A stretch of 64,000 nt of DNA from Sinohyriopsis cumingii (Eukaryota; Mollusca; Bivalvia; Unionida; Unionidae), in assembly GCA_028554795.2 (NCBI GenBank), contig JAPYKE020000037.1:4131001-4195000 (forward strand). The letters run 5' to 3'. Both the position numbers and the translations under genes were made by a program. The notes beneath the pieces were generated by a model that was given only the letters and a program-made list of their open reading frames with translations, was not told the DNA's origin and did no database searches. Positions 1 to 64,000 of the stretch are shown piece by piece; the stretch's first letter is position 1, and every line of letters starts with the position of its first letter.

Positions 1-559
1 CCCGGACTAAATTTGCAGGCTAATGTTATTGTGCGGAATCTAGAGATTACGTACTTTCACTAAGATGGATGGTCACAGTTATCTGTGGTCTCGGGAACAC
101 CACAAGTGTAACGCAGTTGTCAGCAATAGGGGGAAAAGTGGAAAATAAACGCGAAACTGAAATGAGGCACATCAAGTTTGTAAAGCTAGAAGACGCTGTG
201 AACATTAACAATGCCCGATTACATTTATAATGAATAATAGAACACGACAACTCACATTTAAGATAAGCAAAAAAAACTTTAACTGTAAGCTCAATTTTAT
301 TTTTTAATTTGCATATTAAAAGAGCAATATAAATAAAAACAATAGACAAATCTGTCACTGCTCGAAATAGGAACAATTGATTTTGTTCGATTTCTCCATA
401 GTGGCTACGTGAATAATGCAACATACCCAAAAATTATGTATAAAAATAATATCGGTACCTTTTTGAAATCTATTTATCAGCAGATTCAAATCGATAACGG
501 TATTTTAGAAATGAAACTACGACGATTAGAAAAAAATTGTTCATGCGTTACTTTTTCAG

Positions 560-745
560 GTATAAATAACAATCCGGTCATCAATAATCTTCCCCTGGGT
601 TCACCTTTATCTGTAGCAGAAAACACAGCCCTGGGAAGTACAGTATATACCGTCAGCGTAACGGACCTTGATCCTGACACTCACACTTGGACGATGACGT
701 CATCACCTGGAACAGGAATGTCTTATTTTACTCTTAACAGTGCAA
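560..745 (+). CDS. Cadherin-like gene, exon a (cadherin repeat, first half)
   Basis: An exon of about 186 nt bounded by a 3' splice site (ctttttcag) and a 5' splice site (gtacgtg). It encodes the first half of an extracellular cadherin repeat: NNPVINNLP, then VAENTALGSTVYTV, then VTDLDPDTHTWTM, ending in FTLNSA. The pattern AENTxxGxxVxxVxxxDxD is typical of calcium-binding cadherin repeats. The exon ends in phase 1, and joining it to the next exon recreates the usual SATGVIT turn, which supports both boundaries. The gene begins left of this window. The homophilic or signalling partner cannot be told. Seen: splice sites and motifs; inferred: joining of exons. Confidence 0.75.
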
Positions 746-866
746 GTACGTGCAGCAGTTGTTCACTTTGTGAACGTTTGTTTTACGTTTGGATCTTCAT
801 GTCTCTGTCTCGTATTTGTAAGTTACTTTCCGGACAAGGTTCTCATCACATGTGTGTGTGTGTGTA

Positions 867-904
<38 letters not shown>

Positions 905-1551
905 CTTCATTTAAACTTAATGTAAGTGCTTTCTTTAGTGGCTGATTTGGAATATCGCACGTTTTAGAGTCATTTCAAGATCAATGGACAAAGCGACACT
1001 ATTCATCCTGGTCGCAATAAACTAGCGATAAGACGAGATCAAATATAGTTGCGAAACGATAACAGGAATCTGCCGCTATCTCGTTTCGTCTCCTTGATGT
1101 TGTCAGTTTGATATCTTGTCATTTTGTTTTATTGGGCGAGGCGACAACGCCAGATGCACAAGGCAGACACAAAAGTTTTTCGAAATGCCTTATCAACGAC
1201 TGAGGTAAAATAATTACTTTAATTTGTACGTTGCCACTCTCATGTACAAAATAAATATATTAGCGACTTTATAGAAACCACTCAATATAAAGTAATCAGT
1301 ATGATATTTATCAGGAATGTTTGCTGTTTCCTAAAGAAACATACAATCAATTTACGTTATTCATCTTGAACGTATATCCCTTATAACAACATATTAAACT
1401 CTTCTGGCTAAAAGGAACATGTTTTATATTGCAAATAACAAAACTTTATTATGATCATTGTTTATTTATTGGGTTATCTACATGGTTTAACCTTTTCGTT
1501 CATCTTTCTTTCCTTCAAATTTGTATTTACTGATTTAATTGTTTTTTATAG
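746..1551 (+). other. Intron of cadherin-like gene
   Basis: An AT-rich intron. It contains a (TG)n microsatellite at about 850-901 and no other feature I can support. Confidence 0.6.
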
Positions 1552-1745
1552 CCGGGGTTATAACAACGTCTGCAACCAATGCGATTAACTACGAAACGCT
1601 TGCCACATCCTCTTTCACGTTTACCATTACGGTTAGCGACGGAACCACCACAGATTCTGAAAGCCTGACGATTGCCATCTCCAATGTAAACGAAGCTCCA
1701 ACCTTCAACCAACCCAGCTACAGCATATCCTATAACGAATCAGCG
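1552..1745 (+). CDS. Cadherin-like gene, exon b (end of one repeat, start of next)
   Basis: A 194-nt exon after a ttttttatag acceptor, ending before a gttagt donor. It starts in phase 1 and ends in phase 0. It encodes the second half of the repeat begun in the previous exon (FTFTITVSDGTTTDSESL, then TIAISNVNEAPTF). The NVNEAPTF string is the inter-repeat linker, a variant of DxNDNxPxF. The exon closes with the first strand of the next repeat (PSYSISYNES). The continuous reading frame, absence of stops and phase match with both neighbours support a real exon. Confidence 0.75.
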
Positions 1746-2071
1746 GTTAGTAAAGAAAAGAATATTGAATAACATTTCTTGGTTGCCCCTGTTTCATGAT
1801 CTGACATTTATATTTTGTGTTTGTGTGCTTGCTTGCATGTGTAAATATGTATCGTCTTGTCTCGTATTTTGCTGCACTGTCATTAACTTACTGTTCTGGA
1901 AAGACCGCGTTTTTCAATTACGTCATGACCACACGATTCGGTTACATTTCTCAACATTGATTCAGATGAAGAGAACAACTGATGGAAACTTGTTACTGTT
2001 GTTTTTGGATTTAACGCCAATTTTTAGCGCTATATGTCAGGTTGTGGGGACAATTTGCTGATGCTTCATGG

Positions 2072-2072
<1 letters not shown>

Positions 2073-2158
<86 letters not shown>
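2073..2158. repeat. (TA)n microsatellite
   Basis: An almost pure TA dinucleotide run of about 85 bp within an intron. Confidence 0.95.
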
Positions 2159-2159
<1 letters not shown>

Positions 2160-3054
2160 TTCTTCTAATAGTTAATTCGTACGAAAGAGCACCTAGGATA
2201 ATGACAATGAGTTATATGTAAGATTATGACTTTAAACTGATTCTGGATACAGAGAAACTGTATGTATGTTGTTAAACTATTACGCAACGACCCGTTTGTA
2301 TTTAAATTGATACGATCAGGCAAAGACGCCTTTGTTTGTTTTGCACTCAGTCAGTGATGTCATGACCGGCTTGGAGCAAGTTCGAGCTTTTGGGGGATAG
2401 GAAACAGGTAAATGCTAAATTACTCAGTGGCAGTTTTCAAAGAGACCAGACCATGTCCAATCGAAACTGAGAGATTCGATTCTAGGGCGGAGTCTAAATA
2501 AGTAATTTGTCTGGACGACGTCCATTCTCACGTGATTACACGTTTGAATGTCGCCATCGGTAGATCATAGAGCAGTAAAGAGGCATTAGACTGTACTCCA
2601 AGTGACGAAGTTGAGGGTTCGTTAAAAGCCAGGAAGGAATTTTAGGGAAATTTCTAGTTTCGATTTGCGGACAAAGGCTTCTTGAAGAAGCTTTCCTAGT
2701 GGGTGTAGAGGTGACATTCGAGGATCCGATAGAGGGAATACACGTGGAGAGCACGTGGAAGGTCTATTGTGACGTAAACAATTTGTCTGGAGACGCAGTG
2801 CCGGAGGAAACGAGGAAAGAGTACCGGAAGTGTCGGAAGAACCGATCCGAAAGTGCAAGGAGTGCATGTAGTCAATGGCACCGGAAGTACGAGAAGAGTA
2901 ACAACAGCCGGACAGATGAGTAACAGAGACAATACTGAAGGGAAACACTCTCACTTAAGAGTTTAATTTCATATGATGATAGTAACGGTTGCTACTGGTG
3001 GTGGTGTTGCGAGCTTGTAACTTCTTACAATGTGTCCGCTTTATTTGGCTATCG

Positions 3055-4440
3055 TCATGTAGAGGGTGATCGCCCTGGGTATTGTTGCTCTGATCGAGTA
3101 AATATTAAAATAAAGTGTGAAATTATAGATGGAATAAATATAGATCTGTGCAGATATATAGAACATAATCACACGAGCCCTCGTACATGAGAAAAAAATC
3201 AATTACATAAACAACTGGGATAATACGTTACATTAGGAAGATACCCTTAAAATATCCCTCACCGAATTTCAAAAACAAATATATTTCTTTAAATAGCCGA
3301 TCTCTTTTAAATGATAGAATTAGCTCATCATATAATCGAGTGATCGATCGAAGTCATTGTCTTGTACAACTTCATAATATGCTTATTTCGGTCCACTCCA
3401 AGTTCAGTATGGTGGTTCTTCTCGGTCCTTTCGCTATTTTCCTTTTCCATCCTCCCTACACTCTCGCCTCTCAGACTCTGTGTGGGTAGGTGGATACGTA
3501 AATAAGTAGATCTTGGACATGTATGTACGTGGATATGTCAGTGGATACTTCAGCTGATACGTTCGTGGATACTTCCGTGGATACATACGTGGAGCTATTT
3601 ACCCTTTCAAAATAAACAGAAGCAACCTAAATCTTCTGTCAGTTATTTTTCTAGGAGATCATTACTCCGCTCTCATTATGTCAGAGTGGGTCGAAGGTTC
3701 TTTCTGGGTTTTTTTCCGGGTTCTCCCTCCACCATTAATACCGGCCGCCATGTATGGCCTATCGTGTGCTGAAAAATGGCGTTAACAACAACAACAACAA
3801 CAAAAACAACATTATGTCAGGTATTGCTCTACCGGAATTCAAACAAATATCAAAGTCTATCTGGTCACGCTAAATATGGCAGACAATAAAATAACCTAGT
3901 TTCACAAGCTTAATGTACTTCCTAATGGCTATTTCATCACTGATTCCCATTAAAAATACACGAGACATAACAGTTCCGTTCTCGTCTCAATTACACAAAT
4001 GAATGAATTAAATTCATTACATGATTTAACTGCGTTATTTTCAGCGAATACACACATTTAAGTCGTTATCATACATGAAATCATCTAAGATCGGTGCATT
4101 CAAACGGATTCTTGTAATTCATATCAACTAAAGTAATGCATGAAATTCTTAAGATTCCTATAACAATCAAGACAATAAATTTAAACAATTCGTGAAACTT
4201 ATATAAAGATCATTGTACAAATTCAGAAAGATGAACTCAGCACAGTTACACTGATATCAAGAGAATTGATCTAAGGATTTAAACAAATAAATTCGTGTAA
4301 ATATATACAATTAAAATCAAGCAAATCATTATATTGGTATCAACGAATTACATGAAATCGATGCAAATACCTTGTGCTTTCAAGCTTTCTTTGCTTCTAC
4401 CGCAAAATTCGTGTCCGTTGACCTTCCAGACATCCGGTCA
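3055..4440 (+). repeat. Dispersed repeat, copy 1 (inverted relative of 41903-43175)
   Basis: The reverse complement of 41903-43175 aligns along most of this stretch. Examples are the ATCGAGTAAATATTAA block near 3095, the GGTAGGTGGATACGTAA block near 3485 and the CTTTCCAGACATCCGGTC-like end near 4435. There are many substitutions and small gaps. No coding capacity was seen in either copy, so it is probably a non-autonomous transposon or a fragment of a larger one. Similarity fades outside the stated limits, which are accurate to a few tens of bases. Confidence 0.7.
3685..3820 (-). mobile_element. Short SINE-like insertion with 11-bp target duplication
   Basis: The direct repeat CATTATGTCAG lies at 3674-3684 and again at 3810-3820. 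The DNA between them is absent from the paralogous site in the other copy of the host repeat (around 42520-42550). The reverse complement of the insert reads GTTGTTGTT..., then GCCATTTTTCAGCAC, GATAGGCC.TACATGGCGGCC and GGTGGAG.GAGAACCC. Related sequence occurs at 56427-56543 and, shorter, at 56754-56830. No pol III boxes are obvious, so the family is unnamed here. Confidence 0.65.
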
Positions 4441-4777
4441 AACACTAAAATGATGTTTTCAACTTTGACTTGTTTGCTAATTCTCTTTTGTTCACGAGAA
4501 AACTGCTAATCTCCTAATTCCGAAAACTTTGAAAATGTATGCTATTTTAAGATTCCTGGCGGAATATGTTATGGTTTATTGGGTTAATATGTAATATGAG
4601 AACCTGGTAGACCCAAGGAAGTTAATAAAATTCTCCTGAAAACTGTACATTTCAAAATGCTTTGAGCATATATATTGACAACATCAGGAATGTGATAAAG
4701 GATATTCTCCACCGGTGTTTTACACTAGAAAACTCAACCATACATATACAGCAATTTGACAAATTTCTATCTTACAG

Positions 4778-5021
4778 GCTGGAACTGTTTTGCCAAATCC
4801 TTCATTTGGCGTAAGCGACCCAGATTCTGGTGATACTAAAACCTACACTTTGAACTGTGGAAGTTCACCGGGCTTCACCATGAACAGTGCCACAGGTGTA
4901 GTCTCTCTTTCTATTGATTATGATGTAGACCCTGGTGTGCTGGCCACGAGCGTAATATGTACTGTCAAGGTCACAGATAGTGGAGGACTTACTGCGACAG
5001 CTTCTCTAACAATTACCATCA
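4778..5021 (+). CDS. Cadherin-like gene, exon c (cadherin repeat body)
   Basis: A 244-nt exon after a cttacag acceptor and before a gtaagtatc donor, starting in phase 0 and ending in phase 1. It encodes most of the last-but-one repeat: FGVSDPDSGDTKTYTL, then FTMNSATGVVSLSIDYD, then CTVKVTDSGGLTATASL and TITI. The DPDSG, NSATGVVS and VTDSGGL elements are the standard calcium-site and turn motifs of the family. Two cysteines (NCGS and VICT) could form an intradomain disulfide. Splice sites and phases agree with the neighbouring exons. Confidence 0.8.
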
Positions 5022-5663
5022 GTAAGTATCAGTGAGAACTCATGACGGATATAAAGGCGTGGAATATACACTGTAGTTTAATTGAAATGGAAATATAATT
5101 ACTTACTGCAGCCAGCATAATTGAAACTGGTTTGCAATTATCACAAATTATTTGAATTTGTTCTGCCAAGCGATTATGATGACATGTAATAGGAAGTGTG
5201 GATCAAGAAACCTTAAAAGGTCCTCAATATTAAAATCGTTATTTTTTGGGGTAATAAGTAACTAGCGATACATTCAGTCATTTTATTATTTGTTAGCAAA
5301 CAATTAAATGTATACGAGATTATGTTTCCGCGGGTTAATCACACTAAATTATAGTTAAATACGGCCTCAAAAGCCTGACAATATACCTGCATCTGTGGTA
5401 GTTGGTATGATATTTGGAAGAGAAGTTTGTGTGTTTACTGAAAATTCATATCGAACGGTTATGTTTATTTCTGAAAATCGTTTCTGTGGTTAGCAGTTGT
5501 CGCATGATGTTCTGATATAATTTTATCCAGAAAGAAAAGAAAAAAACTGTTAAAGAACAGTTTCATATCGACTTTCTGAAGTCATTCGTAATTTTAAAAA
5601 ATGTCTTATACAGTGACTGCCAAAGAAGATATTGTAGAATAATTTGATCAATCGAGGCACGGC

Positions 5664-5699
<36 letters not shown>

Positions 5700-6522
5700 A
5701 TTGTTGACTGTCATTGACTTTTCAACAGCAAATAAAGTTAAAAGAAAACGAGTTTGAAAACCGGTCAGTTGGACTAGAAGGAGTAGGTAAGATATTATAG
5801 CACATAACTTGAATTTGATCAATGATATGGCACTTAATTGCATATCGCATCAAACAGGCGTGAAATCCGAACATGTAGAACGGTGATCACATAGTTCACG
5901 GAGTTATATGTCTTACTGAGCCGGACCCGTAGTTAATCATTGTTAACCTGGTTTGGTGATTGACATCGTTAAAGTCATGGGACTGTTTCAGGTCTTTACC
6001 ATTCCAGTCACCTCACCGGGTTAATATAATGAACAATTATGCTCAGTGAAAACTAAATTTAGACAAAGATTTCCCCGTATTTATTTTGTTGGGGGTGGGG
6101 GGTGGGCGAGTTACGGCCTTCAAATAAATAAACATTATTTCTTTTAAAAGTATGAATGATCACTGTTAAGAAATCAACCGACTATCTCTACAGTAGAGAA
6201 TAACGATTCTGTAGCAAGTTATTTTCAATTTGCATTTATTTTTCCATTTATGAATCTTTGAGATAGATAATGATTCCTAGAAATCAGAATATTTACTGAA
6301 AAGTTCACGACAAGTGATTTTTAATCTTGTTATCAAGTGTTTCACGGACTTTAGTACTAAATGAAACAAATGTTAAGCATCGTACAATCGAAAAAGCGAA
6401 AATGTGTTCCGAGAAGAAATAACCACTCAACATAATACTTTGCCGAAGTCGAGTTTTGAAACATGTTTTGTAAAGATTGTGTTCATGGTCACAATTAACA
6501 CGGAATAATTATGTACTTCTAG
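5022..6522 (+). other. Intron of cadherin-like gene
   Basis: About 1.5 kb of AT-rich intron. An (AG)n microsatellite lies at about 5667-5698. I see no exon or RNA gene in it. Confidence 0.55.
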
Positions 6523-7015
6523 ATAACATAAACGACAACAACCCAACCTTCACTGCCTCATCCTACAGTTTCTTCACGACTTACGACGTTGCCGTCGGCA
6601 CGACTATTGGTACCGTCACTGCTACAGACGCCGATCTCGGGATTTACGGCACTATCACCTACTCCCTAGATCAAACCTCGTTGGGAAACGACTATTTCCA
6701 AATCAGTTCAGCGGGTGTTATTACAACTAAAGCATCGCTCAGCACTTTCGGCGCGGGAGTTACTGCAACAATAAAAGCAAAAGTTACTGATGGCGGTGGA
6801 AAAACTAGTTCAGCCACTGTGAATATTGTTACCGGAGAAACGACGACTACTTCGTCAACAACGACTCCAGAGTATAAAAGTATATTTAAAGATAACCGTA
6901 ACATTGCTTGGGTCGTGTTGAGTGCTATAACCGGTGTCATTATCATCGGTTACTTATTCTGGTTGGGATTTAGTATTTACCGCACAGGGTGGCCAAAACT
7001 GAACTGGAGTAAAAG
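6523..7015 (+). CDS. Cadherin-like gene, exon d (last repeat, stalk, transmembrane helix)
   Basis: A 493-nt exon (acceptor tgtacttctag, donor gtgaga) starting in phase 1 and ending in phase 2. It encodes the canonical linker NINDNNPTF, then a full final cadherin repeat with VGTTIGTVTATDADLG, YGTITYSLD, FQISSAGVITT and AKVTDGGGKTSS. A Thr/Ser-rich, probably O-glycosylated stalk (TTTTSSTTTP) follows. The membrane helix is WVVLSAITGVIIIGYLFW, followed by the start of a basic juxtamembrane tail (YRTGWPKLNWSK). This makes the product a type I membrane protein at the cell surface. The tail continues in the exon at 7469. Confidence 0.85.
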
Positions 7016-7358
7016 GTGAGAAGCTCTCCTTTATAAATTTAATCCTTCCTTTTTGTTTGGTTTGTATCTATTTTTTTTCATTCTTTTTTCTTACCATTCA
7101 GTCAGTCGTGTGGCAGCAGATATTTCGTGCTTCCTTTACGACCTTCCCTTTGAAAAAACAAAATGTGGTATATTTTAGGCTCTCTGTATCCCTCTCAGAC
7201 TTGGCGACATTCAATGAAAGGTGCATTCTGCGTAAAGCTTCATTAGTCATATGTGGGCAGTTAATTGTCTTTGATCTCAACTAATGCAAGCTCAAAATAA
7301 AGGTGTACACTTAACAGTTTGATAATGATTTGGCAATAAGTGAAATCTCTCACTGTCT

Positions 7359-7361
<3 letters not shown>

Positions 7362-7425
<64 letters not shown>
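7362..7425. repeat. (TA)n microsatellite
   Basis: A pure TA run of about 64 bp in the intron upstream of the acidic tail exon. Confidence 0.95.
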
Positions 7426-7426
<1 letters not shown>

Positions 7427-7468
7427 GTTCGTCTGTTTCTACACCTGTGCATCAATTCATTGTTTTAG

Positions 7469-7653
7469 CTGCGCAGAGTCAAACCCTTTTAAAAATCTTT
7501 GTGGTGACGAGGATGACGTAATATCAGTATATGAAGACGAGGATAATGATGTCAAGAGTGTCAAGAGTGAAAGAACCAATGAGGACAACGCATCAAGATA
7601 TGACAGACAATACCGCAGTGAACCAGAACCGACCAATAGAAGTATCACGACAG
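7469..7653 (+). CDS. Cadherin-like gene, exon e (acidic cytoplasmic tail)
   Basis: An open stretch from a cattgttttag acceptor to a gtacccg donor. Joined to the previous exon in phase 2, it keeps the frame open for 61 codons. It starts SCAESNPFKNLCGDEDD and continues with an acidic, Ser/Lys-rich segment (EDEDNDVKSVKSERTNED). Using the nearer AG at 7476 would create an immediate stop, so 7469 is preferred. No catenin-binding motif is recognisable. It ends in phase 1, which fits the candidate exon at 27194. Confidence 0.6.
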
Positions 7654-7975
7654 GTACCCGTAGCTATTCTTACATTATCACTGGTAGGCGAACAATCCGA
7701 ATCCGCATTTGTTTCTTTACTCACCTGTACCTTTAGAGAAAAACATTGCTGAGAGTTATTCTGGTAAGGTTTCTTGTTTCTCTGTTTTTGCGATAAATAC
7801 TAGGCAGGCGTTTATTCATCAGAATGTTTGGAGATTAGGTTTTAGAAATTCAACCACGCAAACATTTGAGTGTTAAAGAAGGAAGCATGGTAACTCAACG
7901 ATGTTTTCACCTGCGGTAGAAAGGCTCTCTAACACGGAATTAAAGCTATGACGTTCTTATAGGTTTAAATACACA

Positions 7976-8031
<56 letters not shown>

Positions 8032-8162
8032 TCTTTGACTATGAAATCTTTTATTTCAAGTTTTAAAAATCCAGACAAAGTGAGAAGTATTCAGAGTCAT
8101 GTCAAGATTCAAGACATAATCAGAAATGACGCACATTGGAAGCAAGCCTTTACTCCATGTTC

Positions 8163-8473
8163 ACCGCCCCGGTGGCTTAGTGGTTAGAGAGTACGCAGTG
8201 GATGGGGGAGGTCGCGGGTTCGAATCCCTGGCGAGTCATACCGAAATTTTATAAATATGGTACTAGCAGCTGCCTCGCTTGGCGCTCAATACTAAGAGGG
8301 TAGTAATATGACTAGTTGGCTTAGTGTTAGGATATTGTGTCTGGGTGGGATATGATGCTACACGTCTGCGGCATGATGCCCCATTGCTCTACATCACTAT
8401 AACTTTTCACACTGCAGATATCGTAGATATGTAACTGAAAAATTATTAAAGCTATGTTACAAATCCGCACACA
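8163..8473 (+). mobile_element. tRNA-derived SINE (full-length copy)
   Basis: The head has an A box (TGGCTTAGTGGTTAGAG near 8173) and a perfect B box (GGTTCGAATCC near 8217), as in RNA polymerase III promoters of tRNA genes. The body follows (CTGCCTCGCTTGGCGCTCA..., then CTGCGGCATGATGCCCC). The 3' part ends in AAAGCTATGTTACAAATCC before CA-rich sequence. Related bodies with the same 3' end lie at 48118-48415 and 63520-63750. The lack of a foldable second half of a tRNA cloverleaf excludes a tRNA gene. It resembles SINEs common in molluscs; I cannot assign the family without a search. Confidence 0.75.
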
Positions 8474-9782
8474 TTCCACAATATAAATCATCTAAAATAC
8501 CAAACATAGATTAAATCCATTTCAGCTTGAACGTTTCAAAAAAATCTGGCGAATTATATTTTCTTAAATATCAAAATTATAGAGAAATCGAATTTGTTTA
8601 ACAAATCCGAGGATAAAACTGGCATAACATTTGCCTTATAAAGGTACACGTATCGCATATAACAGGAGCTGTTTTTACTGTGAAGGACATTTAGAATAAT
8701 TACATCAATACTGGGTCACACAGCTAACTGTAATCATTTACATTTTAGATTCTTGCAATTGTTTGAAATAGAAAATAAAAAAAAATAAAAGTAAAAAAAA
8801 ACACTGTTGCAATATTGTTTAGAATTTACTTGATAATTATACCAAATGAATAATATAAAATCTAGTCCGCATGTCAGAAAGGGATTTCTTAAATCGATAT
8901 GTTTCAAAATATATGCTTTAATTATCAGTTTAACTTTAATATACATCAAATTTTTTTAAAATTAAATTTAAACTAAAACGAATAGTGAGTCTGAATATAA
9001 AAACGTTAGCGTTCTGTATAAACTTGAATGTATTTAATAACTATTAGTCTGTAACAATTTACCCTACAATATGTTTGGAAGTGGAATGTCTGACTATTCA
9101 GTAAGTGGCGAGTAAGTAAAAGTGTTCTTACTTGTCAGAAACCTATGTTCCATTTGAGAAATAAGTTTTAAAAATATAAACTTGCCGGTGACCACAGATT
9201 CTATTCTTTCATATGTCCCGTACAAGATTTGTAACATTTCAAAGCTAATCTTTATATTTGCAATGCAGACAGACCGATGACGAAACTCCACTGTAGATTT
9301 TAGACCTAGCCATGGATACATACAAGGTTGTACAATATTTTTTTAAAACGAAAAATGCCTTATTATTTTTTTACTATATATTTTTTTTAAATGTGAAAAT
9401 AAAAGGGGGATATGTAATAATTAAACAATATAAGTGTTTTGTACCAAGTCGGGGGAAAGGCTTCGTTTGTTACGACGTATATATATGTCTGGTGTATATT
9501 CATAAGTCTCTATAAATAATTCTATATACTTTGATTTCTTTCATAGGAATCCAGAATGACTGCGTAGATACATAAGAATTAATTACTAGGTCGTCATGCG
9601 AGTGTGTCTGCAACACACCAGTGCATATAACACCGACTGAGTAACATCATTTTTGGGTGATGGGTCTTTAACCTGAATGATAATATTGTCTGTATTGAAA
9701 TATTAATTCTGACTACTGTTATCAAGCATTCTTCTAAAGAATCCAGGGATATCAATTTCCGTTATGTCTGGTGTATATTAAT

Positions 9783-9835
<53 letters not shown>

Positions 9836-9847
9836 AATATATATATA

Positions 9848-9853
9848 TATGTG
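9848..9853 (+). repeat. Left 6-bp target-site flank (TATGTG)
   Basis: The six bases before the left terminus. They match the right flank at 26862-26867 (TGTGTG) at five of six positions. Because the right flank is a TG microsatellite, chance matching cannot be excluded. Confidence 0.5.
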
Positions 9854-10170
9854 AGTAGTAAGGTGTGGTACATTAGCGTCAATGGGAATTAGCATTACAG
9901 AGACCCTTGGGTCAGATTAGCGTCAAGGGAAATTTAACATGGAGAAAAATCGTGGGTCAGATTAGCGTCAAGGGAAATTAACATGGAGAAAAATCGTGGG
10001 ACGGTTTAGCGTCAAAGGAATTTAAACAGGGTGGGGCTTTATAGCGTCAAGAGAAATTGAACATGGGATTTTTTTTTTTTTTTTTTTTTAAATTTTTTTA
10101 AAAAAGGGGTAGGCATTGGAAAGGCTATCTCTTTTCGAGAAATATGGCTGGCCCTGAAAAGGGCCTTTTG
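9854..10170 (+). repeat. Left terminal inverted repeat with five iterons
   Basis: The reverse complement matches 26589-26861 nearly base for base. It contains five copies of WTAGCGTCAA at about 9872, 9916, 9961, 10005 and 10040, spaced 44, 45, 44 and 35 bp, then an oligo-T/oligo-A tract and an inward-facing block ending in a histone-type stem-loop. It has one extra unit of about 45 bp relative to the right repeat. The regular spacing suggests binding sites used in replication or integration; that is inference. Confidence 0.9.
10150..10165 (-). terminator. Histone-type 3' stem-loop of left terminal gene
   Basis: On the minus strand this reads AAAGGCCCTTTTCAGGGCC, then AGCCA. The stem is 6 bp (GGCCCT/AGGGCC) and the loop TTTC, an exact fit to the metazoan histone mRNA stem-loop consensus. 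A purine-rich downstream element, TCTCGAAAAGAGATA, follows about 10 nt later. It lies 25 bp past the stop of the minus-strand gene at 10190-10423. Confidence 0.8.
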
Positions 10171-10189
10171 GTTTATGTTAATATTAATA

Positions 10190-10423
10190 TTAACATAGAT
10201 GGCATCTGTCACATCTTCTTCTTCTTCTTAAACTCCTTCTAACTGCCGGTCCATACACAAGTACCCTCTTGAGACATCCTTGTCTTTCTATGTAAACTCT
10301 CCTCATCCATTGACTAGTATCTGTCCTATCAACAACAGTCCACTTGGACCTGACATACATGAGCATGTCCGTCCGGAACATCATGGAAGACACAAGCGTA
10401 GAAGATTGCACATCGGTCCACAT
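10190..10423 (-). CDS. Small arginine-rich protein, Polinton left end
   Basis: A 77-residue open frame not recognised as any family. The N-terminal half is mixed (MWTDVQSSTLVSSMMF), the C-terminal quarter very basic (RRSLRRRRRCDRCHLC) with CxxC spacing at the end. A TATA box on the minus strand (CCTATAAATAAGCGC, about 10465-10479) lies about 45 bp upstream of the ATG, and a histone-type stem-loop lies just after the stop. Promoter, start, stop and 3' signal fit together, which is why a short frame is called. It is divergent from the gene at 10643. The basic tail might bind nucleic acid; that is inference. Confidence 0.55.
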   Translation of the reverse strand: MWTDVQSSTLVSSMMFRTDMLMYVRSKWTVVDRTDTSQWMRRVYIERQGCLKRVLVYGPAVRRSLRRRRRCDRCHLC

Positions 10424-10573
10424 CTTGAAGCGACGAGAACAAGTGAATCAATGCACTGAACTGCGCTTATTTATAGGAAGAGGTAGGATTGAAACGGATT
10501 GAGTTCATTCACCAATCCGAACACGCGTTACAAAATTCAGTCAGCTCGCATCCAATCCGAAGAGAGCAGTCTG

Positions 10574-10595
10574 TGACGTCAGTTGGTCTATATAG
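10574..10595 (+). promoter_or_regulatory. CRE-like site plus TATA box for gene at 10643
   Basis: TGACGTCA (10574-10581), the palindromic cAMP-response/ATF site, is followed seven bases later by CTATATAG (10588-10595). The ATG is about 50 bp downstream. A divergent TATA box serves the opposite gene about 110 bp away, so this is a compact bidirectional promoter region. Confidence 0.6.
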
Positions 10596-10642
10596 ATTCG
10601 CTAGCGCTTATGTGCAGTCAATCTATGCGACAGTGATTCAAC

Positions 10643-11203
10643 ATGACGGAAACTCAGAAAACGATCCATTGGGGTGCACCAGCAGGGGAGACCGCTCAAG
10701 GGAACTCGGACTTACTTTCAGAAGAGGTACATTGGGATTTTGTGGATTTTCTTACCTCGCAAGAATTTGTTCCGGAACCTTCGTTACCTTCTTCATTACC
10801 GCAAGTGGAGAATTTTAGACAGAGACAGAAAGAAGAATTGGAGAAATTTATGCAACGACAAAAGGAAGCGGAACAAGCTTTTCTCCTACAGCAACAGCAA
10901 CAGCAACAAGAAGAGGTAAGAAAAAAACAACAGCAACAACAGCAAGAAGAAGTAGCAGCAAAGAAACAAGAGGGTGAAAATCAAACGGCTACGGTACTGT
11001 TGGACATTTTAGCGGAGTTAAGAAGTCTGAAACAAATGTATCAGACTTCTTTACTACGACCGAAGAGAATACGACCTTCCCGAGCTAAACACGCCAACCC
11101 TGTGACTAAGCCTGTCGTACCACCCTTAGTGATTTCAACCCAATCATCAGAAGTAGGACTTGGCCGTGGCAAAGGCTTAAGGCAGTTAAAGTTGATTGGT
11201 TAA
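10643..11203 (+). CDS. Gln-rich coiled-coil protein, Polinton left end
   Basis: 186 residues, no recognised domain. Residues 1-55 are acidic and mixed (WDFVDFLTSQEF). About 60-120 is a charged coiled coil with polyglutamine runs (QRQKEELEKFMQRQKEAEQ). About 120-140 is a leucine-rich helix (TVLLDILAELRSLKQMY), and the last 45 residues are basic (RPKRIRPSRAK). Its composition resembles the small coiled-coil genes at the right end, and it shares their histone-type stem-loop 26 bp past the stop. The start is chosen by distance from the TATA box at 10588. A structural or DNA-associated role is a guess. Confidence 0.7.
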   Translation: MTETQKTIHWGAPAGETAQGNSDLLSEEVHWDFVDFLTSQEFVPEPSLPSSLPQVENFRQRQKEELEKFMQRQKEAEQAFLLQQQQQQQEEVRKKQQQQQQEEVAAKKQEGENQTATVLLDILAELRSLKQMYQTSLLRPKRIRPSRAKHANPVTKPVVPPLVISTQSSEVGLGRGKGLRQLKLIG

Positions 11204-11228
11204 ACTCACCCCTACACCAAAATAAAAA

Positions 11229-11268
11229 GGCCCTTTTCAGGGCCACCCACATTTCTCGAAAAGAAATA
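11229..11268 (+). terminator. Histone-type 3' stem-loop plus downstream element
   Basis: AAAAAGGCCCTTTTCAGGGCC, then ACCCAC: an exact match to the histone mRNA stem-loop (stem GGCCCT/AGGGCC at 11229-11244, loop TTTC, flank ACCCA). CTCGAAAAGAAATA at about 11254-11267 sits where the U7 snRNA-pairing element lies in histone genes. It follows the stop at 11203 closely, and no AATAAA lies between the stop and the stem-loop. Confidence 0.85.
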
Positions 11269-11487
11269 CAATTTCAATTTGCCAATAACTCAAAAAAGAA
11301 CCCCACCCATTTTACCCTTATAGTACGTGTCTGTGTATGAGTGCGTGAGTGTAGCTTCTTATTTTAAAATCAAAACTCAAAGACACTTACCTTATATCAT
11401 TCATGTATTCTTTTATCCATTTTTTACAATCCAATTCACAACACAACACTTTAATTAAAAGTTCATTGACTTCTTCTTTCTCCTTAT
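11245..11487. other. Intergenic spacer between converging Polinton genes
   Basis: This AT-rich spacer separates the 3' ends of the genes at 10643-11203 (plus) and 11488-11970 (minus). On the minus strand there is a splice-donor-like ATAAGGTAAGTGT near 11390. No canonical AATAAA was found for the minus-strand gene, so its 3' end is unresolved. Confidence 0.4.
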
Positions 11488-11970
11488 TTAGTCTCTCTGT
11501 TTTTTGAATTTCTTCACCGTTTTTTCCTCATTTTCTTCCCTTCTTCTTTTCTTCTCCTGTTTCTTTGCTTCTTTTAAATAGAATTGTCTTCTTTCTTCCT
11601 CTGAAGAATCCCTCTCTTCTTTCGAAGAATCCCTCTCTTCTTCCGAAGAATCCCTCTCTTCTTCTGAAGAATCCTTCTTTTCTTCTGACTCCTCTTGTTT
11701 CTTTCTTGGGCAATCTGGAGACCAATGTCCTTTTTCTTTACAATAATAACAGGTATCTTGACTTTTGTCTTTTTTAGCCCCTGTTTTTTTTCTTTTTTGA
11801 CGGTCTGGACACTCTGAAGACCAATGCCCTTTCTTCTGACAGATATAGCAAGTATCCTGACTCTTATCTCGAAAGGAAGGAGAGTAGTCCGTCGGCTGGT
11901 CTGAAGAGAATTTTCTAATGACCCCTCGCAAAGCTCTGACGAAACGTTCCATCTGGGTAGTCTCTTCCAT
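11488..11970 (-). CDS. Zinc-knuckle (CCHC x2) basic/acidic protein of the Polinton
   Basis: 160 residues from the ATG at 11970. The longer frame from 12018 would begin only a few bases past the TATA box at 12020-12033, upstream of any expected transcript start. Two CCHC knuckles lie at residues 41-54 (CYICQKKGHWSSEC) and 74-87 (CYYCKEKGHWSPDC). Four tandem copies of DSSEEER/DSSKEER follow at about 100-127, then a Lys/Arg/Glu-rich tail. CCHC knuckles bind single-stranded nucleic acid in Gag and CNBP-type proteins. The repeats alternate acidic residues with possible casein-kinase-2 serines. It is divergent from the polymerase gene. Nucleic-acid binding is a family inference; the exact role is unknown. 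Confidence 0.75.
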   Translation of the reverse strand: MEETTQMERFVRALRGVIRKFSSDQPTDYSPSFRDKSQDTCYICQKKGHWSSECPDRQKRKKTGAKKDKSQDTCYYCKEKGHWSPDCPRKKQEESEEKKDSSEEERDSSEEERDSSKEERDSSEEERRQFYLKEAKKQEKKRRREENEEKTVKKFKKQRD

Positions 11971-12019
11971 CGTTCTCCTCGGTTTGAGAGTGAAATGAAT
12001 AGTGAAAGGACAAGACACA

Positions 12020-12057
12020 CCCTTTTTATATACGCTGGATTGCCAAGACTATAAATT
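12020..12057. promoter_or_regulatory. Divergent TATA boxes between zinc-knuckle and polymerase genes
   Basis: Minus-strand TATATAAAAAG (about 12022-12033) lies about 50 bp before the zinc-knuckle start. Plus-strand CTATAAATT (12049-12057) lies about 47 bp before the polymerase ATG at 12104. Confidence 0.6.
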
Positions 12058-12103
12058 AGTCTATGGTGTTTAAACTTGAGTCATTTGACGTTTTACACTC
12101 AAG

Positions 12104-15100
12104 ATGAAACGATCCCATTCATTCGAGAAGAAAGAAGAAGAAGAAAGTAAGAGGCAGAAACGTGATCTATCGCCTCGTACCAGGGCTGAAATCTTGGCAC
12201 AAATTCATGCCAGTGATTTTGAAGAGGACATGAGTGAACCAGAATCAGAACCCTCTAAACCAAGTTCACCACCCTTAGTCAACCCTGAAAAGTACTATTC
12301 CATTCGAGAGACGGAAAAGCGCTCCTCTAGAAAATTTAGAACCACGGCTTACACCTACACGGTGAAGTTTAAAGATTTCAAGGCCGACGTACCCTTGGAG
12401 AAAGCAGAAGGGTTTATCACCGAGATGTGGGATTCTTTGCTCACCGCACTCAAGCGACAATGTCAAGCCAAAGAAGACGATCGCTTGACACTATCCATAG
12501 ATCACGACGGTTTGAAATCCCCTGTTTGGATCGAGTTTAGCAGACCCGCAGAACTGACCCCTTCCAAAGTCATGGACAAGATACAACAGGTGCAACAATC
12601 TAATGACCAGTTTGACATCACCGATGGTAAAGCCACACTGAAAATGGCCCACGTCTCTCCTCCTCAAGGAACTGGATGCAAAAAGATGTTATTGGTGGAC
12701 GACCTTCGCAACACCAAAAAGAGTCTCGTCCGAATTAACAACCCTCAAGACCAGATGTGTTTAGCCCGTGCCATCGTGGTGGGACGAACCTATGCCAACA
12801 AGAACGACACGGTAGAATGGAAAAGAACCTGGAAAACTATTCAACAATCCGACCGAGCCAAACAACGAAATGAAGCAGAACTCCTGTTGCAACAAGCCGG
12901 ACTGTCCAAAGACACACCCTGTGGCATTCCTGAGATGCAAAAATTGCAAGATGCCCTAGCTCCACGCTACACCTTGAAAGTGCACCCTCAAGAAATGCGT
13001 GGAACTCTGTTGTTTCGAGGCCAAGATTTTAAGGACGGAAAATACATTCATGTCTATCATCACGATGACCATTTCGATACCATTACCAGTATCACTGGAT
13101 TCCTGGGATACAGTTATTATTGTCAGAAATGTGACTATGGTTATAACAATCGAGAGTAACACAAGCATTGTGGAATGAAATGCCCAGGATGTTTGGCCTC
13201 TCCACCCTGTCTGAGCGAAGGACCAGTGCCTTGTTCGACTTGTTTGCGCACGTTTGTCAGTCCTACCAGTTACCAACAACATTTGAAAACACAAGGTTCA
13301 CAGAAGAAATGTGCTTGTCAACTCCTGAGATTGTGCCCTACCTGTGGACAAGGCATACTTACCAATAATGCCAAGGCACACGTATGTCGAGGAAAGAAAA
13401 AATGTCTAATTTGTCACCACATCGTGGACTTAGAACACCAATGCTACGTGCAAAAATACCAACCCCCACCAGAGAAAGAGGACGGTCACAAGAAGAAAGG
13501 CAATTTCATCTTTTTCGATTTCGAATGCATGCAAGAGACCGGCATTCACATTCCTAATTTCTGCGTGGCTCATCGAGCGTGCGAGAAGTGCATTCAAGAA
13601 CCTTCAGTCATTGCCCTCACTGCAGCAAGATTCCTGGAGGACGTGAAAAAATCTTTCGGGGACCAAACACGTTAGCCGATTTTGCCCGATGGGTCTTAGA
13701 CCCCATCGACAAGACGTGGAGCAAAGAGGACATCGAACGTTACGGAGATTGTCATCGTCATGCCACGGTGATGGCTCACAATTTCTCCGGATACGATGGA
13801 CAGTTTCTTCTCAGATACTATACGGAACAAGGCACCGAACGTCCTAAAGTGACTTTGAACGGAGCCAAAATCATTTTCATGCAAGTGGGACAAGTACAGT
13901 TTAAAGATTCGATGAGTTACTTGGCCATGCCTTTGAGTCGAATGCCTAAAACGTTTGGAATGACAGAAATGGCTAAAGGGTACTTTCCACACTTTTTCAA
14001 TACGGAACCAATCAACATGCCGTTCTACCCCATTTGCCTGAGGCTCACTATTACGACCCCGACAACATGCGTACCGAGCAACGAGAAGCTTTCTACGCTT
14101 GGTACCAGGCTCATGCCTCTGACCCCTTCGACTTTCAGGAAGAAATGTTAAAGTATTGTCGTTCCGACGTGGACATTTTACGGCGTTGCTGTGGAAAATT
14201 TCGAGAACTGTTCATGGAACACGGAGGGGTCGATCCTTTGAAAGAAGCTTGCACCATTGCCAAAGCGTGTTCCTTAGTGTACCGCCAACGATTCATGCCT
14301 GAAAACACCGTGGCTGTCATCAGTTCTCAAACGACCCACTATGTCAAGCGTCAATACTCGGTCAAAGCCCTACGTTGGTTAAATTACTTGTGCGACAAGG
14401 AAGACAAATGGATTCAGCATGCCCGCAACTGAGGATGGCGAAAAGACCATCGGAACGTATTCGGTCGATGGCTGGGACTTAGAAAACCCCAAGATCGTGT
14501 GCGAGTTTAACGGTTGCTTATTTCACGGATGTCCCGTCTGTTACCCTGACCGTGACACTAAAAATTAGTTTTTGCAACGAACCATGGAAGACTTGTACCA
14601 GGACACTTGTCAGCGACGCCTAAAGTTAGAACAGCAAGGATACCAAGTGGTGGAAATGTGGGAACACGAGTACGATCACCGTTTGAAAACCGATCCCGAG
14701 TTTAAACGCCTCGTGGAAAGTTACCAGTTCATGGACCCGCTAAACCCGAGGGATAGTTTGTACGGAGGAAGGACCAATGCCACCTGTTTGCTGTACCAAG
14801 CCGACGAAGAGAAAGGAGAAGAAATCAAATAGTTGGACGTGTGTTCGCTGTATCCCTACGTGTGCAAATATTGTCGCTTTCCTGTAGGGCACCCGCAATT
14901 GTTCACCGAACACATCGACCTGAAAAACATTCGACAATACGAAGGCTTGATCAAGTGTAAAGTTTTGCCTCCCACGAACCTATACCATCCCGTCTTACCT
15001 CACCATTGTCAAGGCAAACTGATGTTTCCATTGTGCCGTGCTTGTGCCGAAACGTGCAACCAGGACCAACCTTGCCATCACATCCAGGAAGAACGTGCCT

Positions 15101-16164
15101 TGACGGGAACCTGGGTCAGCGTGGAATTGTTCAAAGCTCTGGACATGGGATACCAACTGTTAGAAGTGTACGAAATTTGCCACTTTCCCAAGACACAACA
15201 GTACCACAAGGGTGACCCTACTCAGAAAGGCATTTTCGCCGACTACGTGGATGCCTTTTTGAAACTGAAACAAGAAGCCAGCGGCTATCCTTCCTGGTGT
15301 CACACTCCCGAAGACCAAATACAATTCAAAGAGAAATACTACGAACAAGAAGGCATCTCTTTAGACCACATCGAAGAAAACGAAGGCAGGCGATCGTTTG
15401 CCAAAGTGATGTTAAATTGCTTGTGGGGTAAAATGGCACAACGACCGTGTTTACCCAAGACGGAATATTTGACAGAACCTTCCCGCTACTTCCAGATGAT
15501 TCACGACAAAACCAAATACATGAAACACGTGGACGTCGTTCGAGAGGATTTGATCTTGGTCAATTACGAAGAAGATCTGGACTTTGTACAAGACGACCCT
15601 TTTGGAAATGTCATCATTGCGGCTTACGTGACAGCTCATGCTCGCTTAAAATTGTACGAAGCTTTAGAACTGTTAGAAGAACGCGTCCTGTACTTTGACA
15701 CGGACAGTTGCATTTACATCCATCACCCGATTCAACAGCACCCTGACATCGAAGGAGACCGTTTAAGAGCCTGGACAGACGAGCATCCCGACGACAAGAT
15801 TCTAAGTTTCGTCAGGGGTGGTCCCAAAAATTACGGCTACGAATACCGGGACAAACAAGGAGAAGTGCACACGACGTGCAAAGTGAAAGGACTGACTCTG
15901 AATCATCGTACCAGTCGTGTGGTCAACTTTGGGGTATTGAAAGAAGCCTTGCAATCGGGAGAGGATGGAAACTTTAAAGTGACCACATATCAACCGAACA
16001 AGATTGTACGTTTACCCACTCACCACATCGTCAGTCGACCCTTGGAAAAAGTCTATCAAATTGTATACCAGAAGCGAGTGCGACTTCCCAATCACTTCAC
16101 CTTACCGTACGGTCACGTCGGTATTGGTCTGTATATGAAAAGGAACCCTAGGCAACATCGATAG
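12104..16164 (+). pseudogene. Protein-primed DNA polymerase B (POLB), broken by three stops and three frameshifts
   Basis: About 1,350 codons, the usual size for Polinton POLB. It would copy the linear element from a protein primer. In order: a Lys/Glu-rich N-terminus, a cysteine-rich region (CQKCDYGY near 13130; CPTCGQG near 13340), exonuclease motifs (FFDFEC near 13514; NFSGYDG near 13780), palm motif A (DVCSLYP near 14836), motif B (KVMLNCLWGKMAQ near 15405) and motif C (YFDTDS at 15691-15708). Breaks: TAA 13157-13159, TAG 14566-14568, TAG 14830-14832 immediately before motif A, and frame changes near 13660, 14025 and 14432. Catalytic residues remain recognisable, so decay is recent. A TATA box precedes the ATG. 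Confidence 0.93.
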
Positions 16165-16190
16165 TTCATTGTTCATTGAAGTAACTTACC

Positions 16191-16583
16191 ATGTCGTTGA
16201 CGAAGAAGAAACCAGATTGGTTAGGAGTCAAATGTTGGACATCACCGAGACCAGTGTTTTGAGGCTTGGACACAAGAGGTGGTCCCAGTACGCACGAGAG
16301 TTATTCAAGGAAAAAAGTTACTTTTCAACCCGTGTTAGTGACGGTGCCAGAAGAACCCGTCACCCAGGACAGGACTGTCGTGGACAGGCCTGAAAGACCC
16401 TTTCGGGAGGACACTTGTGTGACCTTACCCCTTACTATAGAACTGGTTAGAACTTTACCCAAAACATGTGGTTGTTGTACAGACACTTGTGTTTATTCCA
16501 CGTTCATGGTTATCATGTGCCTTTTATTCTTGTACTTAAGCCTTTGGCTTTTATGTATTTTTGTCTTTCGTATTCATGTTTGA
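16191..16583 (+). pseudogene. Small single-pass membrane protein, one in-frame stop
   Basis: A frame of 130 codons starting MSLTKKKPDWLGV, with a TGA at about 16257-16259 and open afterwards to 16583. The C-terminal half has a cysteine cluster (CGCCTDTC) followed by a strongly hydrophobic helix (MVIMCLLFLYLSLWLLCIFVF) and a short tail, typical of a tail-anchored or type II membrane protein. It starts 27 bp after the polymerase stop and is followed by AATAAA at 16591. I do not know a named homologue. An in-frame downstream start might still yield the membrane part. Confidence 0.55.
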
Positions 16584-16590
16584 AACATTC

Positions 16591-16619
16591 AATAAACGTG
16601 TTCTGAAAAAGTATATAAA
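16591..16619 (+). promoter_or_regulatory. AATAAA signal followed by TATA box for ATPase
   Basis: AATAAA at 16591-16596 ends the upstream unit. TATATAAA at about 16612-16619 begins the next, about 48 bp before the ATPase ATG. Only 15 bp separate the two signals, showing tight packing of transcription units. Confidence 0.6.
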
Positions 16620-16666
16620 CTCTTGTCTTGTTTGTTTTTCGTGTCACAAGTGACATTCCTCACACT

Positions 16667-17410
16667 ATGGCTACCTCTGCTGTCTCTGCTCCCTCTTCCT
16701 CTACTGTCAAAGTCATCGACGAACACTTAGATCGTGCAAGTTGGGAGGCTTTGTATCTTCGCCATCCCTTTAACATGCTCATTGCTGGACCTAGCGGATC
16801 TGGCAAAACCGAATTCGTCAAACGTTTGATCGAACATAAACATCATTTGATCGATCGACCCCCTCAACGAATCGTGTGGTGTTACAAAGAGTGGCAATCG
16901 GCGTACAGCCTCTTGCGAGAAAGTCAAGGCGATTCCATCGTGTTTGTGGAAGGCATTCCTAAAGAAGACGACGGCATCGTCTCTGACTCCTGTCAAACCC
17001 ATTTGGTCATTTTCGACGACATGTTAGGAGAAGACGAAGAAGAAATTAAACTGTGGTTCACGCGCAAAGGGCATCACCGTAATGCCAGTGTCGTTTACAT
17101 CACCCAAAATTTGTTTCAACAAAGTAAAGCCCATCGCACCATCAGTCTCAATGCGCATTATGTGGTCTTGTTTAAAAGCCCTCGAGATAAATCGCAAGTG
17201 CAAGTCTTAGCCAAACAGTTAGGAACGCCTTGGCTGACTCAGGCGTACGACGATGCCACTCAAACGCCACACGCCTATTTACTCGTCGATTTGAAACCTA
17301 CCACCCCCGAGGATTTGCGATTTCGTACCCACTTGTTTCACCACTGGTGCCAAGACGGAGGGCCTGTCCTGTACACGTCTCCGTCCTCGACTTCATTTCA
17401 CTCCCCATAA
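16667..17410 (+). CDS. A32-like genome-packaging ATPase (FtsK/HerA superfamily)
   Basis: 247 residues, intact. Walker A is GPSGSGKT at about residues 43-50, Walker B is HLVIFDDM at about 118-125, and a sensor-like VVYITQNLFQQ lies near 147-157, in the order usual for Polinton and poxvirus A32-type ATPases. It would hydrolyse ATP to drive DNA into the capsid. The start at 16667 sits about 48 bp after the TATA box; the frame is open slightly further upstream, but those codons precede or overlap the expected transcript start. The length fits the family. Confidence 0.95.
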   Translation: MATSAVSAPSSSTVKVIDEHLDRASWEALYLRHPFNMLIAGPSGSGKTEFVKRLIEHKHHLIDRPPQRIVWCYKEWQSAYSLLRESQGDSIVFVEGIPKEDDGIVSDSCQTHLVIFDDMLGEDEEEIKLWFTRKGHHRNASVVYITQNLFQQSKAHRTISLNAHYVVLFKSPRDKSQVQVLAKQLGTPWLTQAYDDATQTPHAYLLVDLKPTTPEDLRFRTHLFHHWCQDGGPVLYTSPSSTSFHSP

Positions 17411-17417
17411 AAAAATC

Positions 17418-17425
17418 TATAAAAA
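17418..17425 (+). promoter_or_regulatory. TATA box for basic protein gene
   Basis: TATAAAAA begins eight bases after the ATPase stop codon and 48 bp before the ATG at 17466. Confidence 0.55.
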
Positions 17426-17465
17426 CCTCAGACCCTTTTTCGTCTGTCTCACTCTCAGTACGAAC

Positions 17466-18380
17466 ATGACGTCCCTTCAGTCGCATCTTCCCGTCAAATT
17501 GATTCGTGCCTTTTATGGCATCAGTCGAGAAAAAGATCCACAAACACGAGCTCGTGTCTTAGAAGCTAGTCTCAAAGAAGTCTTACGATGGTTCACGGTG
17601 ACGGCACGTCAATTACTCCAAGGAATCATTCAGATTCCTCATCAAACCAAACGCTTTTTCGATCGAAACAAAGTCGCTTTGGTCCAACTGGCCGATCCCC
17701 GCATCGACACTCAAACCAAAAAACAAATCATTTTGAAACCTGGAGGGAGCGGTACTCTAGGAGGGGTCATCATTCGCTCACTCTTAAGATGGGATCCTAA
17801 TGCCCCCAAAGTTATCCCCAAGACAAAAGTCCAACGAAGCCCCAAGAAGAAAAAGACCAGGTCCCCAAGGAGAACTTCTCCAGTGGCAGGACCCTCCTCT
17901 GACCAGACACCAACCCGGAAAAAGAAAAGAAGCCCCAAGAAAAAGAAAAGTCCACAGAAAACTAGTCGCAAGAGAGGCACTTCGGCCAGGACGCAACCTT
18001 ACACACGCAAACCACGACCTGCCACAGTGGTGACTGCGTCTCCGGCAGCTTCACGTTTGTCCACTTCTCCGTTAATGACACCCAGAACTGAAGAGTACCT
18101 GGAGATGTTGATCACACCAAGAACTTCTCCGTTGATGACCCCCAAAAGAACTTCCCCAGTGGCAGGACCTTCCAATTTAGTGGCAGTGGCTGCTGCTCAC
18201 AAAGTACCTTCTCCCAAAATCAAAGTTCAAGAAAGATCGGGCATGTTGCAAAGTTTACTGGATTTGTCCAAGCAAGAATTGGCTCGATTTAGTCCGTTAC
18301 GTACCCCTGCACGACGTGTCATGCCTGTCCTCAAACTAATACGACGTAAAGACAATCAGTGGCGACGCGTTCTAGTATAA
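17466..18380 (+). CDS. Large basic Ser/Pro/Lys-rich protein (possible core protein)
   Basis: 304 residues, intact. Residues 1-115 look folded and helical, ending in a segment (LADPRIDTQTKKQIIL, then GGSGTLGGVI) like one seen in small Polinton proteins. About 120-180 is very basic with SPKKKK and RSPRRTSP motifs. About 185-260 has proline-directed repeats (TSPLMTP three times, TSPVAGPS twice). The C-terminus is basic (RRKDNQWRRVLV). Composition suggests a DNA-condensing core protein like adenovirus V or VII, or a phosphoprotein; this is inference. It has no Cys-His-Asp protease signature, so it is not the missing protease. Confidence 0.75.
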   Translation: MTSLQSHLPVKLIRAFYGISREKDPQTRARVLEASLKEVLRWFTVTARQLLQGIIQIPHQTKRFFDRNKVALVQLADPRIDTQTKKQIILKPGGSGTLGGVIIRSLLRWDPNAPKVIPKTKVQRSPKKKKTRSPRRTSPVAGPSSDQTPTRKKKRSPKKKKSPQKTSRKRGTSARTQPYTRKPRPATVVTASPAASRLSTSPLMTPRTEEYLEMLITPRTSPLMTPKRTSPVAGPSNLVAVAAAHKVPSPKIKVQERSGMLQSLLDLSKQELARFSPLRTPARRVMPVLKLIRRKDNQWRRVLV

Positions 18381-18384
18381 AAAG
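18376..18384 (+). promoter_or_regulatory. TATA box overlapping the preceding stop codon
   Basis: TATAAAAAG shares its TAA with the stop of the basic protein (18378-18380). The next ATG, at 18438, is 62 bp from the first base of the box. Confidence 0.55.
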
Positions 18385-18437
18385 GCCTGTGACCAAGTCG
18401 GGTATCAGTGTTTTTTGGTGCTCCTGAAGACTCAAAG

Positions 18438-18821
18438 ATGTCACCCTCCACAAAACCCCAAGGAAAGAAAAGGAAAGGACTGCCACCACGTTTCGCCAAA
18501 CATGGGGACATGTTATCTGTCCTGTCCAAAGCTTCTCCACCTCTACGAAAAAAACTCATTCAAACAGCCTCCAAAGAGGTCATCGATACCGTGTGCGAAT
18601 GTTGTTTGAACGTTTTGAAAGGCACGATCCCTTTGTCCAAACACCAGAAACAATGCTTAGGCAAACATCGTCACGTTCTTCGCCAAATGGTTCAAAAGAA
18701 AATTCCCATTCGTCAAAAAAAGATGTTAGTGCAACGTGGAGGTATTTTACCTCTCTTGTTAGGCCCCATACTGAAAGGAGTCTTGGGAACCATGTTGGGA
18801 GGACTGGTGGGAGCAAGATAA
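18438..18821 (+). CDS. Small basic protein with hydrophobic Gly-rich C-terminus
   Basis: 127 residues, intact, starting MSPSTKPQGKKRK. It has a middle helical part with a Cys cluster (CECCLNVLKG), a basic stretch (KHRHVLRQMVQKKIPIRQKK) and a hydrophobic end (GGILPLLLGPILKGVLG, then GGLVGAR). This last pattern is recurrent in Polinton and related virus genomes next to capsid genes, and resembles membrane-active or core minor virion proteins of adenoviruses (pX/pVI-like). The function is therefore a family-level inference. The start is set by the TATA box; the frame is open upstream to 18408 but without an ATG. Confidence 0.75.
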   Translation: MSPSTKPQGKKRKGLPPRFAKHGDMLSVLSKASPPLRKKLIQTASKEVIDTVCECCLNVLKGTIPLSKHQKQCLGKHRHVLRQMVQKKIPIRQKKMLVQRGGILPLLLGPILKGVLGTMLGGLVGAR

Positions 18822-18826
18822 AAAGG
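18817..18826 (+). promoter_or_regulatory. TATA-like box overlapping the preceding stop codon
   Basis: GATAAAAAGG contains the stop codon TAA (18819-18821) of the previous gene and lies about 50 bp before the ATG at 18870. It mirrors the arrangement at 18376. Confidence 0.45.
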
Positions 18827-18869
18827 CCTCGGAAGTTCCAAGATCTCAGAATCGACCCCTGACAACCCC

Positions 18870-19514
18870 ATGGAAGGACGAAAACTAGCTTTAGTGCCTT
18901 ACAAACGATGGATGGAATACCATCGGTGGCAAGAACAACACACCCCGCATTTACCTCCCAATCCCCATTTGAGCGAGATGTCCCAGTTACAACACGAATT
19001 GCAGTCCTTGATGGATCGCCAAGATTTGTCCGAAACAGAAAAATCGCAAAAGTACGGTCAACTCTTGCAACGACTGCAACTCTTTCACCAGAAAGCTTTA
19101 GACGAAACAGCTCTACCCACTCTGAAAGATTTTAAGACCTTGATGAAAAGTCCAGCACCATCACCAGTACCAGTATCAGTACCAGTACCACCAGTACCCG
19201 TGACCAAGACAGAAAAAGGAGAAGAAGAGGAAGGGTTTCAAACTCCACCAGAAAAAGTACGCAAGTTAACAACACCACCTACCTCCAGAATTGGATGGAT
19301 TAAAAAGATGATGGCCACCCCTTCTTCCTCACAAGAGAAAAAGAAAGTGAAGACAGAAGTGAAGACAGAAGTGAAACAAGAACCGATATCCCCCGCTCAG
19401 ACATCCTTCTCCTCTTCGACACCTATTGCTGGCCGCACACGCAAAGCATTGCAATCCAAGAAAATGCCCCAAGAGAAAAAGAGTAGCATCCTCCAAGAGT
19501 GGGTGTCTTATTAA
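18870..19514 (+). CDS. Unrecognised Polinton protein, helical then Pro/Lys-rich
   Basis: 214 residues, intact. The N-terminus (KLALVPYKRWMEYHRW) is followed by a predicted coiled coil at about 35-95 (LQHELQSLMDRQDLSET). Next come a Pro/Val repeat (PVPVSVPVPPVPV) at about 95-112, an acidic patch and a basic C-terminal third containing TEVKTEVKQEP, a SUMO-consensus-like motif. A comparable LVPY-x-R start occurs in proteins at this position in other Polintons, from memory of the family. Function unknown. The next gene, integrase, begins 21 bp later with no TATA box, so the two may be cotranscribed. Confidence 0.65.
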   Translation: MEGRKLALVPYKRWMEYHRWQEQHTPHLPPNPHLSEMSQLQHELQSLMDRQDLSETEKSQKYGQLLQRLQLFHQKALDETALPTLKDFKTLMKSPAPSPVPVSVPVPPVPVTKTEKGEEEEGFQTPPEKVRKLTTPPTSRIGWIKKMMATPSSSQEKKKVKTEVKTEVKQEPISPAQTSFSSSTPIAGRTRKALQSKKMPQEKKSSILQEWVSY

Positions 19515-19535
19515 CACACCAACCAACACAAAAAA

Positions 19536-20645
19536 ATGGAAAAAGTCTTAGCCAGCATTTACTACGATCCCTCCCATCCTGCAGGTTACGCAGGAGTTCA
19601 AAAATTGTATCGTGCTGCCAAAACGCGACTGAAAAGTCTCCGTTTACCTCAAGTGCAACGATGGTTACAAGAACAAGCTACCTACACTTTACACAAACCC
19701 ATTCGACGCAAGTTTGCCAGAAGTCGCACCCGAGTGGAAGGCATCGATCATCAATGGCAAGCCAATTTAGCCGATGTCTCTCATTTGGCCAGCTACAATC
19801 GTGGCTACAAATATTTGTTTTGTGTCATCGACGTCTTTTCCAAATTTGCCTGGGTCGTGCCCTTGACTTCCAAATCGAGCAGCGAGTTAGTGTGAGCCCT
19901 GCAACGGGTGTTGAAACAAAGCGGTCGTCACCCTCTTCGATGGCAAACGGACAAAGGCACCGAATTTCTGAACCAAGCTTTCCAAAAAGAATTAAAGAAA
20001 CGTGACATTCATTTTTTTACCACAGAGAATCCCGAAACCAAAGCCAGCATCGTGGAACGTTTTCAACGCACTTTGAAAGAACGCATGTGGAAATATTTTA
20101 CGCATCACCACACTCTGAAGTACATCGACATCTTACCGCACCTGGTGCAAGCGTACAACCAATCTTACCATCGAAGCATCGGACGTGCCCCGCAAGACGT
20201 GACTCCCGACAACGAAGTGTTGGTGTTTGAGCGCCTGTTTGGTACGTCCCCGACGAGGGCTGTCCCCAAGAAAAGTGGAGACTTGGCCGTAGGAGATTGG
20301 GTGCGCATTGGCAAAACCAAACGCACTTTCGACAAAGGTTACTTACCTAACTGGACGACCGAATTGTTTCGTGTCACTGGACGAGTGCATAGCCGTCATC
20401 CTGCCGTCTATAAATTGGAAGACATGAACGGAGAAGTGCTCAAAGGAACGTTTTATTTGCCCGAGTTACAACGTGTCACCAAAAAAGAAGACGACGTGTA
20501 CGACATCGAAAGCATTCTCGAACGCAGAACCCGTAAAGTGGGCAAACGACGTGTCAAAGAAGTCAAAATACGTTGGAAAGGATATCCACACAGTTTTGAT
20601 TCTTGGATCGACGCTTTGCAAGTCATCGACTATAAAAAGAAGTGA
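19536..20645 (+). pseudogene. Retrovirus-like integrase with C-terminal chromodomain, one in-frame stop
   Basis: About 369 codons interrupted by TGA at 19893-19895. The DDE catalytic core keeps its acids: Asp in ANLADVSHL (near 19770), Asp in QTDKGTEF (19950-19952) and Glu in SIVERF (20055-20057). The last two are 35 residues apart, the spacing of retroviral and Polinton integrases. An N-terminal helical domain precedes the core. The C-terminus has an SH3-like part (GDWVRI) and a chromodomain at about 20497-20627 (VYDIESILERR, IRWKGYP, DSWIDA) that could target histone tails. The enzyme would join element ends to target DNA, leaving 6-bp duplications. The single stop separates the first catalytic Asp from the other two acids. 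Confidence 0.92.
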
Positions 20646-20650
20646 CCATC

Positions 20651-21067
20651 ATGCCCTTTCACACAGCAGACGCAGCTACGTCGACCACTCCTTCTTCACC
20701 TAGTTGTTCTGTGCAAGATTTACAAAAACAACCCTTGTGGGTGTGGTGTGGAGAACGTGTGCCTAAAACGCAAATCGTCTTTTTCTGCCAAATCTTCGTG
20801 GTGTATTGTGTCATCGGGGCAGCCATCGCCAATTTGAGTTTGCAACAAGGAGACAAACAATTGTGGACCATTTTATTGAGCAGTTGCATCGGTTACCTGC
20901 TTCCTAATCCCTCCCTGAAATTCACCTCGAACGGGAACCCCGGGAACCTTGTGTCCAGTGCCAGTGCCAGTAACCACTCCAACCACAACCAGAACCCCAT
21001 TTTGGGCGGAGGCACGCCTCTGACGTCCACTAACCCCTCGGACAGCCACAGAACTCTGGAATTATGA
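20651..21067 (+). CDS. Small two-pass membrane protein
   Basis: 138 residues from the ATG at 20651, intact. After a Ser/Thr-rich N-terminus comes PLWVWCGERVPKTQ, then two hydrophobic segments (IVFFCQIFVVYCVIGAAIA and LWTILLSSCIGYLLP), then a Ser/Asn-rich tail. Proteins with this layout and the GYLLPNP motif are common in Polintons beside the minor capsid gene; their role is not established. Its stop overlaps the next start as ATGA (21064-21067), suggesting translational coupling. Confidence 0.75.
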   Translation: MPFHTADAATSTTPSSPSCSVQDLQKQPLWVWCGERVPKTQIVFFCQIFVVYCVIGAAIANLSLQQGDKQLWTILLSSCIGYLLPNPSLKFTSNGNPGNLVSSASASNHSNHNQNPILGGGTPLTSTNPSDSHRTLEL

Positions 21068-21987
21068 GTCACCATAACCAATTTTACTTAACCTTACCCA
21101 GTGACAGTTCCATGGAGGTGTTTCCCAAGAACACGTTGTGCTGTTACACGGCCAAATTACCTCAAGCCATCCCCTTAGATCACGAAGCCCATTGGGAAGT
21201 GGCTTTAGTAGAAATCATTCACCCGACCCAAGTCCTCAATGTCCTTCCCAATCAAAATTTTTTTGATGTGGAAGTTCATGACGAACAATTGCAACAGTGG
21301 ATGGATAGCAATGTCAAATATGACAAGAAAACCCGTACACAAAAGTACACCACCTATCACTTGTTCATTTCCCCAGGCTATTATTTTAGTGGTCAACATC
21401 TGGTCAGCACCATAGCCTCCAGGTTTAATGCCGTGTTTCTGAAAGCTTTGGAGCATGTTAACAAAAGTGTCACCATGGAGTACCACAAAACAGCTCGTCG
21501 CTTCTTGATGAAATTTGAACGGAGTAAAATCCTGTCCATTTTATTTTGTCCTGAATTGTATGACATGTTGGGCGGAGACATGAACCTGAGAATGAGCATG
21601 ATGAAGAAAAGCGAATTACCCATCGTTTACGACAACGAGTCTTTTAGCAAGTTATTTCGTGCCCCGGTAGAACTGAACCAAGGACTGAATTTGATGTTTG
21701 TGTACTCCGATGTGGTGGAGTATAACGTGGTGGGACACACCTCCGTACCGTTACTGCGTGTCATTCCTTACAAAGTGGATTCTGCCACGAACACTGACGA
21801 GGAAGGTGGAAACACTTACCACGTCCACCGCGAATTTGTACATCCTCACTATTTGCCTGTCAGTAAGCCGTATTTGGACACGGTCAACATTACTATAAAA
21901 GGAGATTTGGGACAAAATATTCCATTCACCAAAGGAAAAGTCACGGTGAAACTCCATTTTCGAAAACGGTTTTCTCACGATTCGTAA
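21064..21987 (+). CDS. Minor capsid protein (PX, penton-like)
   Basis: 307 residues, intact. The start (FYLTLPSDSSMEVFPKNTL) and WEVALVEIIHP near residue 42 match the conserved N-terminal pattern of the Polinton PX family, which is predicted to be a single-jelly-roll minor capsid protein sitting at the vertices. Length agrees. It overlaps the upstream membrane gene by ATGA and is followed after three bases by the next start at 21991, so 20651-22427 behaves like a tightly packed gene string. Assignment rests on family resemblance, not on structure. Confidence 0.85.
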   Translation: MSHHNQFYLTLPSDSSMEVFPKNTLCCYTAKLPQAIPLDHEAHWEVALVEIIHPTQVLNVLPNQNFFDVEVHDEQLQQWMDSNVKYDKKTRTQKYTTYHLFISPGYYFSGQHLVSTIASRFNAVFLKALEHVNKSVTMEYHKTARRFLMKFERSKILSILFCPELYDMLGGDMNLRMSMMKKSELPIVYDNESFSKLFRAPVELNQGLNLMFVYSDVVEYNVVGHTSVPLLRVIPYKVDSATNTDEEGGNTYHVHREFVHPHYLPVSKPYLDTVNITIKGDLGQNIPFTKGKVTVKLHFRKRFSHDS

Positions 21988-21990
21988 GTC

Positions 21991-22323
21991 ATGTATCCAG
22001 TGTACCGAGGGGTTGCTCGACAGCGAGGACACGGCTTAGGAGAGATGTTAAAATCGGCCTTTCGTTCGGTGGCCCCGGTGTTGAAACCGATGGTGACACG
22101 CGGATTGCACGCCTTGAAAGATGCGGCACTGACACAAGGCAAAGAATTTCTCCAAAATGTCATCATCGACAAACAAAACCCTAAAGAAGCCTTCATGAGG
22201 GCAGGCAAAAATGTCTTGCTGCAAACGGGCAAAGACATTTTAGGCCAACGAGAAACACCTATAAATGCCCTGCACGCTACCGAGTCAGGCATTCAGCAAG
22301 GACAAGGCAGAAAGAGACGATGA
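21991..22323 (+). CDS. Small virion protein, adenovirus pVI-like position and layout
   Basis: 110 residues, intact. The N-terminus YRGVARQRGHGLGEML is a Gly/Arg motif followed by an amphipathic helix (LKSAFRSVAPVLKPMV), then a helical body and a basic end (GQGRKRR). A short protein with this start regularly lies between the minor and major capsid genes of Polintons and is compared with adenovirus protein VI, a membrane-lytic, capsid-interior protein. That role here is inference. Its TGA (22321-22323) overlaps the ATG of the next micro-gene. Confidence 0.7.
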   Translation: MYPVYRGVARQRGHGLGEMLKSAFRSVAPVLKPMVTRGLHALKDAALTQGKEFLQNVIIDKQNPKEAFMRAGKNVLLQTGKDILGQRETPINALHATESGIQQGQGRKRR

Positions 22324-22427
22324 AGAAAACACCCTTTCACCAGACTTCAAGCGAGAAAGGCCAAGAAAAGAAGAACCGTTCGAGACTTAGACGTTTTCGA
22401 TTATTGAGAAAAGAGACAAAAAAATGA
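22320..22427 (+). CDS. 35-residue basic micro-protein, overlapped at both ends
   Basis: Encodes MKKTPFHQTSSEKGQEKKN, then a basic Arg/Lys/Leu-rich end (RSRLRRFRLLRKETKK). The ATG at 22320 overlaps the TGA of the upstream gene, and its TGA at 22425-22427 overlaps the major capsid ATG at 22424 (ATGA). Together it fills the roughly 100-bp gap completely. The exact fit at both ends and the strong charge (about 14 Lys/Arg) favour a real gene, perhaps a core peptide like adenovirus mu. No homologue is known to me. Confidence 0.5.
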   Translation: MKKTPFHQTSSEKGQEKKNRSRLRRFRLLRKETKK

Positions 22428-23735
22428 TGCACCGAGAATCTTGCGCTTGTTCCAAGACGGAACTGGATCTTTTTGCCATGCCCCCCACGATGATGACGAT
22501 GCAAGAATCCCAGTGGGTGGAATTTCACCCCGTCTCCTCACTGACCGATTCCGCTCCCATCAAGTTTGAAATCAAAGGACAGCCCGAAGATTACATCGAT
22601 CTGAATAGCAGTTACTTGTACCTGAAAGTCAAAATTCTAGATAAGACTGGAGGTGCTATAGACGATGAAGCAGTAGCTCCCGTCAACAATTTCATGCATT
22701 CCTTGTTCAGTGGAGTGGACTTGTACTTGAATAACAAACTGGTCAGTAGCAGCATGGATACTTACCCTTATCGTGCCTACCTGGAAAATCTCTTGACGTA
22801 CGGAATAGATGCCAAGAACACTCATCTCAATGCCTGTGTGGTATGGGAAGCTGACGAACCTACCAAGTTTGAAATATTGGAAACTGATGAAAAGAAAGAC
22901 AACAGTGATGGATTTGTAGAACGAAGAAAGAGAATCACGGGAGCCGACACAAGTTTAGAACTGATGGATCGTTTGCATTTGGACATGTGGTTGCAAGAAA
23001 AGTATTTGCTGAACGGGGTGGATGTCCGCCTGAGACTGAATCGTAGCAGTGCCGCTTTCCATTTGATGGCTGATAGTGACGGTTACAAAACCAAAATCCT
23101 AGAAGCCAGACTCTACGTACGCCGTGTGGAAGTGTTACCTAAAGTGGGAAACGACATCAGTCAGACGTTGAGCAGAACGACTGCCAAGTATCCCATACGA
23201 CGCGTGGAAGTGAAAACCTTCACCATTCCCAAGGGACAGCAATCCATGATCGAAGATCATCTGTTCCAAGGACAGTTACCCAAACGTTTGATCGTTGGTA
23301 TCGTCGAGAATACAGCCTTCAACGGAGCTGCCGAAAAAAATTCTTTCTACTTTCAACACTTTGGCGTGTCCAAAATCGAAGTCAGTCACGATGGCAAGAC
23401 CTTGTGTACCCGACCTTTCGAACCTGACTTTACCAAGAAGAATTACTTGATCGTACTTGTCCCTGTACGAAGCTACCGGACAGTTAGGAACCAATACCAG
23501 TCACGGTATTACGTACGAGGATTATGCAGGAGGCTACCCTTTGTGGGCTTTCGATTTCACTCCAGACCAAGGCAGCGACGAGGGACATTTCCACCCTATA
23601 AAATCCGGCCAGATTCGTTTGGAAATTCAGTTTAAAGACCGAGACCCTGATGAAACGGTGAACGTCATCCTGTATGCAGAATTCGATAATACCATAGAAA
23701 TCAACAGTTTGAGAGAAGTCATCCTAGATTACTAG
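22424..23735 (+). pseudogene. Major capsid protein (PY, double jelly-roll), one frameshift
   Basis: About 437 codons in two frames. The first runs from 22424, with CSKTELDLFAMPP and WVEFHPVSSLTDSAPIKFEI, then EDYIDLNSSYLYLKVKI, the conserved start of the Polinton major capsid family (in databases often named after the nematode protein F54H12.2). The second, from about 23457 to the TAG at 23733-23735, has GYPLWAFDFTPD and VILYAEFDNTIEIN, the conserved C-terminus. The frame changes by one base near 23450-23465. It would form the hexameric capsomers. The rest of the gene is free of stops, so this break looks recent or could be a sequencing error. Confidence 0.92.
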
Positions 23736-23810
23736 AAACCATGGAAGACTGTTATCCCTCTTTACCTAGTGGAGAAACTTTAAAGATGGAATGTGAGGAG
23801 ACTGGAAAAA

Positions 23811-24032
23811 ATGTTGTGTTTTGAAAAAAATTGTTTGATGTTATGATGTTGGATTATTGTTAAAAATGTTAGAGTTGTTGTTTAGTGTTAAGTGATTTTT
23901 GAATAAAAAATGTTGTGTTTTGAAAAAAATTGTTTGATGTTATCATGTTGGATTATTGTTAAAAATGTTAGAGTTGTTGTTTGTTAGTGTTAAGTGATTT
24001 TTGAATAAAAAATGTTGTGTTTTGAAAAAAAA
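23811..24032 (+). repeat. About 100-bp tandem repeat with AATAAA signals after capsid gene
   Basis: A unit beginning ATGTTGTGTTTTGAAAAAAA starts at about 23811, 23910 and 24012, giving two full copies and a partial third. Each full copy ends with TTTTTGAATAAAAAA, placing polyadenylation signals at about 23902 and 24004. It is the only 3' signal seen after the capsid genes, so it probably ends their transcripts. A 27-codon frame (23741-23824) precedes it and is not called. Confidence 0.75.
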
Positions 24033-24136
24033 TGCCTTTGTGGTTTGTTTAGCTATAAGAATGTTGGATTGATGCTCTTTCATTTCTTACTATCCCTCGC
24101 ATGACACTCACTGAACGTTGCGGCTCGAAAACCGTG

Positions 24137-24180
24137 TGGGGGATGTTTTCCTTCACGTCCGCGCTTTGACTTTAAGAACC
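24137..24180 (+). promoter_or_regulatory. Shared promoter block, copy 1
   Basis: GGGGGATGTTTTCC at about 24138-24151, TTCACGTCCGCGCTT next, then a weak TATA-like CTTTAAGAAC. Near-identical blocks lie at 25006-25048 and 26083-26122, each 50-55 bp before the start of a small coiled-coil gene, so this is very probably a promoter. The GGGG...TTTTCC half recalls Rel/NF-kappaB sites, but spacing differs. Confidence 0.75.
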
Positions 24181-24230
24181 GGGGTTGTTTCCAGTCTAAC
24201 CATCCATTGTCGACTCATCCTCCTAAGAAG

Positions 24231-24593
24231 ATGTGTTCCAAACTAGCTAAACTCAACGAAGCCTACGTGAATTTGCATAGGGTCAGATACAGTCTGATAC
24301 CGAAGCCAGAAGAAATAGAGAATGTGAGAATGTTAAAAATCACTGAAGACCTGATAGAAGAGCTCTTCAGAGAAGAAATGAACAGGGAGAAAGAAGAATG
24401 GACGGAGAAGTACAGACTTCAGAGACAGCAGCAACAGCAGCAACAACAACAACAACAGCAGCAGCAACCTGAAGCTGACAGAGGCTTTGTCGATTGTTGG
24501 ATCGACACCAAAGAATTCTTCTTCTCTTTTCGAAGAAGCAAACCTATCGCCAGAAAGTCTATCCTCAGAGGACATCGCATTCTTAGAAACTAA
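24231..24593 (+). CDS. Small coiled-coil protein with polyglutamine, module 1
   Basis: 120 residues from the ATG at 24231 (MCSKLAKLNEAYVNLHRVRY), the first ATG after the promoter. Helix-rich N-terminal half, charged coiled coil (EELFREEMNREKEEW), about 15 consecutive glutamines near residue 70 and a basic C-terminus. It is the first of three tandem genes with the same promoter, a helical N-terminus and the same histone-type 3' stem-loop, so they appear paralogous although sequence identity is low. Function unknown; a regulatory or host-interaction role is speculation. Confidence 0.65.
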   Translation: MCSKLAKLNEAYVNLHRVRYSLIPKPEEIENVRMLKITEDLIEELFREEMNREKEEWTEKYRLQRQQQQQQQQQQQQQQPEADRGFVDCWIDTKEFFFSFRRSKPIARKSILRGHRILRN

Positions 24594-24625
24594 AAAAAGA
24601 ATGCCATAGCAAACAAAAAAAAAAC

Positions 24626-24665
24626 AGCCCTTTTCAGGGCTACCCAATACTCTAGAAAAGAAATA
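24626..24665 (+). terminator. Histone-type 3' stem-loop plus downstream element, module 1
   Basis: AAAACAGCCCTTTTCAGGGCT, then ACCCAA: stem AGCCCT/AGGGCT, loop TTTC, standard flank. TCTAGAAAAGAAATA follows ten bases later. It differs from the 11229 signal only by the outermost base pair, which is compensated on both sides of the stem. Confidence 0.8.
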
Positions 24666-25005
24666 ACGATCGATTTGCCAATGTGTGTAGGTAGAGTAGT
24701 GTGAAAATAAACACTAACTCTTTTTTAAAAATGTGAGGGTATGCGTTTGTGTGTTTGTGTTTGTAAGTGCTTAAGTAAGTTGGTATGGATAGTAGATTAA
24801 CATGATGTCTTTTTTTTTGGTGTTTGAGGTGTAAATTTGGGGTTAGATTGGATTGATTTGAGTATGTGGATAGTCTATTGAAGTGATTTATAAAAAATTT
24901 AAAAATAGTGATGGGTAGCATAAAAAAGTGAGTGAGTGTTTCTTTTAGGTCCGCGCGTTGTTGTTTTTTGGTTATGATCTAGGTAAGATCAATTTTATGT
25001 TTTTA
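24666..25005. other. Module 1 spacer, duplicated after module 2
   Basis: The sequence after the stem-loop (GATTTGCCAATGTGTG..., then GTAGGTAGAGTAGTGTG and AAACACTAACTCTTTTTT) recurs after module 2 from about 25471, with an expanded TG tract. The gene plus its spacer was therefore duplicated as a block. A degraded promoter-like piece (TTTCTTTTAGGTCCGCGC) lies near 24939. Confidence 0.6.
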
Positions 25006-25048
25006 GGGGGATGTTTTCCATCACGTCCGCGCTTTCACTATAAATTGA
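25006..25048 (+). promoter_or_regulatory. Shared promoter block, copy 2
   Basis: GGGGGATGTTTTCCATCACG, then TCCGCGCTTTCAC, then a good TATA box CTATAAATT (about 25038-25046). The ATG is at 25096. Confidence 0.8.
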
Positions 25049-25095
25049 AACTCGCTGGGCAGTCTAGTTACCCTTGTTGATTGTTCAACACAAGA

Positions 25096-25404
25096 ATGAA
25101 TAGCAGAATAAGCAAACTTCTTGAACTCCAGATACATCTGGAATATGTCAGGCGCCTGTTAAATGAACTGGCCGCGGAGGCTATAGTAGAAGAGGAAAGA
25201 ATGAAGAACGAAGAGGAGGAGAGAAGACAGAGGGAAGAGGAGGAAAAGAAACTAGAAGAGAGGATGTCGTACAATATTCCCGAGACAGAGGATTGGGGTG
25301 TTGAAGCGAATCATCCTCCCTCTGCGCTCCCCAGAAGAAAGGTGAAAGGAGACTGGGGAAGAAGATGCGTGTGTGGCGCCAGGCCAGGAAGGTGCAACCA
25401 TTAG
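25096..25404 (+). CDS. Small coiled-coil protein, module 2
   Basis: 102 residues starting MNSRISKLLELQIHLEYVRR, the first ATG after the TATA box. An N-terminal leucine-rich helix (LELQIHLEYVRRLLNELAAE) leads into a Glu/Arg coiled coil at about 33-60 (EEERRQREEEEKKLEERM). A less charged C-terminal part ends RRCVCGARPGRCNH with three cysteines. It shares promoter type, position and 3' stem-loop with modules 1 and 3. No known domain. Confidence 0.65.
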   Translation: MNSRISKLLELQIHLEYVRRLLNELAAEAIVEEERMKNEEEERRQREEEEKKLEERMSYNIPETEDWGVEANHPPSALPRRKVKGDWGRRCVCGARPGRCNH

Positions 25405-25430
25405 ATAGGTACATCTGGAGTTAAAAAAAC

Positions 25431-25470
25431 AGCCCTTTTAAGGGCTACCCAATACTCTAGAAAAGAAATA
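25431..25470 (+). terminator. Histone-type 3' stem-loop plus downstream element, module 2
   Basis: AGCCCTTTTAAGGGCT, then ACCCAA: stem identical to module 1, but loop TTTA instead of TTTC. CTAGAAAAGAAATA follows. The loop change is the one departure from consensus among the five copies and might weaken binding of stem-loop binding protein. Confidence 0.7.
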
Positions 25471-25485
25471 ACTATCGATTTGCCA

Positions 25486-25489
<4 letters not shown>

Positions 25490-25543
<54 letters not shown>
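25490..25543. repeat. (TG)n microsatellite in module 2 spacer
   Basis: A run of about 27 TG units at the place where the module 1 spacer has only a few, showing local expansion after duplication. Confidence 0.95.
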
Positions 25544-25545
<2 letters not shown>

Positions 25546-25619
25546 GTAGAGTAGTGTGATTATAAACACTAACTCTTTTTTCATAGTGCGAGGGTATGTG
25601 TTTGTGTGTTGGTGCATGT

Positions 25620-26062
25620 AAGAGCTAAGGTACGTTTGTGTGAATAGTAGATTATGGGTTTCTTTATTGTTTCTTAGCGTAGGTGAAGAGTATAGTTAGG
25701 GTTCTGTAAGCGCTCACGTACGATTGTGTGGATAGTAGATTATGGATTTTGTTTATTGTTTCTTAGCGTATGTGGAAAGTATAGTTAGGGTTTTGTAAGC
25801 GCTCACGTACGATTTTGTGGATAGTAGATTATGGATTTTGTTTATTGTTTCTTAGCGTATGTGGAGAGTATAGTTAGGGTTTTGTAAGCGCTCACGTACG
25901 ATTGTGTGGATAGTAGATTATGGATTTTGTTTATTGTTTCTTAGCGTATGTGGAGAGTATAGTTAGGGTTTTGTAAGCGCTCACGTACGATTGTGTGGAT
26001 AGTAGATTATGGATTTTGTTTATTGTTTCTTAGCGTATGTGGAGAGTATAGTTAGGGTTTTA
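25620..26062 (+). repeat. 89-bp minisatellite inside the Polinton
   Basis: The marker GTAAGCGCTCACGTACG recurs at about 25706, 25795, 25884 and 25973, a constant 89-bp period, with a partial first copy from about 25620. Each unit contains GGATAGTAGATTATGG, also found once in the module 1 spacer, so the array grew from duplicated spacer. Each also carries CTTAGCGTA, similar to the iteron core in the inverted repeats. Confidence 0.9.
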
Positions 26063-26082
26063 TTATATGAAATGAAAAAGTA

Positions 26083-26122
26083 GGGGGATGTTTTCCTTCA
26101 CGTCCGCGCTTTTCGTATAAGA
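26083..26122 (+). promoter_or_regulatory. Shared promoter block, copy 3
   Basis: GGGGGATGTTTTCCTTCACG, then TCCGCGCTTTT, then TATA-like CGTATAAGAA (about 26114-26122). The ATG is at 26173. Confidence 0.8.
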
Positions 26123-26172
26123 ACCCACAGTATTCGTCGTTCAAACCATTCTGCAAAGAATAAAAAAAGAAG

Positions 26173-26562
26173 ATGGCTTCTAACCAAATGGACAAAATGG
26201 AAAAATTGCAAAACGTCCTTGACAATTTAGGAATGATAGAGCAAATGTTGGTTAACCTAAACGAGGATCACTATTCTTATAGTCCCCATCGAGTGAAGAT
26301 GGAGATAAACAATTTACGAAAAATGAAGGTAATCATCAGTGATCTGTTGAAAGAAATAAAGGAGGAGAAGGAGGATGAAGAGGAAAGGATAAGGATGAGA
26401 GCATGGAATGAAAAAATTGAAAAAGAAGAAGAAAATGAAAAGAGGAAGAAAGAAGAGGAGGAAGAGAAGAAGAAAGAAGAGCAGGAGAAAGAAAAGAAAG
26501 AAAAGAAGAGAAAGAGTGTTGGAGATAAAATAAGAACTTGGTGGAGAAAAAGAAGAAACTAG
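26173..26562 (+). CDS. Small coiled-coil protein, module 3
   Basis: 129 residues starting MASNQMDKMEKLQNVLDNL. Residues 8-65 form two amphipathic helices (NVLDNLGMIEQMLVNL; INNLRKMKVIISDLLKEI). About 66-115 is a very charged Glu/Lys coiled coil, and the end is basic (GDKIRTWWRKRRN). It is the last gene before the right inverted repeat, and its 3' stem-loop lies in the repeat itself. The low-complexity half makes homology searches unreliable. Function unknown. Confidence 0.65.
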   Translation: MASNQMDKMEKLQNVLDNLGMIEQMLVNLNEDHYSYSPHRVKMEINNLRKMKVIISDLLKEIKEEKEDEEERIRMRAWNEKIEKEEENEKRKKEEEEEKKKEEQEKEKKEKKRKSVGDKIRTWWRKRRN

Positions 26563-26588
26563 AAGCAGAAGAAGAAGAAGAAGAAAAC

Positions 26589-26860
26589 ACAAAGGCCCTT
26601 TTCAGGGCCAGCCATATTTCTCGAAAAGAGATAGCCTTTCCATTGCCTACCCCTTTTTTAAAAAAATTTTAAAAAAAAAAAAAAAAAAAAATCCCATGTT
26701 CAATTTCCCTTGACGCTATAAAGTCCCACCCTGTTTAAATTCCTTTGACGCTAAACCGTCCCACGATTTTTCTCCATGTTAATTTCCCTTGACGCTAATC
26801 TGACCCAGGGGTCTCTGTAATGCTAATTCCCATTGACGCTAATGTACCCCACCTTACTAC

Positions 26861-26861
<1 letters not shown>
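26589..26861 (+). repeat. Right terminal inverted repeat with four iterons
   Basis: The reverse complement of the left repeat. TTGACGCTAW iterons lie at about 26710, 26745, 26789 and 26833 (spacing 35, 44, 44), mirroring the left end but with one unit fewer. The inner boundary coincides with the stem-loop of the module 3 gene. Confidence 0.9.
26594..26632 (+). terminator. Histone-type 3' stem-loop plus downstream element, module 3
   Basis: AAAGGCCCTTTTCAGGGCC, then AGCCAT, then TCTCGAAAAGAGATA. The stem (26594-26609) and loop match the histone consensus exactly; the flank is AGCCA rather than ACCCA. It is identical to the minus-strand copy at 10150-10165, because both are inside the inverted repeat. 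Confidence 0.8.

Positions 26862-26911
<50 letters not shown>
26862..26911 (+). repeat. (TG)n microsatellite and right target flank
   Basis: A TG run directly abutting the right end of the Polinton. Its first six bases, TGTGTG, are the presumed target duplication. Confidence 0.8.
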
Positions 26912-26913
<2 letters not shown>

Positions 26914-27193
26914 GGGAACGATGATAAGAAGGTTGAAGTGGTGACTTAATTAGATAGTATAGGAGAGACAAGAGTTTGCATATTGTTACCCCGCCGTAAA
27001 AAAAGATGTTAATATTTATGATGAAACAGATATTTTCTCATTCATATATGACATTCGTGGTATGTATATTTGATTTTCTTTTCTATGTTATAGTGTGGAA
27101 CACTTTTGGTAAATTATTGGTTTGTTAAAATACATAAACACATGGTTACTATTACTAGCATATAGTTATGGAACTGTACATTCTTCTTTTCAG

Positions 27194-27217
27194 TTCGTCC
27201 GCATCCGCCTCCAATCG
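27194..27217 (+). CDS. Candidate 24-nt microexon of cadherin-like gene
   Basis: A strong acceptor (attcttcttttcag) and strong donor (CG/gtaagag) bracket 24 nt. Entering in phase 1, as left by the exon at 7469-7653, it encodes RPHPPPI and leaves phase 1. A proline-rich tail segment is plausible for a receptor tail. If right, the whole Polinton lies in one intron of about 19.5 kb. It rests on splice-site quality and phase only. Confidence 0.4.
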
Positions 27218-28459
27218 GTAAGAGAGATTTTCAATTACTTTGATTGTTATTTATCTCCAACTTTTGAAAGCCTTGTACATCCTTATATAGTTGATCATAC
27301 TAACAGTACTGTACAATGTGGCTGAGTTTGACGGCAAGCAAGATTCTGTATGCTTAAAATATAAATGCGATGTTTTCTTGTCATATTATGACATCGTTCT
27401 TTCGTTGGCACTTTCGTAAGTGTTATACCGATACACAGAGATACACTGATACATCCATACACAGATACACCTATATACAAATTCACCGATACATAAATAC
27501 ACAGATACACAGATACAAATATTTACGCAGAAACATGGCATTTTCCGTATCGGTTTCAACCCGTAAATGATATCTCAGTGTTATAAACCAAACGATTAAA
27601 ACGAAATATACCGTATTCTGTCTAGTCTATATATGTTGACTCTGCAGTCGTTTGAGCAAAATAAAAAAATTACATTATTTCAAAATGTTCCACACCCCCG
27701 CAATTGCGATCACATCAAATTTTGCCCTACCTTCCACGTCAAAATCAGACAGTTAACCATTCTTTTATTTACAAACATTTTCATATGGTAAAATTATCAC
27801 GTCTATATAGCAAGCTATTCAAAAGTGACTAAAATAAAAAGTTTGATGACTATATAATAGAAATGAAAACTGTGCAGATTTAAATATATAGGTGTTAGTC
27901 GCCATTTAATAAAAGCCATTTTTAATCGAAATATTACCTACATCAGGGTAGATTCAGAGAGTGGAGATGAATTTCGGAGGTGGCAAATGAGAGGGTGTGT
28001 CGAGGGACCCCATTTTACAGTAAAATGTTTATACTTTTAAATGCTCACAATAGGGATAGGCAATCGTTTTAGGAAAAACGAACAGCTCCTTTCACGACTC
28101 GTATCCCTTTTGAAAAAATGCATTCATCTCATACATGCACAAAATAATATATGTGTTTTGCTTTTTGTGTTTCCTTCACTCGGCAGAAAGAAAGAGTTTG
28201 CCAGTCTTAAATGTTTGGCATTGCAGTATGACTACAGTTGAAAACGAATTGCAATTAATACAAGTTCCATTTACAACATCAAACAAATGTGAACGCGAGG
28301 ATGTCATTGAAGACATAGAAGTAGTTCTAATCTGGTTGTGTGCTACGGAACTACGGATGTAACATCAGTATCGAACTCCATATCAAGTATATATGGTTAA
28401 ATGGGTATATAATTATACAAATGTATAGTCGTGATTAGACAAAATTTAATATTAACATG

Positions 28460-28543
28460 TACAACGAGAATGAAAAAAAATATCAAGCCACATCCCCACC
28501 ACCACCTCCAAAAAAAGAACTAACTACACACACACACACTCTC

Positions 28544-28642
<99 letters not shown>

Positions 28643-28765
28643 GGCAACAGTTACCCTTAGTGTTAGATGAAAGCAATTTATTTTTGTTGTATTGTTGCAA
28701 AGAAAATACAAAAGCCACTTCCTCACCACCACCTCAATAAGACAATAACCACACACACACACACA

Positions 28766-28824
<59 letters not shown>

Positions 28825-28870
28825 ACAGATGCCTCAGTTACCCGAGGTGAGAGATGAAATATATTTATTG
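28460..28870 (+). repeat. Tandem duplication with compound (CT)n(CA)n microsatellites
   Basis: Two copies of about 190 bp: each has AAGCCAC-TCC-CACCACCACCTC, then a CA run, a CT run and a CA run, then a TGCCTCAGTTACCC or TGGCAACAGTTACCC tail. The copies differ in run lengths. Confidence 0.8.
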
Positions 28871-29619
28871 ATATTGTTTTGTTGATTTTATTTGTAATCT
28901 TTCTTATTTGCTCACTTTGTAAGTTTCTCGTCAGTATGATAATATATAAGGGATATTTTCTTGACACGAGTGAATAACGGACATATTACATCAAATGAGA
29001 CGAAATATGTCATTTATTCTCTCGAGGGAAGGACTTGTTTTTACTTTATGCTGAAACGTATTGGGTAGCGATATTATTTCTCCTGGAAAATCCAGCAAGT
29101 CATGTCTTGAGATAGAATATGAATGCAGTGTTTTTAATGTTTGTTTCCATAAAAGTGTAGTTTATGACAATATGTCTTTTATCAACACGATACATGACAT
29201 CTATGAGTGGATACGACAGGCAGATATTTTAGGATAATTGCTGCAATGTGATGGTAACATCGTTATGAGTGGATACGACAGGCAGATATTTTAGGATAAT
29301 TGCTGCAATGTGGAGGTAACATCGCTATGACGCTGCAATGTGCATACATTTTTTTAAAATTAAGTTTAATAAAGATTTTGTTTTCTTCATTGCAGAAAGT
29401 CAAGGCTGGCGAAGATTTTGATGAATCGAGGTAAATCGATGTATGCATCAGTTTTAAACCTCACATTTGGTTTAAAATTCCTCATTTGTATTTCCTTCTT
29501 ATGGAACATAAATTGGTATGGTTGAGTTTATTCTGAAACATTCCAATGGTCCGTGAAAAGAATATGAGTGGTTATATGAGGCTCTCTTATACATGCGGAA
29601 AGTTACATTAGGTTCACTT

Positions 29620-30030
29620 TAGGGGGCATTCTGGGGACAAGGGGAATTCAACATGGCATGAGGCAGAACTGGAACAAATGGAATTTAACAGGATTTATCT
29701 TGTTCCCAGACTGCCCATGAAATTTAGCGTCAGATGAGGCAGTATGGGACCCATGGACATAATACTGATAAACACACATAGTATTCATCACCCAATACAT
29801 AGTAACCAGATTGTCTGGGTTCATATGGGTTACATCCGCTGGATGACGACATCACGAAATCTATGAGAAGACATCCTTTAGGAAAAGATTGTGTTAGATC
29901 GTTTTATAGAAACTAAAATGATTCCTGTGGATGTGATCTTTTGCATTCTCTCTGACGGTCATTGAATGTTTTTCTGAGATGGATATTTTCCTTCAGGTAC
30001 GCGCCTCCATTGAGTTTTCGTTAGTTATTA
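29620..30030 (+). mobile_element. Possible relic of a second Polinton-type end
   Basis: Scattered matches to the intact element: GGGGAATTCAACATGG and GGAATTTAACAGG near 29640-29690 resemble GGGAAATTTAACATGG and GGAATTTAAACAGG of the inverted repeat. TTTAGCGTCA lies near 29727. GGATATTTTCCTTCAGGTACGCGC near 29987 resembles the shared promoter block. The order is repeat-like then promoter-like, as in the intact right-end region read inward. No coding remains. Confidence 0.35.
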
Positions 30031-30759
30031 ACTGTCGGGTGTTGGTCATTCAAAAGAGCATTAAGTTATTTTATACTTATCTGGGCATTCGAAACAGTGT
30101 GAAGTTTTATACTTATCTTTTACAGTTTGTAAAAGCGTATTAAATTTCTAAACTTTGTAAATTGTTCCGGACGTTCACAATCCTTGCTAAATCCAGTATT
30201 ATTTGTTTATTCTTTATTTTGTGAAAATTATTTTGTCCATTTTTCACTTTTTAAGCTACATATTTATAATTTGTAAGGATTCTTTGTACATTTTTTTATT
30301 GCGGGATTCCTTTTGAATCTTTGAATATATGTCATATCAGTTTTTAAATATGAATAATACTTTTAATCTCGATTATATTTTTTTCCGTTTCCGCTAAAGT
30401 TCGTACGTGTTTCGGACATTTGTTGCTACTTTTAATGTCGGCCAACATTTGCTGATTGTTTACGAATTTGCTTTCAGTCTGCACTAAATTCCGTGACAGT
30501 TCGGAAGTTTAGTGCTATGTTTAGCCAAGGTCATTATAATCTAATATGTTGAATCTTTTTCTAGTCTCCGCTAAATATTGTGACACGGTCTCGGGAGCTT
30601 GGTACTACTTTTAGGTCCAATTTTGAATGTTATGGGTTGTTTTCCGTGATTAAAGCTACTTATTACATCAAATACAATATATGCAAATTTACTAACGTAT
30701 CCAACATGATACACATCTCGGCCATATACATATAGCCACTGGACGGGAGGCCACTGGTG

Positions 30760-31620
30760 CGGTTTATTGATGGCATAATATGAGGTGTTGGATAGCAGAG
30801 AACGGGATATTGGTCACTCCACACGGCGTTTTATGGTACAGTGCAGAGTGTTGGATGGTTGAAAACGGGATGTTCATCACCAAATCCTGCGTGTTGATAA
30901 CGTAAGGTTGGATGTTAGATGGTAGAGAATGAGAGATTGGTCACTATATATGGCGTGTTATTGGTATAATGAGGACTATTAGCTAACAGAGAACGGGATA
31001 TTGGTCATTATAATACGGTGTGTTAATGGTATAGTGTGGAGTGTTAGATAATAGAAAACAAGGTATTGGCCACTACAAAGGGCGCATTGATGATAGAGTG
31101 TGGGGTGATGGATAGGACAGATCGGAGCATGGTCAATACACACAGTTGGCTTGATAGTTTATGTGTAATGTTCTTGATAGTAGAATACGGAGTATTGATC
31201 GATACACAAGGCATGTTGATTGTACATTGTGGAGTGTTGGATGCAGAAATCGGAGTATTATACACTACACAGGACATGATGGTATCATAATGTGGGGTGA
31301 TGGAAAGCATAGATGGTGGTCATCAATACACGCCGCTTGGTTGAACGTGTTATTCGTCAGTACACATGGCGTGTTGATTGTATGGTGTATTATGTTGAAT
31401 AGTACAGAACCGGGTACTGGTCATAACATAGGGTGTGTTGAGGGTATAATGTGGGGTGTAGAAAAGGAAATAACGGAATAATAGCCGCTGCCCACGATGT
31501 GCTGGATAGTATATGTTGGCTGTTGGGTAGTAAGTGACAGGGTATTGATCACTACACGGGATCCGTTGGACAGAGTATGTAGGGTGTTGGATAGGAGGTC
31601 GTCAGCGAATGTCGTGAAAT
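30760..31620 (+). repeat. Degenerate minisatellite of about 63 bp
   Basis: The marker GTGTTGGATAGTAGAGAACGG-like recurs at about 30785, 30848, 30911, 30974, 31041, 31104, 31168, 31234 and 31296 and onward, a period of 62-67 bp, with strong divergence between units. Open frames on both strands here are products of the repeat. Confidence 0.8.
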
Positions 31621-32228
31621 ATGTCTTACATTTCCTGCAGCTATAGCGGCGTTACTTATCTTAAAATTACTTATTTAAGGTCAGTGTTCCATTTTTTAGT
31701 CACATAGAGGGAAGTACCTCCGAAAATTCGTTAGTACTCGGCTTAAACTGGCTCAGACGATTATTTTGTTTGTTAACATGGGCACAGTACAAGATGGATC
31801 AAAGTAAGAAATGTTTATATTTTCTTCAAAGATGGCGGTTCGTAGATAAATGCGGTCTCAAGACCACTGGAAATTTGAAATGAGCTAAATGACGGATCAC
31901 AGGAAAGACAGGGAACTATGTTGACCTTTAGATACTACATTACAAACTATCATGGCTCAAAATATCAATGAGTTGGATACTTATCATTAGTCCAATAATT
32001 AGCTCACTTCCAATGCAGAATATTATTATATCCCCAATATAGGAAAACTGGAATCTACAGAAAACTAGAAACAAACTTTTGGACAGCAGCGACTGTACTT
32101 TTTAAGTCCAACAGTTAAATAAAATAATGAATTAATTGAAATAATCATGAAATAATTTCAACAAATGTTTAATTGCTTATACCATGATATTGTACTGAAA
32201 TTTACTGTCAGCTTTATTTTTATTTCAG

Positions 32229-32314
32229 GAACACCTCTTGATGGAACGAAACTGACACAAAAGCAAGAATTATCAAACGCAAGAAATGTACTTTTCTGGA
32301 TACGAATTAGCTAG
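32229..32314 (+). CDS. Candidate terminal exon of cadherin-like gene
   Basis: An acceptor tttttatttcag is followed by 86 nt that in phase 1 read GTPLDGTKLTQKQELSN and on to a TAG at 32312-32314. Joined to the candidate microexon at 27194 the frame stays open and gives a plausible hydrophilic tail. An AATAAA lies near 32790. Support is phase agreement and splice consensus only; transcript data would decide. Confidence 0.35.
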
Positions 32315-33556
32315 TCACTTACTTGCGTCAACATTCCTTAAGCACTTAAGTAGAAACAGATATATAGAATTTGCAAATAGTAAATATGGCACTTTCACTT
32401 TCAGTGAATCGACACTCGGCGTGTCCTTTGCTTTGCGCAATCTCTTGTTACAGCAACCCTTTTTTTACACTATTATATCCAATCATAAATTTGCAAAGCG
32501 ACACGTTTTAGGACACACTACATGTACACTCTTATATTTTGGCCCAGTCATTCGGAACATCCTCGTCTGTTTCCAATGCGAATCGAATAACTTTGACTCA
32601 GATGGTGACTCGAAAGTATTTGTAGTGATAATTCCCAATCGAGTAAATTTGTGACTGACGGACATCAGGCTAAATGTACGAAGAACAGAGTCGTTTAAAA
32701 TGATAGATCTGGTAAACAAATAAACACAAAGGACATTCATTAATCAGTGAAATACTTGCACTTTTTTACTTTTATTTCTGCAACTTCGTAATAAAAAAGA
32801 ATTAAATAATCATTCGGTTTCAACACCCTGAAACAGCTACTTATTTTGATATTCGGGATAACACCTCAACAATTGATTGTGATGTAAACAAACGTATGAC
32901 GTGGAGACAAACACAGGCTTGAGGGTCGTTCAAATGGCCATTATTTACATCCAATATTTTTTTCTAACACGTCAGGTAAAAGGACGAGGACTTTTCTGCT
33001 GGACATTGGACATAACGTCACGTACAAATGGTCAGCGCAAAAAGCATGCAAATAATATAATCTCGAAACAGGTATGCTTGTAGTATTTAAGTATAATAGG
33101 ATGAAGTTGCAGAACTTTTTAATTTCTTTTAATATAGTACATAAACCACAGAAGATTCATTATTAATAGCTTGGAACATTAACAAGCAGGTTTCACATTT
33201 ATAGTCACATTTCACTAGAATTTTTCATATCTATGATGTTTTGTATACTGAACCATGTTTTGTCATATCTGCTTTTGGTAGTTTAGTTCAGTTATCATTG
33301 ACAAAAGTAGACGAAGGAAGAGAAACAGATAAAAATAGAGAAACAAATTCGTGTACATTTTATGCAAGTGGACCAAGAAAATTATGTAGTCGTTTTAATT
33401 TCTTCTTGGTATGTGGTGTTTGATAAAATGAAATAACTTTGCAGTCTACTTAAAATTTCATCCTATTCATGTACATGTGGTCAATAAAATTAGAAAAATT
33501 GCAGCTTCTTAATTTTATTTTTGTTATGCTTATATTAGTTTAAAAGCTTAATGTAC
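32315..33556. other. No supported feature
   Basis: AT-rich sequence. Open frames of 60-120 codons at 32286-32654, 32901-33083 and 33241-33423 have no recognisable domain or gene signals. Confidence 0.4.
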
Positions 33557-33730
33557 TTCTTACCTACTTACAGACCAACAATGATCCACTAATTTGCTTA
33601 CAAACTTACACGAGCTTTTACGTACAAACCTTCATAACTTCCTTCTTACCTACTTACAGACCAACAATGATCCACTAATTTGCTTACAAACTTACACGAG
33701 CTCGTACGTACATACCTTCATAACTTCCTT
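33557..33730 (+). repeat. 86-bp tandem duplication
   Basis: TTCTTACCTACTTACAGACC through CTTCATAACTTCC occurs twice in a row, starting at 33557 and 33643, with three or four differences. Confidence 0.9.
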
Positions 33731-33794
33731 CTTACTTTCCTTCAAAATCCTTCCCTTCCTATCTGCCTGCTTTCCTAACAACTTACTAAGTTAC

Positions 33795-33988
33795 GGACAT
33801 AGAAGGGTTATTTCCTAATAACGTAGGGACATACGATACATATTTCCTAATAATTTAACGGACATATGAAAAGTATTTCCCAATAACTTATTGACATACG
33901 ACATACGAGGGGCATTTCCCAATAGCTTATGGTCATATGAGAGGTATTTCCTAAAACTTTGCGGACATACGAGGGATATTCCCCAATA
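33795..33988 (+). repeat. Minisatellite of about 31 bp, left part, split by the LINE
   Basis: Repeats of GGACATATGAGAGGTATTTCC-CAATAACTTA. The same array continues at 39727-39960 on the other side of the LINE, so it was one array before insertion. Confidence 0.85.
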
Positions 33989-34264
33989 TGATTGATTGAT
34001 TGATTTATTTTTAACGGCGCATCGGCACTGTTAGGCTATTTAGCGCCAAACAAAGTGTTATTTCTATAATCTTTTAAAACTTATAAAAGGTCCTATATCG
34101 ACCGGCGATATAAAAGAACAAATGGTTGAAATTAAAAAACGGTAAGATGATAACGGTGTAAAATAAAGCTTCCCGCTCAACGGGAGATGTAAAAATGATG
34201 AATAGGTATTAAAATGGGACGGTATATATATTGCATAAAACTGCACAAGGTGATAGCATAAAAG

Positions 34265-37200
34265 TCAGAGTTTAGAGTAAATATTTACGGCTTTCAAGAA
34301 CTCTATAATACGAGTGATGTTTATATTATCAAAAAGTTCTTTCATGTCATGCACAATGTAATAACGATCGCGCGTAGGTTGTAGGTCAAAGCACTCTATC
34401 ATAAAGTGCTTGACAGTGAATGGTTCATTGCAAGAAACGCACTCTGGTGGGTCTTCACCTTTTAGTATGTGGGTGTGGGTGATATAAGTATGACCAATTC
34501 GGATTCTTGCAATGACTACCTCCTCCCTACGAATGGTTCTGTAGGAAGGAGTCCATTCTCCTAGAGTCGGTTTGATTGCCTGAAGTTTGTTATTTACAGC
34601 ATCATTCCATGATGCCAGCCACTTCTGACGTAAGAACTTTCTGATACAAGGTTTAAAATCAGTATATGGTATTTTAAAATCAGATGGTTCTTGAGAAAGG
34701 GCCATTTTAGCAGCGCGATCTGCTTTTTCGTTACCTTTAATACCAATGTGGCTAGGTAACCAACAGTATATTATATTGTGGGAGACACTCAGCTCGGTAT
34801 TTTTTACAAGTATGTTTTTCAATAATGGGTTCTCCAGTTTTATATTGTGTAGTGACTGGAGTACTGATAGCGAGTCGGAGAAGATGATACTGTTTAAAAT
34901 ACGGTTCTTTTCTATATGTTGCAGAGCAAGGTCTATTGCTCTGATTTCGGCTGTAAAAATTGATGCTCCATTTGGTAAGCGAACTTGCGTTGTGTGATTT
35001 CCACAAACAAAGGCTGCAGCAGCCTTTTCCTCATCCTTTGATCCATCAGTGTAAATTCTGGTGTAGTTTTTAAATTCGGTGAGGAGTTCATGGTAAGAGT
35101 TGTGGAAGACAGAAGGGTTTGTTTCGGATTTTTTTCCATCGTGTAGCGTAAAACGTACTTTTGGTTGTTTAATTAGCCAGGGTGGTGTTTCGGAGATGGA
35201 TGTTTTCTGAATTTTAGAAAGATCTATATTTGTAGTGTCAAGGCTGGATGATATTCTAATGCCAAAGGAAGGTATGGCGTTTGGTTTATTTTCGTATAAA
35301 GTTTTGTATTTGGGTTGAAAAACAGCCGAAAAAGCAGGATTCAGAGGGTTTGATTTTAATTTGAGAGCATACTGTGCGGAAAGCATTTCTCTACGATGCG
35401 ATAACGGTGGTTCATTCGCCTCAGTTAGAAGGCTTTCACACGGGGATGTTTTAAATGCTCCCAGAGCCAGTCTTATTCCCTGATGATGAATTGGATCAAG
35501 CATTTTAAGATACGATTTTCTGGCTGAACCATACACAACGCAACCATAGTCTAGTTTGGAGCGAATAAACATTCTGTATAAATTTAGGATGACTTTTCTA
35601 TCAGCACCCCAGTCAGTGTGCGCTACTACTTTAAATAGGTTAAGTGCTTTTAAGCATTTAGCTTTTAAGTTCTTTAGGTGTGGAATAAAGGTCAGTTTTC
35701 TGTCAAAGATTATACCTAAAAATTTGGTTTCCTCAACAACTGGAATAGGTGTTCCATCCAGCGTGAGGTTCGGTTCATCATGATGTTTTCGTAACTGACA
35801 GAAATGCATGCATACCGTTTTTGATTTCGAGAATTTGAAACCGTTTGCATTGGCCCAATTTTGAATTTTGTTTATATTTTGCTGCAGTTGTCTTTCAATT
35901 GTATGCATGTGCTTTGACCGATAACATATTAGAAAATCATCAACGTATAACGAGCAATCCACACCAGGAGTCAAACACTTGGTGATGCTATTAATTTTGA
36001 TGTTAAAGAGCGTCACAGATAAAATACTGCCCTGGGGCACACCCATCTCTTGCTCGTGCAGATCTGAGAGGGTAGAGCCCACTCGTACTTAGAATTCTCT
36101 GTCGGAGAGAAAGTTGGATATGAAAGAGGGCAGACGGCCTTTTAGACCTAGATCGTGCAGGTCATTTAGTATCCCGTACTTCCATGTCGTGTCATAGGCC
36201 TTTTCTAAATCAAAGAAAACCGCTACTAAGTGTTCTTTCTTGATAAATGCATCTCGAATAAATGTTTCTAGTCTAACCAGATGATCGTTGGTGCTCCGGC
36301 CATATCGAAAGCCACTTTGGAAAGGAGATATTAAATTATTAGTTTCCAAGTACCAGACAAGCCGAGAATTGATCATTCGTTCCATTGTTTTGCACACACA
36401 GCTTGTGAGTGCAATTGGTCGATAGCTGTTAGGATCTGCGCTATCTTTACCGGGTTTGGGAACTGGTATTACTGTTGCCTCTTTCCAGATTTTAGGTACA
36501 TTACCAGTAATCCATAAATTGTTGAAAATTTCTAGAAGGGCTGTTAATGAAGGTTCTGGGAGGTGCTTCAAAAACTGGTAATGTATTTCGTCAGGCCCAG
36601 TGGATGTATCGTGGGCCTTATTCAGAGATTCCTTCAGCTCATACATTGTAAACGGTTGATTATAACTTTCTGAGTTATTCGATGTGAATTTCAACCGTGT
36701 CTTTTCTTTGTGAGTTTTTAATCTTCTGAATGCTTCTGAGTAATTAGAGGATGAGGAATTTTTTGAGAAGCTATCAGCAAGTATGTTAACAATATCATGT
36801 TTGGAATTGATATTCTTGTTGTTTACTTTGAGATGTTGAAAGGAATTGTATTTCCTATTTGCATTGATTTTGCGGATCGTGTCCCAAACTTTCTTTATAG
36901 AGGAACGAGAGTTTAGAGTTGAAACATATTTTTTCCATGATGTTCTTTTACTTTGTTTAATCGTGCGGCGAGCATTGGCCCGAACAATACGGTACTTAGT
37001 TAAATTTTCGGGTGTTGGACGATTATTAAAATTTTTCAGTGCTTCTCGGCGTTGTCTAATGGCCTCTTTACATTCTTTTGTGAACCATGGTTTTGAGAGT
37101 TTTTACCGTTTGGTGAGGACTTGGGAATGGATTCTTCTGCATTGTCGATTAAAACAGAAGTAAAATATTGAAAAGGGTTATTGTCGTTTAAGACAGTATC

Positions 37201-37944
37201 CCTATTAAGTCTAGTTGTACAAAGTGTTTCAAATTTGGCCCAGTCGGCCTTCTTTAAATTCCAATGTGGAACTGCTTCGTCAATTGTAACGTTGGTATTG
37301 TTAAGAGAGATTGGAAAGTGATCACTGCTGTGAAGGTCATCAGCGACCTTCCATTCATAGTCCAAAAGCAGCGATGGGGTACAAATTGTCAAATCAATAC
37401 ACGTGTATGTACCAGTTCCTGGGTGTAAATATGTCGGTGATTTGGTATTATATAGACACAAATCGTGTTTGGAAATGAAGTCGTCTATTTTGTGACCTCT
37501 GTCACTTATGTGATTTGAACCCCATAAAATGTTATGGGCATTAAAATCACCGAGTAGAATAAAGGGTGCGGGGAGTTGTTGAACAAGGTCGTCTAATTCA
37601 TTTGTTACTAAATTGGTGTTTGGTGGTATGTAGATAGAACAAAAGGTAATCACCCGATGCAGAGTGACGCTCACAGCAGTGGCTTGTAAATTTGTGTTTA
37701 GAGGGATGACGCTATGAGGGGCTCTGTTGTTCACAATAACAGATACTCCTCCTGAGGCTCTGTCAACATTATGAGAGTAGTTGTTAAACAGGGAGTAGTT
37801 TTTAAGTGTGATGTTATCTGTATCTTTCAAAAATGTTTCCTGAAGACATAGTACTGCAGGATCACGTTCGTTTAAGAGCAAAAGAATATCATTGTAGTTG
37901 GCTTTAAGTCCTCTACAGTTCCATTGTATGATGGTGTTCTTCAT
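34265..37944 (-). pseudogene. LINE ORF2: AP endonuclease, reverse transcriptase, RNase H; one frameshift and one stop
   Basis: About 1,226 codons. The endonuclease lies at 37944 to about 37250 (QWNCRGLKANYNDIL, GDFNAHNILWGS, SSDHFPI). A one-base frame change lies near 37110. Reverse transcriptase follows from about 36700, with TGPDEIHYQFLK, VFFDLEKAYDT, a TAA at 36089-36091, MGVPQGSILS and the catalytic YVDD. RNase H catalytic acids are in IYTDGSKDE, TAEIRAIDLAL, IFSDSLSVL and GNEKADRAAK. The C-terminus has a CVSCNEPFTVKHFMIEC zinc-binding motif. ORF2 nicks target DNA and copies the RNA. It starts seven bases after ORF1 ends. Confidence 0.93.
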
Positions 37945-37951
37945 TACAAGT

Positions 37952-39172
37952 TTATATTGAAGATTCTGGAGCTAGGTTAAACCTTTCGCGGAGGAAATGT
38001 CTTTGGTTATTTATCTGGAGGAAGTATGGGTGTGAATTTTTTGTGTTAGGTCTGGAGCCACCTTGAGGACATGGAGCAGATTCTTCTGCATCCATATCCT
38101 CAAAGTCTCCAAACCTATTGTGCAGTTTTATTGGGTCATCAGACCCTTTTTGCTGCCTATTTGCTGTCGACTTTTTCTTACTGTTTGGTGATTTTGATGG
38201 TGGAGGATTGTTGAACGTTGTTTGCGTCGATGTTGAGGTTTTTGGGGGTTTGTAATGCGATATGTTCGAGACGGAAGGGGATTCAAGTGGGTCTGTTTGG
38301 GTTTGGGCGTCTTTCGTTGCTTTCTGATTGCTCTTTACTATGGTTGAGAAGGATGGGCCGGGGAGTGATGTTCTAGTTTGTACAAGCTTCCTGGCCTCTG
38401 GATACGGGATGTTGGATGTGTATTTGATCCTTTGGATTTCCTTCTCCTGTTTCCATATATCGCAATCTTTTGAATTTGCATGGTGTTCCTTGCCGCAGTT
38501 GACGCAATGCGGAGTGGCTTTGCACTCGGATTCCAGATGAGAAGGGTCTCCACATCGTCCACATACTTGGTTTCTGGAACAGCGGTCTTCATGATGACCG
38601 TATTTTTGACATTTGTAGCATCGGAGGGGATTTGGTATGTATACCTCAACCCTAACTTGTAAGAACCCAACTTTGACAACTTTAGGTACCGTTGGTCTGT
38701 TGAAGGTGAGTATAATGGTGTTGGTGTCTTGCAGATCGCTGTTTCGTTTGATACGAATCCTACGAACTGCAGTGACACCTTCACTTTTCATCCCCTCTAC
38801 GATGTCTTTGTCGCTGACTCCACCCAAGTCACGGCAACGAATGACGCCTTTTGATGTATTTAGAGATGTGTGTGCGAAACAAGTCACTGGGATGTCATGA
38901 AATACCTTAATTTTTTGAATGTTCTCAGTGTGTGCTTTACGTTCGCACTCCACAAGCAGACCACCTGATTTAATCTTTTTAACGCTTTTTGGTTTGCCGA
39001 CTAATCCAAGTATAGTCTTTTCGATTATAAATGGCGATAGTGCGGCTAGGGGTTTGGTTTCATCTTTTGATTTGATGACCATGAAGCGAGGAAACGATTC
39101 CACACTACATGGTTCATCATCTGAGTCAGTTCCCGTTTTGGTACGCTTATTTTGATTTTTTTGATTTTCCAT
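37952..39172 (-). CDS. LINE ORF1: Gag-like RNA-binding protein with three zinc knuckles
   Basis: 406 residues, intact. The N-terminal part has an RRM-like region (about 50-150). Three CCHC-type knuckles lie at about residues 188-245 (CYKCQKYGHHEDRC, CGRCGDPSHLESEC, CVNCGKEHHANSKDC). A Ser/Thr/Pro-rich tail follows. The protein packages the element's RNA into a ribonucleoprotein particle. The ATG at 39172 follows a 5' UTR of about 550 bp. Confidence 0.9.
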   Translation of the reverse strand: MENQKNQNKRTKTGTDSDDEPCSVESFPRFMVIKSKDETKPLAALSPFIIEKTILGLVGKPKSVKKIKSGGLLVECERKAHTENIQKIKVFHDIPVTCFAHTSLNTSKGVIRCRDLGGVSDKDIVEGMKSEGVTAVRRIRIKRNSDLQDTNTIILTFNRPTVPKVVKVGFLQVRVEVYIPNPLRCYKCQKYGHHEDRCSRNQVCGRCGDPSHLESECKATPHCVNCGKEHHANSKDCDIWKQEKEIQRIKYTSNIPYPEARKLVQTRTSLPGPSFSTIVKSNQKATKDAQTQTDPLESPSVSNISHYKPPKTSTSTQTTFNNPPPSKSPNSKKKSTANRQQKGSDDPIKLHNRFGDFEDMDAEESAPCPQGGSRPNTKNSHPYFLQINNQRHFLRERFNLAPESSI

Positions 39173-39740
39173 TTTGGCTTGAATAAAAATTCAGCACCCG
39201 TGCTCCCCACCCACCAAGGAGCCCAACAAGGGGACACTTTTCAAGTGTCAGGGATACACAGATGCCATACTCAGTTGATAAAATTACCTTTGATTGACCC
39301 TGAAGTCGCCAGTTTCTAAGGTCAGTAAAATTACCCCCCGATTGACCCGTTAAGCCACCGCCTTCTGGGAAGTCTTCTAAGACTTGGAAAAGGGAAAGAT
39401 AAAGGAAGAGAATTTAGGGGCAACGGTGGTATCAAGAGAGATACAAGGAGACAGATAAAGAAGGTGAGCGAGTAAATAAAGACCTCCTAGGGCTCGGCGT
39501 GACCAGCCGATTTGTCGGAACCGGGCCCATCCCGACCACCCGTCTAAGAGAAGTAGAGGCCAAAGTAGTGTGTTGCAGGGAAAGCCTCTGCTCAACTACC
39601 AGGATCCTTTCCTCCTCCGACACGGGACGCAACCCACGGCAAACAGGTTGCCTCTACTTAGTCGCCTTTTACGACACGTAGCGAGGCACGTCGGGCCAAT
39701 TCTACAACCCCGGACCCGCAGGGGGAGATATTCCCCAATA

Positions 39741-39960
39741 ACTATCGGACATATGAGAGGCATTTCCCAATAACTGATGGACATATGAGAGGTATTTCAC
39801 ACGAAGTTACTCACATACGAAAGACATTTCATAATAGCTTACTGACATACGAGAGGCATTTCCGAATCACTTACTGACATATGAAAGGCATTTCCCCATA
39901 AGTTACTGATATACGAGAGACATTTCCTAGTAGTGTTACTATATGGTTATTGAATGTATT
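39741..39960 (+). repeat. Minisatellite of about 31 bp, right part
   Basis: A continuation of the array at 33795-33988: units like CATATGAGAGGCATTTCCCAATAACTTACTGA, decaying toward 39960. Confidence 0.85.
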
Positions 39961-40760
39961 ACTGATATACGTAAAAGTCTTCTATACCTTATCGCTTTAC
40001 CTTAAATCACACGCGAGTGTAATTTAAGCATCTGAAACCGCGGTGAGACTAGCGCCATTGTAACCCACGGAAAGCCTCAAGCAAAACTAGCACAGTGATG
40101 CCACAGTCGGGCCAAAACACTGTCAATCATCCCGGCATACTGACCAGTATAAACTGACTAATAAGTAGTCTTTCATGACGTCGATGGCCAAAACTAAGTT
40201 TTCTACTCTTATCCATCGAGCAGATATGTTTACTTCAGAAACTACTTTGTGTTGCCGCGAGATGTTCCAGATAGACACGTATTATTTAATGCAGACCATA
40301 AATCCGCCTAGTGTGCGTATAATAGCTTGATATGATCACAATTTCAGCAATACTAAGACCAACTGTGGTCGCGCGTTGATACAGCAAATAGCGTCTACAA
40401 CCAAACACACGTGTTTTTATTTCAACAGCAACGCGGTTCTCTTGGTGATTTCACCTTGTTGCTGTTCCCCTTTCTTTATTTTGTTACGTTAGCAGCACGT
40501 AGGGTCTATCATATTTATTCTTTAATAATTTGATCGTACAGTACAGATAATCGACAGGCTTGCCTTGATCAGGTGCAACACACACGGGCACTTCTACTCA
40601 GTTACATTCTATTTTACTTGTACAACTGCCTTGGAATTATAAAAAATATATACTTGTAGAATATTTACAGCTCCTGCAATTGTGCCACCTGGGACTTCAC
40701 CTTTACTTAGAATCATACAGATTGCTCACTAGGTTTGTGCATGACACTATTGTACTCGCC
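39961..40760. other. No supported feature
   Basis: A mixed unique-looking sequence without splice-bounded open frames, RNA genes or obvious repeats. Confidence 0.4.
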
Positions 40761-40761
40761 C

Positions 40762-43700
40762 TCACCCAAAAATTGTTACAAGGGCAAGTGCCTGCTTATC
40801 GAATATAAGTCTACTAGGTCTTTCTTTCCCTGTCATTTGGGGTTTAACATAATCGACGGAGAATGTAACCGTGGTGGTTTTATCGGTGAATACTACTTCA
40901 TCGTTATAGAAACGATTCCTGAGTGATTTCTCTACTGGCTGTGCAGTCAACAACCGTTCTGTTGGAGTGCTAATGCAAGTATTCCATGCCAACTGCGAGT
41001 TAGTATTGGTGCGCTATAGTGGTCACGGGCGTTGATTTCTTATTGGCCCTAAAAAAATTATATTTTTGTGTAAACGAGAGTTTGTTAATACCTTTTTTAT
41101 GCACGTATGTAATGACAAGTGGAAAAAAATCACTATCAATGTTGGCAACACTGGTAACCCGATCCAGTACTGCGTCGTCTAATTTCGCAACCTCATCACC
41201 GCAGTCAGAATCCATCACTTATAGGTAATGATACATTCAACCGTAAACATAAAAACGCCAAAAGTGGTTACGAACCCGTCCGGATGAACGCTGAGTCCTT
41301 CAAACTGAATTTCATCTCCAGCGACTAATGATATTGGTAATGTAAATGTAAAAAGGTCTGCAGCAACATCTTCCGTTCTGTCAGTACGTGACGTATGGTG
41401 CCATCAAACCAAGATGCCTCCGATCATTTCTCAGTAACATTATTCAACCCCACCAGCTTTTAATTCCACTTAAAACAAACAAGCATAATCCAGTCATGCG
41501 CAACTTTAAAATGTGAGGTATGGGTTTACTAAAAACCATTTGCATGCAATTGAAAAACATATCGGTCATTTGCTAAAGTTGATAAGGTTATGTTTCACCC
41601 TCCTTCTCTGGTTAATTTTCCTTGAATTCGGCTCCAAGAAATTCTCCAGAACAGTTATTCGGAAAAGTAAAAGTCAAGTTGACCCTAATTTTTGCGCATA
41701 GTTATAAAATGCGATAAAAATATTTCATGATGATTGGTTACGCTAATTAAGGGGCGTGGTTTCAAAACTAAATTTCCTAGCTGTAAATAGTCCCCCATCG
41801 AAAAATCTAATTAGTCTGCATTTTTCCTGCAAGAGTGAAACTATAAAAGACTCAGAGAGTAAATTTTGGAAAAAGTTCTCTCTTCAAATATTTTTCAAAG
41901 GGACCGGATGTCTGGAAAGTCAACGGGCACAACTATTGCGGTATAAGCGAACAAAGATTGAGGCCCGATGAATCTGCGTCAAGTTCATGTAATTCATTGA
42001 TACAAATAAAATGTTTTGCTTGAATTTAATTGTTTATATTTGCATGAATTTATTTGTTTAAGCGCGTAGATCATTTATAATGATATAAGTGTAACTCTGT
42101 TTGAGTTAACCTATCTGAATTTGTATAATGATCTATTTTATATATGTTTGATGAATTGTTTGAATTTGTCGTCTTGTTTGTATAGGAAATGGGTATTCTA
42201 AGAGTTCATGCATTGCCTTCGTTAATATGAGTTACGCGAATCCGTTGAATTCACCGATCTTAGATGTATTCATGTATGATAAAGACTTGAATGTGCGTAT
42301 TCGCTGGGAAAAAAAACGTAGTTAATCCATCTAATAGATTTCATTCATTCATTTGTGTAATTGAGATGAGAACGGAAATGTTAGGTCTCGTGTGATGTTG
42401 ATGGGAATCAGTAATATAATAGCCGTTAGGAAGTATATTAATCTTATGAAACTAGGTTTGTTATGGTCTGCCATGTTTAGATGACCAGATAGCCTTGGTA
42501 TCTGCTTGAATTCCGATAGAACGATATCTGACCATAGCGAGAGAGGATTAATGATCTAATCCCAGTAAAAAACAACTGACAGAACATTTAGGTTGCTTCC
42601 CAGTTTACTTTAAAAGGGGAAATAACTCCACTGACGTATACAGTGACATGTGCTCCGACGTATCTTGGTACCTACTGATACAAGTTTCTACGTATCTACA
42701 TGCTTACGTATCCACCTACCCACACAAAATTTGAGGGACGGAAAGATGTGAGACAGAGGGAGGTTGGAGGAGAAAAACCAAAGAGCAGAAGGACCGAGAG
42801 AAATTACTACCGTGACGTTGCAGTGAACCAGAATGCACAGGTTATTAAGTTGTACAAGGCAATGACTTCAATCGTTCACTCGATTATATGATGAACTAAT
42901 CCTATCATTTAAAATAGATCTTTTATTTAAATAAATATATTTGTGTTTGAAATTCGTTGAAAGATTTATTTAAAAAAAGTGTATCATCCTAATGTAATGT
43001 GCTATCAGAATTGTTGATGTAATTTATTAAATTTTTGTTTTCATATATGGGGGCTCGTGTCATTCCATTCTATATACCTGTTCAGATCTCTATTTATTCT
43101 ACCTATAAGTTCCACTCTTTATATTAATATTTACTCGATCTGGGCAATAACACCGAGGACGATCATCTCCTAGAATTCGACTACCTAATAATACCTAACC
43201 ATCATTAGCAAACCCCTGCAATTGTTTTGTTGCAGCATCAAGATCGTCAACATAGCCATTTTTAAACGAAATGGACATATCAGTCTGATGTTTTTCGCGA
43301 TTTCGATGATTTTACCCAGATGTTTTGAGACAGCTCATCACAGCTTCAAGACATTATTTTGAATATGAGGGTTGGACGTCTGTAATTCTCCAGTTTGACC
43401 TTGAAATATCACATGCCAGCCAGGTTCAACGACAACAACGATACAGCTGGTAAGCTCGGTCATAACCGCTTTGGTGACAAACCTGGTAAGATCCACACGG
43501 GAGAACAGCGTATCCTGTCGCTGAGTCTTCACAGCTGTAATTATCAACATGCATGTTGTATCCTATTTATTCGACAATAATTTAAAATCAATTAGCGCGC
43601 CAGAGTTTGGTGAACGTTCGGTTGAACGCAACGTTTTAACATCAAGATGTCCACATATTGAGCTGTGTAGTATAGATTGCAACGTCAGGGTCGAAGAAAA

Positions 43701-46700
43701 CAGTGGTTGAAGTCCACTTCCTCGGGTTAAATAATCAACAATTTCAAGTGGCGGTGAAAACCCGTACGAGTCAAAACACAAAAGATGTGAAGACTTCACC
43801 ACGTATGTGAACGAATGATTTTCAAGACCTGTTGATCAATCCAGGTTAACAATACCAGTTCCCAGCCGTGGGGGAATATTCGCCTGCAAGCCTTGACTTC
43901 GAGGCACCTTGGAAATGTCTGACTGACTTTCAGATACATAAAAAACTAGTTGACGGGGAGGCCATTTGGCAGTCTTTGTGGTATGGAATGTTTTTTTCTA
44001 TTTTTACTCCAATCGTGTTTTTTCAGAGCCATTCCGGATACAGTGCTGAGGTCCCCTATCGCGGAAGGTGCGGTTGCTACCAACTATAAAGTGGCTACGA
44101 GGATAGAAATATTCTGTCAGTCTATAGCTTTTGTGCCTCAACTGAATTTCACAACTTTGGTATCAATGTTGTGTCTTTAGTTTAGCCGCATTAAGTTAAG
44201 TCGCGTTTGTTCTAACCGTACGGGAACAATTCGAGTTAATTTTGTCTTAACATTCATCATTGTTACTTCGCAATCATTTCGTATTGCTCTTTTTTATTTT
44301 TGCAAGTTTATTTGGGCTAAGGCAAACGTTAACTTCGTAATAGGACATTATTATTTGAAAACAAAAGGTTCAGTGACTATGTTACAAGTTTTCCACTGGT
44401 CCGCCAATAATCTTCATTCGACCTGCGTCGTCCAACAACAGAATAATGTCGGAGAGTGTCACAGAAGAACATTTCTAATCGCTAGTGGTAATGGGCCCAC
44501 CTACAGGTGCATGAAAGTGCGTGTTGACCAAATACTGCCTAAGAAACTCCAGGTGTCCAATGAAAAGTGATAAATCAGGTACAACGTAGACAAGTCGTGC
44601 TTGGAAACTGCTGACCCGTGTCTACATTTTGATGTCGGTCTAGGTAACATACCACAGCCATTGATGCACGTTCGACTTGTTTGTCTGCAGTTGGTCCAAA
44701 TTTCTTAAGAGTGTCAGAGAGTTACTCATAACTGGTTAAGCATAATTTTTATGCTCTTGTTTATTGTCTTGATTTACACTTTGAAATGCCATGAAAACGT
44801 CTTTGGGTCTGATAATATCATGAAGGGTAATAATTTGCCATAGAATCTGTAGATGAATAAGCGTTACTTGAAGCGGGTCTGTATCGCACAAACCGACAGC
44901 ACTGATGCAGTTCTAGACATCATAAACGACAACAAGTGGTCTATTTTGGTCATCGAAGGGGTTAGTATGGCCATCCATAATGTTGACAGTACAATTCTTC
45001 CAACAGTACTTCATGTACGCCAAATTACATCGTTTACGTTTCCCTTACGGAAAAATCTGTGTGTTTGCTTCCTAAAATAACTTTGTTGACATTTATGCTA
45101 AACTCGTAAATGTGACTGAGAGGAATTGCACTAGAAAACGTACATAACCTCCATGAAGCTGTGCTTGACTGTGCTCGAAACCACTGTTGAAATTGTTGGA
45201 TCCCATGACTATGTCTTCCACATTTGCTGTAATGGCAGCATTGCTGTGTAGTTGAGGTCACGGATGCTTATCTGCATTATTTGATGTATCCTTTATCTAT
45301 ATAATAATTGGGACGGGGTAATAACCAATGTATCTGGCGAGTCCGAGAATCATCCTGACAATTTCTACATTGTCGAGAATTGCTTTGCTTTCCTTTCCAT
45401 CCATGGAATACGGTGCACTGTCGAAAAACGCCAAGATGGTTTTGCATACATTGGCACATGCGGCATGATCATTAGTACCGTTCTTTATACGTTTTCCCTC
45501 GATATCTATGAAGGTCTCACGCGGATGAGGATACATAGACATGTCCTGCACTTGGAGTTTTCGTTAATTGGGGTACTTAGCTTTTACGAGAATACAGAGA
45601 ATTTATTTTCTTCCAATCTACCAACACAGGCGCGTCATGCCAAACAAGGGATTGGACGTATTCGGTTTCGTCTAATACTGTAATCCGCTTCCCACTGAAA
45701 TATCTGCAGTCACCAAATCAGACAGATGGTGAATAGCGGTCTCATATATGATTTTACTGACCAGAGTTGGCATCGCGTCTGTTGATGTAAGTGTAATCGG
45801 CTCTGGTTCAATCTTTGATGGTGTTCGAGTCACTAATTGCTGTAGTCGATCTCTATTATGACATGGAAGATACACAGGTGCAGTTGGAATAATCGAGATC
45901 AAAGTATTTAGGTGAATATCAGGCAGAACATGAACAATGTATAACCCTGGGAGGCAATGCCTCCCGATGCTACGAGTGTGGAAACTCCGCTTTCATAACT
46001 ACTCCTGATAATGTGACTGGTCAGATAACCATGAATAACTGAGGAATTCATTACAAAGGCCAGCATGGTATGGTATTCAGACGTTATGTGCCCTGCATGT
46101 AAGACTGTTTTGTCTTCAGAAATTTTAATAGATATTTAGGCCAACCAAGAACCGAACTCATCGACCGCGTACTGTTGTGATTCAATCAAGACCAAGCTGA
46201 GTATGCGTTCGTTGGTTTTGTTTATATAGATTTTAGAGTATGTGTCATTGACGACAAAACTCCTCCGTAGAATAACTTCATTGCTTGAGATTATGTCATG
46301 CGCTCCAGTGGCAAGTTCAACAACATTCGTGGTTACGACACCGTCGCAGGAAAACCCACGAATCGCTACGATCGAAAATTAGGCCAACTGCAATACACGA
46401 GCAGTGATGCTAGTACGATCTCGAGTGTGCGACCTTCCGCGGCTGTGATAGTTGTAAAGAAGGTTACATCAAATGCTGGTTTTGTTGATGAGATTGTGCT
46501 CATAAAGGTGACGCTTAGGGTTGTGTTTGCAACAGCTAGCTGCATCGTTGAACTGATTGCGCGAGTCTTGCCTGAGAATTCGTCATCGATGATGTATAAA
46601 TCATCGACGTCTTCATTAGTTTCATACATCAACGCTTGAATCCTCCACAAGTCTATGTCGTCGCTGGAGAGCAGCCGCTGACAAATCGATGCAGCCACAT

Positions 46701-47315
46701 CAATGACTTTATGTGTGTTGTTATCGCACGAACCTATCCCAGTGTTTCCACCCGATCCACTAGTTTTTTTTATCTGTCATTGGTCCACAGGCATTCAGTT
46801 GAACTTTACCGATAAACTTATCGTTGAAATAACATCGTTTGTTGTCTTTCTTTTGAGTGTACGATCACCAGGACCTCTTTCCAAGTGGAAAGAGGTTTTG
46901 GAGAAGATCCTCCTCCTCCAGTTGGGAGAGGTGTCTTTACTTCGAGAGCCACATCCCCAGTTTGATGATTCTCCCGAAAACTAGACCCACCGATATTTGG
47001 TAACTCTGTCTTAAATGCAATGGGAAACAATAATACAAATAAAACGAACCGTAGGACCCAATCTTTTTGAATCTAGGCTTTGACATATTTCAAGATGCTG
47101 CCCTAATTCAGCCTACTTAGGATGATTTTTGTTTGAGTAAATCCATGCCATCCACCGAAAACATATTTGGACCAGTTTTCATTGATGTAACTCGGTAGCA
47201 TGTCTTCTGGTACTTGAAATTCCAACATACAGTCTTTTAATTCCTTGGCATCAGCTACGTTAGCGGCAAACGCGGTGGCATTGTTAAAGATTATCTGCCG
47301 TGCAGGTTGATTCAA
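40762..47315 (-). pseudogene. Unidentified long intronless coding region, heavily decayed and split by a repeat
   Basis: On the minus strand, successive open pieces in changing frames read like ordinary protein. In order: 47315-47103 (AKELKDCMLEFQVPEDMLP), 47030-46818, 46698-46366 (SSDDIDLWRIQALMYETNED), 46372-45910 with an in-frame TAA at 46136-46138 (NVVELATGAHDIISSNEV), 45902-45672, 45551-45297 (DNVEIVRMILGLARYIG), about 45250-44700, 43802-43338 with a TAA between halves, about 41430-41220 (AGDEIQFEGLSVHPDGF) and 41218-40762. There are no introns and many stops and frame changes. Original size was perhaps 1,500-1,700 codons once the inserted repeat is discounted. I do not recognise it. The absence of introns suggests a processed copy or an endogenised viral gene, possibly a large structural protein; that is inference. 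Confidence 0.5.
41903..43175 (-). repeat. Dispersed repeat, copy 2, inside the decayed gene
   Basis: The inverted, diverged relative of 3055-4440. It lies between two coding-like pieces of the relic at 40762-47315 and so inserted into it. It lacks the short insertion present in copy 1, giving an empty-site comparison. Confidence 0.7.
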
Positions 47316-48117
47316 TTTTTGAACTAGCTTGCTAAATTATGATATATAGTTGGGTGATTGCTCTTGTGGAACACGGGCAAGTGCCTCTTGAACTTACCCT
47401 TCTGTTATGTATATTTAATTTGTATTGTGTTATCTTTTGTCCGAGATTATATTCTCTGTACGTTTTATTTGCCTATTTGACCTTTGTCCATAACTGAGAG
47501 TAGAAGTTGGGCCTATCTGACTAATGTCTTCGTTTTTATAAACAATATATTCCAAAGCTAATTCTTCTCTACGATGTTAGATTATATATCAAAATCATTA
47601 TAAGTTGGAGATAAACATGTTTATGTGGCCTTTTGTCCTTGAACGTTTCTAAAAGGAATCTTGTTTATGAAGTGGATGAGAAAATGACCGTCATATTGGT
47701 TCTGTTATTGTATCGTACCTTTTAAAAACAAATGTTGTTTACATCAGAATTACTCACTCCGTATCTTAACATCAGTCTTAGTTGAATCAGTTTAAGTTGT
47801 GTTTCAGTTAATATTTGACAGGATGCATTTTTTCAAATTAAGCACTCGAATTAAAAAGTGCTCGTTATTAATTTCCGACTAAATCACTATTTTGGGACTA
47901 TTGTGAATTTGTTTAGAGTAGTTTTTGACAATGGCCTAAAAAGTGTCAGTCTACATCTATAGTTCAACTAGTAGCTGCAATCTGGGCTTTTCTAAATCTA
48001 GTGTAGGTTCGAGGATTAGAATGGTAGTTTTTTGTTCATATTTTACTTTGAAGTGTTTCCAAATCAGAGAACAATAGCTGTCAAATATCCTGATCATACT
48101 GATTAGTTACATTTCGG
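47316..48117. other. No supported feature
   Basis: AT-rich DNA between the decayed gene and a SINE. It may hold further upstream remnants of the decayed gene, but none is readable. Confidence 0.35.
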
Positions 48118-48415
48118 CCGTCTCGTATGAGGGAGGTCGTGTGTTTGAACCCCAGCCAAGTCAAACCAAAGACTTATCAAAATGGTGTATATAGCTGTCT
48201 CGCTTGATGCTCAGCATTGAAAGGTTAGTGCTATGGCTGGTCGGCCTGGTTTCAGGATTATGAGACTGGATGGGACATGTCTGCAGCATGATGCCCCAGT
48301 ACTAGACCTCACCATAAACTGCCACACTGCAGATATCGTAATGATAGGTCTGAAAAATTGTTAAAGCTACGTTAAAAATCCAAGTCAAACACACACACAC
48401 ACACACACGCAGACA
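48118..48415 (+). mobile_element. SINE copy, related to 8163-8473
   Basis: A damaged B box (GTGTTTGAACCCC), then GCTGTCTCGCTTGATGCTCAGCAT, CTGCAGCATGATGCCCC and the 3' end AAAGCTACGTTAAAAATCC before a CA run. The A-box part is missing or decayed. Confidence 0.7.
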
Positions 48416-49814
48416 CACACCGGAAAGCTATGTTAAAGTACTAAATTGTCGGGATTGGCAGCGCCACTGAAAATACACATGTGCTAAAACTCCCCATCGT
48501 CACTAATTAAGCAACGCACCTATCGAGCAGAACTCACCTAGTCGTTGATAGGTCAGTAACCCTGGTGTCATATGCACAATTAAGGTTTATGAACATTCAA
48601 CGCCTATGACGCGAGAATACTAAATGTCATAAAAACGTATTAAGTTTTTATTTGAATTTTAAAAAGGTGGACGAAATAAGACAATAACATGGGTTTCATT
48701 TGTAATTGAAATTTGTGACAATTCAAACGATACAATATGGCACCTACAAAACACACTTAATGCAACGTTTATTGATGTTACCGAGTCCTGAAAATTTTGT
48801 AAAGGTGACACTGATATGAACGTTAAATTCATTTCACAGATGAGATGATATATACGGAGCAAATATAAACATGCAAAACTTATATTCTGGAAAGGTAAAT
48901 TATCATTGTCCCAAACTGGAGTTAAATTTCGATATTAAATGCAAGTCGGTTGCCTGCAAAGCGATTATTTTAATTTACCCAGTGTGTTTATTCAATTTCA
49001 TTTGGTGCATATCCAATAATATTTCGAAAATATTCCTATGGATTACTTGGATATCAATTAACGCAAGCACAGTCACGTTAAATACAAAGATTTAATTGAC
49101 CAGAAGGTTATATTTGTGAGAAAGATGTTCCTCAACGGAAAATGAACAATTTTAACGATGCAAAATTTTCACCGAGTACTGTTTCTAGTAAGTTTACCTT
49201 AGTGTACGCGCTCCTAGACAAGACTGAACATTATTCTGTAAAAATGTCACTTTTCTAGCATCTTCAGAACTGCTGACATTTTAAAGTGTTTAAAAAATTG
49301 CAATACTGTTTTTAAATGCACTCTGCATAAAAGAGTATTGAACATAATGGGTTATTTTGTGAATAATGGCACAAAAGTAGGAGAATAATTAGTCTTTCCC
49401 GAGTTAGTCAAGTACACTGTTATCAATAGAATTATATGGTTATTTATTTTTAGGTCAACAAAGTTATGACATGAACAAAATTGCAAAAGGATTTTAACAA
49501 TATATTTCTGCTTAAAAATTACGTCAACTTTGTGCAGTTGATGTGAAGATGTATTATTGAAACCCAGTGGGTATAAACCATAACCATGACAACCGATCTG
49601 CAGGCTGCTCTGAGTGGGATTCAACACCGGCAACCTGCAGATTGGGAATCTCACACAAAACAAGTCTCCACAAAAGTCCTTGAATATACTTATCTAACCA
49701 TACTCTAACTCCGCTCTCTAATCTTATATAATTACTGCAAGGCTAAATAAACACATACATACATACATGCATACATACATACATACATACTTGCATACTT
49801 GCATACATATATTT

Positions 49815-50720
49815 TGGGCTTGGGTGGTTATCCATCAGAGAAATTAACTCAGTAGTATTTCAGTATTTGCGGTTTCATGGCCACCTCGCCTGTTCTATTT
49901 AGCTTTAACTGGTTAACCATTTTTCATTTACTTTAAACTGCATTTCAATACATTTTGAAACTGATATATGACTTTCAACTACCTTGTTAAAAAAAAAAAA
50001 AAACCTTGGCACCAGTTTCCTATTTATGCAAAATTCTAGGCTACATCCCCCCCCCCCACCTCAAAAAAAATGTTATTAGGACCAAAGAATCTAGGCCACG
50101 TATAACACTGACCTTCTACTATAGTGTGCTATAACAAGAGAAAACCTAACCTTCAAACTTGCACGAATTCTGGGTCACTATATTTTTGGCGAATTTTGAT
50201 TTGTCGGACCTTTGACCTAGGCCTCCGACATTTAAAAGTGAGTTGCTACAACAAAATAAATCTGGGTCTGCTAGGCCAATGAACTTCAAACTAAATGTTA
50301 TATATATATAAAAAATAATAAAAAAAAAACATTCCTCTCACACTAACAGCCTTCAGATGGTCTTCTTATAAGAATAAAATCACCGAGCCATTGACCTTCA
50401 AACGTGTACAACTCAGGCCCATTTAACCTGGACACTCTGCAGACCACATTTATATTTGTTGAGTAATTCGGCCACCTACAATTAACATAATTGTTATGAT
50501 AACAAAACATAGACGAAGTGAAACACTGACGTACAAGTTAGCTGTTAAAACAACAAAAGAAATTGGTCACATGTCTTCAATATAGATTTCATTAGAACCA
50601 AAAGCCTTAGGCCACTGACTAATAAACATAATTGTTAAACAACAAACTCTGGACAATCTAGGCCGCTGACATACATGTTAGTTCTTATAGCAACGGAACA
50701 ACAGGTTAAGGTCCACCCAA
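49815..50720. repeat. Degenerate repeats of about 80 bp around a CTAGGCC-ACTGACCT motif
   Basis: The pattern CTAGGCCACTGAC-TACAA-TTA-TTGTTATAGCAACAAA recurs roughly every 75-90 bp with strong divergence. Part of it (49815-50300) appears inverted at 56840-57320. Confidence 0.55.
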
Positions 50721-52434
50721 GCACCAAAAATATTATAGTAATTAGGACAGCGATTATATTTCACTTTCCTTGGTTTCAATTTCAGTAAATATGAATAAAC
50801 TATGAAAACTTTAATCACATTTAGTACAGCTTTTATATAAAAAAAAGTAGCAAGTAGCGCACTTCACCTGTGTCTTACAACGAGTGTAATACGCCGGATG
50901 ATTACAGAATATGAAATGTATTTCACAAGATAACACTGTTATAGGAAAATCAAGATGGGGGATATTTTAGTGGTATCTATGAGATAACAGTATACCAGAA
51001 CACTCAGTGTCATAATCATACAATGAAGCATTTAATCCAATAAATGACAACATAGATCTATAACTATTTGACATTTATTAATATTCCAGCTTATCCTGAT
51101 TATAGATATAGTCATGGAAAAATAAATATATTATTGATAATTGACCTATGCAACGTGAAACAATACGTCAAGGAATTGCAAATCCTTCAACAGTTACTGA
51201 TTTGGCAGCTTTCGAATGCTTTAATTACAGAGCTGAAACAGTAAATTACTGAAGAAAAGTGTTTTGTTGAAGACCAGTGTGAAAGCAACCGAATAAAATA
51301 TAGGATCGAGTACTTTCCATCTACATGATAGTAATGACAGAGTAACATCTCTGAGTCAGAGTATTACAGCATATATTGTTTATATTTGAGATGTTGAAGG
51401 ACAAAACGGAACAAGTGTTTCACAATTGGTTTTGTTTCTGTTCAAGACAGAGTAAACACACACACACACACACATAATCTGAGTATCTGATTTAAGACAA
51501 ATAAATGTTTGACACAGATGAAAACATTGTAAAACTGTATCTGCAATATATTTCTAATTCCAAAGTTACTCTTTTCTTTGCTTTTGGTGTAGGTATATTG
51601 CTAGTGCTATGGCAATATATATGGCTACAATAGCAAACAACAAAAAGTCATCAGGTTCAATTATAGTGGACTGATTTTACAATAAATACCGAACAGGAGT
51701 CATTGTTATGTATATATAATTTATTTTTCGTGTTTGACCTTTCTTCACGATTGAGAATATCGTTTTGGTGCGTACTGTTTTTTATCTTTCTTGTAAGTTA
51801 TAAAAAGGTTTATACTTCGGTTTGAGTTCAAGAACAAGCATTGATTATGACCTTAGAAGATTCTAGAAATGTACATGTTTACAGCTTGGTGTAAGTTTCC
51901 ATTAAAATGATTGAGTTTTTGGCAGAAAGTGTTATTGCTTCATATAGGTCAGGTGGGATGTATTTACCTTTGAGATCAGCAAGATGTTTCATTACTCCGC
52001 TAATTTCAGTCTGCAAAAGTAGTTACTGTTGTGTATCTTTTTGTAACTCTATTAATTAGAATTACAATGTGCTCATTGCTATTTTCACTAAAATACTACA
52101 ATGGGATTAGTGTGGACACATTCAACGACATTCTGGATTATATCACTGTGAGACATCAAGACTATTGGTACATCGGCACCTGAAGACTAATGGAACATCA
52201 ACACGTTCAAAATTGGAATTCATTTGGAACACTACTGGAATTGATTCAGATTAAAACTATATTTTTGGACATGTGATACAACTTTTAGGATTTGAGTCAT
52301 AACATTCAGGATACGCGTGAAAACTCAGTTTAATTGCAACGATTCGCACTTAGGTGTGAGACATTCCTTTCTTAGTCGGTACCAACGAAAACACAAGATT
52401 CTTAGTTGTTTAGCTATTCCAACCAGCTACCTTG
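50721..52434. other. No supported feature (unit A specific)
   Basis: About 1.7 kb of AT-rich DNA without counterpart in unit B and without open frames of note. A short CA run lies near 51455. Confidence 0.4.
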
Positions 52435-53667
52435 TCATACCAATAGGTCACTGAATTAGTCTTTGAAAACTTTGACTTTGGTTTTGAGAGTGCAGATGAA
52501 GATTGATTTCAATAGAGGAAATGTCTTAGGCTCCTTAAAACAAATTACACTCGTCAGTCTGTGCTTATTAACCTTCCATCTGCATTATCGGAGAAATACC
52601 AGCATAAAAAGTTCAATATTAAGATCATGCGAAAGTTGTCTTTGCTTCATTTAAAGAAGTACAGTCTTTAACATCCAATTTCGACATACCAGCAGCAATA
52701 TCGGAGAAAAAATAGTCTAAAAAAAGAAGTAAAATAACTGCACTTTGATCAGATAGGGAACTTTTTATGATAACACATAGGGTGGCCAGGAATGCAAATA
52801 ACGGGAACATATATACGCAATAAAAAAGTATGCCCACGTCTTGTACGTTCATGCGTGAAATACCTTAACTGTAAATACCTAATTTGAATACGAAATTGAT
52901 TGTAACAGACCATTGAAACAAAATACTTCTTTGTAGATTTAAAAAAATATTCTGGGTGATGTTTCGTTTATTGTAATCCAGAGAAGGGCCATGAAACGAT
53001 AGTCTGTAATTATTTTATCCAACCCTGCTACCTTACGTACTATTCTGATCAAGAAGTTAAAATCTTATCATGATTTTTACATTTTTACCTCATGAAACGA
53101 CAATAAACGGCGATGGGAACAACTTCTTGAAGCCCCCGTGCTTATAAAAGAAAACCAAGAAAAACAAAGTTGTAAAGAAAATTATATTCTAGGGAACGTC
53201 TGTTCAGCCCAATACCACGTATGCGATCGTAGATAACCTTGGATTGTTTTGCTGCAATGTCAAGGACGATTTTTAATTCTGAATACTGAACACAAATGTA
53301 TCTTATTAATATTTATGAGTATGTTGACAGTCTATACATTATCCTATGTGTTTCATATTATTTGTCAACTACCAGGAAATACGCTAGCCTCTATAACCAC
53401 TGATGTACGTGCGTATACGTTGGCTATGCAATCCGCATTCTATTTGGGTTGTAATATGCAGTTTGGAAGAGACGACAATGGCATAGGATATAAACAAGGA
53501 AACTTGAGTTTTCATCTACTTTATGCACTATTTTGGTGCTTAATGTACTAAGCTCCTAATCTTAATAGTTTTGTATCATTTCTAAATCTCATTCTCATTA
53601 TGCAAAATCAATTTGCATTCTCTGACAAACACATACAAGGAGATTAGAATGATCTTTCACAAATAAA

Positions 53668-53714
<47 letters not shown>

Positions 53715-53739
53715 GGGAGCATAGAACAAACTATCACAT

Positions 53740-54440
53740 ATACACACGTATCACATATACATCCCCATAAAGAAGACCGAAACATTCGAAAACTCATGCA
53801 CATCTTGGTATGGAAAACTGGACCACTCTCTCACAATCACACACATACACACTCCATTTATTAAAAAAGAAACACTTTCTCACATGCTCACACATATACA
53901 TAACGCTAAAGGAGGCTCGAACATTCTCTAGTAAACACACACATACACATGCCGGAAAGGGAGACTGAAACACTCCCTCACAAACACTCAAATGTACATC
54001 CCAGAAAAAGGAGACTTTTACACTCTCTAGCAAACACTAAAAATATAAAACTCGAGACTGGAACACTCTCTCATAAAAACATTGCTATACATCCCGATAA
54101 AGGAGACTCGAGTACATCTCTCACAAAAAAAATAGATATGCATCCCTGTAAAAGAGACTGAAAAGTTTCTCACACACACATCATGGTAAAAGACATTGGA
54201 ACACTTTCTGATACAAATACGCATACACATCCCAGTGACAGAAACATAAACACTGTCTCACAAACACAAATATGTACATTCCTGTTACGCAGACTGGAAC
54301 ACTCTCTTGCCAGAGAACATACAGCAAAGGAGATAGGAACCCTCTTTCAAAACATTTATACATACATATCCCGACATGGTATACCTGAACAATCTCAGAA
54401 AGAGACACTTACACATCTCGGTTAGGGAGACTGTAAGAAT
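53740..54440 (+). repeat. Minisatellite of about 50 bp, unit A copy
   Basis: Degenerate repeats of GGAGACTGGAACACTCTCTC, then ACAAACACACACATATACATCCCGATAAA. The matching array in unit B is 59395-60115. Histidine/threonine-rich open frames here (HTHTHP) are products of the repeat. Confidence 0.85.
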
Positions 54441-54589
54441 AAAATAAAGTGAACATAGGCAAGAGTTCTCTTATTCACAACTATATCGAAGGAAAAAATG
54501 TGTACAATGCAGAAAAATCCGTATACATGTCCTGCCTGCTAATTTATGAAGCTCATTAATGTAATTGCAATGTATTTCGCGAGTCACGT

Positions 54590-54720
54590 GTAACGAGTCT
54601 GAGCTAAAAAAAGTGTCTTACAAAAAATAAACAAAATCAGAAAATTGGAGCGAGTCACGTGTAACGAGTCTGAGCTAAAAAAAAGTGTCTTACAAAAAAT
54701 AAACAAAATCAGAAAATTGG
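54590..54720 (+). repeat. Tandem duplication of about 67 bp
   Basis: CGAGTCACGTGTAACGAGTC through CAGAAAATTGGAG occurs twice in a row. Unit B has a single decayed copy near 60258, so the duplication postdates the split. Confidence 0.85.
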
Positions 54721-56379
54721 AGAATGACACACATATCCGTATTATCGTTATTTTTGAGACAATTATCATACTACAAAACATTTTTAAAATTTTAGACACA
54801 CATTTACAAAGTTTATGATTTGTGTCCAATATGTCAATTTTGTATGATTTGTGTCCAATATATCGTGTTTGTACGACTTACGCAACACACTTATTTAAGC
54901 AACACACTTATCGAGCGGAACTCACCTAGTCGTTTGATCGGTAAGCAGCCTTGGAATCATACGCACAATTAAAGTTTATGAACATTCAATGCAATGATGT
55001 GAGACTACTAAATATCATAAATTCGCGTTAAGTTTTATTTAAATTTTAAGTTGGTGGCAGAAATAAGGCAATAGCACGGAATTCGTTTGTAAATATAATT
55101 TTAAAGTTTATGAACATTCAATGCAATGACGTGAGACTACTAAATATCATAAATTCGCATTAAGTTTTATTTAAATTTTAAGTTGGTGGCAGAAATAAGG
55201 CAATAGCACGGAATTCGTTTGTAAATATAATTTTTGACACTTCAAACGATATAAAATGGCACCTGTAAATCACACTTAATACAACCTGATTGATGTTACT
55301 TACTCCTGAAAAATTTGTATAGGTCACACTGATATGAACTTTAAATTCATTTCACAGATGAGATGATTTATACGGAGCGAATATAACATGAATAACTTAT
55401 GTTATGGAAAGGTAAAGTATCATCGTCACAAATTGGAGTTAAATTTCGATATTAAATGCAAGTCGGTTTCCATTAAACCGATTATTTTAATTAACTCAGT
55501 GTGAATATTCACTTTAATTTGTTTGGTGCATATCCAATAAATATTTGGAAAATGATCATAAGGGTTAAATGGAAATCAAGTAACACAAGCACAGTCACGT
55601 TAAATACAAATATTTATTTGACCAGAAGGTTACATTTGTGAGAAAGATACTCCTCAACGGGAAATGACTAATGTTAAAGATGCCAAATGTTCACCTAGCT
55701 GTTGTTGTTGAGTTTAATTATAGTGGCGTGCGCACAGTTGTGAATGTGCCACCTTTTTCTGACAGCACCGCAGCCTGCTGGTACTTTTAAGTAAGTTAAC
55801 GTTAGCGTAAGCACTCATGGAAGAGAATGAACATTATTCTGTAAGAATGTCACTTCTATAGCGTCTTCGGAATTGTCTGCTGTCATTTTAATGTGTTGTT
55901 TTAAAAAAAAATTGCAAAACTGTTTCCAATGTCACTCTGCATAAAAATATTTTGATACAATGGGTTATTTTATGTTCAACAGCACGGAAGTAGAAGAACC
56001 TGTCCCGAGTTAGTCATGTGCACTATTTCAGATGTAACGCATATTCTGGTTATTAAATTGAAGGCCAACAAAGTTATCACATGAAAACATTACAAAACGA
56101 TTTCAACAGTACATTGCTGATTCAAGACTTAGGTTACGTTTTGCAGCTGGAGGTGAATGTGTACCCGGTGGGTATGACCCATAACCCATGACCCATAACC
56201 CATGACAACCGATCTGATGGATGCTCTGCAATGGATTCGAAACCCGCAAGCTGTAGATTTTGAATCTCGCACAAAACAAAACTCCACAAACAGTCGTTAA
56301 ATACACTTATCTAAAATTACTCTAATCCCGCTCTCGGACCAGATATAATTCCTGCATGGCTAAATAGACAAATATTGTA

Positions 56380-56750
56380 CATACATACATACATACATAC
56401 ATACATACATACATACATACATACATGTTGTTGTTGTTGGTGGTGGTTTAACGAGATTTTTCAGTACTAGATAGGCTTTACATGGCGGCCAGTGCAAATG
56501 GTGGAGGAAGAACCCCGGCAAACCCCAGAAAGAACCAACGTCCCACACATAGATAGATAGATAGATAGATAGATACATACATACATACATACATACATAC
56601 ATACATACACACATACATACATACATACATACGTACGTTGGTACCTACATATATACATACACATATATATACATACACAATCATTCATGCGTGTATGCAT
56701 GCATACATAAATACATGCATACATACATACATACATACATACATACATAC
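56380..56750 (+). repeat. (ATAC)n and (ATAG)n microsatellites around a SINE-like copy
   Basis: Long runs of ATAC and ATAG tetranucleotides flank the SINE-like element at 56427-56543. A second, shorter relative follows at 56754-56830. Confidence 0.85.
56427..56543 (+). mobile_element. SINE-like element, related to 3685-3820
   Basis: GTTGTTGTTGTTGG, then GATTTTTCAGTACTAGATAGGC, TTTACATGGCGGCCAGT and AACCCCAGAAAGAACCAACG. It matches the reverse complement of the insertion at 3685-3820. Confidence 0.65.
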
Positions 56751-57858
56751 ATGTTGTTTTTTTTCTTTTGGTTTGACGCCATTTTTCAGCACAAGATAGG
56801 CTTTACATCATCTGAAGGCCGTTAGTGTGAGTGGGATGTATTCGGATTTTTATGTAATATTTAGTTTGGCCAAGGAGACTCAGATTTATGTTATTGTAGC
56901 AACTAAATTTAAATGTCGGAGGCCTAGGGTCAAAGGTCAAATGGATCTAAAACCGCCAAAAATGTAGTGACTCAGAATTCGTTCATGTTTTAGGTTAGAT
57001 TTTCTCTTGTTATAGCACACGATAATATAAGGTCAGTGTTATATGTGGCCTAGTTTCTTTGGTCCTAATAACATTTATTTTGGAGGAATGTAGCCTAGAA
57101 TTTTGCATAATTAGGAAACGGGTGTCAAAGTTTTTAATTTGAACAAGATAGATGATAGTGACATACGTGTTTAATAATGTTTAGAAAAGTGGTCCAAAGC
57201 GAATGAAAACTGGTTAACCGGTTAAAACTGATTAGAACAGGCGAAGTGGTCAAGATACCGAAAATACTGAGCTACAACTGACTTAATTTCTCTGATGGAT
57301 AACCACCCGGACCCAATCATCAGATTCAATTGTACTGGATTAAAGTTATTTGTAAATACCGACCTGGACTATGACTATGTTCGTACAGCAAAGGAATATA
57401 TTTCACGGAATCCTTCATGATCTGCAAAAACTTTCCTGTTTTGTCGTCTTTGATATTTTGTTATTCTTAACACCTTGTACCTACATTGTGTGCGTGTGAT
57501 GAAATTTTTTATGCTGAATCTATTCCATCCTGTTGCCTTGTCATATCAAAAGGTCACTGAATTAGTCTTTGAAAACTTTGACTTTTTGTTATGAGAGTGC
57601 AGACGAAGATTGGTTTTAATAGAGGAAATGTTTTAGGCTCCTTAATACAAATGACTTGCGTCATTCTGCACTTTTAACCTTCCATCCGCAATTTTGGAGA
57701 AATACCAGCACAAAAGTTAAATATTAATATAATGCGAAAGTTGTCATTGCTTCATTTAAAGAAGTACCTTCTTTCACATCCAATTTCGACATACCAGCAG
57801 CAATATCGAAGAAAGAACAGTCACAAAAAAAGAAGTAAAATAATTACATTTTGAGTAG

Positions 57859-58645
57859 CTACGATGTCGTAGCCTCAACTTGATTTGTTGTGGTTGATGC
57901 TACGAACTGATCCCATATCATGTAATGGAGCATACAAAAATCATCACTAAAGTCAGTCAAACAAATAGTGTAGATATCTACTACATACTCATGTTGTGAA
58001 AGAAGTTTGGCTTATTTTGAATTTATTAAGCGCTTACACAATAAAACATATTGGCATGGTTAAGCCAACCTCACCGTGTCCGCTATGACAGATAAAGCCA
58101 GACTCTTGCATTGACCCTTTTGCTATGTAAGGCTGGCCAGGCCATATTTGGATATTCTACGCTTTGTCATTATCAATCAAGTGGCGAATAATGGCTTCTT
58201 GGTTGAATTTCAATGTTGCCGATAAACCGTACTTACATTTAATGCGCATAATTCCTGACTCAAACCGCACCATATTTTTACTACGTTTACGTTTCCAAAT
58301 AAGGCCTCATTGTTCTTATATGGACAAAACAAACGAGGCTGGGAAGGGAAGCAATCATTGTTTGAACTAATATGGCGGACGGTCTAAACAAAAATGTCGG
58401 ATACAAAAGGTAAACGAGATTTTACAACTATTTCTAAAATGATTTGCGATACTTCAGGTATTAAATAAGAGAACTACTAAATTTATTGCATTATATGCAA
58501 GGACTATGTTCAAATTGTTCCATATTAGGCTAACAGAGCGCCGGGTGTGAATCACACCCGGCTGGCTTCATTGACACGTATATGCTCATATTAGCACCCC
58601 GTCCATGAGGTAGGAGTAAGGGTACTAATATTAGTACTACATGTT
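57859..58645. mobile_element. Insertion in unit B absent from unit A
   Basis: Unit A runs without interruption from TGCACTTTGATCAGATAGGG (near 52740), while unit B has TTTTGAGTAG, about 790 bp of extra DNA, then GTTGATCAGATGGGG. The flanks TTGAGTAG and TTGATCAG could be a diverged 8-bp duplication. The extra DNA begins with the palindrome CTACGATGTCGTAG. No transposase was seen. Confidence 0.5.
58540..58562. repeat. Perfect 10-bp palindrome with 3-nt loop
   Basis: GCCGGGTGTG, AAT, CACACCCGGC: a GC-rich hairpin in AT-rich surroundings, within the unit B insertion. Confidence 0.8.
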
Positions 58646-59341
58646 GATCAGATGGGGAATGAATCTAGTTCATGATAACACTGAGGGTGGCCAGGAATGC
58701 AAATAACGGGAAAATAAATACGCAGTAAAATCCCCCAAATATGCTCACGTCTTGCACGTGCATGCGTAGCATACCTTAACTGTAAATACCTATTTTGAAT
58801 AAGAAGTTAATTGTAACAGACAAATGAAACAAAATACTTCCTTGTAGATTTTTAAATACATTTTTGGGCAATGTTTCGTGCATTTTAATCCAAAGGGCCA
58901 AGAAACGAGATTCTGTAAAAATTTTATCCAACCCTGGTTGCTTACGTATTATTCTGATTAAGAAGTTAAAATCTTATCATGATTTTTACATTTTTACCTC
59001 ATAAAACGACAATAATCGGTAATGGGATCAACTTCTTTAAGTCTCCGTGCTTACAAAAGAAAACTAAGGGGAAACGTATGTAAAGAAAATCAAATTCTAG
59101 GGACTGTCTGCTCACCCCATTACCACGTTAGATAACCTTGGATTGTTTTGTTGCAATGTCAAGGATGACTTTTGATTCGGATTACTGAACACAGATGCAT
59201 CTTAATAATAGTTATGATAATGTCTGCAGTGCATACAGTATTCTAAATATTTCTTGTCATTTGCCAACTGCCAGGAAATATGTCAACCTCTATAACCACT
59301 GCTGTACGTGCTTATACGTTGGCAATGCAATCACCATTCTA

Positions 59342-59379
<38 letters not shown>

Positions 59380-59394
59380 TGTAAAAGAGAGCCT

Positions 59395-60115
59395 GGAACA
59401 AACTCACACATATACACATGTATCACATATACATCCGATAAAGAAGACTGGAACACTCCAAAACTCATGCAGATATCGGTAAGGAAGACTGGATCACTCC
59501 CTCACAATCACACACATACACACCCCATTTAGTCAAATATAAACACTTTCTCACAGGTTCACACTTATACATCCAGCTAAAGGAGGCTCGAAAATTCTCT
59601 CGTAAACACACACATACACACGCCAGAAAGGGAGACTAAAACACTCACTCACAAACTCTCAAATATAATCCCTGAAAAAGGAGACTTATACACTCTCTAG
59701 CAAACAATAACAAATATAAAACTCGATAAAGGAGACTGGAACAATCTCTCACAAAAACATAGATATACATCCCGATAAAGGAGACTCGAGCACATCTCTC
59801 ACAAAAACATAGATATGCATCCCTGTAAAAGAGACTGAATCACTTCCTCACACACACACATCATGGTAAAGGACATTGGAACACTTTCTGATACAAATAC
59901 GCATACAAATCCCAGTGAGAGAAGCTTAAACACTGTCTCACAAACACAAATATGTACATTCCTGTTAAGCAGACTGGAACACTCTCTTGCCAGAGAACAT
60001 ACAGCAAAAGAGATCGGAACACTTTTTCAAAACAATTATACATACATATCCCGACAAGGCATACCTGAACAATCTCAGAAAGAGACACACATCCCGGTTA
60101 GGGAGACTGTAAGAA
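59395..60115 (+). repeat. Minisatellite of about 50 bp, unit B copy
   Basis: The same unit as 53740-54440, with some units added or lost between copies. Confidence 0.85.
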
Positions 60116-60475
60116 TAAAATAAAGTGAACAAAGGCACGAGTTCTCTTATTCACAACTATATCGAAGAAAACAAATGTGTACAATGCAGAAAAATCCGTA
60201 TACATGGTCTGCCTGCTAATGTATGAAACCCTATAATGCGATTGCAATGTATTTCGCGAATTACTTGTAACGAGTCTGAGCTAAAAAGTGTCTTAAAAAA
60301 AGAAACAAAATCAGAAAATTGGAGAATGACACACACATACGTATTATCTTTATTTTTGAGACATTTAGCATACTACGAAACATTTTTTAAATATTAGACA
60401 CACATTTATAAAGTTGCTACTCACAAATGTATTTCCTTCAATGATAAATTGCCATATTATATAATTATGCAAAAC

Positions 60476-60990
60476 ATATCGTTTTGTCTGAATCTTGTCC
60501 AATATATCGTGTTTGTATGATTTGTGCCCAATATCTTGTTTGTATGATTTGTGTCCAATATATCGTGTTTGTTTGATTTGTGTCAAATAAATCGTATCTG
60601 TATGCGTTGTGTCCAATATATCGTGTGTGTAGGAATCTAGTCCAATATATTGTTTGAATGAATCTAGTCCAGTATATCATGTTTGTATGAATCTTGTCCA
60701 ATACATCGTGTTTGTATGAATCTTGTCCAATATATCGTGTTTGTATGAATCTAGTCCAACATATCGTGTTTGTATGAATCTTGTCCAGAGTATCGTTTGT
60801 ATATTATTTGTTCCAATATATCGTGATTGTATGAATATTGTCCACTATATCGTGTTTGTGTTATTTTTGTCTAATATATCGTGGGTGTATGAATCTTGCC
60901 CAGAATATCTTTTTTGTATGAATCTTTTCCAATATATCGTGTTTTTATAATTCTTATGCAACGTGTCGTGTTTGTATGAATCTTGTTGTT
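60476..60990 (+). repeat. Minisatellite of about 29 bp
   Basis: About 18 copies of TTGTCCAATATATCGTGTTTGTATGAATC, diverged. The Tyr/Ile/Gln-rich frames on the minus strand derive from it. Confidence 0.9.
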
Positions 60991-61029
60991 TGCATCAGTC
61001 CAGAAAGAGCATACTCATAACCATGGCAT

Positions 61030-61830
61030 ATCATTTATGTTTTAGGTAAATTACTCCAATAGAATATATGGGGGCATTTATGTTTTAGGTAAATTACTCC
61101 AATAGAATATATGGGGGCATTTATGTTTTAGGTAAATTACTCCAATAGAATATATGGGGGCATTTATGTTTTAGGTAAATTACTCTAATAGAGTACATGG
61201 GATCATTTATGTTTCAGGTAAATTACTCCAATTCAGTACATAGGATCATTTATGTTTCAGGTAAATTACTCCAATAGAGTGCATGGGATCATCTATATTT
61301 TAGGTAACTTACTCCAACAGAATACATGGGATTATTTTGTTTAGGCAAAATACTCTAATAAAGGGCATGGGGTCATTCATTATTTAGGTAAAATACTCTA
61401 ATAGAGAGCCTGGGATCATTTATTTCTTAATTAAATTACTCTAACAAAGTGCATGGGATCATTAATTATTTAGTTAAATTACTCCAACAGCATACATGGG
61501 ATTATTTTGTTCAGGCAAAATACTCTAATAAAGAGCATGGGATCATTCATTATTTAGGTAAAATACTCTAATAGAGGGCCTGGGATAATTTATTTCTTAA
61601 TTAAATTACTCTAACAAAGTGCATGGGATCATTAATTATTTAGTTAAATTACTCCAACAGAATACATGGGATTATTTTGTTTAGGCAAAATATTCTGATA
61701 AAGGGCATGGGATCATTCATTGTTTAGGTAAAATACTCTAATAGAGGGCCTGGGATCATTTATTTCTTAATTAAATTACTCTAACAAAGTGCATGGGATC
61801 ATTCATTATTTAGTTAAATTACTCCAAAAG
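61030..61830 (+). repeat. 43-bp minisatellite with 170-bp higher-order repeat
   Basis: The unit CATTTATGTTTTAGGTAAAT, then TACTCCAATAGAATATATGGGGG, starts at 61032, 61075 and 61118 (period 43). From about 61331 the array is organised in blocks of four unlike units: ATTATTTTGTT recurs at 61331, 61501 and 61671, a 170-bp period. Confidence 0.9.
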
Positions 61831-62948
61831 AGAACGCAGTTATTTCTGATTAACGCATCTAAAGTTTAAAAAATATGACAAAACATAAACTTTTTCGGAC
61901 CTTGTAAGTCTGGCAAAAGTAAACGACCGAAAGTGTATGTTCTATATTAATATGTTTCCTCCGAAATCCATCACAGTCCTTATTTGAACATCAGCAACCT
62001 GAAAAATGAAGAGTACTAACGATGACTCAATGCACGGTTTCGAATAAAATTCCATTTAAAATAACGTCCTAACGAATATTCATTTTTAACATTTTGTGAA
62101 GTTAAAGGTGGTGGCAGATGCCATTAGAATAGTTTATTATACTGGTTATAACAAACCAGAATCGTAAATCACCTGGAATATTACATTAATTTATCTTATG
62201 AGACACATATTAGTTTTTGTTTTTTTTTTTTTGGTATGGGGTTGTTGTTTTTGAGTTTTTTTTTTCCTGAAGATAATATTTCCAAACAGTGATCTACAAA
62301 GAAGGAAAATAAATTTGAATGCTAATAATATAACAAGTGATTACCGTGACACACATTTATTCACAAGAAGCGTGATTTTTTCTGCAACATTATTGATAAA
62401 TACTGTAACTTACTACCTGAGGGAATGCTTGCGTTCATGATTACGTTGAATTATGAATGATTTTCGATCGTGAAGGGTAAAAGGTTATTACGAACAGCAA
62501 CCCATCTGTGTTCTGATCTCCCTTTAATTTGAACGGATATCTGACGTTAATCTAAACATCTGACCCTTGAAATTGCATTGAAATCTTAAAATAAGCCTCA
62601 GCGTACAGACACATCTGTATTGTCTATTATCACAAAGCTTTCGACTTGTGAAATGGGGTCGGGAGAGAAAATTTGGTGATACCTTTCGTCTTTTTTTGTC
62701 CGTCCTTCTGTTTAGAACCATTTTTGTCTCCGAAACTGTTTGGTAGAAATTCAACAAATTTCGTGCCTGGTATGCCCATATGACAGACATCTGCGAGAAG
62801 GTATATTATTTTATGGGGGGCTGTCCCCTAGGATCCGAGGTGCTAAACTGTTATTATTTTTTATATTTCTTATCAAACTTGAAGAAAAGCTGTCTTACAA
62901 CAAGGATACTTAATATATGTAAAAAAAAATAGTTTGGCTTATGATCGC

Positions 62949-62993
<45 letters not shown>

Positions 62994-63430
62994 TGAATAT
63001 GCAATAAACAAGCATGGAAATGAAACATGGCGAGTGACAGAAGTACTTTGTTAGATTTGTTACTTGACACTAAGCTTGCTTACGCGGCCCCCAGGTAGTA
63101 TTCATTATAGAAGCACTGTCACGGATTTGTGAGAAGAAAAAAAATTAGTATCACAGTTAATGTTTTTTATTCTAAACAAAAGCTTAAAGGGTATAACTTG
63201 TATCATAAAACAGGTTATATCCTGACTTAGATCAGTCTTAGTTTAACATAATAATCTTGTCAGTCCTTTTGCATTGTACCAAACTAATAACCACTTACCT
63301 TTTATTAAAATCATTCTCCTTCCAGAATGGAAAACCTTAAAAGATTATAATTGTAAATTATCACTCAGTTTCTTCCTATAACATATCAATTATATTACCA
63401 AATCATAAGCAAACCTAATTTCAGATACAA
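61831..63430. other. No supported gene
   Basis: AT-rich DNA with a (TG)n run at about 62953-62991. The 88-codon minus-strand frame at 62524-62790 has no recognisable domain. Confidence 0.4.
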
Positions 63431-63445
63431 CTACAATGACAACTA

Positions 63446-63447
<2 letters not shown>

Positions 63448-63503
<56 letters not shown>

Positions 63504-63525
63504 TTCTTCTTCTTCTTCTTCTTCT
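63448..63525. repeat. (TCA)n(TCT)n microsatellite
   Basis: A trinucleotide run. It yields polyserine or polyaspartate frames that are not genes. It abuts a 5'-truncated SINE. Confidence 0.9.
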
Positions 63526-63750
63526 CTGCCTCTCTTGGCGCTCAGCATTAAGAGGGTAGTGTTAGGACTGGTCGTCCTGGTGTCAGAATACTGTGATGGG
63601 TGGGACATCATGCTATATGTCTGCGGCATGATTCCCTAGTGCTAGACATCACAATAAACTGCAACAATGCAGACACAGTAGCGACATGCCTGAACAATTG
63701 TTAAAGCTACGTTACAAATCCAAATCACACACACACACACACACACACAC
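63520..63750 (+). mobile_element. 5'-truncated SINE copy
   Basis: TGCCTCTCTTGGCGCTCAGC, then GTCTGCGGCATGATTCCC and the 3' end AAAGCTACGTTACAAATCC followed by a CA run. It lacks the tRNA-like head present at 8163. Confidence 0.75.
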
Positions 63751-63851
63751 TTCTTCTTTCACGTTTTCTCTTATTTTCATTAATCTGAGAAAAAGCAGTA
63801 ATGGTTGCTGTTGCAGTTACTATTCATCAAAATGTTAGTTTAGTGCGTTAA

Positions 63852-63856
<5 letters not shown>

Positions 63857-63932
<76 letters not shown>
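63857..63932. repeat. (TA)n microsatellite
   Basis: A pure TA run of about 76 bp. Confidence 0.95.
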
Positions 63933-63937
<5 letters not shown>

Positions 63938-64000
63938 TGAACGTTAGTTTTAACTTGTGTTTTGATTCTCAAAAAGAGAAAAGGGGGGATGGTAACATAG

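Follow-up and report, generated by a model that had tools for sequence, protein, structure and literature searches.

Histone-type 3' end signals after the small end genes of a Polinton in Sinohyriopsis cumingii

A Polinton with small genes at both ends

The window analyzed here, a 64,000-nt stretch of the Sinohyriopsis cumingii genome, carries an element that its sequence features confirm as a Polinton (Table 1). Polinton/Maverick elements are distinguished by a family B DNA polymerase, a retroviral-type integrase with a chromodomain, an A32-type packaging ATPase, and a double jelly-roll capsid protein, as well as by terminal inverted repeats and a 6-bp target duplication. The sequence-only reading had assigned the element to this group, and polymerase pieces, the packaging ATPase, integrase, the capsid gene, and inverted repeats are indeed all present. 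The family B polymerase is represented by DNA_pol_B_2 matches in three ORFs of the window, one of which exceeds the Pfam cut-off, and the integrase with its chromodomain is represented by a chromo match above the cut-off together with an rve match of 21.4 bits (cut-off, 32.6 bits). The A32-type ATPase is accompanied by a putative double jelly-roll capsid protein with 892 homologues, the 120 matches listed including F54H12.2-like mollusc proteins; in this copy, the capsid reading frame diverges from those of its relatives near its end. The matching arms of the left inverted repeat extend outward to about position 9854. No target duplication is seen at the aligned repeat boundary, and the true ends of the element probably lie further out.

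The small end genes are laid out as a divergent pair at the left end and three in a row at the right end. The 186-aa Gln-rich ORF has 19 homologues (E ≤ 0.001), none of which carries a functional name. Pfam scans of four of the five end ORFs, all but the 77-aa ORF, gave no histone match, and LxCxE, the Rb-binding, S-phase-inducing viral motif, is absent from all five proteins. The promoter-like module before gene R1 recurs from positions 25010 and 26087, and the exact words GATGTTTTCC and CACGTCCGCGC each occur three times, with no further occurrence on either strand of the window.

Table 1. Features of the Polinton and its 3' end signals (window positions)
Feature	Position	Strand	Evidence or remark
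Left terminal inverted repeat, best-aligned part	9953..10168	.	213/216 identical to right repeat; contains stem-loop of minus-strand gene
Putative histone downstream element GAAAAGAGATA, Lminus	10126..10136	-	13 nt past stem
Stem-loop Lminus, GGCCCT-TTTC-AGGGCC	10150..10165	-	Rfam Histone3, 35.4 bits (match 10125-10170)
77-aa ORF, Arg/Cys-rich tail	10190..10423	-	stops 24 nt before stem-loop Lminus
186-aa Gln-rich ORF	10643..11203	+	divergent from 77-aa ORF, before Lplus; no Pfam match
Stem-loop Lplus	11229..11244	+	Rfam Histone3, 41.2 bits (match 11224-11268)
Putative histone downstream element GAAAAGAAATA, Lplus	11258..11268	+	
DNA polymerase B pieces	13771..16164	+	Pfam DNA_pol_B_2; frames broken in this copy
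AATAAA after polymerase region	16591..16596	+	ordinary poly(A) signal by sequence
Packaging ATPase, Pox_A32 type	16667..17410	+	Pfam Pox_A32 above cut-off
Integrase pieces	19536..20645	+	Pfam chromo above, rve below cut-off
Major capsid protein, homologous to F54H12.2-like proteins	22424..23635	+	homologue search
AATAAA after capsid array	23902..23907	+	followed by GU-rich stretch; second AATAAA at 24004
Promoter-like module GATGTTTTCC..CACGTCCGCGC before gene R1	24142..24164	+	shared module
Gene R1, 120 aa	24231..24593	+	
Stem-loop R1, AGCCCT-TTTC-AGGGCT	24626..24641	+	motif, stem pairing
Putative downstream element GAAAAGAAATA, R1	24655-24665	+	
Gene R2, 102 aa	25096..25404	+	2 homologues (E ≤ 0.001)
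Stem-loop R2, AGCCCT-TTTA-AGGGCT	25431..25446	+	motif, stem pairing
Putative downstream element GAAAAGAAATA, R2	25460-25470	+	
Gene R3, 129 aa, Lys/Glu-rich	26173..26562	+	Pfam RPN2_C below cut-off (17.2 vs 26.8 bits)
Stem-loop R3, GGCCCT-TTTC-AGGGCC	26594..26609	+	Rfam Histone3, 35.1 bits (match 26589-26634)
Putative downstream element GAAAAGAGATA, R3	26623-26633	+	
Right terminal inverted repeat	26591..26807	.	reverse complement matches 9953..10168, 213/216 identical

Hairpins and purine elements in the Polinton and in host histone genes

All five hairpins lie where the sequence-only reading had placed them, each with a perfect 6-bp stem. A strict motif scan gave 5 matches in the window against 0.001 per window expected by chance, the expectation coming from 2,000 simulated windows of the same trinucleotide make-up with 2 matches in total. 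In a scan of the window with the Rfam Histone3 model (RF00032), three of the five sites reach the gathering score of 34 bits; the two AGCCCT sites (24626 and 25431) are absent from the matches at that threshold. The five hairpins are not mutually independent. The terminal inverted repeat supplies two of them, 10150(-) and 26594(+), as copies of a single site, and a 71-base stretch around 24626 is 97% alike to the one around 25431, the R1 and R2 ends being duplicates. The hairpins follow stop codons closely, as had been proposed, at 24, 25, 32, 26, and 31 nt (about 25 to 35 nt in the sequence-only reading). The stem-base change described as compensated is also present, as an A-T versus a G-C outer pair, but the argument for selection drawn from it is weak, since no more than one event separates the site classes. 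Variability in the hairpin falls below that of almost every flanking window at R2, R3, and Lminus, three of the five sites; at R1 and Lplus, its variability was not distinct from that of the flanks in the same comparison.

The flank after the stem is ACCCA at three sites, which bears out the earlier "mostly," but is AGCCA at the two inverted-repeat sites. The putative downstream element divides in the same way, with GAAAAGAGATA at the inverted-repeat pair of sites and GAAAAGAAATA at the other three, and at all five the GAAAAGA element lies precisely 13 nt past the stem. AAAGAG is described as the purine core of the histone downstream element (HDE) that pairs with U7 (PMC7026596).

The host genome contains at least 662 histone gene candidates. 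The GGCCCT stem of three of the five Polinton sites is also the one in which host H3, H4, and H2B genes terminate, and GAAAAGA stands 13 nt after the stem at 8 of 8 sites when these three histone gene types are taken together with the five Polinton sites. In addition, CTAGAAAAGA is common to R1, R2, and host H3, H4, and H2B. The signals in the window correspond to those on the histone genes of the host, in agreement with the histone-type reading of these 3' ends. Outside the hairpin and purine element, no resemblance between host and Polinton 3' ends is apparent by eye. The end genes resemble metazoan replication-dependent histone genes (RF00032; SLBP/U7) in the hairpin and purine element, with the same spacing as in host H3, H4, and H2B, and in their small ORFs with a hairpin about 24 to 32 nt past the stop codon, but they differ in that the four of the five proteins scanned show no Pfam histone match and in that the genes sit in a mobile element.

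Copies in the host genome and searches for relatives and factors

Across the 2.9-Gb host genome, the two versions of the exact motif occur 13,744 and 15,965 times (29,709 in total), against 0 for a reversed control. All eight loci extracted from the list for the first version (7 separate places, of which the first is on contig 1) lie in Polinton ends. Histone-type 3' ends after small genes, as predicted from the window, are also seen in copies elsewhere in the genome: 63 of 70 hairpins listed (two of them counted twice, since loci L005 and L006 overlap) come 13 to 35 nt after an ORF of 60 aa or more. Stem pairing was counted in ten element copies picked by their capsid gene, the best-scoring of 95 scored capsid-bearing copies; it is perfect at 45 of 49 readable sites, with one G-U pair at 2 and broken at 2, and 44 of 48 hairpins retain the 13-nt spacing from stem to GAAAAGA. 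Because the copies are close relatives of each other and were the best scoring, stem retention in them is not independent evidence.

Searches of the host genome with the Rfam U7 model gave no match, and the controls likewise gave none; the same was true of the search for an SLBP gene and its controls. A first U7 pattern had 356 matches against 108 in its control, one dispersed repeat dominating among the first 100 matches listed, and a second had 8 against 10. Two U7 candidates are not claimed: L074, the best of seven candidates read, at 21.0 bits, and L073, picked out by eye on account of an Sm-like site, at 16.4 bits (threshold, 34 bits, for both). Pairing with L073 was no better for the Polinton purine elements than in 4 to 22% of random window stretches, and no better either for the host histone sites (9 to 20% of random stretches).

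A capsid alignment search found no relatives of the capsid gene in IMG/VR, and two stem-loop patterns had one match each there; the first was rejected as a relative, the ORFs on its contig looking phage-like by eye. Three Polinton pieces in MAG contigs contain no histone hairpin, which says little given that the pieces are incomplete: L010 begins within the polymerase and stops 1.3 kb past the capsid gene, L011 is broken up downstream of the capsid gene, and L012 is 3.6 kb long. The element resembles Polinton/Maverick elements and adintoviruses in its PolB, Pox_A32-type ATPase, rve/chromo integrase, F54H12.2-like capsid protein, and inverted repeats, and differs from them in the histone-type 3' ends of its small end genes. 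Within the literature searched, no paper contains both "histone stem-loop" and "polinton." In iridoviruses, mimivirus, and virophages, viral mRNA 3' ends are located at hairpins; these are not known to be SLBP-type histone stem-loops or to be accompanied by a U7-type element.

Two classes of 3' end signal and their possible meaning

The element thus carries two classes of 3' end signal. The polymerase region and capsid array are followed by signals that are ordinary poly(A) signals by sequence, and the five small end genes by the host's own histone-type signal, consisting of the hairpin, a 13-nt spacer, and the purine element GAAAAGA. AATAAA also occurs at 11221, just upstream of the Lplus stem, and 78 to 84 nt past the stem at nine of ten R1 sites in the copies, so poly(A) ends are also possible at Lplus and R1.

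From these signals, it is very probable that the Polinton has two kinds of mRNA 3' end and that host SLBP and U7 process the transcripts of its small end genes in the manner of histone mRNAs. Host SLBP would bind the hairpin and the U7 snRNP the purine element, CPSF73 would cleave between the two, and the mRNA would end after the hairpin without poly(A). End-gene mRNAs would then share the S-phase schedule of histone mRNAs for synthesis, export, translation, and destruction, at a time when the element could benefit from available replication enzymes and nucleotides. A broader reading may well hold too, in which a virus-like mobile element relies on polyadenylation for its replication and capsid genes and routes a set of small end genes through the histone SLBP/U7 pathway, tying the latter to S phase. 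The motif copies outnumber the histone genes seen, and competition between element and host for SLBP and U7 may result. What sets the locus apart is a complete histone-type signal, matched to that of the host, on non-histone genes of a mobile element in thousands of places. If the processing is as proposed, the SLBP/U7 pathway is open to hijacking, viral genes can be coupled to S phase by way of their 3' ends, and S phase is where a function for the five end genes can be sought.

The hairpins could instead be inherited baggage, a host histone 3' end once captured along with its gene, now functionless and spread by end-gene duplication. Such an origin would fit the histone identity of stem and downstream element, the sharing of CTAGAAAAGA, the duplicated R1 and R2 ends, and the close relatedness of the copies, but we consider it improbable given the low variability of the hairpin at R2, R3, and Lminus, the by-eye dissimilarity of host and Polinton 3' ends beyond the two signals, and the spacing retained in the copies. 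Scarcely plausible is a role at the DNA level, in which the palindrome would serve replication, resolution, packaging, or integrase binding, its likeness to the histone hairpin arising because both are short palindromes. Two sites do lie within the terminal inverted repeats, but three lie outside them, each of the five comes after a stop codon on the coding strand, and DNA folding needs none of the features (loop, 3' flank, and purine element at fixed spacing) that match host histone pre-mRNA.

The abundance of the motif would also suit a decoy, whereby hairpin RNAs from thousands of copies soak up SLBP or U7, starve or delay the host's histone supply, and favor viral DNA over chromatin. A mere sponge needs no ORF, however, and most of the listed hairpins follow a coding ORF, which makes this very unlikely as the explanation of the signals. 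A decoy effect could nevertheless operate together with SLBP/U7 processing of the end genes.

Gene units of the Polinton and their 3' ends

The Polinton spans about 9.85 to 26.86 kb of the window as judged from its inverted-repeat arms, so that these ends are approximate, in a host assembly of 1,138 contigs and 2.9 Gb. It contains DNA polymerase B pieces, an A32-type ATPase, rve/chromo integrase pieces and a capsid protein, which is the gene core of a typical Polinton, and 213 of 216 positions agree between its terminal inverted repeats in their best-aligned part; the element is thus what the sequence-only reading had named it. The capsid protein has 892 homologues, and F54H12.2-like proteins of oysters and a clam were among the 120 matches listed. 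The copy is degraded, with the polymerase and the integrase each broken over several ORFs and a capsid frame that diverges from its relatives close to its end.

Perfect stems are present at all five of the histone-type hairpins that had been proposed, and the chance expectation for the strict hairpin scan is 0.001 per window. Three of the five exceed the gathering score of the Rfam Histone3 model. The outer two (Lminus and R3) are one site in both inverted-repeat copies and the inner right pair (R1 and R2) are duplicates of each other, so the hairpins have fewer than five independent origins. All five follow the stops of small ORFs, as had been claimed, at measured gaps of 24 to 32 nt rather than about 25 to 35.

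Features of the Polinton in the window
Feature	Position	Strand	Remark
Hairpin Lminus	10150-10165	-	
Gln-rich 186-aa ORF	10643-11203	+	hairpin gene
AATAAA	11221		immediately before Lplus stem
Hairpin Lplus	11229-11244	+	
160-aa ORF with CCHC zinc knuckles	11488-11970	-	opposite strand to Polinton core genes
AATAAA	16591		past polymerase region
AATAAA (two)	23902, 24004		past capsid array, each with GU-rich stretch
Promoter-like module GATGTTTTCC..CACGTCCGCGC	24142, 25010, 26087	+	before three right-end genes, absent elsewhere in window
Hairpin R1	24626-24641	+	
AATAAA	24706		past R1
Hairpin R2	25431-25446	+	
Tandem array, 89-bp step	25570-26103		between R2 and R3 genes; five overlapping 178-nt copies, 63-97% identity to reference
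AATAAA (two)	26159, 26355		around and inside R3
Hairpin R3	26594-26609	+	

Each of the three module copies is followed by a stretch that we take to be TATA-like, and the left gene pair is divergent, with stretches presumed to be TATA- and CCAAT-like. The three right-end genes may form one regulated set. Because the hairpin genes have promoter-like modules or stretches of their own and poly(A) signals follow the polymerase and capsid blocks, the hairpin genes have the appearance of histone-like units that stand apart, unlike the rest of the element.

Homologues number 19 for the Gln-rich hairpin gene, where they lie on contigs no longer than 2.3 kb, and 2 for the R2 gene. Records of bacterial genomes also contain Polinton pieces (L010-L012): a tubeworm-endosymbiont MAG has two and a Breoghania MAG has one. 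These are probably contamination, presumably from animal hosts. Histone-type ends had been put forward as undescribed in Polintons, and in a literature search that covered few subscription journals, none of the titles and abstract openings listed dealt with histone stem-loops in Polintons, Mavericks, adintoviruses, transposons or viruses with SLBP. By term search, an adintovirus-related preprint (PMC11071296) lacks "stem-loop" and uses "histone" twice, for histone-like proteins of adomaviruses.

Comparison with host histone genes

The histone genes of the host are arranged in tandem, each unit being about 8.3 kb long (662 candidates, 150 of them scored). The 3' ends of one H3 gene, one H4 gene and three array copies of H2B were read. 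Every end read carries the GGCCCT stem, in common with three of the Polinton sites, whereas the Rfam Histone3 consensus stem is GGCUCU. GAAAAGA lies exactly 13 nt past the stem at all of these host ends and likewise at 5/5 Polinton sites, in the region where a U7-pairing element had been proposed. Among 48 hairpins of fetched copies, this spacing was 13 nt in 44 and 14 nt in 3, and the element was absent in 1. The flank after the stem in these host genes is ACACA, ATACA or ACAAA, unlike ACCCA. A single PF00125 exon outside the histone arrays (L068) had no hairpin within the 301 bases read. In the host H4 gene (L072), the downstream element passes directly into AATAAA (GAAAAGATAATAAA), resembling one human histone gene in which, according to an excerpt of PMC9756948, a poly(A) signal overlaps the downstream element.

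Retention of the hairpins across genomic copies

Exact matches in the host genome numbered 13,744 for GGCYCTTTTCAGRGCCACCCA and 15,965 for AGCCCTTTTHAGGGCTACCCA, and the reversed controls of both had 0 matches genome-wide; host H3, H4 and H2B genes are not included in these counts because their flanks differ from ACCCA. Eight loci cut from the GGCYCTTTTCAGRGCCACCCA list, the earliest in order on contig 1 and representing 7 distinct places, were all Polinton ends. At two sites per element, the AGCCCTTTTHAGGGCTACCCA matches suggest about 8,000 right ends in the genome. Searching for the capsid yielded 28,538 seed candidates. Scores were obtained for 95, which are the best-scoring copies; 91 of these 95 lacked an internal stop, a figure biased towards intact copies by that choice. 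A scan for TYTN-loop hairpins with stems starting NGCC or NGCT found none in 30/30 capsid loci, each taken with 1.5 kb to both sides. The listing for the window plus 30 loci comprises 70 hairpins, two of which are double-counted because the loci L005 and L006 overlap. In 63/70 an ORF of 60 aa or longer ends 13 to 35 nt before the hairpin; the remaining 7 had no ORF, a short ORF or a gap of 47 to 58 nt.

Both ends were read in ten of the 95 copies, taken from the plus strand and the upper part of the list and chosen blind to the hairpin. Fifty sites were expected and 1 lay beyond the fetched stretch; of the 49 readable, 45 had a perfect Watson-Crick stem, 2 had one G-U pair and 2 were broken, one by loss of a base and one by loss of the hairpin. 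In one element copy (L051, near 1972), the hairpin region of the R1 gene alone is gone and its flanks are kept. As a gauge of selection on the hairpin, deviation over its 16 bases was compared with that of 16-nt flank windows in capsid-selected copies. Flank windows as low as the hairpin were few for R3 (0/153), Lminus (2/153; nine copies) and R2 (7/153), and numbered 33/153 for Lplus and 135/153 for R1, whose sample includes one copy with the hairpin lost.

Proposed processing of the end-gene transcripts

In animals, the histone hairpin is bound by SLBP and the purine element by the U7 snRNP, and CPSF73 cuts in between (excerpt of PMC7026596). Judging from their sequence, the five end genes should be processed by this machinery into nonpolyadenylated mRNAs tied to S phase: host SLBP would bind the hairpins, the U7 snRNP would bind the purine element, and CPSF73 would cleave between the two. 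The one paper retrieved on SLBP and non-histone RNAs reports no evidence for binding between them. In Drosophila, SLBP loss brings a shift to downstream poly(A) sites (PMC2781718). Given that shift and the human gene with overlapping signals, the AATAAA found 78 to 84 nt past the stem at 9/10 R1 sites may represent a fallback poly(A) site.

A weak host U7 snRNA candidate (L073, 16.4 bits) contains CTCTTTTC and an Sm-like site, AATTTGTCTAG, at positions 80 to 140. Predicted pairing with it ranged from -7.1 to -11.4 kcal/mol for Polinton sites and from -7.4 to -9.7 kcal/mol for host histone sites. These energies are similar but not unusual, as 4 to 22% (Polinton sites) and 9 to 20% (host histone sites) of random window stretches paired equally well.

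Elsewhere in the window, a non-LTR retrotransposon occupies 34265-39172 on the minus strand, with its endonuclease, reverse transcriptase and RNase H spread over several ORFs. Two similar stretches (52984-54627 and 58893-60304), 83 to 94% alike in their repeat pairs, lie about 5.7 to 5.9 kb from each other, and 29-bp and 43-bp tandem arrays lie past the second.
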